Origin: Thomasclavelia cocleata
Lineage (GTDB): Bacteria > Bacillota_I > Bacilli_A > Erysipelotrichales > Coprobacillaceae
Length of the DNA: 64,000 nt
Assembly (NCBI RefSeq): GCF_900102365.1
Contig: NZ_FOIN01000008.1
Location: forward strand, 1 to 64,000
Reading direction: 5' to 3'
The notes beneath the pieces were generated by a model. The model had not been told where the DNA came from. It was given only the letters and a program-made list of their open reading frames with translations, and searched no databases. Shown here piece after piece: positions 1-64,000 of the stretch. How positions within the stretch are numbered: the first letter of the stretch is position 1; every line of letters begins with the position of its first letter. The position numbers and the translations under genes are program-made.

Positions 1-21
1 GCATATCATAAGAAGGTTTCT

Positions 22-52
22 AAACAAAAAAACGGGTAAAAAATCACCCGTT
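22..52 (-). terminator. Intrinsic terminator of the small RNA
   Basis: The stem AACGGGT / ACCCGTT (31-37 and 46-52) is followed on the minus strand by a run of T. Confidence 0.85.
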
Positions 53-160
53 GAGAACCTGATAGCCAAAGAAATACTTCCTGTCCGACCAGGAAGAACA
101 AGCACACGTCATGTTTCTGCCAAAAAAGTCGTATGTTTCAACTATAGGTTTGACTAACAC
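22..160 (-). ncRNA. Putative small RNA of about 140 nt, class unknown
   Basis: A near-consensus sigma-A promoter is followed about 140 nt later by a strong intrinsic terminator, with no open frame between them. The predicted RNA contains a 7-bp hairpin (CTTCCTG / CAGGAAG, about 75-95). A further stem can form between the promoter-proximal GTGTG and CATACGAC. I do not recognise 6S, SRP, tmRNA or RNase P signatures. It could be a housekeeping or regulatory sRNA, or a leader for a gene beyond the left edge, although the terminator lies inside the window. The transcription unit is well supported; its identity is not. Confidence 0.6.
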
Positions 161-166
161 ACGACT

Positions 167-195
167 ATTATATACCTTTGGAAAAGCAGTTTCAA
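167..195 (-). promoter_or_regulatory. Sigma-A promoter of the small RNA
   Basis: The -35 box TTGAAA lies at 190-195 and the -10 box TATAAT at 167-172, with an exact 17-nt spacer on the minus strand. The start is predicted near 160. Confidence 0.75.
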
Positions 196-213
196 GACTG
201 TACTTTTTTGTGT

Positions 214-261
214 ACATAAAATAAAGCCATAAGCATAGATTTTTTATATTCTATACTTATG
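214..261 (-). terminator. Terminator after tyrA
   Basis: A 12-bp stem (228-239 with 250-261, one G-U pair) is followed on the minus strand by a T-rich tail. It lies about 50 nt past the tyrA stop and would close the LysM-pncB-tyrA unit. Confidence 0.7.
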
Positions 262-307
262 ACTTCTTTCTTATCTTCTTAACTTAATGACATTGGTTTT
301 CAACCTG

Positions 308-1138
308 TTACTTCTCTAAATTTTCTCTTCTTTTTGATGAATTAATAAATAATTTTTTTAATATCTGCTCATCATTTTCAACTAATCCCTGTTTAATTAA
401 ATCCAGCTGTAATTCAAAAGCCTCAATAGATTTTAACAAATTTTCACGATTCCTTAAAAATAACTCTGACCACAAAGCTTCATTAATATTAGCAATTCTT
501 GTTAAATCACGATAAGAATCACCAATGTATTTTCCAGTGTCATATTTTTCATTATCACTATTTATCAAAGCTACAGCAATTGCATGAGGAAGCTGTGAAG
601 TAAAAGAAATTATCTCATCATGAGCCTGTGGTGACATAATTTTAACACTTTTAAATCCTAGAGTTCCTACAAATTTCTCCATAAATTCAATACATTCTTT
701 TTTATTGACAGGATGTTCGATTAATATATAATTCGCATTTTTAAATACATCCTTACTAGCATATTCAAAACCTTTTTTCTCTCTTCCAGCCATTGGATGA
801 CCACTTACAAACTCAACATCTGGATCAATTATATTCATTGCCTCTTGTAAAAAGTATGATTTAATTCCTACTGCATCAGTTATAATACTTCCTTTTTTAA
901 ATTGATTATTTTTAATAAAATCTAAGACCAGTGAAGGATACAAACATATGATCGTTAAATCCGACTTAGATATAATCTCTCTACCATCCTGGTAACCCTT
1001 TATAATACAACCTTCATCTTCAGCTCTTTTTAACGTATTTTCATCAATATCAATCCCATATACCTGATGTCCGTGTCCTTTTAAAGCTTTAACAAAGCTT
1101 CCACCCACTACCCCAAGACCAACTACTGTTATTATCAT
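308..1138 (-). CDS. tyrA: Prephenate dehydrogenase (TyrA)
   Basis: A 276-aa cytoplasmic enzyme that oxidises and decarboxylates prephenate to 4-hydroxyphenylpyruvate with NAD, in tyrosine synthesis. The first 30 residues form a Rossmann fingerprint (VVGLGVVGGSFVKAL). The middle carries the family signature GHPMAGREKKGFEYA near residue 114, and the helical C-terminal half has SQLPHAIAVAL near 181. There is no fused chorismate mutase and no ACT domain, so this is the short form. It is the last gene of a minus-strand run behind a small membrane protein and pncB, 10 nt after its neighbour, with a terminator close behind. No other aromatic pathway genes are present. Confidence 0.93.
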   Translation of the reverse strand: MIITVVGLGVVGGSFVKALKGHGHQVYGIDIDENTLKRAEDEGCIIKGYQDGREIISKSDLTIICLYPSLVLDFIKNNQFKKGSIITDAVGIKSYFLQEAMNIIDPDVEFVSGHPMAGREKKGFEYASKDVFKNANYILIEHPVNKKECIEFMEKFVGTLGFKSVKIMSPQAHDEIISFTSQLPHAIAVALINSDNEKYDTGKYIGDSYRDLTRIANINEALWSELFLRNRENLLKSIEAFELQLDLIKQGLVENDEQILKKLFINSSKRRENLEK

Positions 1139-1148
1139 AATTGCACCT

Positions 1149-1529
1149 TTATACTAATAACCCTGCAATGAATGAAGTTATCGCTAATATCACTGCCATA
1201 AAACAATACCTAACTAATAACTCAAATAATGAAGGTTTCTCTTTATCAATAAAATAAAACGTTAATACTACTAAAAAACCAGTCAATAAAGCATGTCCAA
1301 GAATAAATGATAATTTAGCATTATAAAACTGCATTAAAAAAGGAATAAAAACAATACTTACAAATATAAAATCAATAATCAAATAAATAACTGTTTTAAA
1401 ATTTATCTTTATCCATTTAAAACTAAAATTCTCCTTAATCATTTCCCCTTTAGTTTTTTCTGGTATTACTTTCTTAGAAAATATAAACTCACTTTTTTGT
1501 CTTTCAACTTTACGATCAAATCTTGACAT
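1149..1529 (-). CDS. Hypothetical membrane protein, 126 aa
   Basis: Not recognised as a named family. The first 40 residues are charged (Lys/Glu/Arg) and presumably cytoplasmic. About three or four hydrophobic segments follow, roughly residues 46-66, 71-92 and 102-125, with a short Asp-Lys-Glu-Lys loop between the last two. It sits 18 nt after pncB and 10 nt before tyrA, so it is probably cotranscribed with them. The context does not reveal a function. Confidence 0.75.
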   Translation of the reverse strand: MSRFDRKVERQKSEFIFSKKVIPEKTKGEMIKENFSFKWIKINFKTVIYLIIDFIFVSIVFIPFLMQFYNAKLSFILGHALLTGFLVVLTFYFIDKEKPSLFELLVRYCFMAVILAITSFIAGLLV

Positions 1530-1547
1530 TTTTACATCCTCAACTTA

Positions 1548-3008
1548 CTACTTTCTTTTTTCTTCCAACATCTTAATTTTGTAATCCAATAATTCTTTCG
1601 TTAAATCAACATAATAATCATGAGGATATTCTAAACGAAATACTTCATCCCAAATACGATTTTTTTCTTGTTTTGAATATTCACGAATTTCATCAACTGT
1701 CAAATCTGGATACACTTTTTTACCATCAATAAAAATTGGTACTTGTAATTCTTCAATAGTATAAGTATTTGCTAAAAGTGTTTTAAATTTCCAAATATTA
1801 GATTGATGATAAATAGTTAAATCATGATCACTAGAGACTTTTTCATCATGAAATGCAATTACATCACCAATTGCTTTACCTGTTTCGTTTTCAAAGATAC
1901 GATAAACTTTTTTATATCCAGGATTAGTTATTTTTTCAGTATTTTCTGATATCTTGATTTTAGGAATAATCTCATTATTTTTTTCAATTGCAACTAGTTT
2001 GTATACCCCACCAAAAACTGGAGCATTTTTAGAAACGATTAAATTTTCACCAACACCAAAAGAATCTAGCTTTGCCCCTTGATCTAACAAAGAACGAATC
2101 AAATATTCATCTAAAGAATTAGATGCTGTAATCTGAGTATCAAGTAAACCTGCAACATCTAACATGACCCTGGCTCTTTTTGATAAATAAGCGATATCTC
2201 CACTATCTAAACGAATTCCTTTTAATTTTTTACCTAATGGTGCTAATATCTCTTGAGCGATTCTAATAGCATTAGGCACACCACTCTTTAAAGTATCATA
2301 TGTATCAACTAACAAAACACAATCATCAGGATAAGTAAGAGCATAAGCCTTAAACGCTTCATACTCGCTATCAAATGACTGTACAAATGAATGTGCCATT
2401 GTTCCTACTACTGGAATATTAAACATCATCCCTGCTGACACAGTAGCAGTTCCTGTAACCCCTCCAATATAAGCTGCTCGTGCTCCATATGTAGCGCTAT
2501 CATAACCTTGAGCTCTTCTAGCCCCAAACTCCAAAACTGGCCGTCCTTTGGCTTCTTTTACTATTCGATTAGCTTTAGTAGCAATCAATGACTGATGATT
2601 TACTGTAACTAATAATAATGTTTCAATTAACTGAGCTTCAATAAACTTCGCTCGTACTGTAATTAAAGGTTCATTAGGAAACACTGGCGTTCCTTCTTTA
2701 ACTGAATAAATTGAACCAGTAAAATGAAAATCTCTTAAATAATCAAAAAACTCTTCATCAAATTTGTTTAGTGAGCGGAGATATTCAATATCTCCCTCAC
2801 TAAAATGCAAATGATCAATACATTCAATCAACTGCTGTAATCCTGCAAAAATAGAGTATCCTCCATTATCAGGGTTTTTACGATAATACATGTCAAAATA
2901 AACATATTGATCTTTATTCCCTTGCTTAAAATAATTATATGACATTGTTAATTCATATAAGTCCATTACCAATGTTAAATTACGCTTACTTCCTGCATGC
3001 AATTTCAT
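1548..3008 (-). CDS. pncB: Nicotinate phosphoribosyltransferase (PncB)
   Basis: Joins nicotinate to PRPP, driven by ATP hydrolysis, to give nicotinate mononucleotide in NAD salvage. The start is placed at the ATG at 3008 because AAGGAG lies at 3015-3020, which gives about 486 aa. The longer open frame to 3053 lacks such a site. Visible family features are the N-terminal DLYELTMSYNYF, the FGARRAQG segment, GTMAHSFVQSF containing the histidine that is phosphorylated in this family, and IRLDSGD in the phosphate-binding part of the barrel. It has the length and C-terminal extension of Gram-positive PncB. It follows the LysM gene by 63 nt. Confidence 0.95.
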   Translation of the reverse strand: MKLHAGSKRNLTLVMDLYELTMSYNYFKQGNKDQYVYFDMYYRKNPDNGGYSIFAGLQQLIECIDHLHFSEGDIEYLRSLNKFDEEFFDYLRDFHFTGSIYSVKEGTPVFPNEPLITVRAKFIEAQLIETLLLVTVNHQSLIATKANRIVKEAKGRPVLEFGARRAQGYDSATYGARAAYIGGVTGTATVSAGMMFNIPVVGTMAHSFVQSFDSEYEAFKAYALTYPDDCVLLVDTYDTLKSGVPNAIRIAQEILAPLGKKLKGIRLDSGDIAYLSKRARVMLDVAGLLDTQITASNSLDEYLIRSLLDQGAKLDSFGVGENLIVSKNAPVFGGVYKLVAIEKNNEIIPKIKISENTEKITNPGYKKVYRIFENETGKAIGDVIAFHDEKVSSDHDLTIYHQSNIWKFKTLLANTYTIEELQVPIFIDGKKVYPDLTVDEIREYSKQEKNRIWDEVFRLEYPHDYYVDLTKELLDYKIKMLEEKRK

Positions 3009-3071
3009 ATCTTTCTCCTTGTACATATTTAACAATATAATAAACTCTTTCATCTAAAAAATCTAGTTATT

Positions 3072-3380
3072 TTAAAAATATAGTTCATATGACTGCCGAG
3101 GTTGTGGCCGTGGTACTGGCTGTGGTAAAGGGTGTGGTTTTACTGGGGGTATTTTTTCAAATAGTACCGGAATCAATAATTGTTGTCCTGGATAAATCAT
3201 CATTCGATTATCCAATTCATTCATATTTTTAATATAATCTACTCGTGTATTAAATCTTCTAGCTATTGCATATACGTTATCTCCACGATTTACCGTATAT
3301 AAGAATATATCTCCAACCTTAGGCGCTACAACTGGCATAGGGCGGCGATCAAATAAATTATCCATGTAATCTTCGTACAT
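3072..3380 (-). CDS. Small LysM-domain protein
   Basis: About 102 aa with one LysM domain, roughly residues 25-72: YTVNRGDNVYAIARRF, then NMNELDNRMMIYPGQQLLIPV. LysM binds N-acetylglucosamine polymers such as peptidoglycan. The C-terminal tail is Pro/Gln rich (PLPQPVPRPQPRQ). There is no signal peptide. In spore-formers such small leaderless LysM proteins are often spore cortex or coat proteins, but that role is inference. Two in-frame ATGs compete. The one at 3386 touches the AGGAGG at 3388-3393, while the one at 3380 is 7 nt from it and is preferred. Confidence 0.8.
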   Translation of the reverse strand: MYEDYMDNLFDRRPMPVVAPKVGDIFLYTVNRGDNVYAIARRFNTRVDYIKNMNELDNRMMIYPGQQLLIPVLFEKIPPVKPHPLPQPVPRPQPRQSYELYF

Positions 3381-3449
3381 GTACATCCCTCCTACTTTAA
3401 CCTATTCAAGCTGTTATCTTATTTCTAGGCAAATATATTAAAAATAATA

Positions 3450-3475
3450 CAAAAACATCAAGATTATTCTTGATG
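3450..3475 (-). terminator. Terminator overlapping the 3' end of the last teichoic acid gene
   Basis: CATCAAGA (3456-3463) pairs with TCTTGATG (3468-3475), followed by T residues on the minus strand. The stop codon at 3464-3466 lies in the loop, so the upstream arm is coding sequence. Confidence 0.8.
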
Positions 3476-4567
3476 CTTGTTAAAGCTTTTAATAAATTCA
3501 ATAACTCTTTTAGTGTTATTACCATCCTGGTATTTAAAAAAAGTTTGTAAAAAACAATTAATATCATAGTTTTTATTTTTTAAAATTGCTTTTGATAATT
3601 CTTCTTCATCTAAACATATTGCACCTGGCATAATTTCACGATAATCTACAAAACATCCCAATGTTTCTAAATATTCATTTAAATCAGGAACAAAAAAATA
3701 TAATGGTTTATTTAAAAAGGCATAATCAAAAATAATGGATGAAAAATCAGACACTAACATATCACTAACAGTAAATAAATCATGAGTCTCCTCATTATTT
3801 AAATTTAAAATCCGATCACAATCAACAATTGAATCATTTAATAATAGTGGATGAAATTTATATATTAAAACATAATCTTCACCTAAACTATCAAGCAGTT
3901 TTTTCCCATTAAAACCAATCCTTTTAAAACCTTGATAAATATTTCCTCTAAATGTCGGAGCATATAAAATAACTTTTTTATTTTTTAGAACTGGGTATTT
4001 ATCTTGCAGCCTTGTTTTAGTTTTTATTAAATAATCATGATCAACTAAATGATCTACTCGTGGCATTCCTGTGATAATCACATTATCTTTAGAAACATTA
4101 AAAGCCTCTTGATAAGGTTCCTTCCAATAATCACTATTTGCTAGAACATAATCATAATTTTTAATTGGATATTCTCTTTTAATTGCATTACCAAACTTTT
4201 TAATTGCTCCAGTTGCATGCCAAACCTGAATTACTTTTACTCCATCACGTTTAAAATTACTAATAACATAGTTATTATCAGTTATTAAAACTATTTTTGA
4301 GGTATTAATAATATAGATTTGCTTAATACAATTAAGCATATATAAAAAATTATTAAGTAAACTTTTTTTATTATAATTTATCAATACAGTTTTTAAAGTG
4401 TAATTTCCATTCTTATTTAACTCATCATAAATTAATTTCAAATCACTTTCTAATCGATTTGATTCTAAAGAAACAAATGCAACTTGATTACTCTTTATTG
4501 AACAGAAACGTACAAAGACATTTACAAATCTTAAAATAAGATTAATGACTATTTTCTTTAATCCCAT
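3464..4567 (-). CDS. CDP-glycerol glycerophosphotransferase family protein (TagB/TagF type)
   Basis: A 367-aa enzyme predicted to move glycerol-phosphate (or a related polyol-phosphate) from its CDP carrier to a teichoic acid chain at the inner membrane face. Family signs are VWHATGAIKKFG near residue 117 (matching WHGTPLKKL in relatives), ILYAPTFRG near 200 and SDFSSIIFDYAFLNKP near 275. The N-terminal 30 residues are hydrophobic and basic and probably attach it to the membrane. It is the last gene of the operon, 8 nt after a paralogue. HATG in place of HGTP sets it apart from its two neighbours and may mark a different acceptor or polyol. The sequence alone does not tell primase from polymerase. 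Confidence 0.85.
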   Translation of the reverse strand: MGLKKIVINLILRFVNVFVRFCSIKSNQVAFVSLESNRLESDLKLIYDELNKNGNYTLKTVLINYNKKSLLNNFLYMLNCIKQIYIINTSKIVLITDNNYVISNFKRDGVKVIQVWHATGAIKKFGNAIKREYPIKNYDYVLANSDYWKEPYQEAFNVSKDNVIITGMPRVDHLVDHDYLIKTKTRLQDKYPVLKNKKVILYAPTFRGNIYQGFKRIGFNGKKLLDSLGEDYVLIYKFHPLLLNDSIVDCDRILNLNNEETHDLFTVSDMLVSDFSSIIFDYAFLNKPLYFFVPDLNEYLETLGCFVDYREIMPGAICLDEEELSKAILKNKNYDINCFLQTFFKYQDGNNTKRVIEFIKSFNKHQE

Positions 4568-4575
4568 TATCTCAC

Positions 4576-5754
4576 CTACTTCAATAATATTTCTAAAACT
4601 CTCTTACTCGCCCTACCATCTTCATGATTATTAAAACGAAGATTAAATAATTCTAATTTATCATAATCAAAATTATTTTGTTTAATTTCTTCAAGCAATA
4701 AGTTTTCATCTTCAATTATTTGTCCTGGTAAATCTTTATATACATCCAAATAAAAACCTCTTAGTTCATCACGATAACTTTCTAGATCATACATATAAAA
4801 ATATATTGGTCTTTTTAATATTGCATAGTCAAAAAACACACTAGAATAATCAGTTATCAAAATATCCCCAATTAAATATAGTCTGCTGATATCTTCTTTA
4901 GGATCAATAAAATATACAAAATCCTTTACACTTTCTAAATCAAAATCATTAATTATTAAATAATGCGGTTTAAAAAGCACAATATATTCATCACCTAGCT
5001 CATTTTGCCATTTTTTAAAATCAACTTCTAATTTAAATGTATAACCCTTCAAATTAAATGAATTATCACGCCAGGTTGGAGCATATAAAATAATTTTTTT
5101 ATCTTTAGGTAATTTAAGTTCTGCTTTGATTCTATCAATATCTTCATCTTGATAATTAGATAAAATATCATTACGTGGATATCCAGTTTCAATCAAACGC
5201 TCTTTATTAATAGCAAAAGCACTTTGAAACACTTCAGTTGTAAAACTACTTGGTGAAATCATATAATTATATTTACTAACATCATTATCATAGGTTGAAC
5301 GCATTTCTTCAATTGACATTCCACTACGATAAAAAGTAGTTCCATCAGGTACTTCAATATCATGAGCTAATTTTTTTAATGGTGTTCCATGCCATGTTTG
5401 CAGATAAACTTGAGTTGGTTTTTTTAAAACATATTTAGGTAATTTACAGTTAGAAATCCAATACTTGGATCTAGCTAAATAAAAAAAATAAGGAATACTA
5501 AAATACTCAATAATCTTAGCATTATCGATCTTTAAATTTTTCTGTTTATGATTCTTAATTGCATAAATACAACGATAATTATGATATCTAGAGTGCGTTG
5601 TTATATACTGGTGTAATGCCATAGGATTATCAGAATAACCTCGACCATGAAAAGAAATAAATAAGATTGTTTCTTTTTGACAAGGAATAAAACGATATAC
5701 TAAACGATATAGAAATCTAATTAGTTTTCCTAAAAACTTTTTAATCAATTTCAC
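4576..5754 (-). CDS. CDP-glycerol glycerophosphotransferase family protein
   Basis: A 392-aa paralogue of the next and previous genes. It shows the full motif set: QTWHGTPLKKLAHDI near residue 132, ILYAPTWRDNSF near 220 and TDYSSVFFDYAILKRP near 302. The C-terminal NNHEDGRASKRVLE matches the end of this family. The N-terminus is basic and hydrophobic, fitting peripheral membrane binding. Expected reaction: transfer of glycerol-3-phosphate from CDP-glycerol onto the linkage unit or growing chain. It lies 38 nt after the fusion gene and 8 nt before a third family member. Whether it is the TagB-type primase or a second polymerase is undecided. Confidence 0.88.
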   Translation of the reverse strand: MKLIKKFLGKLIRFLYRLVYRFIPCQKETILFISFHGRGYSDNPMALHQYITTHSRYHNYRCIYAIKNHKQKNLKIDNAKIIEYFSIPYFFYLARSKYWISNCKLPKYVLKKPTQVYLQTWHGTPLKKLAHDIEVPDGTTFYRSGMSIEEMRSTYDNDVSKYNYMISPSSFTTEVFQSAFAINKERLIETGYPRNDILSNYQDEDIDRIKAELKLPKDKKIILYAPTWRDNSFNLKGYTFKLEVDFKKWQNELGDEYIVLFKPHYLIINDFDLESVKDFVYFIDPKEDISRLYLIGDILITDYSSVFFDYAILKRPIYFYMYDLESYRDELRGFYLDVYKDLPGQIIEDENLLLEEIKQNNFDYDKLELFNLRFNNHEDGRASKRVLEILLK

Positions 5755-5792
5755 TGTTTAACCCCCTTATAAAAATAAAGGGATGAATCCCC

Positions 5793-8009
5793 TTATTTAA
5801 ACACTTTTTCAATAACACGTTTTGAAGCATTACCATCTTCCCATGAACAAAATCTTTGATAAAATTGTTCATAACGTTCATGGTATTGCTCATTTAATAA
5901 ATCAAGATTTTTAATCTTATCAATAACTTCTTCAGTCGTATAAACCAAAGGTCCTGGTAGTTCCGTTTCCATGTCAATATAAAAACCTCTTAGAACATCT
6001 CGGTATTTATCAAGATCATAGGTATAAAATAACATTGGTCTTTTTAGATTCGCAAAATCAAAGAAAACACTTGAATAATCAGTAATACAAATATCACTAA
6101 TTAAATATATTTCAGTAATATCATCATATTTACTTAAATTATATGCAAAATCTTCTAATCCCGTAACATCCAATGCATCTGCAATATAGTGATGTGTTCT
6201 TAATAAAACAATATACTCTTCACCTAGTTCTCTTTTTAAAAGTTCAAGATCTAATTTTAATTTAAATTTATATTTACCATTACCATAATACTCATCATCA
6301 CGCCAGGTTGGTGCATATAAAATTGTTTTTTTATCTAATGGAATATTTAATTTTTGCTTCAATTTAATTGCAATTTCATCACGATTAGAAGCAGATAATA
6401 AATCATTTCGTGGATACCCTGTTTCTAACATATTTCCATCATACATAAAACAACTTTTAAAAATATCACTTGAAAACTTATTAGGTGCAATCAAGTAATC
6501 CCATTCTTGCTTTTGACGATAAAACTGGGCTTTATATGTTGGTGAAGCAGCTGTAACTTCTTCTTGATCAAATGCTAAGCGCTTTAATGGTGTTCCATGC
6601 CATGTTTCTAGAAAAATCTGTCCTTCACGTTTTCTAAACCATAACGGCTGACGAACATTGAAAACAAAATATTTTGATCTAGCTAAATAATAAGCATACT
6701 TACGAGTAAATCTTTTAACAACGATTCCACCATATGGCAATTTTTCTTTCGGGTCATTTAAAACCCATATAAACTGATATTTATCAGGATAATTTTTAGC
6801 TAAATATTCATAAATATACTTTGGTGAATCAGCATAACTTTTACCCATAAAAGTTTCAAACATGATCGTATTTTCTTTAATAGGCTCATTTATATATCTA
6901 TGACGATATAAATATTTATTCATCTCGTTTTTATTCTTTAAAATCTTTTTTAATTTTATTTTTGCTAAATGTCGACTAACAGTTTTTTTAGCTAATTCGA
7001 TATCATTATTAATTGCTGCTTTAATTAACTTGCATCTATAACGTGAACTTTTATTTAATAATTCAGGTCGAATATTTTGAAGTACATTAGACATTACTTT
7101 AAAACGTTCTTCACGCCAAATATCATCCTTACTGCGACGAAGTTTTTTAACAAAAAATTTAGTATAATAAGAAACAATCTTAGCATCCAAATAGTAACGG
7201 ATATAACTATCTGGTGCTACTAACATTGTACAATAATTATGCGCCTTAATAAATTCGTTAAATTTATTATCAGGATCTTTTATTTGTGACAAAGCAGGAC
7301 TATTGATTGGATCATTGTGTTTCCTTTTTACAAAAACAGCTTCATCTATACGATCAAAACTCTTTGCATAATTTAATAATTGAACTACAAATGGTGCATC
7401 AGTATAATAAAAGAATTCTTCATTAAATCTAATCTCATGTTCTTTTATCAGCTTACTTCTAATTAAAATGTTTAAAACTGAAATATTTCTAAGTGCATGA
7501 CGAGTTCTAATTAATATATCAGTTTTATATTCATCAAAATTGTTTTCATCATAAATTTTATTGATAAACTTATTATCACGATCATGATCTTTGTCCTTTA
7601 AATTTAATTCATCATTTTTTTCATCACCCATAGTTTCAAATACTTTCTTTTTAAACCATGTGAATTTCCGTATCCCTGTAACTAAATCTAAATTTTCCTG
7701 GTCTGCTTTTTCAATTAATAAAAGCAAAGTATGATTCATTAAATAATCATCACAATCAATAAAATATATATATTCACCTCTTGCATTATTAATTCCAATA
7801 TTTCTCTTTTTAGCAACATTAGAATTTAATCCTGCTGAAATTACTTTCATATTTATATCATATGCTTTTAAATCTTCATCAAGATCATTTTCATCATTAA
7901 CGATCAATAAAGTTTCATAGTCCGTTATTTGCTGCTGACTAATACTTTCCAAACAGTCATGTAAATAATTTTTATAGCGATCATAAGGGATTATTATACT
8001 AAGTTTCAT
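5793..8009 (-). CDS. GT2 glycosyltransferase fused to CDP-glycerol glycerophosphotransferase
   Basis: A 738-aa two-domain protein. Residues 1 to about 230 form a GT-A family 2 glycosyltransferase: it begins KLSIIIPYDRYKNYLHDCLESI and has GEYIYFIDCDDYL near 80, the metal-binding DxD. After a basic linker the part from about 370 to 738 is a complete TagF-like domain with LETWHGTPLKRLAFD, ILYAPTWRDDEYYG and TDYSSVFFDFANLKRP. It probably adds a sugar and glycerol-phosphate units to the same polymer, as fused enzymes of this design do in other Gram-positive polymers. The acceptor is not deducible. Its ATG directly follows the tagD stop. Confidence 0.87.
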   Translation of the reverse strand: MKLSIIIPYDRYKNYLHDCLESISQQQITDYETLLIVNDENDLDEDLKAYDINMKVISAGLNSNVAKKRNIGINNARGEYIYFIDCDDYLMNHTLLLLIEKADQENLDLVTGIRKFTWFKKKVFETMGDEKNDELNLKDKDHDRDNKFINKIYDENNFDEYKTDILIRTRHALRNISVLNILIRSKLIKEHEIRFNEEFFYYTDAPFVVQLLNYAKSFDRIDEAVFVKRKHNDPINSPALSQIKDPDNKFNEFIKAHNYCTMLVAPDSYIRYYLDAKIVSYYTKFFVKKLRRSKDDIWREERFKVMSNVLQNIRPELLNKSSRYRCKLIKAAINNDIELAKKTVSRHLAKIKLKKILKNKNEMNKYLYRHRYINEPIKENTIMFETFMGKSYADSPKYIYEYLAKNYPDKYQFIWVLNDPKEKLPYGGIVVKRFTRKYAYYLARSKYFVFNVRQPLWFRKREGQIFLETWHGTPLKRLAFDQEEVTAASPTYKAQFYRQKQEWDYLIAPNKFSSDIFKSCFMYDGNMLETGYPRNDLLSASNRDEIAIKLKQKLNIPLDKKTILYAPTWRDDEYYGNGKYKFKLKLDLELLKRELGEEYIVLLRTHHYIADALDVTGLEDFAYNLSKYDDITEIYLISDICITDYSSVFFDFANLKRPMLFYTYDLDKYRDVLRGFYIDMETELPGPLVYTTEEVIDKIKNLDLLNEQYHERYEQFYQRFCSWEDGNASKRVIEKVFK

Positions 8010-8396
8010 TTAATTATGTAAATCGTCTTTAATTTTTGTAGTTGAAATACCCTCTGTGCGTGGTAAATACACTACTTCACAATAATCTTTTAGAAAATCA
8101 AATTTACCTTCCCAATCATCGCCCATAACAAAAACATCAATATCATGCTCTTTTACATCTTTAATCTTTTGATCCCATGACTCTTCAAAAATTACTTCAT
8201 CAACATATTTAATAGCTTCAAGAATCATTTTACGATCTTGATCACTATGATACGCTTTTTTACCTTTTTGAGCATTAAAGGCATCACTACTAACCGCAAC
8301 AATTAAATAGTCACCCAATGCTTTTGCTCTTTTAATAATATTCAAATGACCTACATGAAATAAGTCAAATGTTCCATATGTAATAACCTTCTTCAT
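8010..8396 (-). CDS. tagD: Glycerol-3-phosphate cytidylyltransferase (TagD)
   Basis: Makes CDP-glycerol from CTP and sn-glycerol-3-phosphate, the donor for the three transferases downstream. It is a compact 128-aa nucleotidyltransferase. It starts MKKVITYGTFDLFHVGH, containing the CTP-binding HxGH, and later has VFMGDDWEGKFDFL (V-M variant as read) and PRTEGISTTKI, the second catalytic motif. Length and motifs match Bacillus TagD closely. The start is the ATG at 8396, with AGGTGA just upstream; a GTG three codons earlier also lies in frame. It directly follows tagH in the operon. Cytosolic. Confidence 0.95.
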   Translation of the reverse strand: MKKVITYGTFDLFHVGHLNIIKRAKALGDYLIVAVSSDAFNAQKGKKAYHSDQDRKMILEAIKYVDEVIFEESWDQKIKDVKEHDIDVFVMGDDWEGKFDFLKDYCEVVYLPRTEGISTTKIKDDLHN

Positions 8397-8405
8397 TAAT
8401 TTCAC

Positions 8406-9233
8406 CTATCCTTTTATGCGATCTATTACTTTTTCCCAAAAACCAATTTGAGGATTTTGAACAATTCTTTTTTCAAACTTCCGTTCCCTAATCTTCGTCT
8501 TCTCTTTACCTGAAAGACTATTATAGTAATCTACATATTCACCATAATGATCACATACCTCATTAACATCCCCATATTCTTTTAACATCCCACCTTCAAT
8601 CCACATTGCAGTCTGACAAAATTTACGCACTTGTGGTAATGAATGTGAAATAAAAATAATTGTTTTGCCTTCATCTTTCAATTCATTCATCTTATTAAGA
8701 CATTTTTGAGCAAAACCTTTATCCCCTACTGATAAAGCCTCATCAACAATAATAATATCTGGATTTAAATAAAGAGAAATAGAAAAACCTAAACGCGACT
8801 TCATCCCACTAGAATACTTTTTAACTGGCTGATATAAAAAGTCTCCTAGTTCAGCAAACTCAATTACCCCATCAACAATTTCCTGAATTCGCTTTTTTGA
8901 TAAACCCAACAAAGCACCTTTAACATTAATATTTTCTAAACCTGTTAATTGTTTATTTAATCCTGTATTAATAGCTACTAATGACTGTTCTCCATTAACA
9001 AACATAGTTCCTTCATCTATCTCACTAATCCCTGCTAAAATAAGTGATAAAGTAGACTTTCCTGAACCATTAGTACCTAATATTCCAACAACCTCACCCT
9101 TAGGAATTTCAAAACTAATATCTTTTAAAGCATAAAACCTTTTTGTTACACTACTTTTATTTTTACCATCATTTTTCTTTTTTAGTTTATATATTTTTGA
9201 AACATTTTCAAATTTAATAGCATAATTTTCCAT
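8406..9233 (-). CDS. tagH: Teichoic acid ABC transporter ATP-binding protein (TagH)
   Basis: ATPase of the wall teichoic acid exporter, which flips the finished lipid-linked polymer across the membrane. It has Walker A GILGTNGSGKST near residue 57, the ABC signature YSSGMKSRLGFSIS near 145, Walker B IIIVDEALSVGD near 165 and the switch His in FISHSL. The SSGM form of the signature and VDEAL in place of DEPT are typical of polysaccharide exporters of the TagH/RfbE class. It is short (about 275 aa), lacking the C-terminal SH3-like extension of Bacillus TagH. The start is the ATG at 9233 after AGGTGG. It follows tagG directly. Confidence 0.92.
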   Translation of the reverse strand: MENYAIKFENVSKIYKLKKKNDGKNKSSVTKRFYALKDISFEIPKGEVVGILGTNGSGKSTLSLILAGISEIDEGTMFVNGEQSLVAINTGLNKQLTGLENINVKGALLGLSKKRIQEIVDGVIEFAELGDFLYQPVKKYSSGMKSRLGFSISLYLNPDIIIVDEALSVGDKGFAQKCLNKMNELKDEGKTIIFISHSLPQVRKFCQTAMWIEGGMLKEYGDVNEVCDHYGEYVDYYNSLSGKEKTKIRERKFEKRIVQNPQIGFWEKVIDRIKG

Positions 9234-9242
9234 CTTTACCAC

Positions 9243-10064
9243 CTAGATCATATCAATAAATTTATGTTTAAATTTATACATCATATAACATCCAACAACA
9301 AACAACACTCCTGTTATTCCCCAAAATGCTAACATTTGTTTCCAATAATGCATAAATCCATAATGATATAAAAAGCAGTCACGATATCCACAAACAATAT
9401 AATAAATAGGATTAACTTTCATAATAAAACGAATAAAAGTAAAAAATGCCCCATCTTTAGCTAGCGTTGAAATCGGCCATAAAATTGGTGTTAAATACAA
9501 AATCAATCGCATACATGCTAAAATCAACTTCCGAGTATCTCGAGCAATCATATTTAATACTGATGTTATCATCGCTAAACTTACTGCAAAACAACAGGCA
9601 GCAAAACAATAATAAATTATTCCCAGCCACTCAATTGCAGGATAAACACCTTGAGTACAATAAAAAATAATCATCAACAATAAAATACAAACATGATTAA
9701 ACAACTCTTTTAAAACTACAGTAGCCGGCAAGACACTAACAGGAAATTTCATTTTTGTAATTACACTAGTTTTCGAAAAAATAGCATTAGCCCCTTGTGT
9801 AATACATGGATTAATAAAAAACCAAACAACCATCCCTGCTAACATCCATTGAATAAATGGTATTCCATTAACTGCTTTACGATCCATAACAACCCCAAAA
9901 ACAAAATAATATGTCAAAATTTGAATTGCTGGATTAGCAAAATTCCAAAAGATTCCTAATCGTGAATCACGCATATCAGATAATAATTCATATTTAGAAA
10001 TTGAATATATTCTAAACAGATTAGAAAAATTTTCTTTTAGAACATATTTAATACTTTTTAGCAT
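9243..10064 (-). CDS. tagG: Teichoic acid ABC transporter permease (TagG)
   Basis: A 273-aa ABC-2 permease with about six membrane segments, partner of TagH in export of the teichoic acid polymer. The N-terminal cytoplasmic stretch SKYELLSDMRDSRLGIFWNFANPAIQ is a hallmark of this family. NPITYIV-like text (KVNPIYYIVCGYRDCF) near residue 220 and the C-terminal YKFKHKFIDMI also fit. GGAGG stands just before the ATG. It is the first gene of the six-gene operon. A TATAAT-like sequence lies at 10109-10114 without a clear -35. Confidence 0.92.
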   Translation of the reverse strand: MLKSIKYVLKENFSNLFRIYSISKYELLSDMRDSRLGIFWNFANPAIQILTYYFVFGVVMDRKAVNGIPFIQWMLAGMVVWFFINPCITQGANAIFSKTSVITKMKFPVSVLPATVVLKELFNHVCILLLMIIFYCTQGVYPAIEWLGIIYYCFAACCFAVSLAMITSVLNMIARDTRKLILACMRLILYLTPILWPISTLAKDGAFFTFIRFIMKVNPIYYIVCGYRDCFLYHYGFMHYWKQMLAFWGITGVLFVVGCYMMYKFKHKFIDMI

Positions 10065-10202
10065 TTTCTACCTCCAAAGCTACTTTTATTTACAACAATA
10101 GCATTATAATTATACCACAATCATATTGCAATTAAAATATCTATATTTTTTATCAATTATCTCTAATTTATGTCTTATTCTCAATATTTTTAATAATTTT
10201 GG

Positions 10203-10229
10203 CTTAAAAAAGAGCTGATTAATCAGCTC
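10203..10229 (-). terminator. Terminator of pyrFE
   Basis: The palindrome GAGCTGATTAATCAGCTC (10212-10229) is followed on the minus strand by six T. It lies just past the pyrE stop. Confidence 0.9.
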
Positions 10230-10237
10230 AATATCTA

Positions 10238-10873
10238 TTACTTAGTCATCCAAGATTCATCACTTGGATCTTTTTTCCAAGCTTTTAATTTTTCCATATC
10301 CTCTTCTTTGATATAATTATTTTCTTTAGCCACTTGAATTAAAGTATCATAATCAGTTAAAGTCGCAAACTTACAATCAGCCCCTTCAAAATTAACAGTT
10401 GCTTTAGGTAGACCATATGTAAAGATAGCAATTAATCCAATTACTTCACAACCAGCTTCCCTTAAAGCTTCAACACATTCTAAAGAACTTCCTCCTGTTG
10501 AAATCAAATCCTCTACTACTACCACTTTCATTCCTGGCTCTACTTTACCCTCAATTCGGTTATTACGACCATGACTTTTAGCACCGCCACGAACATATCC
10601 CATTGGTAACTCTAAAATATCTGCAACTAAAGCAGCATGAGCTATCCCTGCTGTTGCTGTTCCCATTAAACAGTCAGCTTCTGGAAAACTTTCTTTAACC
10701 AACTTAGCTAAACCAGTTTCAACATCTTTACGAACATTTGGATATGATAGTGTTAAACGATTATCACAATAGATTGGTGATTTAATTCCACTTGCCCATG
10801 TAAATGGTTCATTTGGTCTTAAAAAAACAGCTTGAATATCTAATAAATCTTTTGCAATTAATTCTTTCATCAT
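10238..10873 (-). CDS. pyrE: Orotate phosphoribosyltransferase (PyrE)
   Basis: Converts orotate and PRPP to orotidine 5'-phosphate, the fifth step of UMP synthesis. About 211 aa. It has the PRPP-binding loop [16 protein letters not shown] near residue 118, the substrate segment [13 protein letters not shown] near 32, and the mobile loop [14 protein letters not shown] near 95. Two adjacent ATGs (10873 and 10870) both follow AAGGAG at a workable distance. It lies 8 nt after pyrF, so it is cotranscribed and feeds its product to that enzyme. No other pyr genes or PyrR attenuator are visible. Confidence 0.95.
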
Positions 10874-10881
10874 CTTTCTCC

Positions 10882-11589
10882 TTATCCTTGAAAATCTTGA
10901 TATACCTTTTTATATGTTGTATATGGATCATTTGAACCAGTAATTGTTCTTCCTACAACGATATAACTTGATGTTAGTTCTCGAGCCATCGCTGGAGTAG
11001 TAACTCGTTTTTGATCATTTACATTATCATCTGCCAAACGTATTCCAGGTGTTACAGTCAAGAAGTCTTGTCCTAAATTATCATGAATAATTTTTGATTC
11101 AAGTGGAGAACATACAACCCCATCTAATCCAGCATCTTTAGCATTACTTGCCCATTTTAAAACAACTTCTTCTAATGGTTCATGAATCAATAATTCATCA
11201 TCTAAAATCACTTGATCAAGTGAAGTTAAACATGTTACAGCAATACATAAAGGTCTTTTATCTCCAATTTTTCCCTCTTCTAATCCTTCAAGAGCAGCTT
11301 TCATCATCGCTTTACTACCAGAGGCATGAACATTGATCATATCAACATCTAATTTTGCTAACTGTTTCATTGCACTCTTTACTGTATTAGGAATATCATG
11401 TAATTTTAAATCCAAGAAAATATTATGACCCATTTCTTTGATCATTTTAACTATTTCAATTCCTTCACCATAAAATAGTTCCATTCCAACTTTAACATAT
11501 AATTTTTCATCATTAAATTTTTCTAAAAATTCTTTTACCTCTACTTTACTTTTAAAATCTAAAGCAATACAAATTCTACTATCTGTCAT
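10882..11589 (-). CDS. pyrF: Orotidine 5'-phosphate decarboxylase (PyrF)
   Basis: Decarboxylates OMP to UMP. A (beta/alpha)8 barrel of about 235 aa. The active-site segment [13 protein letters not shown] lies near residue 55, with VKVGMELFY before it and VTPGIRL and VVGRTITGS at the phosphate end of the barrel. The start is the ATG at 11589: GGAGGT at 11594-11599 overlaps an earlier in-frame ATG, which therefore cannot be the start. It is the first gene of the pyrFE pair. Confidence 0.95.
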
Positions 11590-11871
11590 ACTTACCTCCA
11601 TATTGTCTTAATTATATCAAATAATTATTTATAGTCCATGATATTTTAATCAAACTCTTAAAAAAATATAGATTTCTTATGATAATAATTCGGTTTTATC
11701 TTACTCGCTTTGTATTACCTGAGATCCTCATCTAATATTTTATACTAAACAACTATGCATCTTGACATCTATACACTATCTTGCTACCTTAATATTGAAG
11801 AACTCTTTATTTTATCAATCATCATTTAAATATAAAATATCAAATTTTAATCCATAGGACGGTAACTATTA

Positions 11872-12180
11872 ATGAAAATATCAAAAGGAGCCATTATTAC
11901 AATAATTTTTGCACTATCAATACTATTAATTATAGTTAGCGCCATCAAAGAAGGAGAACCAACTTCTTATCCTAAACTTCATTCATACCTCAATAATGCT
12001 TTTAACGAAAACGAATATGGTGTTAGTATTTACACTGAAGAGGGTGAAAATGTTACAGATTCATTTCTTGAAGAAAATAGAGAGCTTTATGAAAAAGGAG
12101 ATATGGATGAAATTGTTGATAAATTTGTGGATTCCAACTATATTTTGGGGATGAAAAATTTTTCTCCTGATGACGAATAA
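11872..12180 (+). CDS. Hypothetical secreted or membrane-anchored protein, 102 aa
   Basis: Not recognised. One hydrophobic segment (about residues 7-25) behind a Lys-containing start predicts an uncleaved anchor or a signal peptide. The remaining 75 residues are acidic and hydrophilic, with no cysteine and no known motif. The ribosome binding site is weak (AGGACGG about 14 nt upstream). It stands alone between pyrF and rpsD, convergent with rpsD and followed by a terminator. It has lineage-specific character. Confidence 0.6.
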   Translation: MKISKGAIITIIFALSILLIIVSAIKEGEPTSYPKLHSYLNNAFNENEYGVSIYTEEGENVTDSFLEENRELYEKGDMDEIVDKFVDSNYILGMKNFSPDDE

Positions 12181-12269
12181 TTATTTTGGCACAATTAATC
12201 TAGCAAAGCACACCAATATATATTAACTAATAAATTTTTAGCAGGAATTTAGCAGTCAAACAAATACAT

Positions 12270-12306
12270 AACTATGACACACCTATTGCATAGTTAGTGT
12301 TTTTTT
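12270..12306 (+). terminator. Terminator after the 102-aa protein gene
   Basis: AACTATG (12270-12276) pairs with CATAGTT (12289-12295), followed by a T run at 12299-12306. Confidence 0.7.
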
Positions 12307-12311
12307 ATGAA

Positions 12312-12359
12312 ACAAAGAAAAAAGGTATACCATAGCTGCAATATAGTTATGATATACCT
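12312..12359 (-). terminator. Terminator of rpsD
   Basis: On the minus strand AGGTATA-CATA pairs with TATG-TATACCT (12323-12359), followed by a T-rich run. Confidence 0.85.
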
Positions 12360-12375
12360 AAATTTAATTAATTTA

Positions 12376-12981
12376 CTAACCCATACGGTTATAATATTCA
12401 ACGATTAATGATTCATTAATTTCTTGATTTAATTCAGATCTTTCTGGTAAACGAGTAAATTTTCCAGTTAATTTAGTATCATCAACTTCTACGAATGCAG
12501 GAGTATGTACTCTATTTTCTAAAGAAGATTTGATAATTGCTAAATTTTTAGATTTTTCTTTAACTTCAATAACATCCCCAACTTTAACACGGAATGATGG
12601 GATATCAGTCTTAACACCATTTACTAAGAAATGACCATGGTTTACTAATTGTCTTGCAGCTCTTCTTGTAGGTGCAAATCCTAATCTATAAACTACATTG
12701 TCTAATCTTTGTTCTAATAAGCAGAAAAAGTTATAACCATGAATCCCACTCATTTTACCTGCTTGTTTGAATGTGTTGTGGAATTGTTTTTCATTAACTC
12801 CATACATATGTCTTACTTTTTGCTTTTCAGCTAATTGTAATCCATATTCTGTTTGTTTTTTTCTTTTTTGACCATGTTGACCAGGAGCATATGCTCTTCT
12901 GTTTAATTCTTTACCGTTTTCTAGAATTGAGAATCCTAAACGACGAGAAAGTTTCCATTGTGGTCCAGTATAACGTGACAT
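12376..12981 (-). CDS. rpsD: 30S ribosomal protein S4
   Basis: Primary 16S rRNA-binding protein that nucleates 30S assembly. In Bacillus it also represses its own messenger. About 201 aa. The N-terminus [17 protein letters not shown] and an S4 RNA-binding domain from about residue 90 ([34 protein letters not shown]) are clear. It lacks the N-terminal zinc cysteines, so it is the C-minus form. The start is the ATG at 12981, after GGAGGA at 12989-12994; an earlier in-frame ATG overlaps that site. It is a single-gene unit with its own promoter, a long leader and a terminator. Confidence 0.97.
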
Positions 12982-13144
12982 TTGTTTTTCCTCCATTTAT
13001 TGTTTTATTTGCATAAAACAATAACATTGCATAGATTATTTGAATTGTGTTTATATTAAGTATTTCACTTTGCAGCCAGCTACTCTACAAACATAAGTTA
13101 TAAACGCTCGTTTCAAAACTCTATGTGCTGCTATCATTCATTGC
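12982..13144 (-). promoter_or_regulatory. Structured rpsD leader, probable S4 autoregulatory region
   Basis: The predicted transcript has a 163-nt untranslated leader. It contains GCAGC near its 5' end that can pair with GCTGC about 60 nt later, enclosing a CATA/TATG helix. A perfect 12-bp hairpin with a 4-nt GCAA loop (12997-13024) ends 2 nt before the Shine-Dalgarno. Bacillus rpsD is known to be autorepressed through its leader; assigning that role here is inference from position and structure. Confidence 0.55.
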
Positions 13145-13150
13145 CTATTA

Positions 13151-13179
13151 AATATACACTTTTTTTTCCTTTACGTCAA
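13151..13179 (-). promoter_or_regulatory. Sigma-A promoter of rpsD
   Basis: TTGACG at 13174-13179, a 17-nt spacer and TATATT at 13151-13156 on the minus strand. The start is near 13144. Confidence 0.75.
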
Positions 13180-13385
13180 TATTTTTATTATTTGAATTTC
13201 ATTTTTTCATCCAAGTATATGTAAACAATTAAAATTTTCTATATATAAAAACTGATCTTTTGTAAGACACTTTAAAAAAATTAAATTTCACTATTTAAAA
13301 GTTTAGTACTAACTATAAATATAATGATTTATCAAGATCTAGAAATCTATTTCATACTATTTAAATAACAACATGCCAATAAAAC

Positions 13386-13425
13386 TTAAAAAATAAGTAT
13401 GAATTTTTAAAATTTCACACTTATT
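13386..13425 (-). terminator. Possible terminator downstream of the 115-aa protein gene
   Basis: AATAAGTGTGAA / TTCATACTTATT (13392-13403 and 13414-13425, with G-U pairs), followed on the minus strand by TTTTTTAA. It is about 120 nt beyond the stop at 13544. The rest of 13180-13543 holds no gene I can support. Confidence 0.55.
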
Positions 13426-13543
13426 ACTAATATCTGGTTCATCTTATATAAATCAAATAATTCATAATCTGACTAAATAATGACTATTTTTATAAAATAT
13501 AAGAACCAATTCAAATAAAATATATTTGGTCTATTATATTATC

Positions 13544-13888
13544 TTATGGATAGATAACTTTTGAATTTGAACCATCAATTATTTCAATTGCTTTAATATC
13601 TTCAGGTTTTTCATCAATTATTATTTTTTGCGGCCAACTTTTACCTAAAACTGAAGAAACTTTAATTTTAATAGAAATAATCCCATCTTCGTTTGAAATT
13701 GAGTGTGAATAATATTTCTGTGCACTATCAATACAATCACAAGTTATTTCAATATTATCATTATTTTCTTTGATAGTAGCAACTATTGAATCTACTTCAT
13801 TATGAACTAGAAAAATAAAAAATAGTATCACGATAATTATTATAATTGCAATACCGCCAAAAATTAATTTAAATACTTTATTTTTCAT
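13544..13888 (-). CDS. Hypothetical single-pass membrane protein, about 114 aa
   Basis: No family recognised. From the preferred ATG at 13888 (GGAGAA at 13893-13898) it begins with a Lys-rich start and a long Ile-rich membrane segment (about residues 8-30). An extracytoplasmic domain of about 80 residues follows, of mixed beta pattern (VDSIVATIKENNDNIEIT, ISIKIKVSSVLG). It contains a Cys-Asp-Cys. It is alone, with a decayed region upstream. Confidence 0.6.
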   Translation of the reverse strand: MKNKVFKLIFGGIAIIIIIVILFFIFLVHNEVDSIVATIKENNDNIEITCDCIDSAQKYYSHSISNEDGIISIKIKVSSVLGKSWPQKIIIDEKPEDIKAIEIIDGSNSKVIYP

Positions 13889-13924
13889 AATTTTCTCCAT
13901 TCTCCACACTTCGCTATGTGACAC

Positions 13925-14640
13925 AAATATTTCTTGAAAGATAGTAGATTTTATCCAATATTTCCCTTTACATCATTGTTGTAATATAAAAGCATTTTAC
14001 TCCAAAATATGTAAGAGTGAGTTAATAGTTTTTATCCTTTTGACTTAAGCATCTTCTATATAATTATAAATTATTGTCATTCTTTCAAGCACAAATAATT
14101 GAAACTTTTAGTTTAAACTGCTGTCATTGATATATAATCAATTTGCTCATCTTTAATTCTAACATCAATCGTCCCTATGTCAAACAAATGTCACAAAAAA
14201 GAACTATTATGATAAACAGCTCTTATATTACTATTATTAGGTATTTTACTTTTTAAAATTTGTGAATATCTTTTTTCTTCTTATACTGTGGATAGTAACT
14301 TTAAGTATTATATTCTACTCTTATTTCTATTTATATTGTCATCTTTATTAATAATTAATACAACATCAAATATCAAAAATAACTGCCAAATCACACGAAT
14401 TATTTCAATTAAATTACTTTTCATTTATGCGTATGCGGATATTCTATGAAAATATTGTTATAAAATTATAATTTATAACAATAATATTAGTATTCACACT
14501 TAAACATAAATTATATTATACATTTAATTTACTGATAAAAATGTTATTAATTTTTTAGAAACTGTAAGCAGTAGCATAATAATACCTAGATTATTTAATT
14601 AGCAAGTTAGTTGATTGGCAAAAGTAAATATGATAATCTA
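13925..14640. other. Gene-poor stretch with possible decayed coding fragments
   Basis: No intact gene is visible. Two remnants read like protein without a usable start. On the minus strand a frame ending in TAA near 14120 reads FDIGTIDVRIKDEQIDYISM. On the plus strand 14216-14448 is open for about 75 codons and encodes two hydrophobic segments; an ATG at 14209 lies one base out of frame. Both are weak and AT-rich, and chance is possible. Confidence 0.3.
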
Positions 14641-14663
14641 TTAATGGAAAGTGAGGCAAATTT

Positions 14664-15056
14664 ATGCAAGAAACTGTATTGTTGTATAATATTGATAAAA
14701 GTGAAGCTGGTAAAGCAATTATTTCTATTTTAGAAAAATTAAATGTTAAAATAATCATTGTTAAATCAAGTGATTTAATGAATCCGATTGGTTATATTTT
14801 AGGTGAAAAAGGATTTGAAAGAGGAACTGAAGCTTTAACTACAATTCCTAATGATGATATGTTAGTAATGGCAGGATTTGAAGATAAACAAATTGATATT
14901 TTATTACAAATATTTAAAGAAGCTAATATTCCCTTTATTCCTCTAAAAGCAATAGTAACTCAAACTAATGTAAATTGGACTTTTATGCAATTATTAAATA
15001 ATGTTAAGAATGAATATTTTGAATTAACTGGTATGAATAAAGATAAAATAAACTAA
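14664..15056 (+). CDS. DUF3783 family protein
   Basis: A 130-aa cytoplasmic protein resembling the DUF3783 family: VLLYNID near the start, then a small alpha/beta fold with EALTTIPNDDMLVMAGFEDKQ and a C-terminal NVNWTFMQLLNNVKNEY. The biochemical role is unknown. No cysteines or nucleotide-binding motif are visible. GAGG lies about 8 nt before the ATG. It comes just before rubrerythrin and the rnf operon, with a terminator-like hairpin between it and rubrerythrin. This suggests a link to redox metabolism by association only. Confidence 0.7.
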   Translation: MQETVLLYNIDKSEAGKAIISILEKLNVKIIIVKSSDLMNPIGYILGEKGFERGTEALTTIPNDDMLVMAGFEDKQIDILLQIFKEANIPFIPLKAIVTQTNVNWTFMQLLNNVKNEYFELTGMNKDKIN

Positions 15057-15077
15057 TAACAAAAGAATTAAAATATT

Positions 15078-15107
15078 AGAAGATTGAGTTTAATCTTCTT
15101 TTATTTT
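15078..15107 (+). terminator. Terminator after the DUF3783 gene
   Basis: AGAAGATT (15078-15085) pairs with AATCTTCT (15092-15099), followed by a T-rich tail. Confidence 0.75.
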
Positions 15108-15135
15108 GTTAAAAATAAGGCTGGAGGTAATTTAT

Positions 15136-15720
15136 ATGGATGCAAAAACAAAAACAAATTTACTTCGAGCTTTTGCTGGTGAGTGCCAAGCTCGAATGCG
15201 TTATGAAATGGCTGCTAAAGTAGCAGGAAATAGTGGTCTAGCAATTCTTCAAGATATGCTATATTTTACTGCTAATCAAGAAAAGGAACATGCTATAATT
15301 TTCTATAATTATTTAAAAGATGTATTTAAAGATGAAAACGTTTCAATGATGGCAAATTATCCTGTTGATTTACAACAAGATTTAAGTTCATTATTAGAAG
15401 CTGCTTCAAAACACGAATATGATGAAGCTACTTCAATTTATAAACAATTTGGTGAAGAAGCTAAAGAAGAGGGTTATATTGAAATAGCAACCTCATTTTT
15501 CATGATTAGTGAAATAGAACATTATCATCATGAACGGTTTAAAAAATATCACGATTTATTAACTAGTGGTAAATTATTTAAAGAAAATAGTAGTATTAAA
15601 TGGATGTGTTTAAATTGTGGATTTATTTATGAAGGCAATGAAGCAGTTTCTGTGTGTCCAGTTTGTAAACATCCACAAGGATATGCACTTCGTTTAGATG
15701 AAACTCAATTCCATCTTTAG
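15136..15720 (+). CDS. rbr: Rubrerythrin
   Basis: Non-haem diiron peroxidase that reduces hydrogen peroxide to water in anaerobes, using rubredoxin-type electrons. About 194 aa. The N-terminal ferritin-like four-helix bundle carries iron ligands in FAGECQARMRYE, NQEKEHA and SEIEHYHHERF. The C-terminal rubredoxin domain has CLNCGFIYEG and CPVCKHP, a four-cysteine FeS4 site. The start is the ATG at 15136 with GGAGG at 15123-15127. It lies between DUF3783 and rnfC, both on the same strand, with terminators on each side, so it may be a single-gene transcript. Cytoplasmic. Confidence 0.95.
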   Translation: MDAKTKTNLLRAFAGECQARMRYEMAAKVAGNSGLAILQDMLYFTANQEKEHAIIFYNYLKDVFKDENVSMMANYPVDLQQDLSSLLEAASKHEYDEATSIYKQFGEEAKEEGYIEIATSFFMISEIEHYHHERFKKYHDLLTSGKLFKENSSIKWMCLNCGFIYEGNEAVSVCPVCKHPQGYALRLDETQFHL

Positions 15721-15748
15721 GCAATAGTTAAAACTATTGCTTTTTTGT
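15721..15748 (+). terminator. Terminator of rubrerythrin
   Basis: GCAATAGTT (15721-15729) pairs with AACTATTGC (15732-15740), followed by TTTTTT. The stem begins right after the stop codon. Confidence 0.9.
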
Positions 15749-15831
15749 TGTTATTTTCAATATTTTTCTATTTCATATTTAGACAAAAAATACTATAATT
15801 AATTTATAAACTTCAAAGGAGTCATTATAAA

Positions 15832-17163
15832 ATGAAAAAATTTAGTTTTAAAGGGGGAATTCACCCCCATGATAATAAATTCATCTCCGAAAATTGTTCG
15901 ATTAAAACTATTTTACCTGGAGATGAATTAATTTTCCCTTTATCCCAACATATTGGAGCTCCAGCCAAGCCAGTTGTGAGTAAAGGAGAGCATGTCCTAG
16001 CTGGACAAATTATTGCATGTAAAAAGGCAATGATTTCAGCTAACGTTATTAGTTCAGTTTCTGGTACTGTAAAAGCTATTGATTCTCGCCTTGATGCAAC
16101 AGGTGCTTATGTTGATTGTATTGTTATAGCTAATGATCATCAATATCAAACCGTTAATGAATATAATAGTATAAATGATTATCAAAATTATACTGATGAA
16201 AAAATTCGTGAGCTGATTAGTCAAGCTGGAATCGTAGGATTAGGAGGAGCTGGATTTCCTAGTGCTGTAAAAAACACTCCTAAAGATCCTGATTCTATTA
16301 AATATATTATAATCAATGGAGCTGAGTGTGAACCCTATTTAACCTCAGATTATCGTTTAATGTTAGAAAAAAGTGATGAACTGATTGCAGGCATAAAAAT
16401 ACAACTGCAATTATTTAAAAATGCTAAAGCAATTATTGCTATTGAAGACAATAAACCAGATGCTTTAAATCATTTAAAAAAAGCGACTATAAATGAGTCT
16501 AAGATTGAAATAGCTCCACTACAAACAAAATATCCTCAAGGAAGTGAACGGGTATTAATCAAAGTTTTAACTAATCAAGTAGTTACTAGTGGTATGTTAC
16601 CTGCCGATGTTGGCTGTATTGTTAATAACGTGGCTTCTGTTATTGCTATTTATGAAGCAGTAGCCCTTAATATTCCTTTAATTGAAAAAATAGTCACTGT
16701 CACAGGTGATGCTATTAATGAACCTAACAATTTTAAAGTTAGAATAGGAACTAAATATCAAACTTTAGTTGATGCCTGTGGTGGATTTAAAGTACCACCT
16801 AAAAAAATTATTTCTGGTGGTCCAATGATGGGAACAGCTTTATTCAATCTTGATATTCCCGTTACCAAAACTTCTTCAGCTCTTGTTTGCCTAAGTGAAG
16901 ATGCTGTTTCAAAAAACACTCCGACCCCTTGTATCCATTGTGGTCGATGTGTAAATGCTTGTCCAATTGGATTAGTTCCTCAGCTTTTATACCACTATGC
17001 AAAAATTAATGATCAAGAAAATTTTATAAAAGTACATGGTATGGATTGTATGGAATGTGGCTGCTGCACTTATTCGTGTCCTGCTAAACAAAATTTAACG
17101 CAATCATTTAAAAAAATAAAAAGAGCGATTAATAATCGCAAGAAAGGAGCAAATAATGGATAA
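15832..17163 (+). CDS. rnfC: Rnf complex subunit RnfC
   Basis: Peripheral, cytoplasmic NADH-oxidising subunit of the ion-pumping ferredoxin:NAD oxidoreductase. 443 aa. It has an N-terminal barrel-sandwich part (residues 1-100). An NAD/FMN-binding part follows, with GIVGLGGAGFPSAVK near 138 and INGAECEPYL near 162. Two 4Fe-4S motifs stand at the C-terminus: CIHCGRCVNACP near 371 and CMECGCCTYSCP near 410. AAGGAG precedes the ATG and a TATAAT-like box lies at about 15794. It is the first gene of rnfCDGEAB and overlaps rnfD by 8 nt. Confidence 0.96.
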   Translation: MKKFSFKGGIHPHDNKFISENCSIKTILPGDELIFPLSQHIGAPAKPVVSKGEHVLAGQIIACKKAMISANVISSVSGTVKAIDSRLDATGAYVDCIVIANDHQYQTVNEYNSINDYQNYTDEKIRELISQAGIVGLGGAGFPSAVKNTPKDPDSIKYIIINGAECEPYLTSDYRLMLEKSDELIAGIKIQLQLFKNAKAIIAIEDNKPDALNHLKKATINESKIEIAPLQTKYPQGSERVLIKVLTNQVVTSGMLPADVGCIVNNVASVIAIYEAVALNIPLIEKIVTVTGDAINEPNNFKVRIGTKYQTLVDACGGFKVPPKKIISGGPMMGTALFNLDIPVTKTSSALVCLSEDAVSKNTPTPCIHCGRCVNACPIGLVPQLLYHYAKINDQENFIKVHGMDCMECGCCTYSCPAKQNLTQSFKKIKRAINNRKKGANNG

Positions 17164-18079
17164 TTTATTTCACGTATCTACAGCTCCCCATATCCGAGAT
17201 TCAATCACTACTAAAAACATCATGTATGATGTAATTCTTGCTTTAATACCAGCTACAATATTTGGTATTTATCAATTTGGAATAGATGCTTTTCTTGTTA
17301 TTAGCGTTGCAATTATCACTTCTTTATTAAGTGAATATTTATATCAGCGTTTCATGAAGCTTCCTATAACTATATATGATGGTTCTGCTATCCTTACTGG
17401 TCTATTATTAGCTTTATGTCTATCTAGTTCAATGCCATTATGGATGGTTGCACTTGGAAGTGTCTTTGCTATTATTGTTGTTAAACAATTATTTGGCGGT
17501 CTTGGTCAAAATTTTATGAATCCTGCTTTGGCAGCTAGATGTTTTTTATTAATATCATTTGCAGGAAAAATGAATTCATTTGTTAATATTGATGCTACAA
17601 GTAGTGCTACTGCTTTGGCTCTATTAAGAAATGGTGAAGATGTAAATTTATTTAATATGTTTATGGGAAATATTAGTGGTACAATTGGAGAAACCTCAAC
17701 AATTGCTTTACTAATAGGTGCTTTATATCTTATTTATAAAAAAGTTATTAGTCCTAAAATTCCTCTAGCTGTTTTTGTTTCATTTAGTGTAATTATCTTT
17801 ATTAGTGGGGATTTTAGTTTAGATTATTTATTAAAACAAATATGTGGTGGTGGTCTGATTATTGGAGCTTTCTTTATGGCTACTGATTATGTAACTAGCC
17901 CTATTACACCTAATGGTAAAATAATTTATGGTTTAATTATTGGAATTTTAGCTGCAGTTTTTAGACTGTATGGTAATACACCTGAAGGAATGTCATTTGC
18001 AATTATCATCTCTAACTTGTTAGTTCCACTAATTGAAAAAGTAACTATTCCTAAAATAAAAGGCAAAGGGGGGAAATAA
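17156..18079 (+). CDS. rnfD: Rnf complex subunit RnfD
   Basis: Integral membrane subunit of about nine helices that carries covalently bound FMN and helps to form the ion path. 307 aa. The N-terminus HVSTAPHIRDSITTKNIMYDV is typical. The flavin site is the Thr/Ser-rich DATSSATALALL near residue 160. The conserved GGLGQNFMNPALAARCFLL is near 119 and DYVTSPITPNGKIIYG near 243. It overlaps the end of rnfC and ends 2 nt before rnfG, indicating tight coupling. Confidence 0.95.
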   Translation: MDNLFHVSTAPHIRDSITTKNIMYDVILALIPATIFGIYQFGIDAFLVISVAIITSLLSEYLYQRFMKLPITIYDGSAILTGLLLALCLSSSMPLWMVALGSVFAIIVVKQLFGGLGQNFMNPALAARCFLLISFAGKMNSFVNIDATSSATALALLRNGEDVNLFNMFMGNISGTIGETSTIALLIGALYLIYKKVISPKIPLAVFVSFSVIIFISGDFSLDYLLKQICGGGLIIGAFFMATDYVTSPITPNGKIIYGLIIGILAAVFRLYGNTPEGMSFAIIISNLLVPLIEKVTIPKIKGKGGK

Positions 18080-18081
18080 TA

Positions 18082-18714
18082 ATGAAAAAAAATATCTTTA
18101 AAGACATTATCATCTTTGCAATTATTACATTAGCAGCTGGTTTATCATTAGCTCTTGTTAATTCACTTACTAAAGAACCTATTGCCATTCAAAATGAAAA
18201 AATCATTCAAGATTCTTATCGTAGTGTTTTTAAACAAGGAAAAGTATTTGCAAACAATAAAGAAATTGATGAAATTGTTGATAAATTTCCTGAAACCATA
18301 AAAAATAAAAACTATAATTTTGGAGAAAATGGAATAGTAATTGATGATATATTAATGGTCACTGATAAAACCGATAATTTAATTGGTCATATAATCAAAG
18401 TTACTACTAAAGATGGTTATGGTGGAGATATCACATTAGTTATAGGAATTGATACAAAAGATACGATTACTGGGATCGAAGTTCTTTCAATTGATGAAAC
18501 AGTTGGTTTAGGAATGAATGCTAAAAATGAAAATTTTAAAGAACAGTATTATAATAAACAAATTAACAATTTTACTATTACTAAAACTGGTAAACAAAAA
18601 GATCAGGAAATTGACGCTCTTAGCGGTGCAACAATAACGTCAACTGCTTTTAATAATGCTGTTAATAGTGCTTTAGCTATTAATCAGGAAATCAAGGAGA
18701 TTGCTTATGAATAA
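18082..18714 (+). CDS. rnfG: Rnf complex subunit RnfG
   Basis: Membrane-anchored, outward-facing flavoprotein subunit. 210 aa: one N-terminal membrane helix (about residues 7-27), then an FMN-binding domain with GYGGDITLVIGID near 113, VGLGMNAKNENF near 139 and the covalent FMN attachment motif SGATITST near 181. It overlaps the start of rnfE by 8 nt. It passes electrons between RnfC/RnfD flavins and the rest of the complex. Confidence 0.95.
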   Translation: MKKNIFKDIIIFAIITLAAGLSLALVNSLTKEPIAIQNEKIIQDSYRSVFKQGKVFANNKEIDEIVDKFPETIKNKNYNFGENGIVIDDILMVTDKTDNLIGHIIKVTTKDGYGGDITLVIGIDTKDTITGIEVLSIDETVGLGMNAKNENFKEQYYNKQINNFTITKTGKQKDQEIDALSGATITSTAFNNAVNSALAINQEIKEIAYE

Positions 18715-19438
18715 ATATGTAGAACGCCTTTATAATGGAATTTTCAAAGAAAACCCAACCTTGATTTTAATGTTAGGAATGTGCCCTACTTTAGCTGTAA
18801 CAACATCTTCCATTAATGGTTTAGGAATGGGATTAACAACGACTATTGTTCTTATGGCATCCAACTTTATAATATCTTTATTAAGAAAAATTATCCCTAA
18901 TAGAATGCGTATTCCTTCATATATTGTTATTGTTGCTTCAATGGTTACAATCGTTCAATTATTACTTCAGGCATATCTTCCTTCTCTATATAATACTTTA
19001 GGAATTTATATTCCTTTAATAGTAGTGAATTGTATTATTTTAGGACGGGCTGAGGCATATGCTTCTAAACATAATTGCATTCTTTCATTATTTGATGGAA
19101 TTGGGATGGGATTAGGTTTCACTTTAGCATTAACATGTATTGGTTTAGTTAGAGAAATACTAGGTAGTGGTACTTTCTTTGGAATTGAATTTGCGCCACT
19201 ATTTAAAGATTTAGTAGGATCTAACATCTATGGTTTCTTTAGTCAATTAGAACCAGCTACTATTTTTGTTATGGCACCAGGTGCATTCTTTGTTTTGGCA
19301 GGATTAACTGCAATTCAAAATCGTTTAAAACTACCAAGTGCTACTAATACCTCTAAAAATAGTGACTGTGATCATGATTGTCTTCATTGTCATAATCATG
19401 TTAGTGAAAAATCATGTGAATTAAAGGAGGAAAAATAG
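18707..19438 (+). CDS. rnfE: Rnf complex subunit RnfE, with a Cys/His-rich tail
   Basis: One of the two homologous six-helix membrane subunits that form the core with RnfA. About 243 aa. The body is standard: NPTLILMLGMCPTLAVT near the start, VNCIILGRAEAYAS in the middle, VREILGSGTFFG later. It then carries an unusual C-terminal tail of about 25 residues with the run CDHDCLHCHNH and one more Cys, which most RnfE proteins lack. The start is the ATG at 18707 after AAGGAGA at 18694-18700, inside the end of rnfG. The rnfA ATG directly follows the stop. Confidence 0.94.
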   Translation: MNKYVERLYNGIFKENPTLILMLGMCPTLAVTTSSINGLGMGLTTTIVLMASNFIISLLRKIIPNRMRIPSYIVIVASMVTIVQLLLQAYLPSLYNTLGIYIPLIVVNCIILGRAEAYASKHNCILSLFDGIGMGLGFTLALTCIGLVREILGSGTFFGIEFAPLFKDLVGSNIYGFFSQLEPATIFVMAPGAFFVLAGLTAIQNRLKLPSATNTSKNSDCDHDCLHCHNHVSEKSCELKEEK

Positions 19439-20011
19439 ATGACAGGAATGATTTTATTATTAATCAGTGTAGCTTTAGTAAATAATGTTGTTTTAAGTCA
19501 ATTTCTTGGATTATGTCCTTTTTTAGGAGTTTCTAAAAAAATTGAAACAGCTGCTGGTATGGGTGGTGCTGTCATCTTTGTTATGTCAATTGCTTCAATA
19601 GCAACAAGCCTACTTTATAAAGTATTAGTAATTTTTCATCTTGAATATTTAAATACTGTTACTTTCATTCTTGTAATTGCTGCTCTTGTTCAATTAGTTG
19701 AAATGTTTTTAAAAAAATATAGTTCTGGATTATATAATTCTTTAGGTGTATATCTTCCGTTAATAACTACTAATTGTGCTGTTTTAGGAGTAGCTATTAC
19801 TAATGTTCAAAATAGTTATGATGTTTTAACAAGTCTTATTTGTAGTTTAGGAACTGCTTTAGGATTTACAATTGCAATTGTGATAATGGCTGGAATTAGA
19901 GAAAAAATTGCCAACAATGATATTCCAGTATCATTCCAGGGTTCTCCTATTGTTCTTATTACTGCAGGATTAATGGCTATTGCTTTTATTGGTTTTTCAG
20001 GGTTAATATAG
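19439..20011 (+). CDS. rnfA: Rnf complex subunit RnfA
   Basis: Six-helix membrane subunit, paralogue of RnfE with inverted topology. The two together hold an intramembrane 2Fe-2S site in studied complexes. 190 aa, standard length. It begins with NNVVLSQFLGLCPFLGVSKK, whose Cys matches the conserved ligand, and carries ITTNCAVLGVAI, holding the second conserved Cys, near residue 108. AAGGAGG ends 7 nt before the ATG, within the end of rnfE. It is 15 nt upstream of rnfB. Confidence 0.96.
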   Translation: MTGMILLLISVALVNNVVLSQFLGLCPFLGVSKKIETAAGMGGAVIFVMSIASIATSLLYKVLVIFHLEYLNTVTFILVIAALVQLVEMFLKKYSSGLYNSLGVYLPLITTNCAVLGVAITNVQNSYDVLTSLICSLGTALGFTIAIVIMAGIREKIANNDIPVSFQGSPIVLITAGLMAIAFIGFSGLI

Positions 20012-20026
20012 AAAGGAGTTAATAAG

Positions 20027-20818
20027 ATGAATGAAATAATAATTGCTACAATAATTGTTGGTGCAATCGGTTTAATAATTGGAATTCTCCTCACTATTGC
20101 AAGTGAAAAACTATCTGTTGCTGTTAATGAAAAAGAAATCCAAATCCGTGAACAATTACCTGGAAATAATTGTGGTGGTTGTGGTTATCCTGGATGTGAT
20201 GGTTTAGCAAAAGCTATTGCTGAAAATGAGGCTAAAGTAAATCAATGTCCTGTTGGGGGACAAATAGTTGCTGATGCTATTGCTGAAATTATGGGTGTTG
20301 AAAATGAAAAAACAACCCGCAAAGTTGCTTTTGTTCATTGTAATGGAACTTGTAAAAATGTTACGACTCAATATATATATCATGGAATTAAAGATTGTAA
20401 CAATGTGTCTATTATTCCAGGTGGCGGTGAAAAACAATGTTCTAATGGTTGTATGGGTTATGGCAGCTGCGTTCGTGAATGTGAGTATAATGCTATTAAA
20501 ATTGTTGATGGAGTAGCTGTTATTGATACTGACTTATGTCAAGCTTGTGGTAAATGTATTAAAGTCTGTCCAAATAACGTTATTAGTTTAGTTCCTTATC
20601 AAAAACAAGCTATCGTTAAATGTAACTCTAAAACACCTGCATTAAGGGCTCGAAAAGATTGTAATGTAAGTTGTATTGGCTGTGGTTTATGTGCTCGTAA
20701 TTGTCCTAATAATGCAATTATAATTGAAAACTCATTAGCACATATAGATTATAGCAAATGTACTAATTGTGGTATTTGTAAAGAAAAATGTCCTCGTAAA
20801 TGTATTATAATGATGTAA
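20027..20818 (+). CDS. rnfB: Rnf complex subunit RnfB
   Basis: Ferredoxin-like subunit that accepts electrons from soluble reduced ferredoxin. 263 aa: one N-terminal membrane helix (about residues 3-25), the 4Fe-4S motif CGGCGYPGCDGL near 47 with a further Cys (NQCPVG), then a polyferredoxin region. I can see CMGYGSCVREC, CQACGKCIKVCP, CIGCGLCARNCP and CTNCGICKEKCP, suggesting five or more clusters. It is the last gene of the operon, behind an AAGGAG site, and is followed by a terminator. No rnf gene is missing. Confidence 0.96.
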   Translation: MNEIIIATIIVGAIGLIIGILLTIASEKLSVAVNEKEIQIREQLPGNNCGGCGYPGCDGLAKAIAENEAKVNQCPVGGQIVADAIAEIMGVENEKTTRKVAFVHCNGTCKNVTTQYIYHGIKDCNNVSIIPGGGEKQCSNGCMGYGSCVRECEYNAIKIVDGVAVIDTDLCQACGKCIKVCPNNVISLVPYQKQAIVKCNSKTPALRARKDCNVSCIGCGLCARNCPNNAIIIENSLAHIDYSKCTNCGICKEKCPRKCIIMM

Positions 20819-20830
20819 TCATAGATAAAA

Positions 20831-20870
20831 AGCAGTAATAACTATCATATCAAAGTTTTACTGTTTTTTA
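20831..20870 (+). terminator. Terminator of the rnf operon
   Basis: CAGTAA pairs with TTACTG (20833-20838 and 20858-20863), extended by an inner GTT/AAC, then TTTTTT. Confidence 0.75.
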
Positions 20871-21097
20871 TATTAATTTTAAATAATAATTTTTAATCTC
20901 GTATATTATCATTACTAACTAAATAATATAATAAGTTATAATGTTTTTATAGTAATTAGCGATACACTATCTAACTTAGGAAAATCATTAATATTAATCT
21001 TATCCATATTCATGCATCCCTTACTAAAATATTAAAAACACTTTACATTTAATGCCATTAAATTAAAAATTTACTCTATCTTACTTTAAGTAAATAT

Positions 21098-21143
21098 AAA
21101 AAGAGATTTCTTATTTTATTAGTAATCTTTGAAATCTCTTTTT
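21098..21143. terminator. Bidirectional terminator between rnfB and the beta-helix gene
   Basis: A perfect 13-bp stem, AAAAAGAGATTTC with GAAATCTCTTTTT, and A/T runs on both sides. It most likely ends the minus-strand beta-helix transcript, 118 nt past its stop. No gene is visible in 20871-21260. Confidence 0.75.
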
Positions 21144-21260
21144 AATTGCCTATTATTGAACAGGAAACATTTTCAACTCTCAATATTTTTAACCAATTAT
21201 TTTAATAAATATGATATTTAATTAATACATTATTTTATTTCATTATGGCCTCTTTATTTA

Positions 21261-23396
21261 CTAATTAGAAATATTTTTTCTTCTTTTTGAAATAACAAAC
21301 AAATTCACTGCAGATAATCCAGTAATAATTATCCATGTTCCAATCATACTATTATCAGATGTTTTTGGAATTGAATTAACAGGAGGATTATCAGAAACAT
21401 TAGGTGTTTCTGGTTCTGGATCTGGATCTGGATCTGGAACATCAACGATTGGCGGATCTTTAGGATCATCTTTACCTGGTTCTTCAGGTAAAACAACAGT
21501 TCTTACACCTGAAGCAGCTTTAATTTTTGCAACAGCTTCATCATCCCATAAATCATTATTATCAAATCTATATTGCAGAACATCACCAATTGGCATACGT
21601 TCATCACGATTAGGCTCTTTAGCTTCTGTTGCGTAATTATCGTAAATATAATTATAATCTCCTTTAAATAACCAGTTACGTACACAATTTGTAATAACAT
21701 TATTTGTAATATCAAAACCTACAGAACCTTCATCTAAATAAATACCACCATATTCATTATGAACACCATCAATATAGTTATCTGTCATAACAGAACCATC
21801 TTGTCTACCAAGTGTATAGATACCACCACCATCAATCAAAGCAGGTTCAGTCAATACATTTTCAACACGGTTATATGAGATCGTATTTTTACCAAGAACA
21901 AAATCCCCAAGAACAAATTGATCTGTTTTACCTTCATCTGGTCTTGTATTTTCTCCATAACCCCATCCCCATCCTACACTGATTCCAGTATATGGAAGAT
22001 TTGTTACAGTATTATATGAAACGTTAGTACCATATGTATAACCAATAAGAATTCCTGTGCATCCTTTGTATGTATTAGCAACATTTGTAACATAGTTATC
22101 TGTAACAGCATTATTTTCTGTTAAATCTGCTTTTTCTGGTTTATGATGCTGTGACTCAGTACCGCCAAGAATAATTCCAGCACCACCTAATTTTTCAAAT
22201 TCATTATATGTAATAGAAGAATTTTTTGTAGCAATACCTAAGTGAACCCCTGTATTAGCAAGTAATTCAAAATGATTTTTCATGATATTAATGTTATCTA
22301 AATATTCCCCATAGATAGCACTTCCAGTTGTAGGAATCCATTCACGATTCCATTCATCTTCTGGATTTGTCATTGCACTTGCTTGGAATGTCTGTAGTCC
22401 ATCTGGAAGATTTGGTCTAAGGAAAGTAGAATATTTAAAATTCAATCCTTGAATCGTTATATTTTTGACAACATTATCTGCTGTTCCGTCAAATACAATT
22501 AAGTTTTCTAATCTTCCTAGTACAGCATTGATATTATTCATATCCTCACCATCTTGAGGAATATAATATACTTGATCTTCTTCAGCATTTAAATAAAATT
22601 CTCCAGGTTCATTTAATAGTTCATAAGCATTTTGTATATAAAGAATAGCTTCTTTCATTGCTACAGAATCATTTTCTATAGCAGCACCTGTAAGATTAGC
22701 TTTAAAAGCAGCTTTAGATTCACTTGTATATCTCAATCTAAATGAATTGCCATAATCCTCATCATCAGTCAATGTTTTTATACCACTTACACGTAAAATC
22801 GCCCATTTCCATTTACGCCCAAAAACAACCTCTAAATCTTCAACTTTTGCAAAACTTTCAGGTAAATTATCACGCTTAATATACACTTCTTTATTAATAC
22901 TTGTGTCATCAAGTGCTTCAGCTCTTTCACGAGCCAAAATCGCACGTTTGCCATTAACATATAATTCACGGCTTTCTATACCCTTAGCAGGAGCTTTCCA
23001 AATATTTTTCTCTTCATCAACTTTTGTCCATTCACTAAGAGTTGTTCCTCCTGAGATAGTCACTTTTTCATCTTCGTAAGCACTCCATACAACATTGTGT
23101 CCATTTTGACCACTATCTCGACTATCAAAAACAAGTGTTTCATCTAACACATATGTTCCTTCACGCAAATACACCTTTAAATCTTCATTCATATTATTTG
23201 TTTTTGCTCTAGCAAGTTCTTGTGCTTTTGCAAGTGTTTGAACTGGTTTGTCAAGGGTTCCAGGATTATTGTCATTTCCATTTTTCCCATCGACAAAAAT
23301 CATAGAACTTTCTTTTGCCATAACAGAAGCACTCGCAATTGTGAATAATGATATGACCATCATCATACACATCAATACCTTTAATGCTTTTTTCAT
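21261..23396 (-). CDS. Cell-wall-anchored right-handed beta-helix protein, probable glycan-active enzyme
   Basis: A 711-aa surface protein. Residues 1-27 are a signal peptide. From about 33 it reads FVDGKNGNDNNPGTLDKPVQ, the usual opening of parallel beta-helix carbohydrate enzymes. A helix region of short repeats (NVITNC, NYVTNV, NTVTNL) spans about 290-610. A Pro/Asp linker (DPDPDPEPETP) precedes a sortase signal: SIPKTSDNS, a membrane segment and KRRKN. IPKTS departs from canonical LPXTG. The fold is close to GH141 and related families, but the substrate is not readable. Its promoter and RAT antiterminator point to induction by a sugar through a BglG-type regulator, which is not in the window. 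The start has AGGAAG nearby. Confidence 0.82.
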   Translation of the reverse strand: MKKALKVLMCMMMVISLFTIASASVMAKESSMIFVDGKNGNDNNPGTLDKPVQTLAKAQELARAKTNNMNEDLKVYLREGTYVLDETLVFDSRDSGQNGHNVVWSAYEDEKVTISGGTTLSEWTKVDEEKNIWKAPAKGIESRELYVNGKRAILARERAEALDDTSINKEVYIKRDNLPESFAKVEDLEVVFGRKWKWAILRVSGIKTLTDDEDYGNSFRLRYTSESKAAFKANLTGAAIENDSVAMKEAILYIQNAYELLNEPGEFYLNAEEDQVYYIPQDGEDMNNINAVLGRLENLIVFDGTADNVVKNITIQGLNFKYSTFLRPNLPDGLQTFQASAMTNPEDEWNREWIPTTGSAIYGEYLDNINIMKNHFELLANTGVHLGIATKNSSITYNEFEKLGGAGIILGGTESQHHKPEKADLTENNAVTDNYVTNVANTYKGCTGILIGYTYGTNVSYNTVTNLPYTGISVGWGWGYGENTRPDEGKTDQFVLGDFVLGKNTISYNRVENVLTEPALIDGGGIYTLGRQDGSVMTDNYIDGVHNEYGGIYLDEGSVGFDITNNVITNCVRNWLFKGDYNYIYDNYATEAKEPNRDERMPIGDVLQYRFDNNDLWDDEAVAKIKAASGVRTVVLPEEPGKDDPKDPPIVDVPDPDPDPEPETPNVSDNPPVNSIPKTSDNSMIGTWIIITGLSAVNLFVISKRRKNISN

Positions 23397-23439
23397 CTTT
23401 CTCTTCCTTTCTATAAGTTTTACTATTCTTTCATAACAT

Positions 23440-23481
23440 AAAAAAGCGAGCTCGAAAATACAAAAGTATTATCGGTCTCGC
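23440..23481 (-). terminator. Leader terminator overlapping the RAT
   Basis: On the minus strand GCGAG pairs with CTCGC, with an inner AATAC/GTATT helix, then TTTTTT. The 5' arm GGCGAG is also the 3' end of the RAT, so the two structures exclude each other. Confidence 0.85.
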
Positions 23482-23502
23482 CTAATTGAATAGTAACAAT
23501 CC
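23474..23502 (-). promoter_or_regulatory. Ribonucleic antiterminator (RAT) for a BglG/LicT-family regulator
   Basis: The minus strand reads GGATTGTTACT, a short hairpin, then AGGC, three bases and ACC over 29 nt. This is the established RAT pattern of the bgl and lic systems. It begins about 4 nt after the predicted transcription start. A PTS-controlled antiterminator would bind it and prevent the overlapping terminator from forming. The regulator gene is elsewhere. Confidence 0.85.
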
Positions 23503-23512
23503 TTATGTAATA

Positions 23513-23541
23513 ATAATACATTTCAACCCGATTTATGTCAA
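23513..23541 (-). promoter_or_regulatory. Sigma-A promoter of the beta-helix gene
   Basis: TTGACA at 23536-23541, a 17-nt spacer and TATTAT at 23513-23518 on the minus strand. The start is predicted near 23506. Confidence 0.85.
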
Positions 23542-23735
23542 TATAAAAAACTAAAAAAAACATTGATTATAAGCATATTTTTACTGTTTTTTTATAATTT
23601 TAAGCCCTAAATCATTCCTTTTAATGCTTTATAGATGAAACTAATTTTCTTCTATTTTCAAATATCAACTCATGTTTTTATAAACAAAATCAATCATATC
23701 ATCAATATAAATAATCAACTTATTTTAGATTCATA

Positions 23736-23771
23736 TAAAAAGAGATTTTTTTTAAATCCCTTCTTAATTAT
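23736..23771 (-). terminator. Terminator of the Tad/kinase gene set
   Basis: AGGGATTT pairs with AAATCTCT (one G-U) and is followed on the minus strand by TTTTTATA. It lies about 55 nt past the stop of the Ig-repeat gene. No gene is visible in 23542-23824. Confidence 0.6.
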
Positions 23772-23824
23772 TTATTATCAAGTAAAAATCATTTACCAAT
23801 TCTAAACATTTTCACATGATTATT

Positions 23825-26800
23825 TTAATTTTCTGTTACTTTATTTCTTTTCAAATACATCAAAACAATAATCGAAATAACAAAACAAATTATTGCTAAA
23901 CTACCAATAAATAAAGGTTTATTCAAATACCAACGTACAAAAATATTACTAGAAACAGTAAAATTATTAACTTCTTTAACACTTTTATTTCCAGCTTTAT
24001 CTAAGACAATAACTTTTAAGTTTTGTACAGTGTTTTTTTCTGGAACTGAACATACTAAATTATTTTCATCAATACTTTGTACCTCAATCTTTTTATCATT
24101 TAATAAAACTTCTGTACTATCTAACATTAGATTATCTTCAACTGATATTTCTACCTTTTTTATAGCTTCATCATAAATATTATTAGATTTTAGATTATTT
24201 ATTGCTATAGCTGGTGCAGTTTTATCAATAACAAAATTAATACTTGCTTGTTTATCTTCAATAATATTTTCATTAATATTTCCAGCAGCATCTTTAGAAG
24301 TTATTATTATTCTATAAATTCCATCTTTTTCAAAAAGTGATGATTTTAATTTATATGTATAATTGTACCATGCTTTTTCTCTTGTTTCTGTAACTGAATA
24401 ATCAATATCTTTTCTTAATTCTCTAATTTGACCATTAATACTTAATTTAACAAATGATTCAACTAATTGATTTACATTTAATTCATTAAATATTACTTCT
24501 TGACCTTTTTTATTATACTGTTTGTTTACCATTTTAGACAATGAATCTGAAAACATATATGTTGATCCAAAACGATTAACAGAATACACAATATTAGCTT
24601 CTGACTTATTACCAGCTTTGTCATTTAACATAGCATGAATAGTATAAACATCATCATTTTCTTTTTCATATTTCATGTCATTAAAAGCAAACACCTCACC
24701 ATTTGATTGGGGTGATTTTGTTCCTTCAATATCAATAGATCCTCGATGATCTCCAGTCAGACTAATACTTAATTCATTAGCATCATAATTTGTATCCTTT
24801 GCTGAAACAACTGGCATAACTTTTTTAGCATTTGCTGAATATGCTTCAACACCACTTATAATAAGTTCTGGTACTGTTTTATCAATAAAGAATTCTTCTT
24901 TATTGTAATTATCCATAATATTTCCTGCTTTATCAACATATTCAATATCAAAAGTATACAATGCATCTTCATTATATTTAATAACAGTTATATTACTATC
25001 ACCATTTCTAGTCCAACCATTATTAGCTGGGAATGTTTTAGTAGTTCCTCCATCTATAGCACTACCAATGATTTTAACTCGACTAGAATCAAAATTATGT
25101 TCATCTATTGTAATTGTTGCTGTTCTTGATTGATTGAAATAATTATTATTTTTTGCATTATTATTATCATATGAAACATTTAAAGTTGGTTTTGTTTTAT
25201 CTAATACAAATTTATCATAAAAATTATTTAAATCAAAATCTAACATATCTTTACCACTAACATATATTTCATAATCAGCATCTTCATTAAACATTAATTT
25301 TGTTTGATAAACAGCATTAATTGTTCCACTAATTCCTGAAACTAATTGCCATTGTAAATTTGGATTCATAAATGAACCATTTTTACTAATCATTACATTT
25401 ATTAAACTAGGATCAAAATTCATTTCTTTAATTTTTAATGTTAATATCCTATCTTCTTTATAAAACTCATTAAAAACACTATCTGGTGTATTATTATCAT
25501 ATTCTACAGTCAATTCTGGACGATCCAAATCACGATAAATCACATGTGTTTTTTCATCTCTATTACCAGTATTATCTATAGCAATTATTCTAATAACAAT
25601 ACTTCCATCATCATTACTTTGTAATATATTAGTATTAAATTCAACACTCACTTCATCTTTTTTATTTTGTGAAAAATCCTGATTTTCAATTTCTATATCA
25701 TTTACTTTAACACTAATAGATGATAATCCTGAACAATCTTTATCTTCAACAATATCACTAATTTCCCATTTAACTAGGACATCTTTATTTATCCATATTT
25801 TATCATCAATCGTTTTTGTATCTCCATTAATTTCCATATCACTGATTACTGGATTTTTTATATCTAAAATTATTTTTTCAAATTCTTCTTCATTTGCCTT
25901 AACAATCTTTTGACCAAATTCATCCAAACTAATCTTTTGTCCTAAATTATCTTCAGTTTCTATATATACCTCAAAAAATTTATCTTCCAAATCACTAATT
26001 TCAAAAGTATAAATATTATCTTCTACTGACATAGGTTTAATAATACGTTCTTTTTTTCCATCAACAACAATATTTAACTTTGTTTTATCACTATTAATAC
26101 CTGAACTTGAATTACATTGATATGTATCATTTAATTCAACTTTTAAATTTATTTTTTCATCATTTGATCCAAAAAATTTATCTGGTGCAAAAAATGATAC
26201 TATTTTATCTAATAAATTTGAAGCAGTTTCAATTCTAACATCTTTGATTTCAGGAGCACGAGAATCCCGATATAATGTTAAAGGTTCTGATTCTGATGAA
26301 TTTCCTGCCTTATCAATAGCTTTAATTTTAATTACTAATTCACCTGAATTTGCATTATGACATCTTGACAACATAATAGTACTTATAATCTCATTAATTT
26401 CATTAACCTTTTCATCAAAATATGCCCATTTTTGATATTCTTTACCATTTACCTCAATACAAATTTCTTTTATTCCAGCTACATTTTCGCCTTTTTTCTC
26501 AATCAAATCACTTACACTATAATTTATATCTATATCATCAGTAAACCACATTTTACCATCATATTTAATAATATCATTTTCATTGACACTTAATTCACAT
26601 TTAGGCTCATTAGATTCAATTAATATTGGTAGTTTTAATTTTTCTTCACCACATAAATATTCTAAAGCTTCTATCTCTTCAATATTACCTACTTGATCAG
26701 TTACACTTAAAGACATTGTGAAAAAAACATCTCTTTTATTAATTTCAAATGTATAAATATCTTCATCTTTTGATTTTTCACCTTCAACACTAGAAATTAC

Positions 26801-28693
26801 ATTATTACCATCTTTAATTTCTAAAATTGCATCTTTAATTCCAGAAGCATCATTTATAGACACAGCACTTAAATCAGTTACATCATCTGTTATTGGAATT
26901 GAAATAGTAATATTTGAATTTGTATATGTACCAAATTTATCAAAATAAACTCCATCTGTTTCTAAAACTGCATCCTTTACAGTTGGTTTATGATCATCAA
27001 TATAATTAATTTCCACATCCTTAGTAGTTGCATTTCCTAATGCATCTATTACTGCAATATGATATATCCCATTTTCTGTAACTGTTTTTCCAAATTCTGA
27101 TTCTTCGCCCTTTATATTTGTATAAATTGGTGTTTCACCTTCTTTATATATAGCAAAGCTCATATCTCCAACACCAGCATCACTTGCTTTTACCTTTATT
27201 GTAAAACCAACAGTTGCATTAGAGTATTTTTCATTTTCTTTATAATTATTAATTATTTCAATACCATTAATCTCAGGTACAACTTTATCTATATTATTTA
27301 TATTTAATTCTTTAGCTTCACTAATATTACCATTTGTATCTTTGGCAAAAAAATAATATAAGCCATTACTTTCAAACTCAAAAATATTATCTTCAACAAA
27401 TGTTAAATCATTAGGATCATCTACAATATTATCTTCTTCATACCAAGCATAAACCAATTTATCACCTTGTTTATCGCTAGCATTGACTGCTACCTTTGCA
27501 CTTTTACCATATTCCTTATTTTCTGAATTAGTAACAGATTCTAAATAATTTAAATTTATTTCACTAATAATTGGTCGTTCATTATCAATAATTAATTCGC
27601 TTTCATTATTTAAATGATCAACTACTTTTATTTTAAATTCTTTTCTAGGCACATCATTAAACACATTAACATCAGATATTATAGATTTATTTTCACCATT
27701 ATCATCAATATATGTCAATTCATAATGTCCAATACCACAACCATCATCACTTGCATTAATTGTTATCGTATTTCTGTCTTCAGAAAATGTAAAAGGATTA
27801 TCTTTATCAAATTGTGGTATTTCATTGTCAATTTTATCTATCACCAATTCTTCACTAATAGACATAACTCCACTTTTCTTATTTATTATTTTATAAATAT
27901 ATGTACCATTTTCTGTAATTGTAAAGGATTTTTCTTCTTCGTTAAAAAAATCAGGACTATCTTTTTTAACAAGTGAAAATGCATAATCTTCTGAGTTATC
28001 ACAATTTAATGTAATCCTAAATTCTTTAGCCCATACACTAGAATTTTCACTGTATGAATTACCAACTGGTTCAATATTACATGCTATTTCAGGAATACTT
28101 TGTTTAATCCCTGAAATATTAATATCAACACTAGAAGTATTATTAAATTTATCAAATATTTTTATAATATAGTTATCATTAGTCTCTAAATTAAAACTTA
28201 CTCTATTACTAGTAATATTACTTTCAATAATCCTCTTATCTAATGAATTTAAAACTTCATATTTACATGTGTCGTCACTAATATTAAATGATACATTAAC
28301 ATATTCATAATATCTTTTCTCTTCATTATATCTATCATATTTTATCTTTAAATTATCAAGCTTAGGAGAAATTGTATCCACCTCTAATTGGATCGGATCA
28401 TTATCTGCTATCTTGACAAATAAAATATAATCTTTACCCTTTTCAACATCAAATTCATTAGCTTCTTGATAATTGATTTCATCTTCACTATCTTTTAAAA
28501 CTAATGCATATTCAACATCTTTTATCTCTTCACCAATAGTTACAATTAACCTATTATCTTCAATACTTACTTTTGGTTCAATATCACCTATTTCTAAATC
28601 TGTTTCTTGTTTTATTACATTAATAAATCCTGTACTAAAAAATATATTTGTAACTACTAACATGATCACTAAAAATTTTTTTATATTTTTCAT
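23825..28693 (-). CDS. Giant Ig-like-repeat surface protein, 1622 aa
   Basis: A membrane-anchored extracellular protein. Signal peptide at residues 1-24, a membrane segment near 1587-1612 and a short basic tail (LKRNKVTEN); there is no sortase motif. In between stand some 12-15 beta-rich domains of about 90-110 residues, most closing with D-x-x-G-N (VTDQVGN, AIDKAGN, AIDNTGN, YVDKAGN, LDKAGN). This is the pattern of bacterial Ig-like adhesin stalks. It is very acidic and rich in Asn and Lys. It is the last gene of the Tad/kinase set and its ATG overlaps the previous stop (TAATG). Likely role: an adhesin, a stalk or a sensor for envelope state; this is inference. No catalytic domain was found. 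Confidence 0.8.
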   Translation of the reverse strand: MKNIKKFLVIMLVVTNIFFSTGFINVIKQETDLEIGDIEPKVSIEDNRLIVTIGEEIKDVEYALVLKDSEDEINYQEANEFDVEKGKDYILFVKIADNDPIQLEVDTISPKLDNLKIKYDRYNEEKRYYEYVNVSFNISDDTCKYEVLNSLDKRIIESNITSNRVSFNLETNDNYIIKIFDKFNNTSSVDINISGIKQSIPEIACNIEPVGNSYSENSSVWAKEFRITLNCDNSEDYAFSLVKKDSPDFFNEEEKSFTITENGTYIYKIINKKSGVMSISEELVIDKIDNEIPQFDKDNPFTFSEDRNTITINASDDGCGIGHYELTYIDDNGENKSIISDVNVFNDVPRKEFKIKVVDHLNNESELIIDNERPIISEINLNYLESVTNSENKEYGKSAKVAVNASDKQGDKLVYAWYEEDNIVDDPNDLTFVEDNIFEFESNGLYYFFAKDTNGNISEAKELNINNIDKVVPEINGIEIINNYKENEKYSNATVGFTIKVKASDAGVGDMSFAIYKEGETPIYTNIKGEESEFGKTVTENGIYHIAVIDALGNATTKDVEINYIDDHKPTVKDAVLETDGVYFDKFGTYTNSNITISIPITDDVTDLSAVSINDASGIKDAILEIKDGNNVISSVEGEKSKDEDIYTFEINKRDVFFTMSLSVTDQVGNIEEIEALEYLCGEEKLKLPILIESNEPKCELSVNENDIIKYDGKMWFTDDIDINYSVSDLIEKKGENVAGIKEICIEVNGKEYQKWAYFDEKVNEINEIISTIMLSRCHNANSGELVIKIKAIDKAGNSSESEPLTLYRDSRAPEIKDVRIETASNLLDKIVSFFAPDKFFGSNDEKINLKVELNDTYQCNSSSGINSDKTKLNIVVDGKKERIIKPMSVEDNIYTFEISDLEDKFFEVYIETEDNLGQKISLDEFGQKIVKANEEEFEKIILDIKNPVISDMEINGDTKTIDDKIWINKDVLVKWEISDIVEDKDCSGLSSISVKVNDIEIENQDFSQNKKDEVSVEFNTNILQSNDDGSIVIRIIAIDNTGNRDEKTHVIYRDLDRPELTVEYDNNTPDSVFNEFYKEDRILTLKIKEMNFDPSLINVMISKNGSFMNPNLQWQLVSGISGTINAVYQTKLMFNEDADYEIYVSGKDMLDFDLNNFYDKFVLDKTKPTLNVSYDNNNAKNNNYFNQSRTATITIDEHNFDSSRVKIIGSAIDGGTTKTFPANNGWTRNGDSNITVIKYNEDALYTFDIEYVDKAGNIMDNYNKEEFFIDKTVPELIISGVEAYSANAKKVMPVVSAKDTNYDANELSISLTGDHRGSIDIEGTKSPQSNGEVFAFNDMKYEKENDDVYTIHAMLNDKAGNKSEANIVYSVNRFGSTYMFSDSLSKMVNKQYNKKGQEVIFNELNVNQLVESFVKLSINGQIRELRKDIDYSVTETREKAWYNYTYKLKSSLFEKDGIYRIIITSKDAAGNINENIIEDKQASINFVIDKTAPAIAINNLKSNNIYDEAIKKVEISVEDNLMLDSTEVLLNDKKIEVQSIDENNLVCSVPEKNTVQNLKVIVLDKAGNKSVKEVNNFTVSSNIFVRWYLNKPLFIGSLAIICFVISIIVLMYLKRNKVTEN

Positions 28694-29082
28694 TACACTA
28701 CCTCCTTAATTATTTTATTAGTATGAATTACAATTATTTCATCTTCTAAAACAAAATTAATTTCTTCATTTATTGAATTATCTAAAACTGTTGTTTCATT
28801 TCCAGTTAAAATCATAGTATTTTCATTTATTGAATGATTATTAAAATCATCTGTTATTTCTTTGGTTTTATTTTTATCTTTTATAACTGTAAAATTATTT
28901 TTCTTATGAGTATTACTCTCTTTACTAATTTGTTTTATTTCATTTAAAGCAGTTTTACCTGTTAAAAAGTTATAGATCTTCTTTATATCATAATGAAAAA
29001 ATAAATATATTGTTATTAGAAATGAGATTGCTGCTAGAACAAAACAAATTATTGCAATGATTTGAAATGTAGATGCTTGCAT
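28693..29082 (-). CDS. Small membrane protein with a TTVL motif, 129 aa
   Basis: One N-terminal membrane helix (about residues 7-29), then a basic cytoplasmic segment with YNFLTGKTALNEIKQ. The tail is Thr/Asn rich and acidic and contains GNETTVLDN (residues 95-102). The TTVL core recurs three times in the FHA protein of the same operon, and the kinase activation loop has a similar TTYLGT. I infer a phospho-Thr docking tail that could recruit the FHA protein to the membrane. Both ends overlap the neighbours by one base (TAATG), so it is translationally coupled to the kinase and to the Ig-repeat protein. Not a named family to me. Confidence 0.7.
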   Translation of the reverse strand: MQASTFQIIAIICFVLAAISFLITIYLFFHYDIKKIYNFLTGKTALNEIKQISKESNTHKKNNFTVIKDKNKTKEITDDFNNHSINENTMILTGNETTVLDNSINEEINFVLEDEIIVIHTNKIIKEVV

Positions 29083-30785
29083 TAATCTACCTCCATTTCT
29101 TTAAATAAATATGCATTTTCAATTGCTTTATCAACTGCTTCTTTACGACTATTTACATAATCTTTCATGGCTGTAGTTTTAGTTGAAGAAGTTTTTATTG
29201 TTTCAACTTCTTTTTTTACATTATTAAACAAAGCAATTACTTGATCCTTTTTTATATCATCAGCTTTAAAATCATATCCATAATTTTCAAAAGAATTAAA
29301 TACTAACTTATATGTTTCTAATTTTACAATTTCACTTTCTTTTTTATCACTAACAATCTCAACAAGTTCCACTAAATCTTCAAAATACGATTTATATAAT
29401 CCTTTTACTGAAGCACCTTCATTTACTCTAGTTTGTAACTCCTTATAAAAAGTACCAATCTTTTTATAAATCAAAGCTGTATCATGATAATCATCGTCTT
29501 TAGAACTATTATTAACAGCATCATTAAACCAGGTAATTGAATTAATCATTTTAGTTATTTGGGTATTTTCAGGATCATTATCACCATATTCATAATAATA
29601 CCAATATAACCGCCCTATATCATAAGCCACTTGCCCATAATCACGAGATTTTTGAAGATCTGGTAAATATTGAACAACCTGTTCTTTAAATTCTATTGCT
29701 TCTTCAACACTAAAAATATTATTATCTTTATATGTTTCAATCAATTTTTCATAAGCTTCACTATTTTGTGGTAAAATACTTATTGCTTTAATACAATGAT
29801 TACGTTTATCTGTACCATTAGTAGCTTTTTCTGCTTGTAATAAATTATTGTTATAATCTGATTTATTTAGGCTGTTTTTAGCAAATATACTTCCTAAGCC
29901 AGCACTTAAAAATATCATTGTAGAAATACTAGCCATTATAAATTTATTTAGTTTTTTCTTTTGAGCTGTTTTAAAAGCATCATCCTCTTCTTCGTAATGT
30001 TCTAAGGCATATAATAATTCAGCACACGACTGATAGCGATCTTTTGGATTTAATTGAACACATTTTTCAATAATATTTTCTAACCCTCCTGATAATGAAG
30101 GATTCCAATATCTAATTGGATATATTTCATAAGGTGGTTCCATCGGATTTTTTCCAGTAATCAGATGATACAAAGTCATCCCTAAACAATATATATCAGT
30201 ACGAGCATCAGTTTGTCCTTTACCACCAAATTGTTCAGGAGCTGCATAACCCCTAGTTCCTAAATATGTAGTATCATTTAAGTTACTTTCTTTATATTCT
30301 CTAGCAATCCCAAAATCTATAACTTTAATATTTCCATCTGGCTTTAACATTACATTACTTGGCTTCATATCACGATAAATTATTGCTGGTGTTCTTGTAT
30401 GTAAATAATGAAGCACCTCTGTTAGCTGTTTTGCCCAATCAATAACTAAATCTTGACTTTGAGCACCCTGATTATTCACTACATACTCTAATGTTTCACC
30501 TTCAATATAATCCATTACAACATAAATTACTTTATCTTCTTCAATAATATCAACAATCCTTGGTAATGCTGGGTGATCTAGTTTTTTTATCATATTCGCT
30601 TCAGCAATAGCACTTTGAATAACAACTTCATTATTAGCATTTTTTGTATATTTCTGTAATTCCTTTACTGCCCATTGTTTATTTAAACGTTTATCCATCG
30701 CTAAATAAACAACTGACATCCCGCCTTGACCAATCTTTTTTAATATTTCATATTTATTATCTATAAAACTTCCTATTTTAGCCAA
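29082..30785 (-). CDS. Membrane Ser/Thr protein kinase (PrkC/PknB-like, without PASTA domains)
   Basis: 567 aa. Kinase domain at residues 12-270: glycine loop GQGGMSVVYLA near 19, AVKE holding the ATP lysine near 41, catalytic YRDMKPSN near 138, DFG near 159, activation loop NDTTYLGTRGYAAPEQ. YRD in place of HRD is known in clostridial kinases. A membrane helix spans about 283-303. The outer 260 residues are helical and TPR-like, not PASTA, so the ligand is probably not muropeptide. The gene is 2 nt from the phosphatase gene. Kinase, phosphatase and FHA reader together form a phosphorylation module for the Tad machine. Confidence 0.92.
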   Translation of the reverse strand: MAKIGSFIDNKYEILKKIGQGGMSVVYLAMDKRLNKQWAVKELQKYTKNANNEVVIQSAIAEANMIKKLDHPALPRIVDIIEEDKVIYVVMDYIEGETLEYVVNNQGAQSQDLVIDWAKQLTEVLHYLHTRTPAIIYRDMKPSNVMLKPDGNIKVIDFGIAREYKESNLNDTTYLGTRGYAAPEQFGGKGQTDARTDIYCLGMTLYHLITGKNPMEPPYEIYPIRYWNPSLSGGLENIIEKCVQLNPKDRYQSCAELLYALEHYEEEDDAFKTAQKKKLNKFIMASISTMIFLSAGLGSIFAKNSLNKSDYNNNLLQAEKATNGTDKRNHCIKAISILPQNSEAYEKLIETYKDNNIFSVEEAIEFKEQVVQYLPDLQKSRDYGQVAYDIGRLYWYYYEYGDNDPENTQITKMINSITWFNDAVNNSSKDDDYHDTALIYKKIGTFYKELQTRVNEGASVKGLYKSYFEDLVELVEIVSDKKESEIVKLETYKLVFNSFENYGYDFKADDIKKDQVIALFNNVKKEVETIKTSSTKTTAMKDYVNSRKEAVDKAIENAYLFKEMEVD

Positions 30786-30787
30786 AG

Positions 30788-31567
30788 TTATTCCTCCCTA
30801 TAACATTGAAGTAACAATGCTGTAATATTATCTGTTTCATTTCTTTTTTTATTTAATTCAACAAAATCAAATAATTTTTCTTTAATATATTTTTTAGTTA
30901 ATAAAAATGAACTATTAAATTGCTCAAATAACTCATCTTTACTAATCATATGTCTAAACCCATCTGAACAAATTAAATAAATATCACCAGGTTTAGTTTC
31001 ACCATAATAGAAAACGGGAATTACTGTTTTAGAAGCTCCTATACATTGTAACAAAGCATTTTTTCGTGGATCTTTATTTGCTTCTTCTTCACTAATAACA
31101 TTTTTTTTAACAACTTCATTAATCCATGTTTGATCCTCTGTTATTTGTGTTATTTCATTATTTATTTGATAAATTCTAGTATCTCCGACATGAAAAATAA
31201 AATATTGGTTATTTAAAATAATTATTCCTGTTGCTGTTGTTCCTAAGTTTATCCTATTTTGATAACCATATGACAAAATTCGCTGATTAAGCTCTTTTAA
31301 AACACTATTGATAACATTTTGTAAACTCTTCAAGGTAAACTGTTTATCTTTTAAAAATACTTGTAAATCATTATCAAACCAGTTAGAAAAAAATTTAATT
31401 ACTGTCGCACTAGCTATCTCACCACTAGATAAACCACCCATTCCATCACATACTAATGCTAAAATAATTCTTCCTTTTGTAGTATTAGCACATTTAATTA
31501 ATAAACTATCTTCATTTATTTGCTTTTCAATTCCTACATCACTATAATAATCATATATAAATTTCAT
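30788..31567 (-). CDS. PP2C-family protein phosphatase
   Basis: A 259-aa cytoplasmic Mn/Mg-dependent Ser/Thr phosphatase (PPM family, Stp/PrpC-like), expected to reverse the adjacent kinase. Metal-binding motifs: NEDSLL near residue 18, VCDGMGGLSSGE near 39, HVGDTRIYQI near 119, CSDGF near 194 and ETDNITALLL near the end. GGAGG precedes the ATG at 31567. An intergenic gap of 66 nt, large for this operon, holds the 18-bp motif seen at the Tad promoter, so the kinase/phosphatase part may have its own control point. Confidence 0.93.
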   Translation of the reverse strand: MKFIYDYYSDVGIEKQINEDSLLIKCANTTKGRIILALVCDGMGGLSSGEIASATVIKFFSNWFDNDLQVFLKDKQFTLKSLQNVINSVLKELNQRILSYGYQNRINLGTTATGIIILNNQYFIFHVGDTRIYQINNEITQITEDQTWINEVVKKNVISEEEANKDPRKNALLQCIGASKTVIPVFYYGETKPGDIYLICSDGFRHMISKDELFEQFNSSFLLTKKYIKEKLFDFVELNKKRNETDNITALLLQCYREE

Positions 31568-31596
31568 ATTCCCTCCAGGACTAATCGTAACTAAGC

Positions 31597-31614
31597 ATAT
31601 ACCACAAGTCCTAA
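31597..31614 (-). promoter_or_regulatory. 18-bp motif upstream of the phosphatase gene
   Basis: TTAGGACTTGTGGTATAT on the minus strand differs at one position from the plus-strand copy at 46027-46044 in the Tad control region. It is an operator, or part of a promoter (TGGTATAT resembles an extended -10). An AGGACT in the opposite orientation lies at 31577-31582. Confidence 0.5.
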
Positions 31615-31633
31615 TTTTAATTAAATAAAAATA

Positions 31634-32278
31634 CTATAAATCAAAATATCTTTTTATATCTCTTGCAAATACTGTACATATTACATATGAACTAATAAGA
31701 TTAATAATTGGCACAAACTTCCATAAAAATATACAATTATATTTACCTGCTTCATTATGATAAAATTCTAAATCATCATCTTCATAAATCGTACTTATTA
31801 GTTTTAACTGCAATGTTGTCATCATTTTTACACTCACGATACCAAATATAGGAACTGTTAATATTGCTATTAACATTATAATCCACAAACTACTTAAAGA
31901 ATTACCATTTTCATGTATGATTGTTCCTGATACAAAAACAACTGCTAAAATTATTAATACAAATACTAAAATTAATTTGAGATATTGTTTGATTACTTCT
32001 TTCATTGAAGCAATCCTTAAAAAATTGAAAAACTTTTGATAAATACTAAAGTCTATCTTAATATCACAAACAATTAATGTAACACCATAAGGTATAAAAG
32101 CAATCGTTATAATATTTAATATAAAAGCTATAATAAAACCAAGATAAGGAATTTTACTAAGCAAATAAATAATAAATATATTTAGTATTGTCATTAAAAA
32201 TAATTTAAAATATTCCAAAAAATGTGAAAAAATATAGCTAACCGCCTCCATAAAACCTGTTCTTACAAAATTATCCAT
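31634..32278 (-). CDS. Polytopic membrane protein, 214 aa
   Basis: About five hydrophobic segments, near residues 20-40, 42-70, 98-122, 128-150 and 188-208. Short loops and an acidic stretch (YEDDDLEFYHNE) lie before the last one. No motif lets me name it. It lies 12 nt after the FHA protein gene and 66 nt before the phosphatase gene, so it probably belongs to the same membrane complex. Confidence 0.7.
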   Translation of the reverse strand: MDNFVRTGFMEAVSYIFSHFLEYFKLFLMTILNIFIIYLLSKIPYLGFIIAFILNIITIAFIPYGVTLIVCDIKIDFSIYQKFFNFLRIASMKEVIKQYLKLILVFVLIILAVVFVSGTIIHENGNSLSSLWIIMLIAILTVPIFGIVSVKMMTTLQLKLISTIYEDDDLEFYHNEAGKYNCIFLWKFVPIINLISSYVICTVFARDIKRYFDL

Positions 32279-32290
32279 AACTATTTCTCC

Positions 32291-33646
32291 TTATATTTCA
32301 AATATAAAATCTTCATCAGCAATCTTTATTCTACTACCTGAAAATAATTCTAATTTATATCCAGGTCTAACTATAGTTCCATCTACTATCGTTTTATTAG
32401 TAGAATTTAAGTCTAAAATAAAATATTTGCCATTTTCATAATGAATTTCTGCGTGTTTTCTACTTACTGCTGTGTTGTCATTAATTACAAAATCATTAAA
32501 CTGCTCATCTTTACCAATATTAAAAATCATTTTGTTTATTTCCATTTTTTGATTATTTATCATCCTAGTAATTGTTGCATATTTGATATTTGCTTGATTA
32601 GCAGATAAAACTGTTGTTCCTTCAGACAATACTGTTGTTCCATCATTTTGTCCTAAAACTGTTGTACCTGCAAAATTCCCTGGTTCAATATTTCTTTCAT
32701 ATGGTAAATCTATATTTCTATTTGTTTTATCATTATTAATTTTTGCTTCTTTTCGTTTTGATAAAGTTGGTATAGAACTTTTTTTAGATTTATTTTTTGA
32801 GAAAGATTTTTCTTTCTTTTTTTTCTTTATACTATCTTTATCAACATTTATAGTTTTATTTCTTTTTAATGTGGGTATTCCATCAGTTCTTTTACTTTGA
32901 AAGGTTTCTACTTCCATATTTTTCTTAACCGCAATTGGTTTTTGTTCTTTTCTTGGTATTTCTTGATATATAGGAATACTTGGTTTTGGTAATATTTCTT
33001 GATATGCAGGAATAGTTACTTCTCTAGGTCTAATTTCTTTAATTGGTTGACTTAGCTTGATTTCTTTTGGTACTGGATTTGGTTTGTTGTAATAATTATT
33101 TTTTAAGCTTAATAATAATGATTTGATATCTTTTAATGAACAATTATAATTACTATTTAAAAAATTAAATATTTTTATTTGAAAATCTGTATCTGCTTCA
33201 TTTACATATTTAGCCATAACTAAAACATATTTTAGAAATTCATCGAAATTCATGATATCTTCTGTATTTTCTATTGGTAAACAAACTAAATATGCTTCAT
33301 CACTTTTTCTATCCACATATACATTATTGATGTTTAAAAGAAAATACTTTTCTTCAATCATGTATTCACCAGCAATTTCTAATGTATCTATAATACTAAT
33401 TAAAATATTGATTAATTGTTTTTTATCAACAGGATTATTCAATATTTCATCTAAAGAAATCAATCCTGAAACATCAAAACTATAATATCTATTTGTATCT
33501 ACTTGTTGAAATGAAATTGGTAAAATTCCTTTTATATGATTATTCTTTATCATCCCTTCACAAAAGAAATCAATACTATCATCAATATTAATTTCATATT
33601 CTAAAAAATTACAATTAACATTTAACTTATTTCTTGTATTAATCAT
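32291..33646 (-). CDS. FHA-domain protein with tandem TTVL motifs
   Basis: A 451-aa cytoplasmic phospho-Thr reader. Residues 1 to about 190 match the style of the DUF6382 region found ahead of FHA domains. A Pro/Lys-rich linker follows (about 195-320). Three GTTVL copies stand at 327-347. The FHA domain is at about 360-451, with NIGKDEQFNDFVIND, SRKHAEIHYENGKY and LNSTNKTIVDG, which contain the usual Arg/Ser/His/Asn binding residues (here K in place of the first Arg). The TTVL repeats are candidate kinase targets that could fold back on the FHA domain or bridge molecules. The WG-repeat gene lies 10 nt upstream. Confidence 0.85.
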   Translation of the reverse strand: MINTRNKLNVNCNFLEYEINIDDSIDFFCEGMIKNNHIKGILPISFQQVDTNRYYSFDVSGLISLDEILNNPVDKKQLINILISIIDTLEIAGEYMIEEKYFLLNINNVYVDRKSDEAYLVCLPIENTEDIMNFDEFLKYVLVMAKYVNEADTDFQIKIFNFLNSNYNCSLKDIKSLLLSLKNNYYNKPNPVPKEIKLSQPIKEIRPREVTIPAYQEILPKPSIPIYQEIPRKEQKPIAVKKNMEVETFQSKRTDGIPTLKRNKTINVDKDSIKKKKKEKSFSKNKSKKSSIPTLSKRKEAKINNDKTNRNIDLPYERNIEPGNFAGTTVLGQNDGTTVLSEGTTVLSANQANIKYATITRMINNQKMEINKMIFNIGKDEQFNDFVINDNTAVSRKHAEIHYENGKYFILDLNSTNKTIVDGTIVRPGYKLELFSGSRIKIADEDFIFEI

Positions 33647-33656
33647 CTAATCCCTC

Positions 33657-34964
33657 CTAGTCATAATTCATAAACGCATACAATTGGATACACTGCCAAA
33701 TTTCTCCATTTTTAATAATTAAAATGCCATTACTATTCATTGTTTTAACATCATCAAACATTGGTTCTAAAATAACATCATTATTTTGATCAATTACTCC
33801 CCAAACACCATTATCTTTATAACCTGCAACACCATTTGCAAAAGAACGAGCATCTTCATACTGATATTTAATTGCTAATTTCCCAGCAGTATCAATATAT
33901 CCCCATTTATCCCCTTTTTTCACTGCTGCATATTGATTTCCATTAAATGCTCTAACATCATCAAATTTTAATTTTCCAATTCTTTTACCATCAATACCAA
34001 TCAAATAATACTTTCCCTTTTCTTTTACAAAAATACTTTTTGTATTAGCACAAAAACCATTTTCATCTAATACTATTTCATCAAACTTAAACTTTGTAAT
34101 CTGCTTTAGTTCTTCATTAACCAAAGCCCACTTTTCACCTCTTTTAACAGCTGCTACACCATTGCAAAATGGTGTGGTATAATCATATTCCATCCTATAT
34201 TCATTAAAACTACGGTCTATCCAGCCATATTTATCGTTATAACAAGCAGGAGCATATCCACTTGTAAAATTACCTAAATAACTATATACATGATCCCCTA
34301 CTAGTTTTTTATAGCCACTTTCATCTATGTAATGCCACAAACTCCCATCAAAAACAGGAGTTACTCTTTCTTCATAACTAAAGCATCCTATCTCTTTATA
34401 AATACTGTCTACTATTATGCTGCCAGTATTATTCATCAAGCCCCAGGTTTCTCCTTTTCTAATTGGTAAATAACCACCACGCCATTGAGTTACATCTTCT
34501 ACATATGCCCCAACCACTTGATAAAATGATTTATATGATTCAAAAAGAGTATTTATTTTTTTGCTATTTATTACTCCTTTAGCATCTAAAATTGTTTTAT
34601 ATGCTTGTTGAAAATTTCCGTTTCTTTCATAATATTGAGCTAACTTTAAATATGCTGTTTCATTTTCTTCATTAGAATTTATAATATTTTTTAAAATTGA
34701 TTCAAACTGACTATTATTTCCTAATTTAAGATAAGAATCAGCAAGTTTTATTTTTACATCTATATTAGAGGGATTACTTTTTGAAGCTTCACCATAGTAT
34801 TCTATTGCATCAATATATATTTCTTTTTTATATGCTTTATCGCCAAGAGTTACATTTTCATTAAATGCTGTATCAATATTATCAAAGTTGTTTACAAAAC
34901 TGATTGTTCCAATTAAAGATATTCCAATTATTAAAATTGTAATATATCTCATATCCTTATTCAT
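33657..34964 (-). CDS. Membrane-anchored TPR and WG-repeat protein
   Basis: 435 aa: an N-terminal membrane segment (about residues 7-25), TPR-like helices (about 35-145, GDKAYKKEIYIDAIEYYGEA), then six or seven WG repeats (about 160-425) of the form KGETWGLMNNTGSIIV, DKYGWID, KGDKWGYIDTAGKLAI, NGVWGVIDQNNDVIL. WG repeats form beta structures in surface or sensor proteins; their ligand is unknown. Probably extracytoplasmic. It lies between the prepilin peptidase and the FHA gene, within 10 nt of each. Confidence 0.85.
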   Translation of the reverse strand: MNKDMRYITILIIGISLIGTISFVNNFDNIDTAFNENVTLGDKAYKKEIYIDAIEYYGEASKSNPSNIDVKIKLADSYLKLGNNSQFESILKNIINSNEENETAYLKLAQYYERNGNFQQAYKTILDAKGVINSKKINTLFESYKSFYQVVGAYVEDVTQWRGGYLPIRKGETWGLMNNTGSIIVDSIYKEIGCFSYEERVTPVFDGSLWHYIDESGYKKLVGDHVYSYLGNFTSGYAPACYNDKYGWIDRSFNEYRMEYDYTTPFCNGVAAVKRGEKWALVNEELKQITKFKFDEIVLDENGFCANTKSIFVKEKGKYYLIGIDGKRIGKLKFDDVRAFNGNQYAAVKKGDKWGYIDTAGKLAIKYQYEDARSFANGVAGYKDNGVWGVIDQNNDVILEPMFDDVKTMNSNGILIIKNGEIWQCIQLYAFMNYD

Positions 34965-34974
34965 GATTTTCCCC

Positions 34975-35640
34975 CTACATTAAGTTAATGATAAAATTTA
35001 CCAGCATTCCAATATAAATAAATGGTGCCATCGCAATAAAATCCTTAAGCTTAACCTTTCTTAGTATCAACATTACAATAGAATATACAAATGATGCTAA
35101 TAATGTATAAAAGATTACATTTAAAATATTTGCACTACCCACACATAATCCAATAATTGTAATTAATTTAACATCACCTGCTCCTATTCCCCCACGAGAA
35201 ACGAGCATGGAGATAAAGAAAATAATAAATGCTGCTCCTCCACCAATTAGAAATGATAAAGCAAATGCTTTTGCATTATCAATTTGTAAAAGTATTTGAT
35301 AGCAATCAAATAAAGCAACTACTATTAATAGAATAATACATAACATATTAGGAATAATTTGCTTTTTAACATCAATACAAACAGCAACAAATATAATCGT
35401 TATAACAATCAAATATTTATATAAACCGATAAAATCTAAGTCTAAATCCACAAACATACAATATCCAAATATCCCTAATAACAATATTTGAACAGCTAAC
35501 AAAATATTTTGTTTACTTATTTTAAAACAATCTTTAATATTAAAATTAAATTTATCCTTTAATTCATCATATTGGAGATAACTTGAAGAAAATATATATA
35601 AAAACAACATAACTAATATAAAAATTAACAATCTCATCAT
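34975..35640 (-). CDS. Prepilin peptidase (A24 family, CpaA/TadV type)
   Basis: A 221-aa polytopic aspartic protease that cleaves the leader peptides of the pilin and pseudopilins before export. The first active-site Asp is in AVCIDVKKQIIPN near residue 90 and the second in GGIGAGDVKLITIIGL near 152. It lacks the N-terminal methyltransferase domain, as Tad-type peptidases do. About six membrane segments. Substrates are encoded next door: the pseudopilin immediately upstream, and the Flp-like and TadE-like proteins. Confidence 0.92.
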   Translation of the reverse strand: MMRLLIFILVMLFLYIFSSSYLQYDELKDKFNFNIKDCFKISKQNILLAVQILLLGIFGYCMFVDLDLDFIGLYKYLIVITIIFVAVCIDVKKQIIPNMLCIILLIVVALFDCYQILLQIDNAKAFALSFLIGGGAAFIIFFISMLVSRGGIGAGDVKLITIIGLCVGSANILNVIFYTLLASFVYSIVMLILRKVKLKDFIAMAPFIYIGMLVNFIINLM

Positions 35641-35651
35641 TTTTATCCTAC

Positions 35652-36878
35652 CTATTCTTCATAATAATTAACTCTTATTGTTATTCCTTCATATTCCTTT
35701 GCAACTTCATTAGCATATTTTTGAGCTTCTTTGATAAATTTACTATCTTTAGGAATATAAATATCAATTACACCATTTTTATTTTTACTATCTATATTTA
35801 AAACCTTCCCGTTTTCCATATTTACTGTTTCGGTTTTTTCCATATAATCAACTAATGATTTTGCTTCATCTTTCAGTCGTTTTTTAAAATTAACTTCATT
35901 TAATGAAATACTATTTCCTTCACCATTTACAACATAAGAAGGATCATTTGTATTTATAGAAATAATTTGAGTAAATGTATTAGTATTTTTATCATATAAA
36001 TCAAAACCATGTGTTTTATTTGTATTTACAGCTAAAGCTGAATTTTCGTCTTTAATTTTTCTAACTATTTCTTTTCCTCTTTGTAATTGTGGTTTGTCCC
36101 ATATATTTGATTTTACTTCTTCTAGTTTTGTTTCTTTTGACCAGGCAGCTGTACTAGCTGTTTGTTTAAATGTAAACTTACGATCACCAATTAAAGGTAT
36201 TTTATAATCAACAGTATAAATTGCAGTTAAATTAATAGTTCTACCATCTTCCATAATACTTGAAAGGGAAAAATTTAAACCACTCATACCATTTTCTACA
36301 CCCATATCTCTTAAAAACTCATCAGCACTTTTATCACCTGATTCTAAATATTTAGGCATCAGAATATTGGCTACAACAGGAGCAATTATTTTAGAGTTAA
36401 CAGTATTTTTAATTTCTCCTTTAATAATAGAATAAATTGCATTTAATACTTCTGTAGGATCTTCAGCTACAGATTTATATTTATTAGCTAATGATTTTCC
36501 AGCTTCTAAAATACTTTGAGCATCATCTTTAACTGTACTAATTGTTTCTTTTAAATCACTAACTGTCTGGTCTTTAGAAAACAAACTGCCACTAGAAGTT
36601 ACATCCTTAGATGCGTTTTTTATCATATTTGTAAAATCCCCAGTTTCTTTAATCAACTCATCAACTGGTTTAGTTGGATTTTCTATGGTATCTCCACGAT
36701 GAAAAATATACATGTATTGAGATAGTTCTTTAGCGGTTTGATTCAATGCATATTGAACTTTACTTTCTGCTCTAACCAATGTTGAAAGCGAAGTAATTCC
36801 TAGAAAAGCAAACATAAAGATTGTTAAAGCAATAGTTGCTTCAATTGTAACTGAACCTAATTCCCTTCTAGTCTTCAT
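35652..36878 (-). CDS. TadE/TadG-like pseudopilin, about 408 aa
   Basis: N-terminal class III/IV pilin signature: a basic leader RRELG then SVTIEATIALTIFMFAFLGI, with Glu at +5 after the presumed cleavage glycine. A large extracytoplasmic domain of mixed helix and strand follows, with no known enzyme motif. The start is the ATG at 36878, with GGGGA 8-12 nt upstream; a GTG at 36893 is also in frame. It lies 11 nt before the prepilin peptidase gene. It is a likely minor pilin or assembly initiator. Confidence 0.8.
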   Translation of the reverse strand: MKTRRELGSVTIEATIALTIFMFAFLGITSLSTLVRAESKVQYALNQTAKELSQYMYIFHRGDTIENPTKPVDELIKETGDFTNMIKNASKDVTSSGSLFSKDQTVSDLKETISTVKDDAQSILEAGKSLANKYKSVAEDPTEVLNAIYSIIKGEIKNTVNSKIIAPVVANILMPKYLESGDKSADEFLRDMGVENGMSGLNFSLSSIMEDGRTINLTAIYTVDYKIPLIGDRKFTFKQTASTAAWSKETKLEEVKSNIWDKPQLQRGKEIVRKIKDENSALAVNTNKTHGFDLYDKNTNTFTQIISINTNDPSYVVNGEGNSISLNEVNFKKRLKDEAKSLVDYMEKTETVNMENGKVLNIDSKNKNGVIDIYIPKDSKFIKEAQKYANEVAKEYEGITIRVNYYEE

Positions 36879-36897
36879 CCACTTTTTCCCCACTTAT

Positions 36898-37557
36898 TTA
36901 ATCATTCTCTTCGATCATTCCAATCATCTCTTCAGCTATTTTTGCTAATTCATCAGGTTCTATTTCTGTTGAACCTACAAAGAATTCACATGGTATCTTA
37001 TTTTCATCATCTAAAAATAAGTGATATACAGCATACTTACATACTTCACCACCTGAATCAACAGCTACTCCCTTATCTAGTAATGCTTTTTTATCTCCCA
37101 CTGTTGTTTCTTCAAATTGATCATTATAAACAACATCTCCACCATTTGGATATATTAATCGCAAATTTGAACTTCGATCGTTTTTTAAGTCTTCACGAAT
37201 GTCAGTTATCATAAAATTAGGATTTAATTCCTCATTAATTTTTGTTATTGTAATTAACGTTCCTAATTTCTCGCCATCTTTAGTAATCATTTTGACAGAA
37301 TTTGAGCGTATACTACTATTAGTGTTTTCATAATCAATAGGTAATTTCATCTTATACCTACTTGCCCTCAACACATATTCTTCTTCATACCCTTTAAAAT
37401 ATTTACTACTAATTTTAGTACTATCTTTTTTATCAGTATCTTTTATTTCCTCAGTTTCATTATTTTTATTATCAGCAGTTTCTTTATCATCACTACTACA
37501 AGCTGTAAACATTAATAAACAGCTTAAACAAATTAATAACTTAAACCTCTTTTTCAT
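36898..37557 (-). CDS. Lipoprotein, 219 aa
   Basis: From the ATG at 37557 (AGGAT 8 nt upstream) it starts MKKRFKLLICLSCLLMFTACSS, a lipoprotein signal with the cysteine of the lipobox near residue 20. A Lys/Asp/Glu-rich linker follows, then a compact domain with YKMKLPIDYENTNS and KLGTLITITKINEEL. No family recognised. Its start overlaps the end of the 1153-aa gene and the TadE-like gene follows 19 nt later. It may act as an outer-face chaperone or anchor of the Tad machine, as lipoproteins do in other secretion loci; this is inference. Confidence 0.75.
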   Translation of the reverse strand: MKKRFKLLICLSCLLMFTACSSDDKETADNKNNETEEIKDTDKKDSTKISSKYFKGYEEEYVLRASRYKMKLPIDYENTNSSIRSNSVKMITKDGEKLGTLITITKINEELNPNFMITDIREDLKNDRSSNLRLIYPNGGDVVYNDQFEETTVGDKKALLDKGVAVDSGGEVCKYAVYHLFLDDENKIPCEFFVGSTEIEPDELAKIAEEMIGMIEEND

Positions 37558-37558
37558 C

Positions 37559-40500
37559 TTAATATCCTCGTACACTTTCATAATTTAATTTTCTTGATTT
37601 TTTATTTATACTTCTAAAATCAAAATCTTTTTGTCCTTTTTCATTTTCAATAATTGGTATATCTAAAAATGTTGTTTCTACATCAACATCCCCATTAATT
37701 GTAATAATTGTATACATCTTTGAAAGATCAATATTTTTATCTTTACTTTTCAGATTAATCCCAATTAAATTAGCAGTTCGTTGTAACATCGCATCACGTT
37801 GAGAGTTCTTATTACTATTATCAAAATTTTGTAATAAAACAAATAATTTCAAATATTCTTTATAATTCATTGTAAAACCTGCGCCAGCTGAACTATTCCC
37901 TTTTTCTGATGTATCAGTAGTATTTGATGAAATTGATTGATTAAATTTATCAAAAGTTTTATTTATTTCTTCTGTTGCTTCTGATTTCAAATCCTCACTA
38001 TAATTACCAGCAATTTCTTGTATACTATTCTTTAATTCATTGCCTACTCCTGATATACTTTCATTAACTAAAGAATTAATCTTCCCATGAATATCAATAA
38101 TTTCCAACTCTAAATTTTTATTCATTTCTTCTAACACTTTGGTCAATCCAATTTTTTCATTAATATATTTATTTTTTAAATTTAATATTTCTTTTGCAAT
38201 ATTTTTAATAGGGATCAACTCAAAAATTTTATTTTTAATCTGTTCACTGATTTTTCCACCAAAACTATTATTCTTAATTTTATTTAAAATACTTTTTAAT
38301 TCCTGTTCTATATCTGTTTCTGATAATTCCAGATCATTACAAATAATTTGTTCTGCCTTTTCAAATATAGCTGAAGAAATTATACTTTCAATATTTTGAA
38401 CCATATCGCTACTAACTTTGTTAATATACTCATTTAAATTATCATTAACACTGTTAATTGCATTATCAGTGATTCCTAAAATTTTATCAGTAATACCATC
38501 TATTCCACCAACTACTGCATTTGTTACTTCTTCTTCTGCAAAATTTACGACCTCTTCAATAAATCTATTAGGTTTAAATACAAAAGTATCCTTGGTTTTT
38601 ATAAAAGCAACATCTTTACCATCCATTAATGCTTTAACATCAATCGTACTTTCACCTAATGCAAAGCCGCAAACTATAATCGTTTTTATCACTGGTATCA
38701 TAAAAGGCATAGAGCCTGCAATACTAGCTGCCGTAGTTCTTGCAGTAGAAGTAATTTGAGTATCAGTCATAGCATATAATAAATTAAGTACAAATCTCGT
38801 TGTATATAGTTTAGACTTCATTGCCTCAATATTTGCTTGTGGGGTATCCATTCCACATAGAATATATTCAACTTCACTTTGATAAAACGGATTAGTACTT
38901 GTGCTTTTACCAGCTAAAGTAACATCATTTTCACCTGATTCACTTGTATAATGACTAAACATTTCTGTCATGTATTCTGATATATATAAAGTATCTCGAC
39001 TATTTTCACCATCAAAAATATATCTAAGATTTGTAATTGATTTTAAAAATGAGCCCATACTATTAAAATAATTCATAAATTTTTCAGCTGTTTTATTTTT
39101 ATCATATTTACCTGATTCAAAATTATTAACCTTTTCACTACTATCAGTTTTTTCTATATAACCACTAGCAGAGCTGATTGAACTATCAGCATTACTAAGC
39201 GACTTATTTTCTGCTGATGGTTTAGCACTGCTTAAAACATGATCCAGCTTGTCTTTCTTACTTTCATCACCAGTAATATTTTTACAAATACTCTTTAAAT
39301 ACTTATAGAATTTATCTTCTTCATCAATTACTATTGGTTTTGTTCCAGAAAAACCACTTGTTTTATATTCAGAAAAATTTTCTTTAATTTTTTCTTTTTC
39401 TGTATTAGGTTCAATGTCAAAATTTTTAGTCTTTAATGACTTGTATAGCTTTTTACCATAAAGTGTTCCAACATTCTTATCATCTCTAAATGATTTTATA
39501 AAACTATCAATATATTCCTTATATTCAGTTACTGTGTTTTGCAAAGTTTTTAATTTATTTTTATCTAAATCTCTAGCACTACTTTCAAACTCTGCTTTCA
39601 TTGATGCTTTGTATTCACTTTGAGCTAAATCATCAATAGCATTTTTATAATTTTTCTTTGCTGATTCAGCTTTATCAATTGCCTTTTTTACAGCATTTAA
39701 TTTTTTATCTATCCCATTTAATTTAGATTTAATAATAGTAAGCTGTCCTTCTATTGCCCTAACAGCTTTTGAAACAACTTCAAACTTTTCATTTATCTTA
39801 GATGAATAATCAGTAATCTTATTATTATTTTGAACTTGATAAATAATAGCATTTTTATCCTCAAAATTTTGCTTAAAACTTTTTATCTTCTCATACTTTT
39901 CCTTATATTTCTTGTCCTCTTCACTTTCTACATAATTTTTATCTTTATATTTTTCTTTCATTTCTTTGTCATAATTATCACAATATTGTTTACAGTAATA
40001 ATATAACTTATTATATGAAGGATATTTTTCTTCTAAAGCTTTAACCGCATTATATATTGTTTCTGGATAATCATCAGAATTTACATTTTTTAATGCTAAT
40101 GCATTTGTTAAAGCACTTTTAATTTTCTTTAAATCACTACTCTCTTTTTGATTTGAATCATCAAGATATTTTTCTATATAACTATATAAATCCTCTTGAG
40201 AATACTTCGTTAATTTCTTTTTATCATTATCACTTAATTTAGCTTTTTTATATTTATTAACTATATTATCTTTTTTATTATGAAGACTTAAAACTTTACA
40301 AATATAATCTATTTGAGAACCATTTATATCTCTTAAAGTATTCAACATATCATCAATTGATGTTCCAAGTAAATCATTATATTCATTTATCGTATCATAT
40401 GCTTCTTGACATTTCTTTCCTATCTCTGATATCTTGTCTTCATATTCAATTTTTTTATTTACTGCTTCAGCTTGTTTATCAACATCACCTAATGTTTTTA

Positions 40501-41020
40501 ATTTAGTAATTAATCCTGTTGCAAGACTAACAGGTCCCCGATATTTCATATATTCAATGATTTGATTTTTCATTACATCAGGATTTGTTATTTGTGATTC
40601 GTTTGCACCAGCAATACTTAAATTATTTATAGCACTTATTTTTACTAGATTATCAAATTGCTGTGTATTAGAATCATTCATAAAATTTTTAAAACTATTA
40701 ATAATATTTAGTGATATGGCATCACTACCTTGAATCATTGAAGAACTTTCTAAATTATTATTAAAATACATTTCTGCCTGATTTACAAAACTATTTGGAT
40801 CATCTTGAGTAGCTAACAAACCATAATTATCATAAAGTTCATCATGAAATTCAGATAATAAAGCATTAAAAACTAGATCACCTGAACTAGTAACTATTGT
40901 TTTAGCAGCATCTAATCTAGCAGCATCAAATACATAACCGCCAAATACAAATGAGGGCAGCATGATAATAATTAAAAATACAGTTACTCCACCTCGACAT
41001 TTTTTGAGTAAAAAATCCAC
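37559..41020 (-). CDS. Large pilin-like coiled-coil protein (DUF5702/TadG-like), 1153 aa
   Basis: The start codon is GTG at 41020 after GGGAGGTG. The N-terminus LKKCRGGVTVFLIIIMLPSF resembles a type IV pilin leader followed by the hydrophobic helix, and is the opening of DUF5702 proteins found in Firmicute tad loci. FGGYVFDAARLDAAKTIVTSSGDLVFNALL matches TadG-like pseudopilins. The following 1000 residues are very helical, Lys/Asp/Glu/Ser rich with long coiled coils (about 180-480), and carry a hydrophobic patch near 750-790. It is probably exported and either plugs or extends the pilus base. Codon use matches its neighbours. Confidence 0.78.
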   Translation of the reverse strand: MDFLLKKCRGGVTVFLIIIMLPSFVFGGYVFDAARLDAAKTIVTSSGDLVFNALLSEFHDELYDNYGLLATQDDPNSFVNQAEMYFNNNLESSSMIQGSDAISLNIINSFKNFMNDSNTQQFDNLVKISAINNLSIAGANESQITNPDVMKNQIIEYMKYRGPVSLATGLITKLKTLGDVDKQAEAVNKKIEYEDKISEIGKKCQEAYDTINEYNDLLGTSIDDMLNTLRDINGSQIDYICKVLSLHNKKDNIVNKYKKAKLSDNDKKKLTKYSQEDLYSYIEKYLDDSNQKESSDLKKIKSALTNALALKNVNSDDYPETIYNAVKALEEKYPSYNKLYYYCKQYCDNYDKEMKEKYKDKNYVESEEDKKYKEKYEKIKSFKQNFEDKNAIIYQVQNNNKITDYSSKINEKFEVVSKAVRAIEGQLTIIKSKLNGIDKKLNAVKKAIDKAESAKKNYKNAIDDLAQSEYKASMKAEFESSARDLDKNKLKTLQNTVTEYKEYIDSFIKSFRDDKNVGTLYGKKLYKSLKTKNFDIEPNTEKEKIKENFSEYKTSGFSGTKPIVIDEEDKFYKYLKSICKNITGDESKKDKLDHVLSSAKPSAENKSLSNADSSISSASGYIEKTDSSEKVNNFESGKYDKNKTAEKFMNYFNSMGSFLKSITNLRYIFDGENSRDTLYISEYMTEMFSHYTSESGENDVTLAGKSTSTNPFYQSEVEYILCGMDTPQANIEAMKSKLYTTRFVLNLLYAMTDTQITSTARTTAASIAGSMPFMIPVIKTIIVCGFALGESTIDVKALMDGKDVAFIKTKDTFVFKPNRFIEEVVNFAEEEVTNAVVGGIDGITDKILGITDNAINSVNDNLNEYINKVSSDMVQNIESIISSAIFEKAEQIICNDLELSETDIEQELKSILNKIKNNSFGGKISEQIKNKIFELIPIKNIAKEILNLKNKYINEKIGLTKVLEEMNKNLELEIIDIHGKINSLVNESISGVGNELKNSIQEIAGNYSEDLKSEATEEINKTFDKFNQSISSNTTDTSEKGNSSAGAGFTMNYKEYLKLFVLLQNFDNSNKNSQRDAMLQRTANLIGINLKSKDKNIDLSKMYTIITINGDVDVETTFLDIPIIENEKGQKDFDFRSINKKSRKLNYESVRGY

Positions 41021-41036
41021 GTATTTTTCACCTCCC

Positions 41037-41729
41037 TTATTTAAATTTTAAAAATGAAAATTGTTTTGTGATTTTGTTTATTACATCTTTTGCATTATCT
41101 GATATTTTACATTTTTTGGCTAAATATTCTCCTAAATCAAATACAATATCAGTATTTCTAAGAAATTCAGAACTATCACTAACAAAAGCTACTGTACTAA
41201 ATTGTTTATTTATCTCAGTCGGTAAACCTAAAAAATTAAAGAAACGTGGTAATTTAACTTTGCTATTAACAATAACTTCAACTTTATTAGATAATATGTT
41301 TGATTTAGATTTAATTTCAACATTTGTTATACTAGAATTAATATCAAAATAAGCTTTAACATCCATTACCCTTTTTAATTTGGTACTAGCCACACCATCA
41401 AATTTTCGTTCTCCTATTCCCCAATAACGATATGGATTTAAATCATGATAAATTTCTTTAATTAATCCAGCATCAAAACTATTTACCCCTTCAAAATCAA
41501 TTTTATTAGTTTCAATTTCTCCATATTTAGGATAACCAGATTGTATCATTATCCTACTTGCAACATCAGCTACACGATCTGCTCGAGATTGTAGAGTTGC
41601 CAATTCTAGTTGATAATAGCCCATGATAAATAAAAAACATACAATAATAAAAACAATCGGCATTATAATAGAAGCTTCTACGATTGTAGCTGCTCCTTTT
41701 TCTTTTTTTAATTGTTCAACTACTTTCAT
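41037..41729 (-). CDS. TadE-like pseudopilin, 230 aa
   Basis: N-terminus LKKEKG then AATIVEASIIMPIVFIIVCFLFIMGYYQLELA, a typical TadE signature with the conserved Glu after the cleavage glycine. About 180 extracytoplasmic residues follow, with LQSRADRVADVASRIM just after the helix, as in TadE/TadF. It stands between the Flp-like pilin and the 1153-aa protein. Expected role: minor pilin in Tad pilus biogenesis. Confidence 0.87.
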   Translation of the reverse strand: MKVVEQLKKEKGAATIVEASIIMPIVFIIVCFLFIMGYYQLELATLQSRADRVADVASRIMIQSGYPKYGEIETNKIDFEGVNSFDAGLIKEIYHDLNPYRYWGIGERKFDGVASTKLKRVMDVKAYFDINSSITNVEIKSKSNILSNKVEVIVNSKVKLPRFFNFLGLPTEINKQFSTVAFVSDSSEFLRNTDIVFDLGEYLAKKCKISDNAKDVINKITKQFSFLKFK

Positions 41730-41768
41730 AAAAGCTCACCTATAAATATTTACCTGTCCAACATGAAC

Positions 41769-41984
41769 CTACCCGTGTGAACCTAATCCACTAGTATCCC
41801 CAATTTGATCGAATAAATTATTAATCAACTCCATAATCCTATCTTTAAATAACCATGCTATTGCTACTGCAATAACAACAATTAAAATTACTGCTACAAT
41901 ATCAGCTGCCCCTCTTTCTTCATTTAAAAAATCATTTAATCTTTCTTTTAATAAAAATTTTTTCACTTGTAAGTATGCTAACAT
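41769..41984 (-). CDS. Flp1-like pilin, 71 aa
   Basis: A small protein with a hydrophilic 26-residue leader ending ERG, then AADIVAVILIVVIAVAIAWLFKDRIMELI, matching the Flp1-like family of Firmicute tad loci, and a Gly/Ser-rich end (DTSGLGSHG). It is the candidate major pilin, matured by the operon's A24 peptidase. AAAGGAGAAAG precedes the ATG. It follows tadC by 17 nt, where a flp gene is expected. It lacks the classical Glu-Tyr of proteobacterial Flp. Confidence 0.87.
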   Translation of the reverse strand: MLAYLQVKKFLLKERLNDFLNEERGAADIVAVILIVVIAVAIAWLFKDRIMELINNLFDQIGDTSGLGSHG

Positions 41985-42001
41985 TTTCTCTTTCTCCTTT
42001 T

Positions 42002-42871
42002 CTAAAACATATTTGTAAACAATGGAACTATAATTACAATTAAAATTCCCATAAAAATTATTCCAGTTGGAATCAGTAATTTTGAATCAGCAGCTGCTCC
42101 TTTTTGAATAGTGCGCTGTTTTTTTTCATTCCAGCTTTCTTCTGATAACTCTCTTAATGATTTCGCTAGTTCGCCACTTCCTTTTTCTAAATTTTGTTCA
42201 ATAACAGAAATAAATTTTTTAATTTCCTTTACATTACATTGCTTTGAAAAATTCATCAAAGCTTCATGGGTTGAAAATCCATTATTCATTTCGTCTTCAG
42301 CTTTCTGCATTTCTAAATAAAGTTCATGATTACTATTAAAAGCTATTTTTGCCCATGCCTCTTTTAAAATAAGCCCAGTATTGATTAATAAAGCCATCTT
42401 AGATAATACTGTAGGTAAATCTTTTAATAAATTTTCATGACGATTATTTACTGCTTGTAAAACTGTATAATCAATGTAATATGCTAGTATTAATCCACAT
42501 ACAAAAGACAAAACAACAATCTCAATACTATCTACTATTAGTGCAAACATCATACCTATTGGAATAATTGTAAGAACATATGAAATTTGCCCTGCAACAT
42601 TAACATATAAAAAATATTCTGCATCTTCTTGTCCTTTAATTTCAATTAAGTTTTTTAATTTCTTTTGAAAATAAGAGTTATGTAAATCTAAATTAAATTT
42701 CTCAATTGCACAAAAACCGATTTGAAACAATCCTGGTAAAAAATATTCATCACTATCAATATCTGCAATTTGTTCTTCATATTTTTCTTTAGAAACAATC
42801 ATTAAATAAAGCCAAAATAAAGTAAATAACAAACCTATTATTAATATTACAATTTTTATTCTTAATGTCAT
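42002..42871 (-). CDS. tadC: TadC, inner-membrane platform protein
   Basis: A 289-aa type II secretion F-domain protein with three or four membrane segments (about residues 5-23, 98-140 and 265-288). The cytoplasmic part carries the family text LIPTGIIFMGILIVIIVPLF at the end and MNNGFSTHEALMNFSKQC near 190. With TadB it forms the membrane rotor driven by TadA. It overlaps no neighbour but is 1 nt from tadB. No gene in the set encodes an outer-membrane secretin, as expected in a Gram-positive. Confidence 0.9.
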   Translation of the reverse strand: MTLRIKIVILIIGLLFTLFWLYLMIVSKEKYEEQIADIDSDEYFLPGLFQIGFCAIEKFNLDLHNSYFQKKLKNLIEIKGQEDAEYFLYVNVAGQISYVLTIIPIGMMFALIVDSIEIVVLSFVCGLILAYYIDYTVLQAVNNRHENLLKDLPTVLSKMALLINTGLILKEAWAKIAFNSNHELYLEMQKAEDEMNNGFSTHEALMNFSKQCNVKEIKKFISVIEQNLEKGSGELAKSLRELSEESWNEKKQRTIQKGAAADSKLLIPTGIIFMGILIVIIVPLFTNMF

Positions 42872-42872
42872 T

Positions 42873-43658
42873 TTATACCTCTATCTTGATAATTTTTAAT
42901 CCTAATCGATATGCAAGAATAAAAATTATCAGTGCAATTATTTTAGTAGTAATAGTTGTAAAATTAAGTGCCATAATAGCATCAAACCCCATTGTCTGCA
43001 TCATTGCAATAATAATAAACGGCATTAAAATAATTATATTTAACTGATTTTTATTACCAGCAATAATTGTGTTGATCTCTAATTCAATATCAATTTTTTG
43101 AGTAATTATTTCTTTACAATCATTAATAATTACTTTTAAATTTCCACCTAATCTAATACAAGTACAAAAGGTATCACAAAAATCCTTTATATCCTCTAAA
43201 TGACTTCTATCAGCAAAATTCATTAATAAATTTTCAATTACAATATTATTGTATAAACCACCTATAATAATATTAACTTCCTTAGTTATATACGCATTTT
43301 CACCATGTTGACTAATCATATCTTCTAAAGCATTATTAAATGCATCATTAACGTTATCTCCTGCTGCTAATGAATTATTTAATGAATCCAATAAATCCCT
43401 AAATTCCAATAACAATTTTTTCTTTCTTTTATCAATAAGATATTTTCTGTATACTGGTATTGCTTTAAAGCCAAAAAATATTGCAATAACAAAACTGATA
43501 ATAACAATCCCAAAGAATATCTGAATTGCTAGAAAAGCAATTATAAAGCCAATAAAAAAACCAATAAGCTTTTCTTTAATACCAATATTGATATAATCAT
43601 AATCTATTGCATCAGTATAAATTCCCTCAATTAATTCATATTTTTCTTTTTTAAACAT
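42873..43658 (-). CDS. tadB: TadB, inner-membrane platform protein
   Basis: A 261-aa partner of TadC. Two membrane segments near residues 32-65 and two near the C-terminus (about 205-258). The cytoplasmic F-domain between has FRDLLDSLNNSLAAGDNVNDAFNNA near 105 and CIRLGGNLKVIINDCKEI near 167. It sits 12 nt after tadA, in the order tadA-B-C that defines the locus. Confidence 0.92.
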   Translation of the reverse strand: MFKKEKYELIEGIYTDAIDYDYINIGIKEKLIGFFIGFIIAFLAIQIFFGIVIISFVIAIFFGFKAIPVYRKYLIDKRKKKLLLEFRDLLDSLNNSLAAGDNVNDAFNNALEDMISQHGENAYITKEVNIIIGGLYNNIVIENLLMNFADRSHLEDIKDFCDTFCTCIRLGGNLKVIINDCKEIITQKIDIELEINTIIAGNKNQLNIIILMPFIIIAMMQTMGFDAIMALNFTTITTKIIALIIFILAYRLGLKIIKIEV

Positions 43659-43670
43659 TGTTCTTTTCCT

Positions 43671-44909
43671 CTAAATTTCGATATTAAATCCTGCTAATTT
43701 TAATTTATACGTATTTTTAAATTCATTAGAGGTTCTTGATAAGCTTCCTGATACCTTTTCCAATGTAGTATTTTCATCTTCAATAAATTGATAAATTGGA
43801 TTAAGAATTATTTCTCCATTTTCATATCCTAATACTTCACTTATTTCCATAGTCTTTCTTGAATGATCTCGCAATCTTGATAAATGAATAATAATATCTA
43901 AAGATGAAGCAATTTGCTGTCTTACTGCCTCTAATGGCAATCCCTCTGAACCTGTTAAAACCATTGTTTCTAAACGACTTAACATATCTTTAGTGGAATT
44001 AGCATGACCTGTAGATAAAGAACCATCATGACCTGTATTCATGGCTTGAAGCATATCTAATGCTTCACCCCCTCTTACTTCCCCAACTATTATTCTTTCT
44101 GGACGCATTCTTAACGATGATTTTATTAAATCTCTAATACTTATAGCTCCTGCGCCTGTCGTATTAGCATTTCTAGTTTCCAAACTGACTAAATTTTCAA
44201 TTCCTACAAGCTGTAATTCAGCTGAATCTTCAATAGTTATAATTCTTTCTTCTTTGGGAATATAATTGGATAAAGCATTTAAAAAAGTTGTCTTCCCTGA
44301 TCCTGTTCCTCCAGAAACAAAAATATTGTATTTAGCTTTCACTAAACATTTTAAAATCTCTGCTATTTTAGGTGTAATTGAACCAAATTTAATTAATTGT
44401 TCCATTGTCATTGGTGTTTTAGAAAATTTACGAATTGTAACAATTGGGCCATTTAATGAGATTGGTGGTAAAACAACATTAACACGTGAGCCATTAGGTA
44501 AACGTGTATCTACAATCGGATTTGCCTGATTTACCTCTCTTCCTGCTAATCCTACAATTTTTTGAATTATATCTTCTAGCCGTTCCTCTGATTCAAACTT
44601 TTCTGCCAGCTTTGTCAATTTCCCACTTTTTTCGATAAAAATATTTTCATGTCCATTTATCATTATTTCAGTAATATTGTCATCATTAATAATAGAGTCT
44701 AAAATATCTAGTCCCCTAATTGAACTATAAACACGATTTATCAAATCTACTTGTTCTTTAATTGATATATATACTCCCTTTGTAATTTGTAAGATAATCT
44801 CACTAATCTTTTCTTGTAATAAATCATCTGTAAATTCATTAAGTGAATACTCTTTTAATAAAATATCTTTAGTTCTTGCTATTACTTCATTTTTATATTC
44901 TTCATCCAT
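43671..44909 (-). CDS. tadA: TadA/CpaF secretion ATPase
   Basis: A 412-aa hexameric ATPase that powers pilus assembly. Walker A FVSGGTGSGKTTFLNAL near residue 198, Asp box TIEDSAELQL near 226, Walker B and GEVRGGEALDMLQAMNTGHDGSLST near 276. The N-terminal domain carries DDNITEIMINGHENIFIE, the usual CpaF opening. No clear Shine-Dalgarno stands before the ATG at 44909; translation is probably coupled to the upstream gene, which ends 4 nt earlier. Full length and intact. Confidence 0.95.
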   Translation of the reverse strand: MDEEYKNEVIARTKDILLKEYSLNEFTDDLLQEKISEIILQITKGVYISIKEQVDLINRVYSSIRGLDILDSIINDDNITEIMINGHENIFIEKSGKLTKLAEKFESEERLEDIIQKIVGLAGREVNQANPIVDTRLPNGSRVNVVLPPISLNGPIVTIRKFSKTPMTMEQLIKFGSITPKIAEILKCLVKAKYNIFVSGGTGSGKTTFLNALSNYIPKEERIITIEDSAELQLVGIENLVSLETRNANTTGAGAISIRDLIKSSLRMRPERIIVGEVRGGEALDMLQAMNTGHDGSLSTGHANSTKDMLSRLETMVLTGSEGLPLEAVRQQIASSLDIIIHLSRLRDHSRKTMEISEVLGYENGEIILNPIYQFIEDENTTLEKVSGSLSRTSNEFKNTYKLKLAGFNIEI

Positions 44910-44913
44910 ATAT

Positions 44914-45972
44914 CTATAAATTAGTTAAAACATTTTTAGATACTATTTCATCAATCAACATCTTATCATCAGATGCATTATATTTATTTACTATAGCTAG
45001 AACTGGTATTTCTTTATTTTGAATAGTATTATTAAAAGACGAACTCATCTTATTATAAATAATCCCAATTTTTTGACATATACTACTATTTTCTCTTTTG
45101 TCTACTAAAGATAATGAATTAATCAATTTTAAAAACTTATAATTACCTATTTTAGTGCCATCTACAACAAACCTTAAACTATCGCTTAAATCAAAGATAG
45201 TTTTTTCAACTATAGAAAAATCAATATTTCGATCAATAATAATATAATCAAACTCCATTTGTTTAAGCGCAGTAATCAATTTATTAATATCATCTATATT
45301 ATTTATTTCTAATTTATCCAATAAAATAATCGGCGAAGAATAATAAAACACTCCATTATCATCTTTAGATAAATTTTTTTCTAGTTTTGAAGCTAAATTC
45401 ATATCATCTTTTTTTAATAAGAATACGACATTACTAAAACTTGTATCTTGATGGTTTTTAAAATAAACATCAGTACTATCAAAATATTCTAAATTCAAAT
45501 ATAAGACTTTAAATCCCTTTTTAGTTTTAGAAATAGCTTCACTAATAGCAATCGTTGAAGTTCCTGTACCCCCACTAAATGATGTATAACTTATTATTTT
45601 AGCCTGATTGGAATTTGTTTTATTTATACTTATTCTTTCAAAACATTCCTCATACAAATTTAATATTTCCTCTAAAAAATCATTTATTTTTTGAAATTTA
45701 TTAATAGCTTTAAAATTATTGATTTCACTTATTTCTTTTGATTCACTAAAATATCCTTTAGCAATTTTAATATCTGCTATTTCTTGAAAATCAAACATTA
45801 GTTTATTAACAATCAAGACATGTAAATCACTTAAATTAATTGACTGTAATAAAGTTTCTTTAGAAGTAAAAATATATAAATCTAATTTTTGTCCATAATT
45901 ACTTTTTAAAGCATTTGAAATTTTATTGAGATATACTACGTTATTATCTAATAATGCAACTTTTATCTTCAC
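44914..45972 (-). CDS. TadZ/CpaE-like ParA-family protein
   Basis: 352 aa. Residues 1 to about 110 look like an atypical receiver domain (KIKVALLDNNVVYLNKISNALK). From about 125 stands a MinD/ParA-like domain: SFSGGTGTSTIAISEAI, NLEYFDSTDVYF and FDYIIIDRNIDFSIVE. The P-loop lacks the lysine of KGGxGKT, so ATP hydrolysis may be lost. TadZ/CpaE localises the Tad machine at a cell site. The start is GTG at 45972, behind GGGGGG. It is the first gene of the 17-gene set, downstream of a strong promoter. Confidence 0.82.
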   Translation of the reverse strand: MKIKVALLDNNVVYLNKISNALKSNYGQKLDLYIFTSKETLLQSINLSDLHVLIVNKLMFDFQEIADIKIAKGYFSESKEISEINNFKAINKFQKINDFLEEILNLYEECFERISINKTNSNQAKIISYTSFSGGTGTSTIAISEAISKTKKGFKVLYLNLEYFDSTDVYFKNHQDTSFSNVVFLLKKDDMNLASKLEKNLSKDDNGVFYYSSPIILLDKLEINNIDDINKLITALKQMEFDYIIIDRNIDFSIVEKTIFDLSDSLRFVVDGTKIGNYKFLKLINSLSLVDKRENSSICQKIGIIYNKMSSSFNNTIQNKEIPVLAIVNKYNASDDKMLIDEIVSKNVLTNL

Positions 45973-45994
45973 ATAATCCCCCCTTATATCCTAT

Positions 45995-46023
45995 ATATTA
46001 CTAATAAAAGGACATATTGTCAA
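45995..46023 (-). promoter_or_regulatory. Sigma-A promoter of the Tad/kinase gene set
   Basis: TTGACA at 46018-46023, a 17-nt spacer and TAATAT at 45995-46000 on the minus strand. The start is near 45988, 16 nt before the GTG. An AGGACATAT copy (46009-46017) occupies the spacer. Confidence 0.8.
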
Positions 46024-46179
46024 TATTTAGGACTTATGGTATATAAAACATCTTTTATATTTTTATGTTTTAAATTATTTTTTTGGAGAATAATATAATA
46101 TATTTGACTATTATTATGTATTTATATTATAGATAAACATTAAAAATTAACCTTTTACTATTTTATCCAAAGGACTTAT
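46009..46179 (+). repeat. Three AGGAC(A/T)TAT repeats in the tad-xre divergent region
   Basis: Copies at 46009-46017, 46029-46037 and 46171-46179. The first two are 20 bp apart, about two helical turns. The first lies between the -35 and -10 of the tad promoter and the second just upstream of its -35. They are candidate operators for the adjacent XRE regulator. Confidence 0.55.
46017..46045 (+). promoter_or_regulatory. Possible divergent promoter for the XRE regulator
   Basis: TTGTCA at 46017-46022, a 17-nt spacer and TATATA at 46040-46045 preceded by TGG. It would leave a 200-nt leader. A TATAAT at 46237-46242 is closer to the gene but has no good -35. Confidence 0.4.
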
Positions 46180-46257
46180 TAAACACTTTCAAGACATACA
46201 GTAACTTTATATTTTATGATTTTATAGGTATTATGTATATAATTTGGAGATGATTAA

Positions 46258-46590
46258 ATGGACTACACTAAACTTGGAAATAATATTAGAAAAGAACGAC
46301 TAAAACAAAACCTAACAATCGAAGAATTAGCCTATAAAGCTGATATTACCCCCAATTATTTAGGTAAAATTGAAAGAGCTCAAAGCAAATTAAGTCTAGA
46401 AGTACTTATAAAAATTGCTAATGCTTTAGGAATTACATCTGATGATATTTTATCGCATGAATTTAAAAAAGTTCCCCAACAATTTATAGATACACTAAAT
46501 AAAAATCTTATTGTCTTATCACAAAAAAATAGTGAATACATAGAGTTATTAAATGTTATGATTGATTTTCTAATTAACAAAACAAATTAA
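46258..46590 (+). CDS. XRE-family HTH transcriptional regulator
   Basis: 110 aa. An N-terminal Cro/CI-type helix-turn-helix at residues 6-62: LGNNIRKERLKQNLTIEELAYKADITPNYLGKIERAQSKLS and so on. The C-terminal 45 residues are helical, likely for dimerisation. There is no sensor or protease domain. GGAGATG lies about 8 nt before the ATG. It is divergent from the Tad set across a 285-bp region that holds three AGGAC(A/T)TAT copies, so it most likely controls that set and perhaps itself. Confidence 0.88.
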   Translation: MDYTKLGNNIRKERLKQNLTIEELAYKADITPNYLGKIERAQSKLSLEVLIKIANALGITSDDILSHEFKKVPQQFIDTLNKNLIVLSQKNSEYIELLNVMIDFLINKTN

Positions 46591-46697
46591 ATAATATATT
46601 AAAATGAATAATAATAAATTAGATGCAGGGTAATTTAATAAAGTTTGAATTACTCTTTTAATATTCATGTTATAATAAATTCACATATAAAAAAGAG

Positions 46698-46748
46698 GCT
46701 GTAACGAAATAACTTTTTAAAAGGAAAGTTGTTCGTTCAGCTTTTTTT
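46698..46748 (+). terminator. Hairpin terminator at the left end of the IS remnant
   Basis: GCTG and AACGAA pair with TTCGTT and CAGC around a 15-nt loop region, followed by TTTTTTT. The terminal repeat doubles as the stem, as in elements that block read-through transcription. Confidence 0.7.
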
Positions 46749-46914
46749 CTGCAAAATAAAAAGCAATTACCAACTATAATTGCATCTATTACGATATTTA
46801 ATAATATTTTATGTTATTTTGACTGCTTTTTGGCTGTTTTTGAGCGCAATGAGGGTATCGTCAGCTCCCCCCTATTTTCAATGTGACATTTCATCGAGTT
46901 ATCATTGATTTTCA

Positions 46915-47160
46915 CTAATTTACTGGCTGTTTTTTCTCTTTCTTTAGTCTGTATTTGTGATATTTCTTTAAATTATATCCTATACACACCAGTAAAAATT
47001 CCATTTTCACGTTCTCTATTCCTCTTCTCGTGAATCTTGTGAATTTCATATCTTCTTTTATTACTCCAAACTCACTGGACAGGTTTTCATCGACAACTGC
47101 ATAAAACTCGTCTAAAACTGCATTTCTGCTTACTGTTTTGTTTTCACCTTTTCCTTTATT
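46915..47160 (-). pseudogene. C-terminal remnant of an IS1182-family transposase
   Basis: The minus strand is open for 82 codons from an in-frame stop at 47161-47163 to TAG at 46915. It reads NKTVSRNAVLDEFYAVV, then FTRFTRRGIENVKMEFL and LVCIGYNLKKYHKY, the typical tail of IS1182-type DDE transposases. The catalytic domain is missing and there is no start, so the element cannot move on its own. Confidence 0.8.
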
Positions 47161-47278
47161 TTATTTCGTTACTGCCCCCATTAATACTTTTATTGATTTG
47201 TAAAATCGCACATGGACCAGTTTTAACATAAACTAATGTAAGTTATGGAAACTAACCAGTTATCTGTGATTTATAATC

Positions 47279-48838
47279 CTAAACCAATTCCTCTATCTTA
47301 CATGTGTGTTTCTTTGTTTGCATATCATAAGCTATTCCTATTATTAATAAATTATCTTTATAATTCTCTAATCCCTTTGGATATTTCTTTTCTTTAATTT
47401 GACTGATGGCGGTTTCAACATCCTGTTCCCATTTTAATTCAATAATCATTGCTGGTTTATCTCCTTTAGGAATAAACACCATATCTGCAAATCCTTTCCC
47501 ACTTGGCATTTCTCTTACAATTGTATAATAGTTTCTGGCATTCATATATGCAATTGATATGGTATATGATAACGCATTTTCATTATTATATGTTAATATT
47601 GATGTATCAAGATGGGCCTCTTCTATATATTTTGCAACTGCTTCTTCATCTTTGTTCCATGTCGCTTCTAACAATGCCTGACTATTTAATAATGCTTTTG
47701 TTGTTTCATTCCATGATGAATCTTCAATCGAAGCAGTAAATGAACTTGTGACTTCTTTATTTGGAATATAGCATGTCTGATTTAAACTGTTATATCCTAG
47801 ATATCCAAGATGAATAAGCAATGTTAAAACATCATCCTTTGATTTAAATGTAGTCATATCATTTTGAAACTTATTTACATTAAGATAAACATATTCTCCT
47901 GCCAGTAACTTTACAACATCATCTTTTAATCCATCAAAATTCATATCAATATAAATCTGTAAAGCTTCATATGTTTCTGTTACACTCCAGTAGTTTTCAT
48001 ATTTTCTATCAATCAATGAAAAAACAACTGAACGATGATTATAAACCGATAATTCTTCTGTCATTTGATAACCATCATACCATTCTTTCATTATATTATA
48101 GTCCATATTATATTTTTGACATAAATCTTGAACTTCTTTTTCTGTAAAACCCATAAAATCTTCTAATGGTGTAGGATTGAGCATAGATACTTCTTTAAAC
48201 ATATTTAAAGCACTATGTGTACCATACTTTTTAATTGGCAAGATCCCTGTCATATAACATAATGATACATATGGTTTATCCTTTAATAAATCTCTAAGAA
48301 AATCCAGATATTTTTCTTGAGCACTTCTATCTTCCTCGTATTCTCTAAAAATACAATCCCATTCATCAATAATAAAAATAAATGATTGATTTGTCTGCAC
48401 ATATACATCATCTAAAGTTAATGATAAATCTGTTTCATCAAACAAATCTAAATTTAAATATGCCATCTTTATTTCACGAACCAGTAGTCTAATCAATAGT
48501 TCTATCATCTTTTCAACACTTTTTGTTTTACTTAAAAAGCTTTGCATATTTAAATGAATAACATTATGCTGATTTAAATGTTTTTGATATAACTCAGTTT
48601 CACTAATTTTCAAATTATCAAATAATTCTAATGAATCACACCCTTTAGAATAATATGCAACTAGCATATTTGCATCTGTACTCTTTCCAAAGCGTCTTGG
48701 ACGAGATATACATATGTATTTTTGTGGTGTTTTCATTATTTTATTTGTATAATCTATCAATAATGATTTATCTACAAATATCTGTCCATTTTTTGTTTCT
48801 ATATATTCATTGTTTGCTGGATTTAAATAAATTGCCAT
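47279..48838 (-). CDS. AAA-ATPase-like protein with PD-(D/E)XK nuclease-like domain (DUF1703 type)
   Basis: About 519 aa. The N-terminal half is the AAA-ATPase-like family: YIETKNGQIFVDKSLLI, Walker A SRPRRFGKST near residue 47, Walker B FIFIIDEWDCIF near 137. The C-terminal half ends in a PD-(D/E)XK core: GKGFADMVFIPKGDKPAMIIELKWE, with Asp, Glu and Lys in register. Such proteins are widespread and often multicopy in gut anaerobes; their target is unknown. The start is the ATG at 48838, as AGGAAAGG directly abuts an earlier ATG. It lies alone next to the IS remnant, which suggests a mobile or accessory location. Confidence 0.85.
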   Translation of the reverse strand: MAIYLNPANNEYIETKNGQIFVDKSLLIDYTNKIMKTPQKYICISRPRRFGKSTDANMLVAYYSKGCDSLELFDNLKISETELYQKHLNQHNVIHLNMQSFLSKTKSVEKMIELLIRLLVREIKMAYLNLDLFDETDLSLTLDDVYVQTNQSFIFIIDEWDCIFREYEEDRSAQEKYLDFLRDLLKDKPYVSLCYMTGILPIKKYGTHSALNMFKEVSMLNPTPLEDFMGFTEKEVQDLCQKYNMDYNIMKEWYDGYQMTEELSVYNHRSVVFSLIDRKYENYWSVTETYEALQIYIDMNFDGLKDDVVKLLAGEYVYLNVNKFQNDMTTFKSKDDVLTLLIHLGYLGYNSLNQTCYIPNKEVTSSFTASIEDSSWNETTKALLNSQALLEATWNKDEEAVAKYIEEAHLDTSILTYNNENALSYTISIAYMNARNYYTIVREMPSGKGFADMVFIPKGDKPAMIIELKWEQDVETAISQIKEKKYPKGLENYKDNLLIIGIAYDMQTKKHTCKIEELV

Positions 48839-48858
48839 ACATATCATCCTTTCCTTAG

Positions 48859-49221
48859 ATTATTATACCATTTTTTTGTTTATTAATCATCTTTATTTTA
48901 TGCTTATCACCACATTCATTTCCGCCCGCCTTTGTTAGTCGGACACAAATATTTTATTAAAAATGATTTCTCTCCAATTATTTTTGTAGTATTCGATAAA
49001 AGATGCGGTATACTACAGAGTACGCAGAGGAGAGTAGGTCTCTCATCAGATGAAAAAAAGGAATATCTTTATAAACATTCCAAAGTCAAAATATAAATCA
49101 TTCTTTAAAAACATACATACGAATCTCTTTTTTTAGCAAATCGCAACTACACCATTTTTTGCATCAAAATATAATAATTTATTATAAATCACGTGAATTT
49201 CACTAAGATAAATGGTGTGGC
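48859..49221. other. Intergenic stretch with a 5S-rRNA-like fragment
   Basis: No gene. GTAGTAT and ATACTAC (about 48985-49017) can pair. The stretch GCAGAGGAGAGTAGGTC (about 49024-49040) resembles the 3' part of 5S rRNA. It may be a decayed 5S copy or chance. Confidence 0.25.
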
Positions 49222-49265
49222 AAAAAAAGCAGAAAAACATTGATGTATTCAATATTTTTTCTACT
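49222..49265 (-). terminator. Terminator of leuS
   Basis: On the minus strand AGTAGAAAAA and ATTGA pair with TCAAT and TTTTTCTGCT around a short loop, followed by TTTTTTT. Confidence 0.85.
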
Positions 49266-49294
49266 TTTCTTTATGTAAGTCTACATATCTTATT

Positions 49295-51691
49295 TTATTT
49301 AACGACAATATTGACGATTTTATTTTTAACAACTATCACTTTTACAATATTTTTACCATCAATATGAGCTTTAACATTTTCTTGTTCAAAAGCAATAGCT
49401 TTAACCGCTTCATCATCCGCATCTTTAGCTACCTGAATTTTAGCTCTAAGTTTACCATTTACCTGGACACCCATTTCAACAGTTTCACTTACAAGCATAT
49501 TTTCATCATATGTAGGCCATGATTCATATGCAAGAGTATTTTCATTACCTAACATCTGCCACATTTCTTCACAAATATGTGGTGCAATACAAGAAAGCAT
49601 CTTAATAAAATTAAATGCATATTCTTTGTATACAGATGGTGCTTTATAACATTCATTAATAAAGATCATCATTTGTGAAATAGCAGTATTAAATCCTAAT
49701 GTTTCAAAATCATCAGTTACTTTTTTTACAGTCTGATGATAAACACGATCTAGACTATGATCATTTTCATCACTTAATTTATCTTGTTCAATAAATAAAC
49801 GATATACTCGATCCAGCCATTTACGTGAACCATCTAATCCATTTGTAGACCAAGGAAGCGCTGCTTCTAAAGGTCCCATGAACATTTCGTATAATCTTAG
49901 TGAATCAGCTCCATGTGATGCAACAATATCATCCGGATTAACAACATTTCCACGTGATTTAGACATTTTTTCATTATTATCACCAAGAATCATTCCTTGA
50001 TGGAATAATCGCTGCCATGGTTCTTTGCATTTAACTACTCCAGCATCATATAATACTTTATGCCAAAAACGAGAATATAATAAGTGCAATACTGCATGTT
50101 CTGCCCCACCTACATATAAATCAACTGGTAACCATTTTTCTAACAATTTAGAATCACATATTGCTTCATTATTATGTGGATCAATATAACGAATATAATA
50201 CCAGCATGAGCCAGCCCATTGTGGCATTGTATTAGTTTCACGTCGTCCTTTTTGACCATCAATCTCTACTTCTAACCAATCTTCACAATTAGCTAACGGT
50301 GATTCACCACTATCATGTGGTTGGAAGTTTTTAGTTGCAGGAAGTTCTAATGGTAATTCTTCAACAGGAACAGTCTTCATTGTACCATCTTCCATATGTA
50401 CAATAGGAATTGGTTCCCCCCAGTAACGTTGTCTTGAAAATAACCAATCTCTTAATTTATAAGAAATTTTCTTTCCACCACAGTTATGTTCTTCTAACCA
50501 GACAATCATTTTATCAATAGCTTCTTGTTTTTCAAGACCATCTAACCAATCAGAGTTAATGTGTAAACCATCTTCAATGTAAGCAGCCTCTTCAACATTT
50601 CCACCTTCTAATACTGGAATAATATCAATTCCAAATTTTTTTGCAAATTCCCAATCTCTTTCATCATGAGCAGGTACTGCCATGATAGCTCCTGTTCCAT
50701 AACTAGCTAGAACATAATCTGAAATCCAAATTGGAATTTTCTTTCCATTAACAGGATTAATAGCATATGCCCCTGTAAAAACTCCAGTTTTATCTTTATT
50801 TAATTCTGTTCTTTCTAAATCAGATTTACTAGCACAGCTTTTTTTATAAGCTTCAATTGCTTCTTTTTGTTCAGGGCTAGTGATTTCTACTACATATGGA
50901 TGTTCTGGAGCCATGACACAATAAGTTGCCCCAAATAAAGTATCACAACGAGTTGTAAATACAGTAAATATTTTATCAGTTCCATCTATTTTAAAATCAA
51001 CATTAGCTCCAATAGATTTTCCAATCCAATTACGTTGCATTTGTTTTGTTGCTTCAGGCCAATCCAAATCATCAAGATCCTCTAATAACCTTTCAGCATA
51101 TTCCGTAATTTTTAGAACCCATTGACGCATTGGTTTACGAATAACAGGATACCCTCCACGTTCACTTTTACCATCAATAACTTCTTCATTTGCAAGAACT
51201 GCCTTAAGTTCAGGACACCAGTTTACTGGAATTTCATCAACATAAGCTAATCCAGCATCATATAACTTAGTAAATATCCATTGTGTCCATTTATAATATT
51301 CAGGATCACTAGTCGCAATCTCACGATCCCAATCATAAGAAAATCCCAATGATTTAATTTGTCCCTTAAATACTTCAATATTTTTTTTCGTAAATTCTGC
51401 AGGGTGATGTCCAGTTTGGATTGCAAATTGTTCTGCTGGTAAGCCAAATGAATCAAACCCCATTGGATGTAAAACATTATATCCTTGCATTCTTTTCATT
51501 CTTGAAACAATATCTGTTGCAGTATATCCTTCAGGATGCCCAACATGAAGACCATTTCCTGATGGATATGGGAACATATCAACACAATAATATTTAGGTT
51601 TGCTATCATCATAGCAATCTGTTTTAAATGTCTTATGTTCATCCCAATATTTTTGCCATTTCGGCTCGATTTCTTTGTGATTAAACGGCAT
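49295..51691 (-). CDS. leuS: Leucyl-tRNA synthetase
   Basis: Charges tRNA-Leu with leucine. About 798 aa, the bacterial class Ia form. HIGH motif as [14 protein letters not shown] near residue 48, the editing (CP1) domain with [12 protein letters not shown] near 236, KMSKS as [10 protein letters not shown] near 572, and the anticodon and C-terminal domains. The start is the ATG at 51691 behind AAGGAGG; an earlier frame extension lies inside the T-box terminator and is not translated. Expression is controlled by the T-box upstream. Confidence 0.96.
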
Positions 51692-51712
51692 TTTATAATT
51701 CCTCCTTAAAAT

Positions 51713-51940
51713 AAAAAAGTCCTCCATCTAAGGACGACTTAATATCGCGTTACCACCTTAGTTCAAAGTCAAAAAGACTATGCACTCAAAACTTTAACGC
51801 AGTTAACGACAGTGACTACTTGATTCACCACTGCATCTCCTAGGTGAGTTCATAATCTGTTTCATCAGTTTCCACCACCCACTGACTCTCTATGAAAAAC
51901 ATAAATTACTACTAGTCCTATTCATTGATTTTCTTTAATA
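51713..51940 (-). promoter_or_regulatory. T-box leader of leuS (leucine specifier)
   Basis: The T-box core AAGGTGGTAACGCG is at 51747-51760 on the minus strand. It is followed by the terminator AGTCGTCC / GGAGGACT with six T (51713-51740). Stem I has a specifier loop with CTC at 51846-51848, a Leu codon. Uncharged tRNA-Leu pairing with the specifier and with the TGGT bulge would allow read-through into leuS. Confidence 0.93.
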
Positions 51941-51947
51941 CCTAAAT

Positions 51948-51975
51948 ATTATATCACAAAACTAACTAGATGCAA
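51948..51975 (-). promoter_or_regulatory. Promoter of the leuS T-box transcript
   Basis: TTGCAT at 51970-51975, a 16-nt spacer and TATAAT at 51948-51953 on the minus strand. Confidence 0.7.
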
Positions 51976-51989
51976 CAAAATTCAGCTTT

Positions 51990-53861
51990 TTAATATCTTT
52001 GATACTTTAATGCTTTTACAGGATCTAAATTACTTGCAAAACGTGCTGGAAAATAACTACTGATAACCCCAAAAAATAATGCTCCAAAATATATTAAGCC
52101 TAATAAATAATTATCTACCTGGATAAATGATTGAGATAAATCTAACTGTAATCCTTCTTCAATAAACTGGTTAATAAAACCAATTAATTGACAAAAAGAC
52201 AAATATGAAACTAAAAAAGCAATATTAATCAAAATAAAGCTTTCAAATAAAACTAATAACTTAAGTTGTAATTTACTTGCTCCTAAACACTTAAATATAC
52301 CAATATCTTTTGTTTTTTGAACTGCTGACAAATATAATACTTCTCCAATTAAAAAACAAGCTGCAACAACCGCTAAAGAAGAAAATAAAATTAAAATACG
52401 TTGAGTCTGTAATAAAAAATCATTTATTTTATTACTAATATTTTCTCCTGCAACTTTAAATTCTAAATTAAAATATTTCTTTTTTAATTTCTTTAAACAA
52501 CTATTTACATTTACTTTATTATCAATATTAATCATTCCAATCGAAAAATATATCTGATCAAGATTAATATTAAAACATTCACTTACATGTTTTACATTTG
52601 CCAGCTCATTAATATAAATAGTATCAAAAATCGTATTTTCTCCACTAATTCCAACTACTTTTAATCTTACTTTTTTGACACTATCTCCTTGTAAATAATA
52701 ACCATAAACATACCGATTTAAAAGTTTTTTATAATCTTGCTTCAAATGAACAGCTGTTGTTTTTGATAAAATGATTTCATAATCACTTTTAATGTTTCTT
52801 CCTATTTCCAATTGATTATTCTTTAATTCTTTAGTCATATCACTTATATATATCGTTCTATCAATATTATAGTCTTTCTGTACAGAAATTCCAATAAATT
52901 CAAAATCTCTCATTTCACCATATAAATATGTAATATCCTGATTATTTGTTAATTCTACTAAATCTTTATAATTTAAACCTTTTCTACTAATACTTTGTAA
53001 CGATACTAATTGGTTAGGAAAAATATTATTAAGTTGTTTTTGAATTTGCTGTTGTAATGAACCACTTAATGTAAAGGTTATCATTATACATATTAGTGCC
53101 ATCATGAGACCAATAACAATTTTAGTATTTCTTCTAAAATTAGCACGATATTGCAACAAAGATAATTTAAAAAGATTTAAAGATGACTTTTTTTCTTTTA
53201 AACGATAATAAAAATTATTATCCTCTATATTATGATATTTACCAATTAATTTACCATTTTGGAAAGAATATATATAATCCCCATACTGACTAGCCAATTG
53301 TTCATCATGTGTAATCACAATTACTAATCGTTCCTTAGCTTCCCGTTTTAAAATATCAAAAATTATTTTAGCATTATTTTCATCTAATGAACCTGTAGGT
53401 TCATCACAAAGTAGGATATCAACATTTTTGATCATCGCTCTCAATGCTGCTATTCGTTGTTTTTGTCCTCCTGATAATACATTTACTTTCTTTTTTGAAA
53501 CATTAATTAAATCTAATTTTTCTTCACGATCATCTATTTCCCTCTTAAATATAATTTGACAAAAAAACTTAGGCAAAAAATAATTCTGCCTAACATTTAA
53601 CCAATTAACTAAATTAAAATTTTGAAAAATAAATCCAATATGTTTTCGACAATAATGTTTTATTGTTTTAATATTTTGGTGATCAAACAATATCTCTCCA
53701 TCATAATCCTGATCTATACCACCCAAGATATTTAATAAAGTTGTTTTCCCACATCCTGACTCACCTGATATTACTACCATACCATGACTTGGAAAAATAA
53801 TTGATAAATTATCAATAATCAACTCATCATATCGCTTATATAGATTTTTTATCTCTAACAT
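51990..53861 (-). CDS. ABC transporter, ATPase fused to FtsX/MacB-like permease (second subunit)
   Basis: 623 aa. An N-terminal ABC domain (1-205): Walker A SGESGCGKTTLLNIL near 33, signature LSGGQKQRIAALRA near 128, Walker B VDILLCDEPTGS near 150. The C-terminal part has four membrane segments, one near 235-255 and three at about 490-615, framing an extracytoplasmic domain, the MacB/FtsX topology. The N-terminal fusion repeats in the gene upstream, so the two probably form a heterodimer. Members export peptides or lipids, or give resistance to cell-envelope antibiotics; the substrate here is unknown. No two-component genes are adjacent. Confidence 0.85.
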   Translation of the reverse strand: MLEIKNLYKRYDELIIDNLSIIFPSHGMVVISGESGCGKTTLLNILGGIDQDYDGEILFDHQNIKTIKHYCRKHIGFIFQNFNLVNWLNVRQNYFLPKFFCQIIFKREIDDREEKLDLINVSKKKVNVLSGGQKQRIAALRAMIKNVDILLCDEPTGSLDENNAKIIFDILKREAKERLVIVITHDEQLASQYGDYIYSFQNGKLIGKYHNIEDNNFYYRLKEKKSSLNLFKLSLLQYRANFRRNTKIVIGLMMALICIMITFTLSGSLQQQIQKQLNNIFPNQLVSLQSISRKGLNYKDLVELTNNQDITYLYGEMRDFEFIGISVQKDYNIDRTIYISDMTKELKNNQLEIGRNIKSDYEIILSKTTAVHLKQDYKKLLNRYVYGYYLQGDSVKKVRLKVVGISGENTIFDTIYINELANVKHVSECFNINLDQIYFSIGMINIDNKVNVNSCLKKLKKKYFNLEFKVAGENISNKINDFLLQTQRILILFSSLAVVAACFLIGEVLYLSAVQKTKDIGIFKCLGASKLQLKLLVLFESFILINIAFLVSYLSFCQLIGFINQFIEEGLQLDLSQSFIQVDNYLLGLIYFGALFFGVISSYFPARFASNLDPVKALKYQRY

Positions 53862-53862
53862 C

Positions 53863-55701
53863 TTAATCCTCCTTTAACAAGATACTAGTATTCATCTTAC
53901 TGATTTGTAAGCTTGATAAAACTCCTACTCCAAAACATGCACTTGTATAAACAAAAATCATAATTATATATATATCGTATGATGAAATCATAAGTTTAGG
54001 TAAAATAAAAAGATTTGGCAGGTTAAATAATTTATCACTAATATTTAACATATTTATAATTCTTAATAATAGTTCAGCTAAAACAGAACCTAAAAAACCA
54101 ATTATACTTCCAATCAAACTAGTTTCTTGGCTAAATAGTTTTCTTGCTTTATTTAAAGGTAATCCATTTGATAACATTAAAGAAATATCTCTTTTACGCT
54201 CAATTAAGATTGTTTTTAAAATTATAGAAATCAAAATTAAAGAAATAATAAAACTAATTATCAAAAAACAAATTACAACCATTAACGCCATCTCAAATAA
54301 AGTTTGATAACTATCTAAATAATCTTGATGAACATTAATTATAAAATAATCATGTTCATATTTTTTTGATAACTGTTTAAAATATTTACTCTTTATAATC
54401 AAAATACTTTTATTTGTTATCTTATCTTTTAAATCCAAATCAATAAATTTATCACTAAAATAAATATTGGTTCCATTATTTATATAATCCTTTATAATTG
54501 CACTTACACTTAAATAATAAGTATTTTCATCAATGATAAAATATAGTTTATCATTGATATCTAAACTATATTTATGAGCAGTTTCTTGATTAATCATGAT
54601 TTGATTATTTTGACTTGGGAACTTACCATTTAAATATTCAATATAATCACTATCATGTACCTGATAACTTTCTAATTGTAATTCCTGATCAGTTTTAAAA
54701 ATTCCAAAGCTAAAATCCAATTTATAATTTAAAGAAGTTACTAAGCTATCATTTTTCAAAACATTAATCTGCTTATCAGTAAAATTTATTTCATTATAAT
54801 CCTTTTTACTAATTTCAATTATTTCTTTAATTGGATTACTTTTTAAACATGTATTAATATAATTCCAGCCTCCATTAATTCCACTTAAAAGCAGTACAAA
54901 AGCAATAATCGTGAATAACTGAGAACAAAACATCATTACAATTTTCTTTTTTTGATATAATAATTGCCTTTTTAAATAAAATTTTATTTTAATTAGTGGA
55001 CTACTTACTTGTTGATATAAATATTTATGATATCTAGTTTCTTGATCAAAGTTATAATTATTTTGATGACTATCAAGATCTATAATCATTTTAGAGTATT
55101 TGGTTATTAATTGATAATTGTGAGAAATAACAATAACTAAATGCTTTTTGGCATAAAACCTCAAAAATTCCATTACTTCACTAGCCAATAATTCATTCAA
55201 TGCTCCAGTTGGTTCATCAGCTAATAATATTGGGGTATTACAAAGAAAAGCTCTAGCCAATCCTACCCTTTGTTTCTGTCCTCCAGAAAGTTCACTTGGA
55301 AAACAATCCAATAACGGAGTTATCTTTAATCTTTCTGTAATTGTTTTTAAATAATTTAAAGATACTGTTCTCCCCTTTATTTCTGATAATAAAATCAAGT
55401 TTTCATAAACTGTTAGAGATTCAATCAAATTATAGAATTGATAAACATAACTTATATAACTTTGTTGATACTTGTCTATTTGTGAATAATTCAGCTCACG
55501 CCCATCAATCAACACTTTACCATTACTAGGTTTTTCAATCCCTGCAATTAAATTTAGTAATGTTGATTTTCCACTACCACTTTTACCTACAACTGCTACT
55601 AATCCAAAACGTGGAAAATTTATTGAAAGATCATTAAGTACTAATTGTTTATGTTTGCCAAATTTATAAAATTTTGTAATATGCGAAAGTTGTAATACCA
55701 T
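53863..55701 (-). CDS. ABC transporter, ATPase fused to FtsX/MacB-like permease (first subunit)
   Basis: 612 aa, same architecture as its neighbour 1 nt downstream. The ABC domain has Walker A GKSGSGKSTLLNLIAG near 39, signature LSGGQKQRVGLARAF near 134 and Walker B ILLADEPTGALNE near 155. The Ala-Leu-Asn ending of its D-loop differs from the partner's Ser-Leu-Asp. One membrane helix near 255-280 and three near the C-terminus frame an outer domain of about 170 residues. AAGGAG lies at 55708-55713. Divergent from the radical SAM gene with only 38 bp between them. Confidence 0.85.
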   Translation of the reverse strand: MVLQLSHITKFYKFGKHKQLVLNDLSINFPRFGLVAVVGKSGSGKSTLLNLIAGIEKPSNGKVLIDGRELNYSQIDKYQQSYISYVYQFYNLIESLTVYENLILLSEIKGRTVSLNYLKTITERLKITPLLDCFPSELSGGQKQRVGLARAFLCNTPILLADEPTGALNELLASEVMEFLRFYAKKHLVIVISHNYQLITKYSKMIIDLDSHQNNYNFDQETRYHKYLYQQVSSPLIKIKFYLKRQLLYQKKKIVMMFCSQLFTIIAFVLLLSGINGGWNYINTCLKSNPIKEIIEISKKDYNEINFTDKQINVLKNDSLVTSLNYKLDFSFGIFKTDQELQLESYQVHDSDYIEYLNGKFPSQNNQIMINQETAHKYSLDINDKLYFIIDENTYYLSVSAIIKDYINNGTNIYFSDKFIDLDLKDKITNKSILIIKSKYFKQLSKKYEHDYFIINVHQDYLDSYQTLFEMALMVVICFLIISFIISLILISIILKTILIERKRDISLMLSNGLPLNKARKLFSQETSLIGSIIGFLGSVLAELLLRIINMLNISDKLFNLPNLFILPKLMISSYDIYIIMIFVYTSACFGVGVLSSLQISKMNTSILLKED

Positions 55702-55714
55702 ATTTTTCTCCTTA

Positions 55715-55723
55715 TGTTATAAT
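55715..55723 (+). promoter_or_regulatory. Extended -10 promoter element of the radical SAM gene
   Basis: TGTTATAAT, a TGn extended -10, ends 17 nt before the ATG. No good -35 is seen. It abuts the Shine-Dalgarno of the divergent ABC gene. Confidence 0.55.
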
Positions 55724-55739
55724 ATTTGCGGTGATAAAA

Positions 55740-56681
55740 ATGAATTTATTTAAATATAGTAATGATAATAAGCGTTATCATACTTTTAATTATTATTTAA
55801 AAAACAAGTACCATAATAAAGTTGCAAAAGTTAGTCTTAATGCTGGGTTTACATGTCCTAATCGTGATGGCAGTAAAGGTATAGGGGGATGCATTTTTTG
55901 TAGCAACAGCGGCTCAGGAGATTTTGCTGGAAATGTTGAAAAATCACTTGAGCAGCAATTTTGTGATATTAGTAAAATTCTTCAAAACAAGTGGCCAGGA
56001 TGTAAATATATTGCCTATTTTCAGGCTAACACTAATACATATGGTCCTATAGAAAAGATTAAAAGCTGTATTGAACCTTTTTTAAATAAAAAAGACGTTG
56101 TTGCAATTAGTATTGCTACACGTCCTGATTGTTTAGAAGATGATGTTTTGCAGTATCTATCTACACTTAATTCTAAATGTGATTTATGGATTGAGTTAGG
56201 ATTACAAACAATTCATGATGAAACTGGAAAAATAATTAATCGTGGTCATACCTATAAAGAATTTTTAACTGGCTTAAAAAAATTACGTCAACATAAAATT
56301 AATGTTTGTGTACATATTATTAATGGTTTACCATTCGAAACAAAAGAAATGATGCTTCAAACTGTTAAAGAAATTGGTAAATTAGATATTCAGGCTTTAA
56401 AAATTCATATGCTCTATGTAATAAAAAACACAAAATTATATCAACTTTATTTAAACAGTGATTTTGAAATGCTTTCTCGTGAAGATTATATCGATTTAGT
56501 AACTGAACAGCTAAGTTATTTACCTGATAATATTATTATCGAACGTCTTACTGGGGATGGTAATGTAAATGATTTAATTGCTCCCTTGTGGTCAATTAAA
56601 AAGGTTACGATCTTAAATGATATTGACAAACTAATGGTTGCTAAAAACTATTATCAAGGTTGTAATATTAATTCAAAATAA
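55740..56681 (+). CDS. Radical SAM protein, TIGR01212/YhcC family
   Basis: About 313 aa. The cluster motif is CPNRDGSKGIGGCIFC near residue 37, in the spaced form typical of this family (Cys-x9-10-Cys-x2-Cys), binding a 4Fe-4S that cleaves S-adenosylmethionine. Further family text is YIAYFQANTNTYGPIEK near 95, ISIATRPDCLEDDVL near 125 and LGLQTIHDETGKIINRGH near 152. The reaction is not established for the family. The start is the ATG at 55740 with GGTGA close by. A single-gene unit followed by a shared terminator. Confidence 0.9.
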   Translation: MNLFKYSNDNKRYHTFNYYLKNKYHNKVAKVSLNAGFTCPNRDGSKGIGGCIFCSNSGSGDFAGNVEKSLEQQFCDISKILQNKWPGCKYIAYFQANTNTYGPIEKIKSCIEPFLNKKDVVAISIATRPDCLEDDVLQYLSTLNSKCDLWIELGLQTIHDETGKIINRGHTYKEFLTGLKKLRQHKINVCVHIINGLPFETKEMMLQTVKEIGKLDIQALKIHMLYVIKNTKLYQLYLNSDFEMLSREDYIDLVTEQLSYLPDNIIIERLTGDGNVNDLIAPLWSIKKVTILNDIDKLMVAKNYYQGCNINSK

Positions 56682-56701
56682 AAAGCCCTTTAGGGCTTTT
56701 T
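56680..56701. terminator. Bidirectional terminator
   Basis: AAAAAGCCC and GGGCTTTTT pair around a 4-nt loop between the radical SAM and HPF stops, serving both strands. Confidence 0.92.
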
Positions 56702-56705
56702 ACTA

Positions 56706-57236
56706 TTATTCATCTGTTTCAATTAAACCATAATCACCGTCATTACGACGATAAACAATACTAATAGAATCACTTTCAGCATCACGATATACGAAGAATG
56801 AATGACCGATTAGCTCCATTTGCATAATTGCTTCTTCCATATCCATTGGTTTAGGAGTAATAGCCTTCACTTTTACTAATACATCATCTTCAGATTCAAC
56901 ATCTTCAATTGAAGATAGGTTGAACGCAAGTTTATTATCTTTTGATTTACGACTTAATCTTGTTTTGTACTTTCTAATTTGTCCCTCTAATTTGTCCACT
57001 ACTAAATCCATTGCAGTGTATAGATCATCATCAACTACTTCGGCTCTTAAAAGTACATATTCAGTAGGAATCGTAACTTCAAGTTTTTGTCCATAAGGAT
57101 AAACTCGACATAAAACTTTTGCTTCAACATTGTCACTAACGATAAAATATTTATCTAATTTAGACAGCTTTTCTGATACTTTTGCTTCAATAGCTTCTGT
57201 GATTTCAATGTTTTTTCCTCTTACTGAGATTTTCAT
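56706..57236 (-). CDS. hpf: Ribosome hibernation promoting factor, long form (HPF)
   Basis: About 176 aa. The N-terminal S30AE/YfiA domain (1-100, MKISVRGKNIEITEAIEAKV, VLCRVYPYGQKLEVTIPT) binds the 30S decoding region. A linker follows and a C-terminal dimerisation domain with KPMDMEEAIMQMELIGHSFFVYRD, which joins two 70S particles into a 100S dimer. The long form is typical of Firmicutes. The start is the ATG at 57236 with AAGGAGG ahead of it; upstream in-frame codons lie before that site. Confidence 0.95.
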   Translation of the reverse strand: MKISVRGKNIEITEAIEAKVSEKLSKLDKYFIVSDNVEAKVLCRVYPYGQKLEVTIPTEYVLLRAEVVDDDLYTAMDLVVDKLEGQIRKYKTRLSRKSKDNKLAFNLSSIEDVESEDDVLVKVKAITPKPMDMEEAIMQMELIGHSFFVYRDAESDSISIVYRRNDGDYGLIETDE

Positions 57237-57330
57237 ATGAATTCCTCCTTTGTATATGAATATTATACAATATAAATACATAAAATAATACTTAAATTAT
57301 AGATAAAATTTGCAATATTTTAACACAATT

Positions 57331-57354
57331 AAAAAAACACTCAATTAATCGAGT
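57331..57354 (-). terminator. Terminator of metK
   Basis: The stem ACTCGATTAATTGAGT (57339-57354) is followed on the minus strand by a run of T, right after the metK stop. Confidence 0.82.
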
Positions 57355-57361
57355 ATTTTTT

Positions 57362-58504
57362 TTATAAATATTTTTTTAAAATTTCAACCTTATCTAATTT
57401 TTCCCATGGCAAGTTAATATCACCACGTCCAAAATGACCATGGGCTGCAGTTTTTAGATACAACGGTTGCCGTAATTGTAGTGATTTTATAATTCCTGCT
57501 GGAGTCAAATCAAAGTTTTCTTTAATAGCTTTTAAAATAGTATCACGATCCACATGTTCAGTGCCATAAGTTTCAATAAAGATTGACGTAGGTTCTTTTA
57601 CCCCGATTGCATAAGAAACTTGAATTTCAATTTTATCACATAAATTAGCAGCAACAATATTTTTAGCAATATACCTTAACATATAAGCTGCTGAGCGATC
57701 AACCTTTGAAGGATCTTTACCACTAAATGCACCACCACCATGGCGAGCTGTACCTCCATATGTATCAACAATAATCTTACGACCAGTTAAACCTGTATCA
57801 CCATGTGGGCCTCCTATTACAAAACGACCAGTTGGGTTGATTAAAACTTTGTAATTTGTATTTAAATCATATTTTTTTACTACAGCATCCATAATTTGTT
57901 CTTTAATATAACATTTAAATTCTTCTTCATTAAAATCAGGATCATGTTGTATTGACATTAAAATAGTATCAATTTTAGGGTCCTTTTCAGTATAATCGAT
58001 TGTTACCTGAGCTTTCATGTCTGGACGTGCATATTTAAATTCACCACTATTTTTCTTTTCCGTTGCATAACGTACTAAATGATGAGCAATTGAAATAGCT
58101 AGTGGCATATATCCTTCAGTTTCTTTACAAGCAAATCCAAACATGATTCCTTGATCACCTGCCCCACCAACTTCATCATTAGTACCCAAGGCAATATCTG
58201 ATGATTGAAGATCCATAACAACCTGTACTTTACAAGTACGATAGTCTATTCCTTTATCACTATCATCATATCCAATATCTTTTAAAACATTACGTGCTAC
58301 TTGTTCATAATCAACATTAGCAATAGTGGTAATTTCACCACCAATTACCACTAAATTAGTAGTTGCAAATACTTCACAAGCAACTCTTGAATTTGGATCT
58401 TCTTTTAAACAGGCATCAAGTATCGCATCACTAATTTGATCACAAACTTTATCAGGATGCCCTTTTGATACTGATTCAGAAGTAAATAATACTTTTTCTT
58501 TCAT
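57362..58504 (-). CDS. metK: S-adenosylmethionine synthetase (MetK)
   Basis: Makes SAM from methionine and ATP. 380 aa, normal length. Motifs: SVSKGHPDKVCDQISDAILD near residue 10, GAGDQGIMFGFAC near 112, FVIGGPHGDTGLTGRKIIVDTYGG near 228 and HGGGAFSGKDPSKVDRSAAY near 258. GGAGAAAG lies before the ATG at 58504. It is under the SAM riboswitch, so excess product shuts off transcription. The upstream 45-codon ORF is on the same transcript. Confidence 0.97.
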   Translation of the reverse strand: MKEKVLFTSESVSKGHPDKVCDQISDAILDACLKEDPNSRVACEVFATTNLVVIGGEITTIANVDYEQVARNVLKDIGYDDSDKGIDYRTCKVQVVMDLQSSDIALGTNDEVGGAGDQGIMFGFACKETEGYMPLAISIAHHLVRYATEKKNSGEFKYARPDMKAQVTIDYTEKDPKIDTILMSIQHDPDFNEEEFKCYIKEQIMDAVVKKYDLNTNYKVLINPTGRFVIGGPHGDTGLTGRKIIVDTYGGTARHGGGAFSGKDPSKVDRSAAYMLRYIAKNIVAANLCDKIEIQVSYAIGVKEPTSIFIETYGTEHVDRDTILKAIKENFDLTPAGIIKSLQLRQPLYLKTAAHGHFGRGDINLPWEKLDKVEILKKYL

Positions 58505-58525
58505 TTTTCTTTCTCCTTCTACAAA

Positions 58526-58568
58526 TAAAAAAGCTTCCTAAAGAGAAAGCATACATAGTTAGGAAGCC
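58526..58568 (-). terminator. Riboswitch expression-platform terminator
   Basis: GGCTTCCTAA pairs with TTAGGAAGCT (58532-58541 and 58559-58568), followed on the minus strand by six T. It begins 3 nt after the aptamer's P1. Confidence 0.9.
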
Positions 58569-58570
58569 TT

Positions 58571-58668
58571 CTCTCATTGTTCAAGTTGAAACTTGCTCAG
58601 TCAGGCACCTTCTAAATATAGGGTTGCCACTACATCATTGATCTTCATCTAGTAGTTCTTAATAAGAG
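58571..58668 (-). promoter_or_regulatory. SAM-I (S-box) riboswitch of metK
   Basis: On the minus strand P1 forms between CTCTTATT (58661-58668) and AATGAGAG (58571-58578). GTGGCAACC and AGAAGGTGCC match the conserved S-box core. The terminator follows at once. SAM binding would hold P1 and favour termination before metK. Confidence 0.85.
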
Positions 58669-58796
58669 TCTTTTTTATTTATTTCTTGTATTTCTTCTTT
58701 TGTTAATGACGTCATAACTTCTATTAATTCGTCATCCAAGCCAATATCTAATAAGATACTAGCAATCATTTTCTGTTGTCTAATATTTTCTTGCAT
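58659..58796 (-). CDS. Small ORF of 45 codons upstream of the SAM riboswitch
   Basis: The ATG at 58796 has AGGTGATGAT before it. The product is MQENIRQQKMIASILLDIGL followed by a helical acidic part (DDELIEVMTSLTKEEIQEIN) and KKDSY. It is soluble and has no cysteines. The pattern resembles the C-terminal helices of Rpn/PD-(D/E)XK transposase-like proteins, so it might be a remnant, but the start and ribosome binding site look functional. The TAA at 58659-58661 falls at the 5' strand of riboswitch P1, so a translating ribosome would cover it. Confidence 0.55.
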   Translation of the reverse strand: MQENIRQQKMIASILLDIGLDDELIEVMTSLTKEEIQEINKKDSY

Positions 58797-58858
58797 ATCA
58801 TCACCTAAACATAGTTTGCTTTATTTAAATAATAATATTCTAAAAAAACAACAAATAC

Positions 58859-58887
58859 ATAATAATATATCTAATTAGATATTGCAA
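58859..58887 (-). promoter_or_regulatory. Promoter of the small ORF, riboswitch and metK transcript
   Basis: TTGCAA at 58882-58887, a 17-nt spacer and TATTAT at 58859-58864 on the minus strand. The start near 58852 lies upstream of the small ORF, so both are on one RNA. Confidence 0.7.
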
Positions 58888-58964
58888 GCAATTTATCAGA
58901 TACTAATATTTTAACATGAAATTTGTTTATTTTTATCTCAAATTTGTATCAAAGTTATCCAAAT

Positions 58965-59216
58965 TTAAAATTCCATACCTTCTAAAACATTTTGCACTCC
59001 TAAAACACCTGGAACTTCTTCCATTAAAATTTGTTCAACACCATCTTTAAGTGTTTCATCAAGCATTGCACATCCAGCACAAGCACCTAGCATCTTAACA
59101 TAAACAATTCCATCTTTAAAATCTAATAATTCAATATCACCACCATCACGATTTAAATATGGTCTAAGTTTATTTATTACCTTTTCAACTTCTTCAATTG
59201 TACTTGTATTTTCCAT
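58965..59216 (-). CDS. NifU C-terminal-domain protein (Fe-S scaffold, Nfu type)
   Basis: About 83 aa, the isolated NifU C-terminal domain: VEKVINKLRPYLNRDGGDIELLDF then GACAGCAMLDETLKDGVEQIL, in which the CxxC carries a transferable 4Fe-4S cluster. It delivers clusters to client enzymes. The start is the ATG at 59216 after AAGGAG. A lone gene; no suf or isc genes are nearby, but many Fe-S clients are (rnf, radical SAM). Confidence 0.92.
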   Translation of the reverse strand: MENTSTIEEVEKVINKLRPYLNRDGGDIELLDFKDGIVYVKMLGACAGCAMLDETLKDGVEQILMEEVPGVLGVQNVLEGMEF

Positions 59217-59370
59217 CTTTAACATCTCCTTATCAATACTCTATTTTACCACAAAATTTTTATTTTTAAATAAAAAGAATTCATCTTATATTCATTATTT
59301 TTATAAAAAATTTCATATTTTAAAAATCATTAATAAAAATTGCTAAAATGAAATATTTTAGTTAGATTTA

Positions 59371-59379
59371 TGTTATAAT
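59371..59379 (+). promoter_or_regulatory. Extended -10 promoter of the S1-domain gene and pgi
   Basis: TGTTATAAT with the TGn extension, about 24 nt before the ATG. No good -35. Confidence 0.6.
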
Positions 59380-59402
59380 ATTTTTGCAAGGAGTGATTAT
59401 AA

Positions 59403-59780
59403 ATGAGCCAAAAAATTAAACGTGGTGATATTGTTGATGTCAAAATAACAGGCATTCAACCATATGGAGCTTTTGCAAGTTTACCTGATAATTCAACTGG
59501 TCTAATTCATATTTCTGAAATATCAGATAAATTTGTTAAAAGTATTGATAGTTTTGTAAAAGTTGGTGAGTTTATCAAAGTTAAAATAATTGACTTTGAT
59601 GAAGAAACAAATCATGCAAAATTAAGTTTAAAGGCCATTGATAATCGTTATCGTAGGCGAAACAAACGTGTCTATTACAAAAATCCTAGACGATTGATTG
59701 TTGAAACGCCTAATGGATTTGCACCATTATCCTTTGCCATGAAAAAATGGCTAAAACAAGGAATCACGGAGGAAAGTTAA
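59403..59780 (+). CDS. S1 RNA-binding domain protein (CvfD/YugI-like)
   Basis: 125 aa. One S1 domain at residues 6-78: [60 protein letters not shown] basic tail follows ([17 protein letters not shown]), then a hydrophobic end. It is related to general stress protein 13 and CvfD, which bind ribosomes or RNA and affect expression in Firmicutes. AAGGAG lies before the ATG. pgi starts 1 nt after its stop, so the two are cotranscribed. Confidence 0.88.
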
Positions 59781-59781
59781 A

Positions 59782-61062
59782 ATGATTACATTGGATTTAT
59801 CTAAAGCTAAATTAAATGAAGATTTAGAATCATACAAAGATACCGTTAAAGATATCCATGAGATGATTCATAATAAGACTGGAGCTGGTAATGATTTTCT
59901 TGGTTGGGTTGAACTACCTAAAAATTATGATAAAGCTGAAGTTGAATTAATTAAAGAAACTGCAATAAAACTAAGAGAAAAAACAGATATCTTATTAGTA
60001 TGTGGAATCGGAGGATCTTATTTAGGAGCCCGTGCAGCAATTGAAGCAATTAATGGATTATTTCCAGCTAATGATGTAGAAATAATCTATGTTGGTAATA
60101 CTTTTTCATCAAACTATATCAAACAAGTAAGCGATTATCTTGAAGGAAAAGATTTTGCAATCAATGTAATTTCAAAATCAGGAACTACAACCGAAACTTC
60201 TATTGCATTTAGAATTTTTAAAGAAATGTGTGAAGCTAAATACGGTAAAGAAGGTGCTAAAGAAAGAATCGTTGCTACAACTGATAAAGCACGTGGTGCA
60301 TTAAAAACTTTAGCAACAGAAGAAGGATACACAACTTTTGTAATTCCTGATGATGTTGGTGGACGTTATTCTGTTTTAACACCAGTTGGATTATTCCCGA
60401 TTGCTATGGCTGGAATTGACATTGATAAAATGTTAAGCGGTGCTAAAGATGCAATGGTTAAATATGCTAATCCTGACTTAGATCAAAACGATGCTTATAA
60501 ATATGGTGTTGCCCGTCAAATTTTACACAAGGCTGGTTATGCTGCTGAAATGTTTGTAACATATGAGTTACAATTAGCAATGGTTGCTGAATGGTGGAAA
60601 CAATTATATGGTGAATCAGAAGGAAAAGAAAATAAAGGAATCTTACCTACTAGTGCTACTTTCTCTACTGATTTACATTCATTAGGACAATTCATTCAAG
60701 AAGGATCTAAAGTATTATTTGAAACAATTATGCAAATCAAAGAACCCGCTGGTGACATGACTATCCCTAGTGATAAAGACGATTTAGATGGTTTAAATTA
60801 TTTGGCAGGTAAATCAGTTGATTATGTGAATAAACAAGCTTGTCAAGGAACTATTGATGCTCATGTAAATACTGGTAATGTACCTAATATCCTAATTACA
60901 TTAGATAAGATGGATGCTTATGGATTTGGTTACATGGTTTATTTCTTTGAAATCTCATGTGCTATGTCTGTATATTTACTTGAAGTAAATCCATTTAATC
61001 AACCAGGTGTTGAAATATATAAGAAAAATATGTTTAAATTACTTGGTAAACCTGGTTATTAA
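59782..61062 (+). CDS. pgi: Glucose-6-phosphate isomerase
   Basis: Interconverts glucose-6-phosphate and fructose-6-phosphate in glycolysis. 426 aa, the short Firmicute form. Signatures: [18 protein letters not shown] near residue 73, [18 protein letters not shown] near 130, [16 protein letters not shown] near 192 and [20 protein letters not shown] near 286, with the catalytic Glu and His present in the usual positions. GGAGGAAAG stands before the ATG. It follows the S1 gene directly. Confidence 0.96.
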
Positions 61063-61066
61063 TAGC

Positions 61067-61095
61067 AAAGACAATCGATTTCGATTGTCTTTTTC
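61067..61095 (+). terminator. Terminator of pgi
   Basis: AAAGACAATCGA pairs with TCGATTGTCTTT (61067-61078 and 61081-61092), followed by T residues. Confidence 0.9.
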
Positions 61096-61114
61096 ATTTT
61101 ATGTAAAATTTTTG

Positions 61115-61143
61115 TTGACTATTTATAAAGTAAGTGGTAATAT
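61115..61143 (+). promoter_or_regulatory. Promoter of the tRNA cluster
   Basis: TTGACT at 61115-61120, a 17-nt spacer and TAATAT at 61138-61143, about 19 nt before tRNA-Val. Confidence 0.8.
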
Positions 61144-61161
61144 ATTAAAGCATCATGAAGC

Positions 61162-61237
61162 GGAGGTTTAGCTCAGTTGGGAGAGCATCTGCCTTACAAG
61201 CAGAGGGTCAGCGGTTCGAGCCCGTTAACCTCCACCA
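61162..61237 (+). tRNA. tRNA-Val (anticodon TAC)
   Basis: 76 nt with encoded CCA. Acceptor GGAGGTT pairs with AACCTCC. The anticodon loop reads CTTACAA and the T loop GTTCGAG. First of six. Confidence 0.96.
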
Positions 61238-61251
61238 TTAAAAATAAATAT

Positions 61252-61327
<76 letters not shown>

Positions 61328-61331
61328 TGAT

Positions 61332-61414
61332 GGAGGAGTAGCGAAGTGGCTAAACGCGGCTGACTGTAACTCAGTTCCTTTGGTTCGGTGGTTCGAATCC
61401 GCCCTCCTCCACCA
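61332..61414 (+). tRNA. tRNA-Tyr (anticodon GTA)
   Basis: 83 nt with a long variable arm and encoded CCA. Acceptor GGAGGAG pairs with CTCCTCC. The anticodon loop reads CTGTAAC. Confidence 0.95.
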
Positions 61415-61422
61415 TCTATTAT

Positions 61423-61498
61423 TGGGGTATAGCCAAGCGGTAAGGCAACAGACTTTGACTCTGTCATCTCCCTGGTTCGAATCCAGGTACCCCAGCCA
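61423..61498 (+). tRNA. tRNA-Gln (anticodon TTG)
   Basis: 76 nt with encoded CCA. Acceptor TGGGGTA pairs with TACCCCA. The anticodon loop reads CTTTGAC. Confidence 0.95.
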
Positions 61499-61508
61499 AA
61501 TATATAAC

Positions 61509-61584
61509 GACCCGCTAGCTCAGCTGGTAGAGCATCTGACTTTTAATCAGAGGGTCAGGCGTTCGAATCGCCTGCGGGTCACCA
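61509..61584 (+). tRNA. tRNA-Lys (anticodon TTT)
   Basis: 76 nt with encoded CCA. Acceptor GACCCGC pairs with GCGGGTC. The anticodon loop reads CTTTTAA. Confidence 0.96.
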
Positions 61585-61600
61585 TTTTTCAAAAAAAATC

Positions 61601-61629
61601 TTGCAAAAAATTATTAATTGTGTTATTAT
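61601..61629 (+). promoter_or_regulatory. Separate promoter of tRNA-Gly
   Basis: TTGCAA at 61601-61606, a 17-nt spacer and TATTAT at 61624-61629, 18 nt before tRNA-Gly. The last tRNA can therefore be transcribed on its own. Confidence 0.75.
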
Positions 61630-61646
61630 ATTAGCGCATTAGAAAT

Positions 61647-61720
61647 GCGGGTGTAGTTCAATGGTAGAACTTCAGCCTTCCAAGCTGACTACGTGGGTTC
61701 GATTCCCATCACCCGCTCCA
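61647..61720 (+). tRNA. tRNA-Gly (anticodon TCC)
   Basis: 74 nt with encoded CCA. Acceptor GCGGGTG pairs with CACCCGC (ends T, CCA). The anticodon loop reads CTTCCAA. Confidence 0.95.
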
Positions 61721-61740
61721 TTTTTTTGAATAAAATTATT

Positions 61741-61772
61741 AAACGACACTAAAAATATTAGTGTCGTTTTTA
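61741..61772 (+). terminator. Terminator of the tRNA cluster
   Basis: AAACGACACTAA pairs with TTAGTGTCGTTT (61741-61752 and 61758-61769), followed by T residues. Confidence 0.92.
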
Positions 61773-61891
61773 TATTCTGATTGATTATATAAATATCAAA
61801 TAATAACTTTCTTTAGATTTTATTGATTTTACATATCCTCTTGTTTAACTTTTCTATATATATTTAGAAAAAAACTTGATATTTCAAATCT

Positions 61892-62105
61892 CTAATCACC
61901 TAACTCTTCCTTAAAATAAGCAATTAGAATACTAATTTCTTCTTGATTAAGCATATAATATTCATTATTAAATGTAATAAGATTACCAACTACATAAATA
62001 TATATTAAAAATATTGAAACGATAGCTAAAGCCGATCTAAAAACTACCTATAACACATTGACTCCAGAGGTAAAGGTAACTGTATTTCTTTTTCAATTAA
62101 CTATA
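61892..62105 (-). pseudogene. Decayed fragment of an unknown membrane-protein gene
   Basis: The minus strand 61892-62047 is open for 51 codons without a start near its beginning. It reads RSALAIVSIFLIYIYVV, then MLNQEEISILIAYFKEELGD and a stop. Just upstream, one base out of frame, stands LIEKEIQLPLPLESMCYR. This reads as one gene broken by a frameshift and missing its 5' part. Family unknown. 61773-61891 and 62106-62217 hold nothing I can support. Confidence 0.45.
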
Positions 62106-62217
62106 AACTTCTATTTTGATTTTGAAGCAGCTAATATGGGTTCATTTTTCTATTTGACCATATTTCACCTAGAGTTTCTTTTTAGCCCTATATATACAAT
62201 CTAAAACAGTATTGCAA

Positions 62218-62274
62218 ACAAAAAATAGTCAGGTATTAGTCACCTTAAAGCGAACGAAAATACCAAACTATTTT
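62218..62274 (-). terminator. Terminator of the yunB gene pair
   Basis: AAAATAGT and GGTATT pair with AATACC and ACTATTTT in a long two-part stem, then TTTTG on the minus strand. Confidence 0.8.
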
Positions 62275-62289
62275 AATTACTTATTATTA

Positions 62290-63126
62290 CTATAACCATG
62301 CAATTTTAGGAATAGATGTGTATCTACTTAACATTTCATAAGCTTGAATAAGATTTACTTTTTCATTATCAATATTTTGATATATGTTAAGAAGTCTCTT
62401 TTTCACTTGACTATCATTACAATCATCATTAATTGCAAGTTGCATAAATTGACCAGGAAACAATAAACGAGCATATAAATAAGTTAATTCATCAGTTGAT
62501 AAATTTATATAATTTATATATTCTTCTAACTCATTTATAGAAATTAAATTATTTTTATATCCTGTTGCTAAATCCTTAACCCTTGAAGCAACTAGAAAAT
62601 TACTAGGACAACATAGAACTTCATAACTATCATTCATATAAAAGTGTTCTATTCCAGCAGGGATTTCTTTTGATTTAATTTGATTTAAAACACTGATTGC
62701 ACATTCACCTAAACCTTGATAATAGTATGATAAAACTACAAAATGTTCAAAATGACTGATTCTAGAAGCATAGTTACCAATTTTACATTTTGCTTCATCA
62801 AGAATCTTACACCAGCTTTCTTTAATTTTTATTATTTCAACTGTTGATTGAATCGGTATCATTGATTGACGAATAAATGTATCTATGTGATAGGTTTCAA
62901 TTTGATAAGTGTACAGAATATAATCCATAGTTATTGGTCGATTAAAACAATTATTAACAACTGTAAAACCCACTAGATTAAGGCTATTCATATAATATGG
63001 GTAATCATTAGTAAAATTATTTATCCTACAGATATAATAAAACTTTTCTTGATAAACAAAATAATCACTTTCCTGCTCTAAATAAATTTGATAAAATCGT
63101 TGTAATATTTCTAATTTTGATACCAA
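62290..63126 (-). CDS. Probable spore-associated kinase-fold protein (CotS/YutH-like)
   Basis: 278 aa. The text fits a degenerate aminoglycoside-kinase fold like CotS or YutH: an N-terminal lobe with YVYQEKFYYICRI-type strands, WCKILDEAKCKIGNYASRISHFEHFVVLSYYYQGLGECAI in the middle and LTYLYARLLFPGQFMQLAI near the end. The catalytic residues of true kinases are not evident. The start is TTG at 63126, inside the end of yunB, with GGGAGG 7 nt upstream; the overlap is 16 nt, so translation is coupled. The link to sporulation comes from yunB. The family call is moderate. Confidence 0.6.
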   Translation of the reverse strand: MVSKLEILQRFYQIYLEQESDYFVYQEKFYYICRINNFTNDYPYYMNSLNLVGFTVVNNCFNRPITMDYILYTYQIETYHIDTFIRQSMIPIQSTVEIIKIKESWCKILDEAKCKIGNYASRISHFEHFVVLSYYYQGLGECAISVLNQIKSKEIPAGIEHFYMNDSYEVLCCPSNFLVASRVKDLATGYKNNLISINELEEYINYINLSTDELTYLYARLLFPGQFMQLAINDDCNDSQVKKRLLNIYQNIDNEKVNLIQAYEMLSRYTSIPKIAWL

Positions 63127-63764
63127 TTAGGCACCTCCCCTTCAATGATTTCAATAATTAATGGATATTCATATGACTTATTAAACTCTTCATTATAAAA
63201 AGGCAGCAATACCATCATCTTTATTTTAATTGTTAAAGTTAAAGAAACCATTACATGATTAACCCCATAACTTTTTATTTCCTTATTTACAGTACTTGTT
63301 ATTGCAGATATAGTCTTATACCTAATTTTTATATTTGGTCCAAGATTGGCTAAAAAAGGGTTATCTGTCAACATCCCTATTGGTACACTTGCAATAACAC
63401 CACCGTCTTTACTGATTTTTTCTAATTTACGCTGATAAAATGAATTATCTGTCTTTTTATAGATACCTTCTTCAACTGATGAAAATAGCTCATCTAACTC
63501 ATTAACAATTTTAGCACCTATACTTGAAGCATAGTTAGTATTAAAATTAATTGTTGATATTTCATTTCCATTACGATTGATCCTAATTAATTCCTGGTGA
63601 TCTAACTTAGCTGGAAATGGTGTATTATTAATCACCATTTGACAAAAACGATCTATTTCTTTATCCGCAATCTTTTTAAGCATTGGTGTAACATTTATAC
63701 TTAAAAGTTGAATCATTATTGCAAAAATAACTAAAATAATAATTATTATATATCGTTTTTTCAT
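63111..63764 (-). CDS. yunB: Sporulation protein YunB
   Basis: About 217 aa: an N-terminal membrane helix (about residues 4-22), then an outer domain with NVTPMLKKIADKEIDRFCQMVINN near 25, GVIASVPIGMLTDNPFLANLGPNIKIRY near 125, GVNHVMVSLTLTIKI and a last part YEYPLIIEIIEGEVPNWY. This matches YunB of Bacillus, which is made in sporulation and needed for spore quality. The start is the ATG at 63764 with GGTGA upstream. It overlaps the next gene. It shows that the organism belongs to a spore-forming lineage. Confidence 0.88.
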   Translation of the reverse strand: MKKRYIIIIILVIFAIMIQLLSINVTPMLKKIADKEIDRFCQMVINNTPFPAKLDHQELIRINRNGNEISTINFNTNYASSIGAKIVNELDELFSSVEEGIYKKTDNSFYQRKLEKISKDGGVIASVPIGMLTDNPFLANLGPNIKIRYKTISAITSTVNKEIKSYGVNHVMVSLTLTIKIKMMVLLPFYNEEFNKSYEYPLIIEIIEGEVPNWYQN

Positions 63765-63797
63765 CAAATCACCAATATATTATATTAAGTAAACCAC

Positions 63798-64000
63798 TTA
63801 ATTATGCTTTGATGTGATCATCTTATATAATTGAATAACAATACTAGGTATGGTTGCAAAAACAAAAATCATTGCCAGATGACGCAAACTTAGTTCACCA
63901 ATTGAAAAAAAGGTATGAAAATTAGGTGAAATTAAAATCCATGTCAATAATACTGTACCAATAACAAAAGCACCTATACTATAAAAATTTAAAGGTATCT
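63798..64000 (-). CDS. Cation-transporting P-type ATPase, C-terminal end (partial)
   Basis: The gene enters from the right edge and ends at the TAA at 63798. The visible 67 residues hold two membrane helices separated by TFFSIGELSLRHLAM and end IVIQLYKMITSKHN. This is the end of the cation-ATPase C-terminal domain of PMCA/SERCA-like pumps. The catalytic part lies outside the window, so the ion is unknown, most likely calcium. Confidence 0.65.
   Translation of the reverse strand, partial: IPLNFYSIGAFVIGTVLLTWILISPNFHTFFSIGELSLRHLAMIFVFATIPSIVIQLYKMITSKHN

Follow-up and report, generated by a model that had tools for sequence, protein, structure and literature searches.

A RAT and overlapping terminator before a predicted wall-anchored GH141 gene of Thomasclavelia: one of 15 such sites in a probable regulon linked to a GlcNAc-type PTS

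The window, that is, the whole 64,000-nt stretch of Thomasclavelia cocleata DNA analyzed here, encodes on its minus strand a 711-residue beta-helix protein. Upstream of this gene lies a compact leader, in which a promoter, a ribonucleic antiterminator (RAT) and an intrinsic terminator follow one another as listed below.

23513..23541, minus strand: sigma-70-type promoter, TTGACA-17-TATTAT, 11/12 consensus
23474..23502, minus strand: 29-nt RAT, GGATTGTTACTATTCAATTAGGCGAGACC, identified by pattern match, covariance models and hairpin covariation on 61 RATs
23440..23482, minus strand: intrinsic terminator, GGCGAG(ACCGATAATACTTTTGTATTTTCGAG)CTCGCT-TTTTT, ending in T6, folding energy -17.5 kcal/mol
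21261..23396, minus strand: target gene, 711 aa, GH141_M domain and right-handed beta-helix, identified with Pfam and 5MQP

The -35 element TTGACA starts at 23541 and the -10 element TATTAT ends at 23513, with a spacer of 17 nt, and this promoter scores highest among the 83 candidates within 10 kb. The gap from the -10 element to the RAT is 10 nt, identical to that of the Streptococcus mutans bglP leader, in which the mapped start lies 7 nt past the -10 element and 4 nt short of the RAT (PMC1489936). An earlier note on this DNA had described a strong promoter, a 29-nt RAT about 4 nt past the start and an overlapping terminator, and all three descriptions hold. The ATG at 23396 lies 77 nt past the RAT, with GGAAG upstream of it.

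The RAT forms an imperfect, GGATTGTTACT...AGGCAAAACC-like hairpin of about 29 nt that contains two asymmetric internal loops; the last 9 nt of the RAT also begin the terminator, the two structures being mutually exclusive. A pattern of the E. coli bgl RAT matches the window once, with 2 mismatches, both at non-loop positions, and matches none of 100 shuffles. A covariance model built from the RATs of other genomes only scores the window RAT at 42.7 bits (E 3.8e-7 per genome). The 72-nt leader folds with z = -4.3 relative to shuffles. By itself the RAT hairpin has little stability (-1 to -3 kcal/mol) and the terminator is strong; therefore, termination should be the default and the RAT should need a protein to hold it, as in known RAT systems. 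The outer stem of the window leader has 7 uninterrupted pairs and misses our 9-pair stem criterion because the terminator contains internal loops. Rfam at its gathering threshold gives no match at the window leader, a result neutral for the RAT reading. Judged by its sequence, this leader is a true RNA switch for sugar sensing, composed of a RAT and a terminator.

The protein encoded downstream bears a signal-type segment at its N-terminus and, at its C-terminus, IPKTS followed by a hydrophobic stretch and a KRRK tail, which together make it a predicted sortase substrate in a genome with five sortase genes. Pfam profiles detect GH141_M (53.1 against a cut-off of 27) and Beta_helix (38.8 against 25.9), and among solved structures the GH141 enzyme BT_1002 (PDB 5MQP, E 4.5e-41) is the closest; the family assignment combines the profile with the structural match. 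The earlier note's sortase-anchored beta-helix thus stands as to anchor motif and fold; the family it left unspecified is GH141. The two proteins share the beta-helix with its GH141 insertion domain, aligned over residues 38-546, and the target differs from BT_1002 in its predicted wall anchor. D522 of the target (P0001) aligns with an Asp in the YDVAGVYTLG block; of the two catalytic Asp residues of BT_1002, D523 and D564, one is aligned, and the alignment stops before the second. Fucosidase, xylanase and endo-fucanase activities are documented in GH141 (PMC10154630, PMC12786026), a diversity from which the substrate of the target protein is therefore not readable. These documented substrates are fucose- or xylose-linked and not GlcNAc, which we count against a GlcNAc reading of the locus.

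A genome-wide search, proposed in the earlier note, returned exactly 15 RATs, each with an overlapping terminator. One lies before the EIIA gene of a GlcNAc-type PTS, and the other 14 precede genes for large secreted proteins, mostly wall-anchored by prediction, so that a RAT before a surface glycan enzyme is not the oddity that the earlier note took it for. These surface targets comprise five GH84 proteins, six GH20 proteins, a GH3, the GH141 and one LamG/alpha-L-AF_C (arabinofuranosidase-like) protein; most have a sortase-type tail or meet a contig end before the tail. RATs are carried by five of seven GH84 genes and six of about 12 GH20 genes, which places 11 of the 15 sites on some 19 GH84/GH20 genes, and the majority of the 14 surface enzymes are predicted to remove GlcNAc from host glycans. 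The 15 sites fall into two length classes, a 29-nt class with seven members (ACTATTNAATTAGG-like) and a 27-nt class with eight (ACTTTAAKYAGG-like), from which both partners of the third top-stem pair are absent together. The RATs of the EIIA and GH3 genes take a GTTACT...GGCAT form that resembles the site of NagY, an antiterminator of Enterococcus faecalis. Three weak model hits were rejected, two (C21:15698 and C69:1491) as lying inside coding sequence and one (C56:2331) for want of a terminator. On C29, the RAT-controlled GH84 gene has a divergent neighbor that encodes an Mga-type regulator (L018:1982-3859, minus strand).

For covariation, we assembled 61 RATs, 28 of them distinct, from seven genomes. 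The hairpin is paired in 96.7% of cells and five of its eight pairs show changes on both sides; none of 500 shuffles scores as high, and slid controls fall far lower. Of the 61 leaders, 52 have a terminator stem of at least 9 pairs that touches the 3' end of the RAT; shuffles yield 4.25 such leaders on average. The window gene has three orthologs in the genus, including those of Thomasclavelia saccharogumia DSM 17460 and VE202-01, and in each of them the RAT and terminator are retained within a leader that has otherwise diverged. The terminator arms have changed together, from GCGAG/CTCGC at the window to GGCAAGAC/GTCTTGCC in one relative. The Acetatifactor GH141 homologs (L023, L024, about 40%) have no RAT. 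In other genera of the family RATs again precede genes for GH84, GH20 or F5/8-type surface proteins, and some stand before PTS genes in classical style (L149, L150, L155). Two RATs of genome G006 (GGAATGTTACTTTAAATAGGCATGACC; L103:728-754 and L104:211-237) precede surface-protein genes and have no detectable terminator.

No CAT_RBD gene was found on the window contig and no PTS domain among the neighbors scanned (15.8-20.8 and 23.8-41.7 kb), in agreement with the earlier note, which had placed the regulator in trans. The genome holds two BglG-family (CAT_RBD) genes, neither on the window contig, so that the first refuting outcome named in the earlier note, a genome devoid of any such regulator, does not occur. 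One of the two genes, on C68, is as follows.

36340-37176 of C68, minus strand: antiterminator gene, 278 aa, identified with CAT_RBD and PRD profiles

Its product consists of a CAT_RBD (70.4 bits) and two PRD domains (115.4 bits over 2 stretches), is 33% identical to BglG, and matches all four PRD histidines of LicT with histidines covering both PRDs; it misses the NCBIfam equivalog cut-offs for LicT (253 vs 300) and GlcT (185 vs 320). The gene order is EIIBC(Nag)-antiterminator-[RAT]-GH84, with a 27-nt RAT in front of the GH84 gene, and a divergent EIIA gene nearby has a RAT of its own. The adjoining EIIBC is GlcNAc-type (TIGR01998, 599.7 against a cut-off of 553.2, E 3.8e-180). The link between a surface glycan enzyme and PTS sensing that the earlier note had drawn is supported; from this neighborhood the likely signal is GlcNAc and not the beta-glucosides with which it had proposed reporter tests. 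Searches of the EIIBC leader and of the whole genome revealed no RAT in front of the EIIBC-antiterminator operon. By this reading the C68 operon is not autoregulated, unlike bglG or nagY, and we count this against the reading preferred below. The other CAT_RBD gene, on C63, is GlcT-like and belongs with a glucose/maltose-type PTS. Downstream of it and before a PTS operon (L015:4625-4855, minus strand, of the present genome, G000) lies a RAT-like leader, GTGTAACTGTTAGGCAGGCAATAAC, with an overlapping terminator and a different top stem, CTG/CAG, undetected by R1, the covariance model built only on this genome's RATs; it is probably the C63 protein's own site.

The distribution of regulators points to the C68 gene. 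A close ortholog (at least 66%) is present in all seven genus members with RATs, which number 8-15 in six of them and one in G001, and the two genus members that lack a close ortholog have zero RATs at the stricter E 1e-4 threshold. Genome G004 (L121/L124, C195:20480-21300) retains nine RATs and a close antiterminator ortholog with in-frame stops. These stops, which may reflect an assembly error or recent decay, count against the C68 model.

The RATs, their overlapping terminators, targets and conservation, and the regulator genes, are plain features of these genomes. From them we consider it highly probable that the window leader is a BglG/LicT-type antitermination switch that belongs, with the 14 other sites, to one trans regulon driven by the C68 protein with its GlcNAc-type EIIBC. 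Neighborhood and co-occurrence suggest that the C68 protein is the one acting at these sites, and the EIIBC family suggests GlcNAc as inducer; the phosphorylation logic set out next is likewise inferred. When inducer is absent, RNA polymerase would transcribe about 60 nt and then halt at the terminator. With EIIBC occupied in phosphorylating incoming sugar, PRD1 of the 278-residue antiterminator would no longer be phosphorylated, and the protein would dimerize, hold the RAT hairpin in the nascent RNA and block the terminator. Read-through would then reach the GH141 gene jointly with the EIIA gene and the remaining 13 genes for surface proteins, such that GlcNAc freed from host glycans would elicit more of the enzymes that free it. 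One regulator tied to GlcNAc uptake thus probably switches on the entire digestive surface jointly.

Other readings of the same leader fare less well. That its resemblance to a RAT is fortuitous and the hairpin an ordinary terminator draws on nothing beyond the AT-richness of the sequence; already contradicted by the shuffles, the score from the independent model, the ortholog conservation and the covariation, this is the least probable explanation and close to negligible. It is very unlikely, though less so, that a real RAT and terminator act through RNA stability or processing more than through antitermination. NagY does cooperate with RNase III on its own 5'UTR (PMC12502629), and the two G006 sites (L103, L104) would suit such a role, but a strong terminator overlaps the window RAT, and so, counted by the stricter 9-pair stem, does one in the great majority of leaders.

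Somewhat less improbable, but still unlikely, is the same switch being run by the GlcT-like C63 protein, alone or jointly, with a glucose-like sugar and not GlcNAc as the signal. C63 encodes the only other CAT_RBD protein in the genome, the NagY-like form of the EIIA and GH3 RATs could be read in its favor, and it could bind some RATs, which counts against sole control by C68. Against this, the leader beside C63 has its distinct top stem and escapes R1, RATs flank the C68 operon on both sides, and RAT presence is tracked by close C68 orthologs, whereas genomes free of RATs do hold distant relatives of the BglG family (about 28-34%). Control by the C68 protein therefore remains our preferred reading.

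The closest precedent is NagY of E. faecalis, which adjoins the GlcNAc transporter NagE, has RATs before nagY-nagE and hylA, and binds 5'nagY and 5'hylA RNA with nM Kd (PMC9981650). HylA, whose RAT control by NagY was reported in 2023, is an LPXTG-anchored polysaccharide lyase (PL8) with F5/8 and FIVAR domains (PMC9981650); by 2025 the NagY regulon had 26 members under direct control, of which 23 have a putative RAT (PMC12502629). The likeness extends to a BglG/SacY-family antiterminator adjoining a GlcNAc PTS transporter (PMC9981650, PMC12502629), to action in trans, through a RAT that overlaps a terminator, on a wall-anchored glycan enzyme with F5/8 and FIVAR domains, and to a multi-target regulon with glycosyl hydrolases. 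In the present genome the antiterminator gene likewise adjoins a GlcNAc PTS and a RAT precedes a predicted wall-anchored glycan enzyme elsewhere. The systems differ in that NagY is autoregulated and the regulator operon here has no RAT; that the direct targets of NagY are for the most part operons for sugar transport and metabolism, whereas 14 of 15 here are secreted or wall-anchored glycan proteins; that the NagY RAT is of the TGTGACTA...TAGGCATGG type and the majority here LicT/BglG-like, GGATTGTTACT...AGGCAAGACC; and that the enzymes are GH84, GH20, GH3 and GH141 in place of PL8.

E. coli bgl offers a second comparison: on 13 kb of E. coli K-12, R1 finds precisely the two bgl RATs flanking bglG, at 24.1 and 20.2 bits, which, unlike those here, lie within one beta-glucoside uptake operon and have the top stem CTGC/GCAG. 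In Bacillus subtilis, LicT acts as an antiterminator in trans on licS, which encodes a secreted polysaccharide enzyme. SacY acts in the same manner on sacB (PMC12502629). Each of these has, unlike the present system, one secreted target, plant or sucrose substrates and no wall anchor. In the literature searched, whose coverage excludes subscription journals, we found no paper on this regulon in Thomasclavelia. On present sequence evidence it is a NagY-like system that fails one NagY feature, the regulator's own RAT; the principle is already published, and the regulon is unusual in being almost wholly one of surface enzymes.

The present analysis thus adds a second, independent surface-enzyme regulon, with another majority RAT type and no RAT on the regulator operon, and extends the NagY-HylA idea from one wall-anchored Enterococcus enzyme to a distant lineage of Firmicutes with 14 surface proteins as targets. 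It suggests that a gut bacterium could couple host-glycan surface enzymes to uptake of the released sugar via RNA and not a DNA-binding regulator. We hold as evenly balanced the broader proposal that surface host-glycan foraging in Thomasclavelia and related genera has one GlcNAc-PTS-linked antiterminator as its master switch, governing almost only dispersed surface-enzyme genes, with the 29-nt RATs and the 27-nt RATs lacking one top-stem pair possibly giving graded induction, and with the GH141 enzyme recruited to the program. This genome-wide account of the regulon is directly testable, and the 61 RATs of two classes are a resource for RAT specificity.

Elsewhere in the window, 15832-20818 (plus strand) holds genes of an Rnf-type complex (RnfC, RnfD, an Rnf-Nqr subunit and a ferredoxin-type RnfB). 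The region 23825-41020 (minus strand) encodes a TadE-like protein, a type IV prepilin peptidase, an FHA protein, a Ser/Thr kinase, a PP2C phosphatase and a 1622-aa Big_13 surface protein, and looks like a kinase/phosphatase-linked Tad-type pilus locus. Three further RNA features were located.

51727-51934, minus strand: T-box leader
58571-58668, minus strand: SAM riboswitch
61162-61717, plus strand: cluster of six tRNAs

Follow-up and report, generated by a model that had tools for sequence, protein, structure and literature searches.

A Tad pilus operon of Thomasclavelia cocleata joined to a portable phospho-threonine module with a predicted switch function

In Thomasclavelia cocleata, a monoderm Tad operon is joined as a block to an apparently portable phospho-threonine module composed of the proteins J, F, D, K and I. 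Taken together with the switch mechanism which we infer for this module, the reading is one to which we give even chances. The letters follow the naming used for the components of T7SSe/j, where these five proteins have already been named. New here are the partnership between Tad and the module, arrays of TTxL motifs resembling a kinase activation loop, and the modelled similarity of DUF6382 to the kinase fold; an earlier description of these three was not found within the open-licence literature.

The window, that is, the whole stretch of 64,000 nucleotides analysed, contains 17 ORFs at 23825-45972, all on the minus strand (ORF limits and Pfam matches). The widest intergenic gap in this run is 66 nt (31567/31634), the majority of the junctions are shorter than 20 nt or overlapping, and no terminator-like sites beyond chance were detected within the unit. 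A divergent XRE gene at 46258-46590 belongs to the unit besides the 17 genes. The first-pass annotation had described seventeen tightly spaced genes on one strand, encoding a full Tad set together with a kinase, a PP2C phosphatase, an FHA protein, TPR/WG and small membrane proteins and a 1622-aa Ig-repeat protein. The gene limits are borne out, and Pfam and hydropathy agree with the assignments:

46258..46590, plus strand: XRE-family regulator, 110 aa (HTH_3, 1.6e-15; 84-87% identity in both relatives)
44914..45972, minus strand: TadZ, atypical receiver and ParA/MinD-type ATPase (PF21194, 8.7e-20)
43671..44909, minus strand: TadA/CpaF motor ATPase (T2SSE, 5.7e-61; TIGR03819, 1.2e-91, under its cut-off)
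42873..43658, minus strand: TadB platform protein (T2SSF, 4.5e-06; orthologues at ~84% identity)
42002..42871, minus strand: TadC platform protein (T2SSF, 8.1e-13)
41769..41984, minus strand: Flp1-like pilin (PF16982, 4e-15)
41037..41729, minus strand: TadE-like pseudopilin 1 (TadE, 0.012, under the curated cut-off; N-terminal TM)
37559..41020, minus strand: DUF5702 protein, 1153 aa, in a TadG-like position (PF18960, 7.7e-32)
36898..37581, minus strand: predicted lipoprotein (lipobox-like FTACSS in the sequence; no confident family)
35652..36893, minus strand: TadE-like pseudopilin 2 (TadE, 8.1e-05, just over the cut-off)
34975..35640, minus strand: A24 prepilin peptidase (PF01478, 5e-15)
33657..34964, minus strand: TM-TPR-WG protein, candidate adaptor (WG, 6.6e-36; TPR, 1.3e-08; one TM by hydropathy)
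32291..33646, minus strand: J, DUF6382 (pseudokinase-like), linker and FHA, TseJ homologue (PF19909, 9.8e-23; FHA, 7.5e-16)
32606..32665, minus strand: GTTVL occurring three times in J (residues 328-347), predicted sites of Thr phosphorylation (motif analysis)
31634..32278, minus strand: 214-aa membrane protein, ~5 TM (no family match; Thomasclavelia copies only)
30788..31567, minus strand: F, PP2C phosphatase, TseF homologue (PP2C_2, 2.8e-10)
29082..30785, minus strand: D, membrane Ser/Thr kinase with an extracytoplasmic helical domain, TseD homologue (Pkinase, 1.4e-52)
30255..30275, minus strand: activation loop of D, DTTYLGT (a pattern resembled by the J and K motifs)
28693..29082, minus strand: K, 129 aa, one TM and a TxxL tail, TseK homologue (its profile matches T7SS-type loci, 3e-18 to 6e-5)
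28783..28818, minus strand: residues 89-100 of K, with the tail motifs NTMIL and NETTVL (motif analysis)
23825..28693, minus strand: I, 1622-aa Ig-repeat protein, TseI homologue (Big_13, 2.8e-13; profile matches at module loci only, 3e-146 to 4e-49)

Hydropathy assigns a single TM to kinase D (282-300) and to K (8-26), none to J, and a signal peptide and a C-terminal TM to I. Family searches gave no assignable function for the lipoprotein at 36898-37581 or for the 214-aa membrane protein.

The 17 genes and the XRE gene are one conserved block. A scan of genome contigs with the J alignment returned two Thomasclavelia copies only; the sample did not extend to the Clostridia, which the taxonomy of the genome set probably treats as a phylum of their own. 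These closest named relatives, in Thomasclavelia saccharogumia DSM 17460 and in one MAG, carry all 17 genes in identical order. DNA homology to the window runs from ~23840 to ~46603, includes the XRE gene and ends at both edges. The XRE regulator is the only flanking protein common to the window and the relatives; since the two relatives share their flanks while those of the window differ, the window's copy occupies a different genomic place. The unit is found in 3 of 9 genomes of the genus. That the set forms one conserved unit, as first proposed, is thus upheld by the same order in two further genomes with unrelated flanks, an order which is also partly kept at a distant Tad locus.

By gene content, the Tad half corresponds to a standard Tad system of monoderms. 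TadA, TadB/TadC, TadZ, an Flp pilin and a prepilin peptidase, the hallmarks of Tad (type IVc), are all present, and the pseudopilins of TadE/F/G type are represented by two TadE-like proteins (one over and one under the curated cut-off) and by the DUF5702 protein. The second, distant Tad locus lies on two contigs (L042 and L019) of one contaminated MAG, with the gene orders TadZ-A-B-C...DUF5702 and TadE-A24-WG-FHA-PP2C-kinase, and breaks off ahead of K and I. A Bulleidia-type Tad locus of the same order (L054) has no module. Among the 535 ORFs of the loci examined, the WG profile built from Thomasclavelia matches the L019 Tad locus only (7e-33); the WG protein is present at both Tad loci and at none of the T7SS-type loci examined, and is the best candidate for an adaptor between the module and Tad. 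Of 394 relatives, 5 carry DUF5702, and all five also have DUF6382 (26/394 overall). This co-occurrence is no more than suggestive, as three of the five genomes belong to one genus and in one (G594) the two genes are not shown to be adjacent. Searches of plasmids with DUF5702, TadZ and the J protein of L019 returned no match. Firm linkage of the module to Tad is confined to a single genus.

The signalling half has relatives elsewhere. In T7SSe and T7SSj as described by Garrett 2024, D is a membrane kinase, F a phosphatase and J a DUF6382-FHA protein; K has one TM and a short tail in the cytoplasm, and I is a giant protein with Ig domains (PMC11217815); TseD, TseF, TseJ, TseK and TseI were there proposed as T7SSe/j components (PMC11217815). 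On an annotated plasmid of Agathobacter rectalis (L018), genes for an Ig protein, a PP2C phosphatase, a kinase, a small protein and an FHA protein are followed by WXG100 and EsxB genes. Compared with this T7SSe-type locus (E-values computed for a database of 17 proteins), the window kinase is 43% identical over its full length (5e-144), F 39% identical (1e-73) and I 31% identical over 583 columns (2e-60), while J and K match the FHA protein and the small protein at 5e-26 and 5.6e-4. With profiles built from nothing but the three Thomasclavelia sequences, homologues of K and of the Ig protein are recovered from the 535 ORFs at four loci, identical for both (L018, L020, L021 and L029); the profile of the 214-aa membrane protein has no match there outside the Thomasclavelia copies. 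Homology of the five module proteins to D, F, J, K and I of T7SSe/j is well supported by these comparisons. The initial view that the set was undescribed or specific to Tad finds no support (PMC11217815).

A search with K in 334 relatives added further loci, mostly ordered J-(F)-D-K-I. In all, the kinase/FHA/Ig part occurs without tad at ~10 loci, in WXG100-bearing genomes or at the annotated T7SS locus L018, an outcome which the first-pass annotation had named as refuting its reading. Several module genomes carry WXG100 on the module's own contig, and WXG100 genes were found in 9 of the 9 other module genomes tested, a figure not set against a background rate for the order. In Thomasclavelia, the three unit-bearing genomes gave 0 WXG100 matches. 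The window genome has the set of D, F, J, K and I and lacks both TsxC and the WXG100 protein TsxA: the search for a TsxC-like FtsK-type ATPase returned just one ORF, of 753 aa, with a match to a single FtsK domain, and there is one FHA protein in total, with no second one. Judged by homology and gene content, the module is portable, with a T7SS partner elsewhere and a Tad partner here. Scans of IMG/VR with the J and kinase alignments gave no useful relatives. A type IV pilus beside DUF6382-FHA genes, suspected from gene sizes at two loci (L022 and L030) as a third kind of machine, was rejected, as the neighbours at L022 are housekeeping genes.

In a kinase tree, the window's D is sister to the kinase of L021, a T7SSe-type locus from within the order (support 97/96), and a grouping with the Tad kinase of L019 is marginally rejected (p-AU 0.043). 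Given this placement, different machines may have swapped modules. The same tree is what would speak for the module being the relic of a lost T7SS, drifting beside tad. We regard this as very improbable: no ORF is broken in any of the three genomes, conservation is strong (the kinase is 78% identical), the gene order is kept, and no WXG100, TsxC or second FHA protein is left.

A more serious objection is that the module could be an independent surface or signalling device built around the giant Ig protein, co-transcribed with tad and exerting no control over it. The ~10 loci with the same five genes and no tad point in this direction, as do the faster DNA evolution of the phospho half (~72% against 80%) and the lack of a TTxL site in TadZ, TadB and TadC. 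However, the entire unit, XRE gene included, has kept its order and moved as one block; J, PP2C, the kinase and the Tad-linked WG protein also occur at the other Tad locus; and elsewhere the module is found in genomes having another envelope machine. On balance we consider such independence unlikely.

For the DUF6382 domain of J, modelled alone with modest confidence (pLDDT 66), the 50 best PDB matches listed are all protein kinases (E 1.8e-4 to 3e-3), and the top non-FHA match of the whole-J model is YukC/EssB (E 8e-4). At the sequence level, only the FHA half matches solved structures, and HRD or DFG catalytic motifs are absent from DUF6382. On this modest-confidence model, the domain is a predicted kinase fold without catalytic motifs, and J is probably a pseudokinase-FHA adaptor. 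The YukC/EssB layout, a pseudokinase followed by a TM and an extracellular domain, is not that of J; the similarity is one of fold alone.

In the phospho-threonine site of the FHA domain, Ser395 and Asn417 (window numbering) are invariant in seven sequences, and in these J proteins Lys, Thr or Ser takes the position of the usual phosphate-binding Arg. With the former retained but the latter replaced, pThr binding by J is likely from context, yet unproven. Of the ‘complete phospho-Thr signalling’ originally read from the locus, the kinase, the PP2C phosphatase and the FHA reader are present, but completeness is qualified by this missing Arg. The substitution also invites the explanation that the FHA domain of J works independently of phosphate, with the kinase and phosphatase targets lying elsewhere. 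There is a precedent in T7SSb, where EssC FHA domains without a pThr site still bind the pseudokinase YukC (PMC9600267, PMC11217815). We find this improbable, given the invariance of Ser395 and Asn417 and the T-x-x-L arrays in K and directly before the FHA domain of J, which are hard to explain without a reader.

These arrays consist of the motif [DEG]-T-(T)-(V/P/L)-L, in tandem across the K tail and the J linker ahead of the FHA domain. The linker is poorly conserved and ends right before the FHA domain in GTTVLGQNDGTTVLSEGTTVLS; within it, G336, T337 and L340 are invariant in seven Tad and T7SS-type versions. In the J proteins of three loci (L072, L073 and L074), three motifs are spaced by exactly ten residues. 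The K tails are hardly alignable apart from the motif, which is repeated in tandem in the K of A. rectalis, DETTVLDAPTEVLQDETTVLE. Nine J linkers contain 27 T..L against 5.4 expected, and eleven K tails 45 against 8.3 (0 of 10,000 shuffles reach either count), i.e. 72 against ~14 for both together, although these counts are not all independent because the J and K proteins are related. Spacings other than +3 between T and L are less frequent, with 4 to 16 occurrences each at +1 and at +4 to +8, and 46 at +2, largely owing to the doubled T. Five K proteins that came to light only once the motif was defined contain T..L 19 times against 3.7 expected (0/20,000). For DUF6382-FHA proteins in general, 17 of 20 carry the motif against 12.4 expected, which is weak support for its presence in all of them.

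Across the 55 ORFs of the window, [DEGN]TT[VIL]L is found in J and K alone. The activation loops of the module kinases read DTTYLGT, DTTWLGT, DTTCLGT or DTVSLGT, unlike TQTDVIMG in the 657-aa PASTA-type kinase of the window genome. Since the J and K motifs resemble the DTTxLGT loop, the sites predicted as substrates appear to reproduce the loop of the kinase itself. The TTxL sites may in this way form a phospho-code; the ligand preference of FHA domains at position +3 is a discussed rule and not a strict one (PMC4037201). When the Tad machine was considered as a direct target, TadZ, TadB and TadC proved to contain no [DEG]TTxL site, and no candidate was convincing, the TTxL of TadA being its Walker A.

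These elements can be arranged in a tentative mechanism, in which motif statistics underlie the phosphorylation step and analogy the later ones. D would sense an envelope or contact signal via its extracytoplasmic helical domain and would phosphorylate its own DTTxLGT loop as well as the TTxL copies in the linker of J and the tail of K. With its FHA domain, J would then read pT-x-x-L, and this domain would be recruited to the membrane at K and D. Alternatively, it might be held by its own phosphorylated linker, a self-lock for which GarA/OdhI provides the precedent. The DUF6382 domain would contact either the motor of the pilus (TadA/TadZ) or the WG protein linked to Tad, so that pilus extension is permitted or stopped, and PP2C would reverse phosphorylation and reset the state. 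The giant protein I may form a membrane-anchored rod that spans the wall and acts as a sensor, a guide or an adhesin. By analogy we infer a coupling of the module to Tad, the contact point of which was not located. The original idea of a pilus or secretion machine switched by phosphorylation remains plausible, with the correction that its signalling half is a portable module which partners T7SS elsewhere.

In a broader and slightly more doubtful reading, J-F-D-K-I would be a machine-independent phospho-switch, serving T7SS as well as Tad, in which tandem activation-loop copies on K and J are the code, the FHA domain reads it and the pseudokinase conveys it. If true, D, F, I, J and K of T7SSe/j would be a shared regulatory chassis and not belong to T7SS itself, and this chassis would gate some of the Tad pili of monoderms. 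As these five proteins, proposed as T7SS components, are found with a Tad pilus in genomes without a recognisable T7SS, their role is to be re-thought as that of a shared control module. The TTxL arrays point to specific residues as candidate kinase targets and FHA ligands in these systems, and the scheme proposes in specific terms how a monoderm Tad pilus may be controlled after translation.

Several known systems resemble parts of this arrangement. In T6SS, the PpkA/PppA/Fha/TssL pathway works alike, with a membrane kinase, a PP2C phosphatase, an FHA reader and a phosphorylated membrane protein which recruits the reader; Fha binds phospho-TssL (PMC3953482). As a system it is not homologous, and predicted multi-site TTxL arrays stand against the single Thr14 of TssL. 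Among the Pfam matches of the 17 genes there are no T6SS families, only a generic match of the FHA region to TIGR03354. YukC/EssB and the FHA domains of EssC in T7SSb pair pseudokinase-like and FHA domains as J does, whereas J unites both in one soluble protein; sequence homology of J to EssB was not detected. The Kil system of Myxococcus combines a Tad-like machine with many FHA proteins, and a signalling cascade was suggested there (PMC8460266). In contrast to the present locus, Kil is diderm, its FHA domain is fused to the ATPase KilF, and the J-F-D-K-I set is not demonstrated in it. Monoderm Tad (type IVc) operons of Bacillota share TadZ, TadA, TadB, TadC, the Flp1-like pilin, TadE-like proteins and the A24 peptidase with the window; the phospho module goes unmentioned in a survey of Gram-positive tad operons (PMC3244431), and Bulleidia-type Tad is without it. 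Finally, TsxD, TsxF, TsxJ, TsxK and TsxI of T7SSe/j (PMC11217815) are the same five protein types, with the same predicted topologies, as those of the window. TTxL arrays are not part of the description of T7SSe/j (PMC11217815), and instead of the T7SS ATPase, WXG100 proteins and FHA-ATPase, which the window genome lacks, a complete Tad operon adjoins the module.

Two genes neighbour the Tad pilus and phospho-signalling unit, and RNA elements are found elsewhere in the window:

21261-23396, minus strand: GH141/beta-helix protein, neighbour of the unit
47279-48847, minus strand: AAA-ATPase-like/PDDEXK_9 protein, neighbour of the unit
51727-51934, minus strand: T-box leader, 5′ of an 810-aa ORF
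58571-58668, minus strand: SAM riboswitch
61162-61720, plus strand: cluster of six tRNA genes

Neither neighbouring protein has a counterpart in the flanks of the homologous units of the relatives.

The linker of J, the DUF6382-FHA protein (32291-33646, minus strand), carries two IPTL(K/S/T)KR-like motifs at residues ~255-298 which are conserved within Thomasclavelia; elsewhere this linker is variable in the genus. In three J proteins at other loci (L072:13262-13795, L073:13627-15360 and L074:216-1898), each linker harbors three TTVL motifs spaced by exactly ten residues. Two further stretches, both separate from the TxxL threonine-motif arrays, are common to the one-TM protein K of the window and its homologues: a juxtamembrane GK(T/S)A stretch and a C-terminal motif resembling (I/V)HT-x-E-x-I (window 28693-28770, minus strand).

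DUF6382-FHA proteins also stand alone, without a linked kinase or machine (L022:9789-11408, L030:9262-10734 and L023:452-1636), and the L022 gene is surrounded by housekeeping genes, e.g. alanine racemase and RsfS. Lastly, FHA-kinase fusion proteins are encoded at L037:4646-10449 and L070:12946-18568, where DUF6382-FHA proteins adjoin them; the linker of the L037 fusion contains two DxTMVV repeats.
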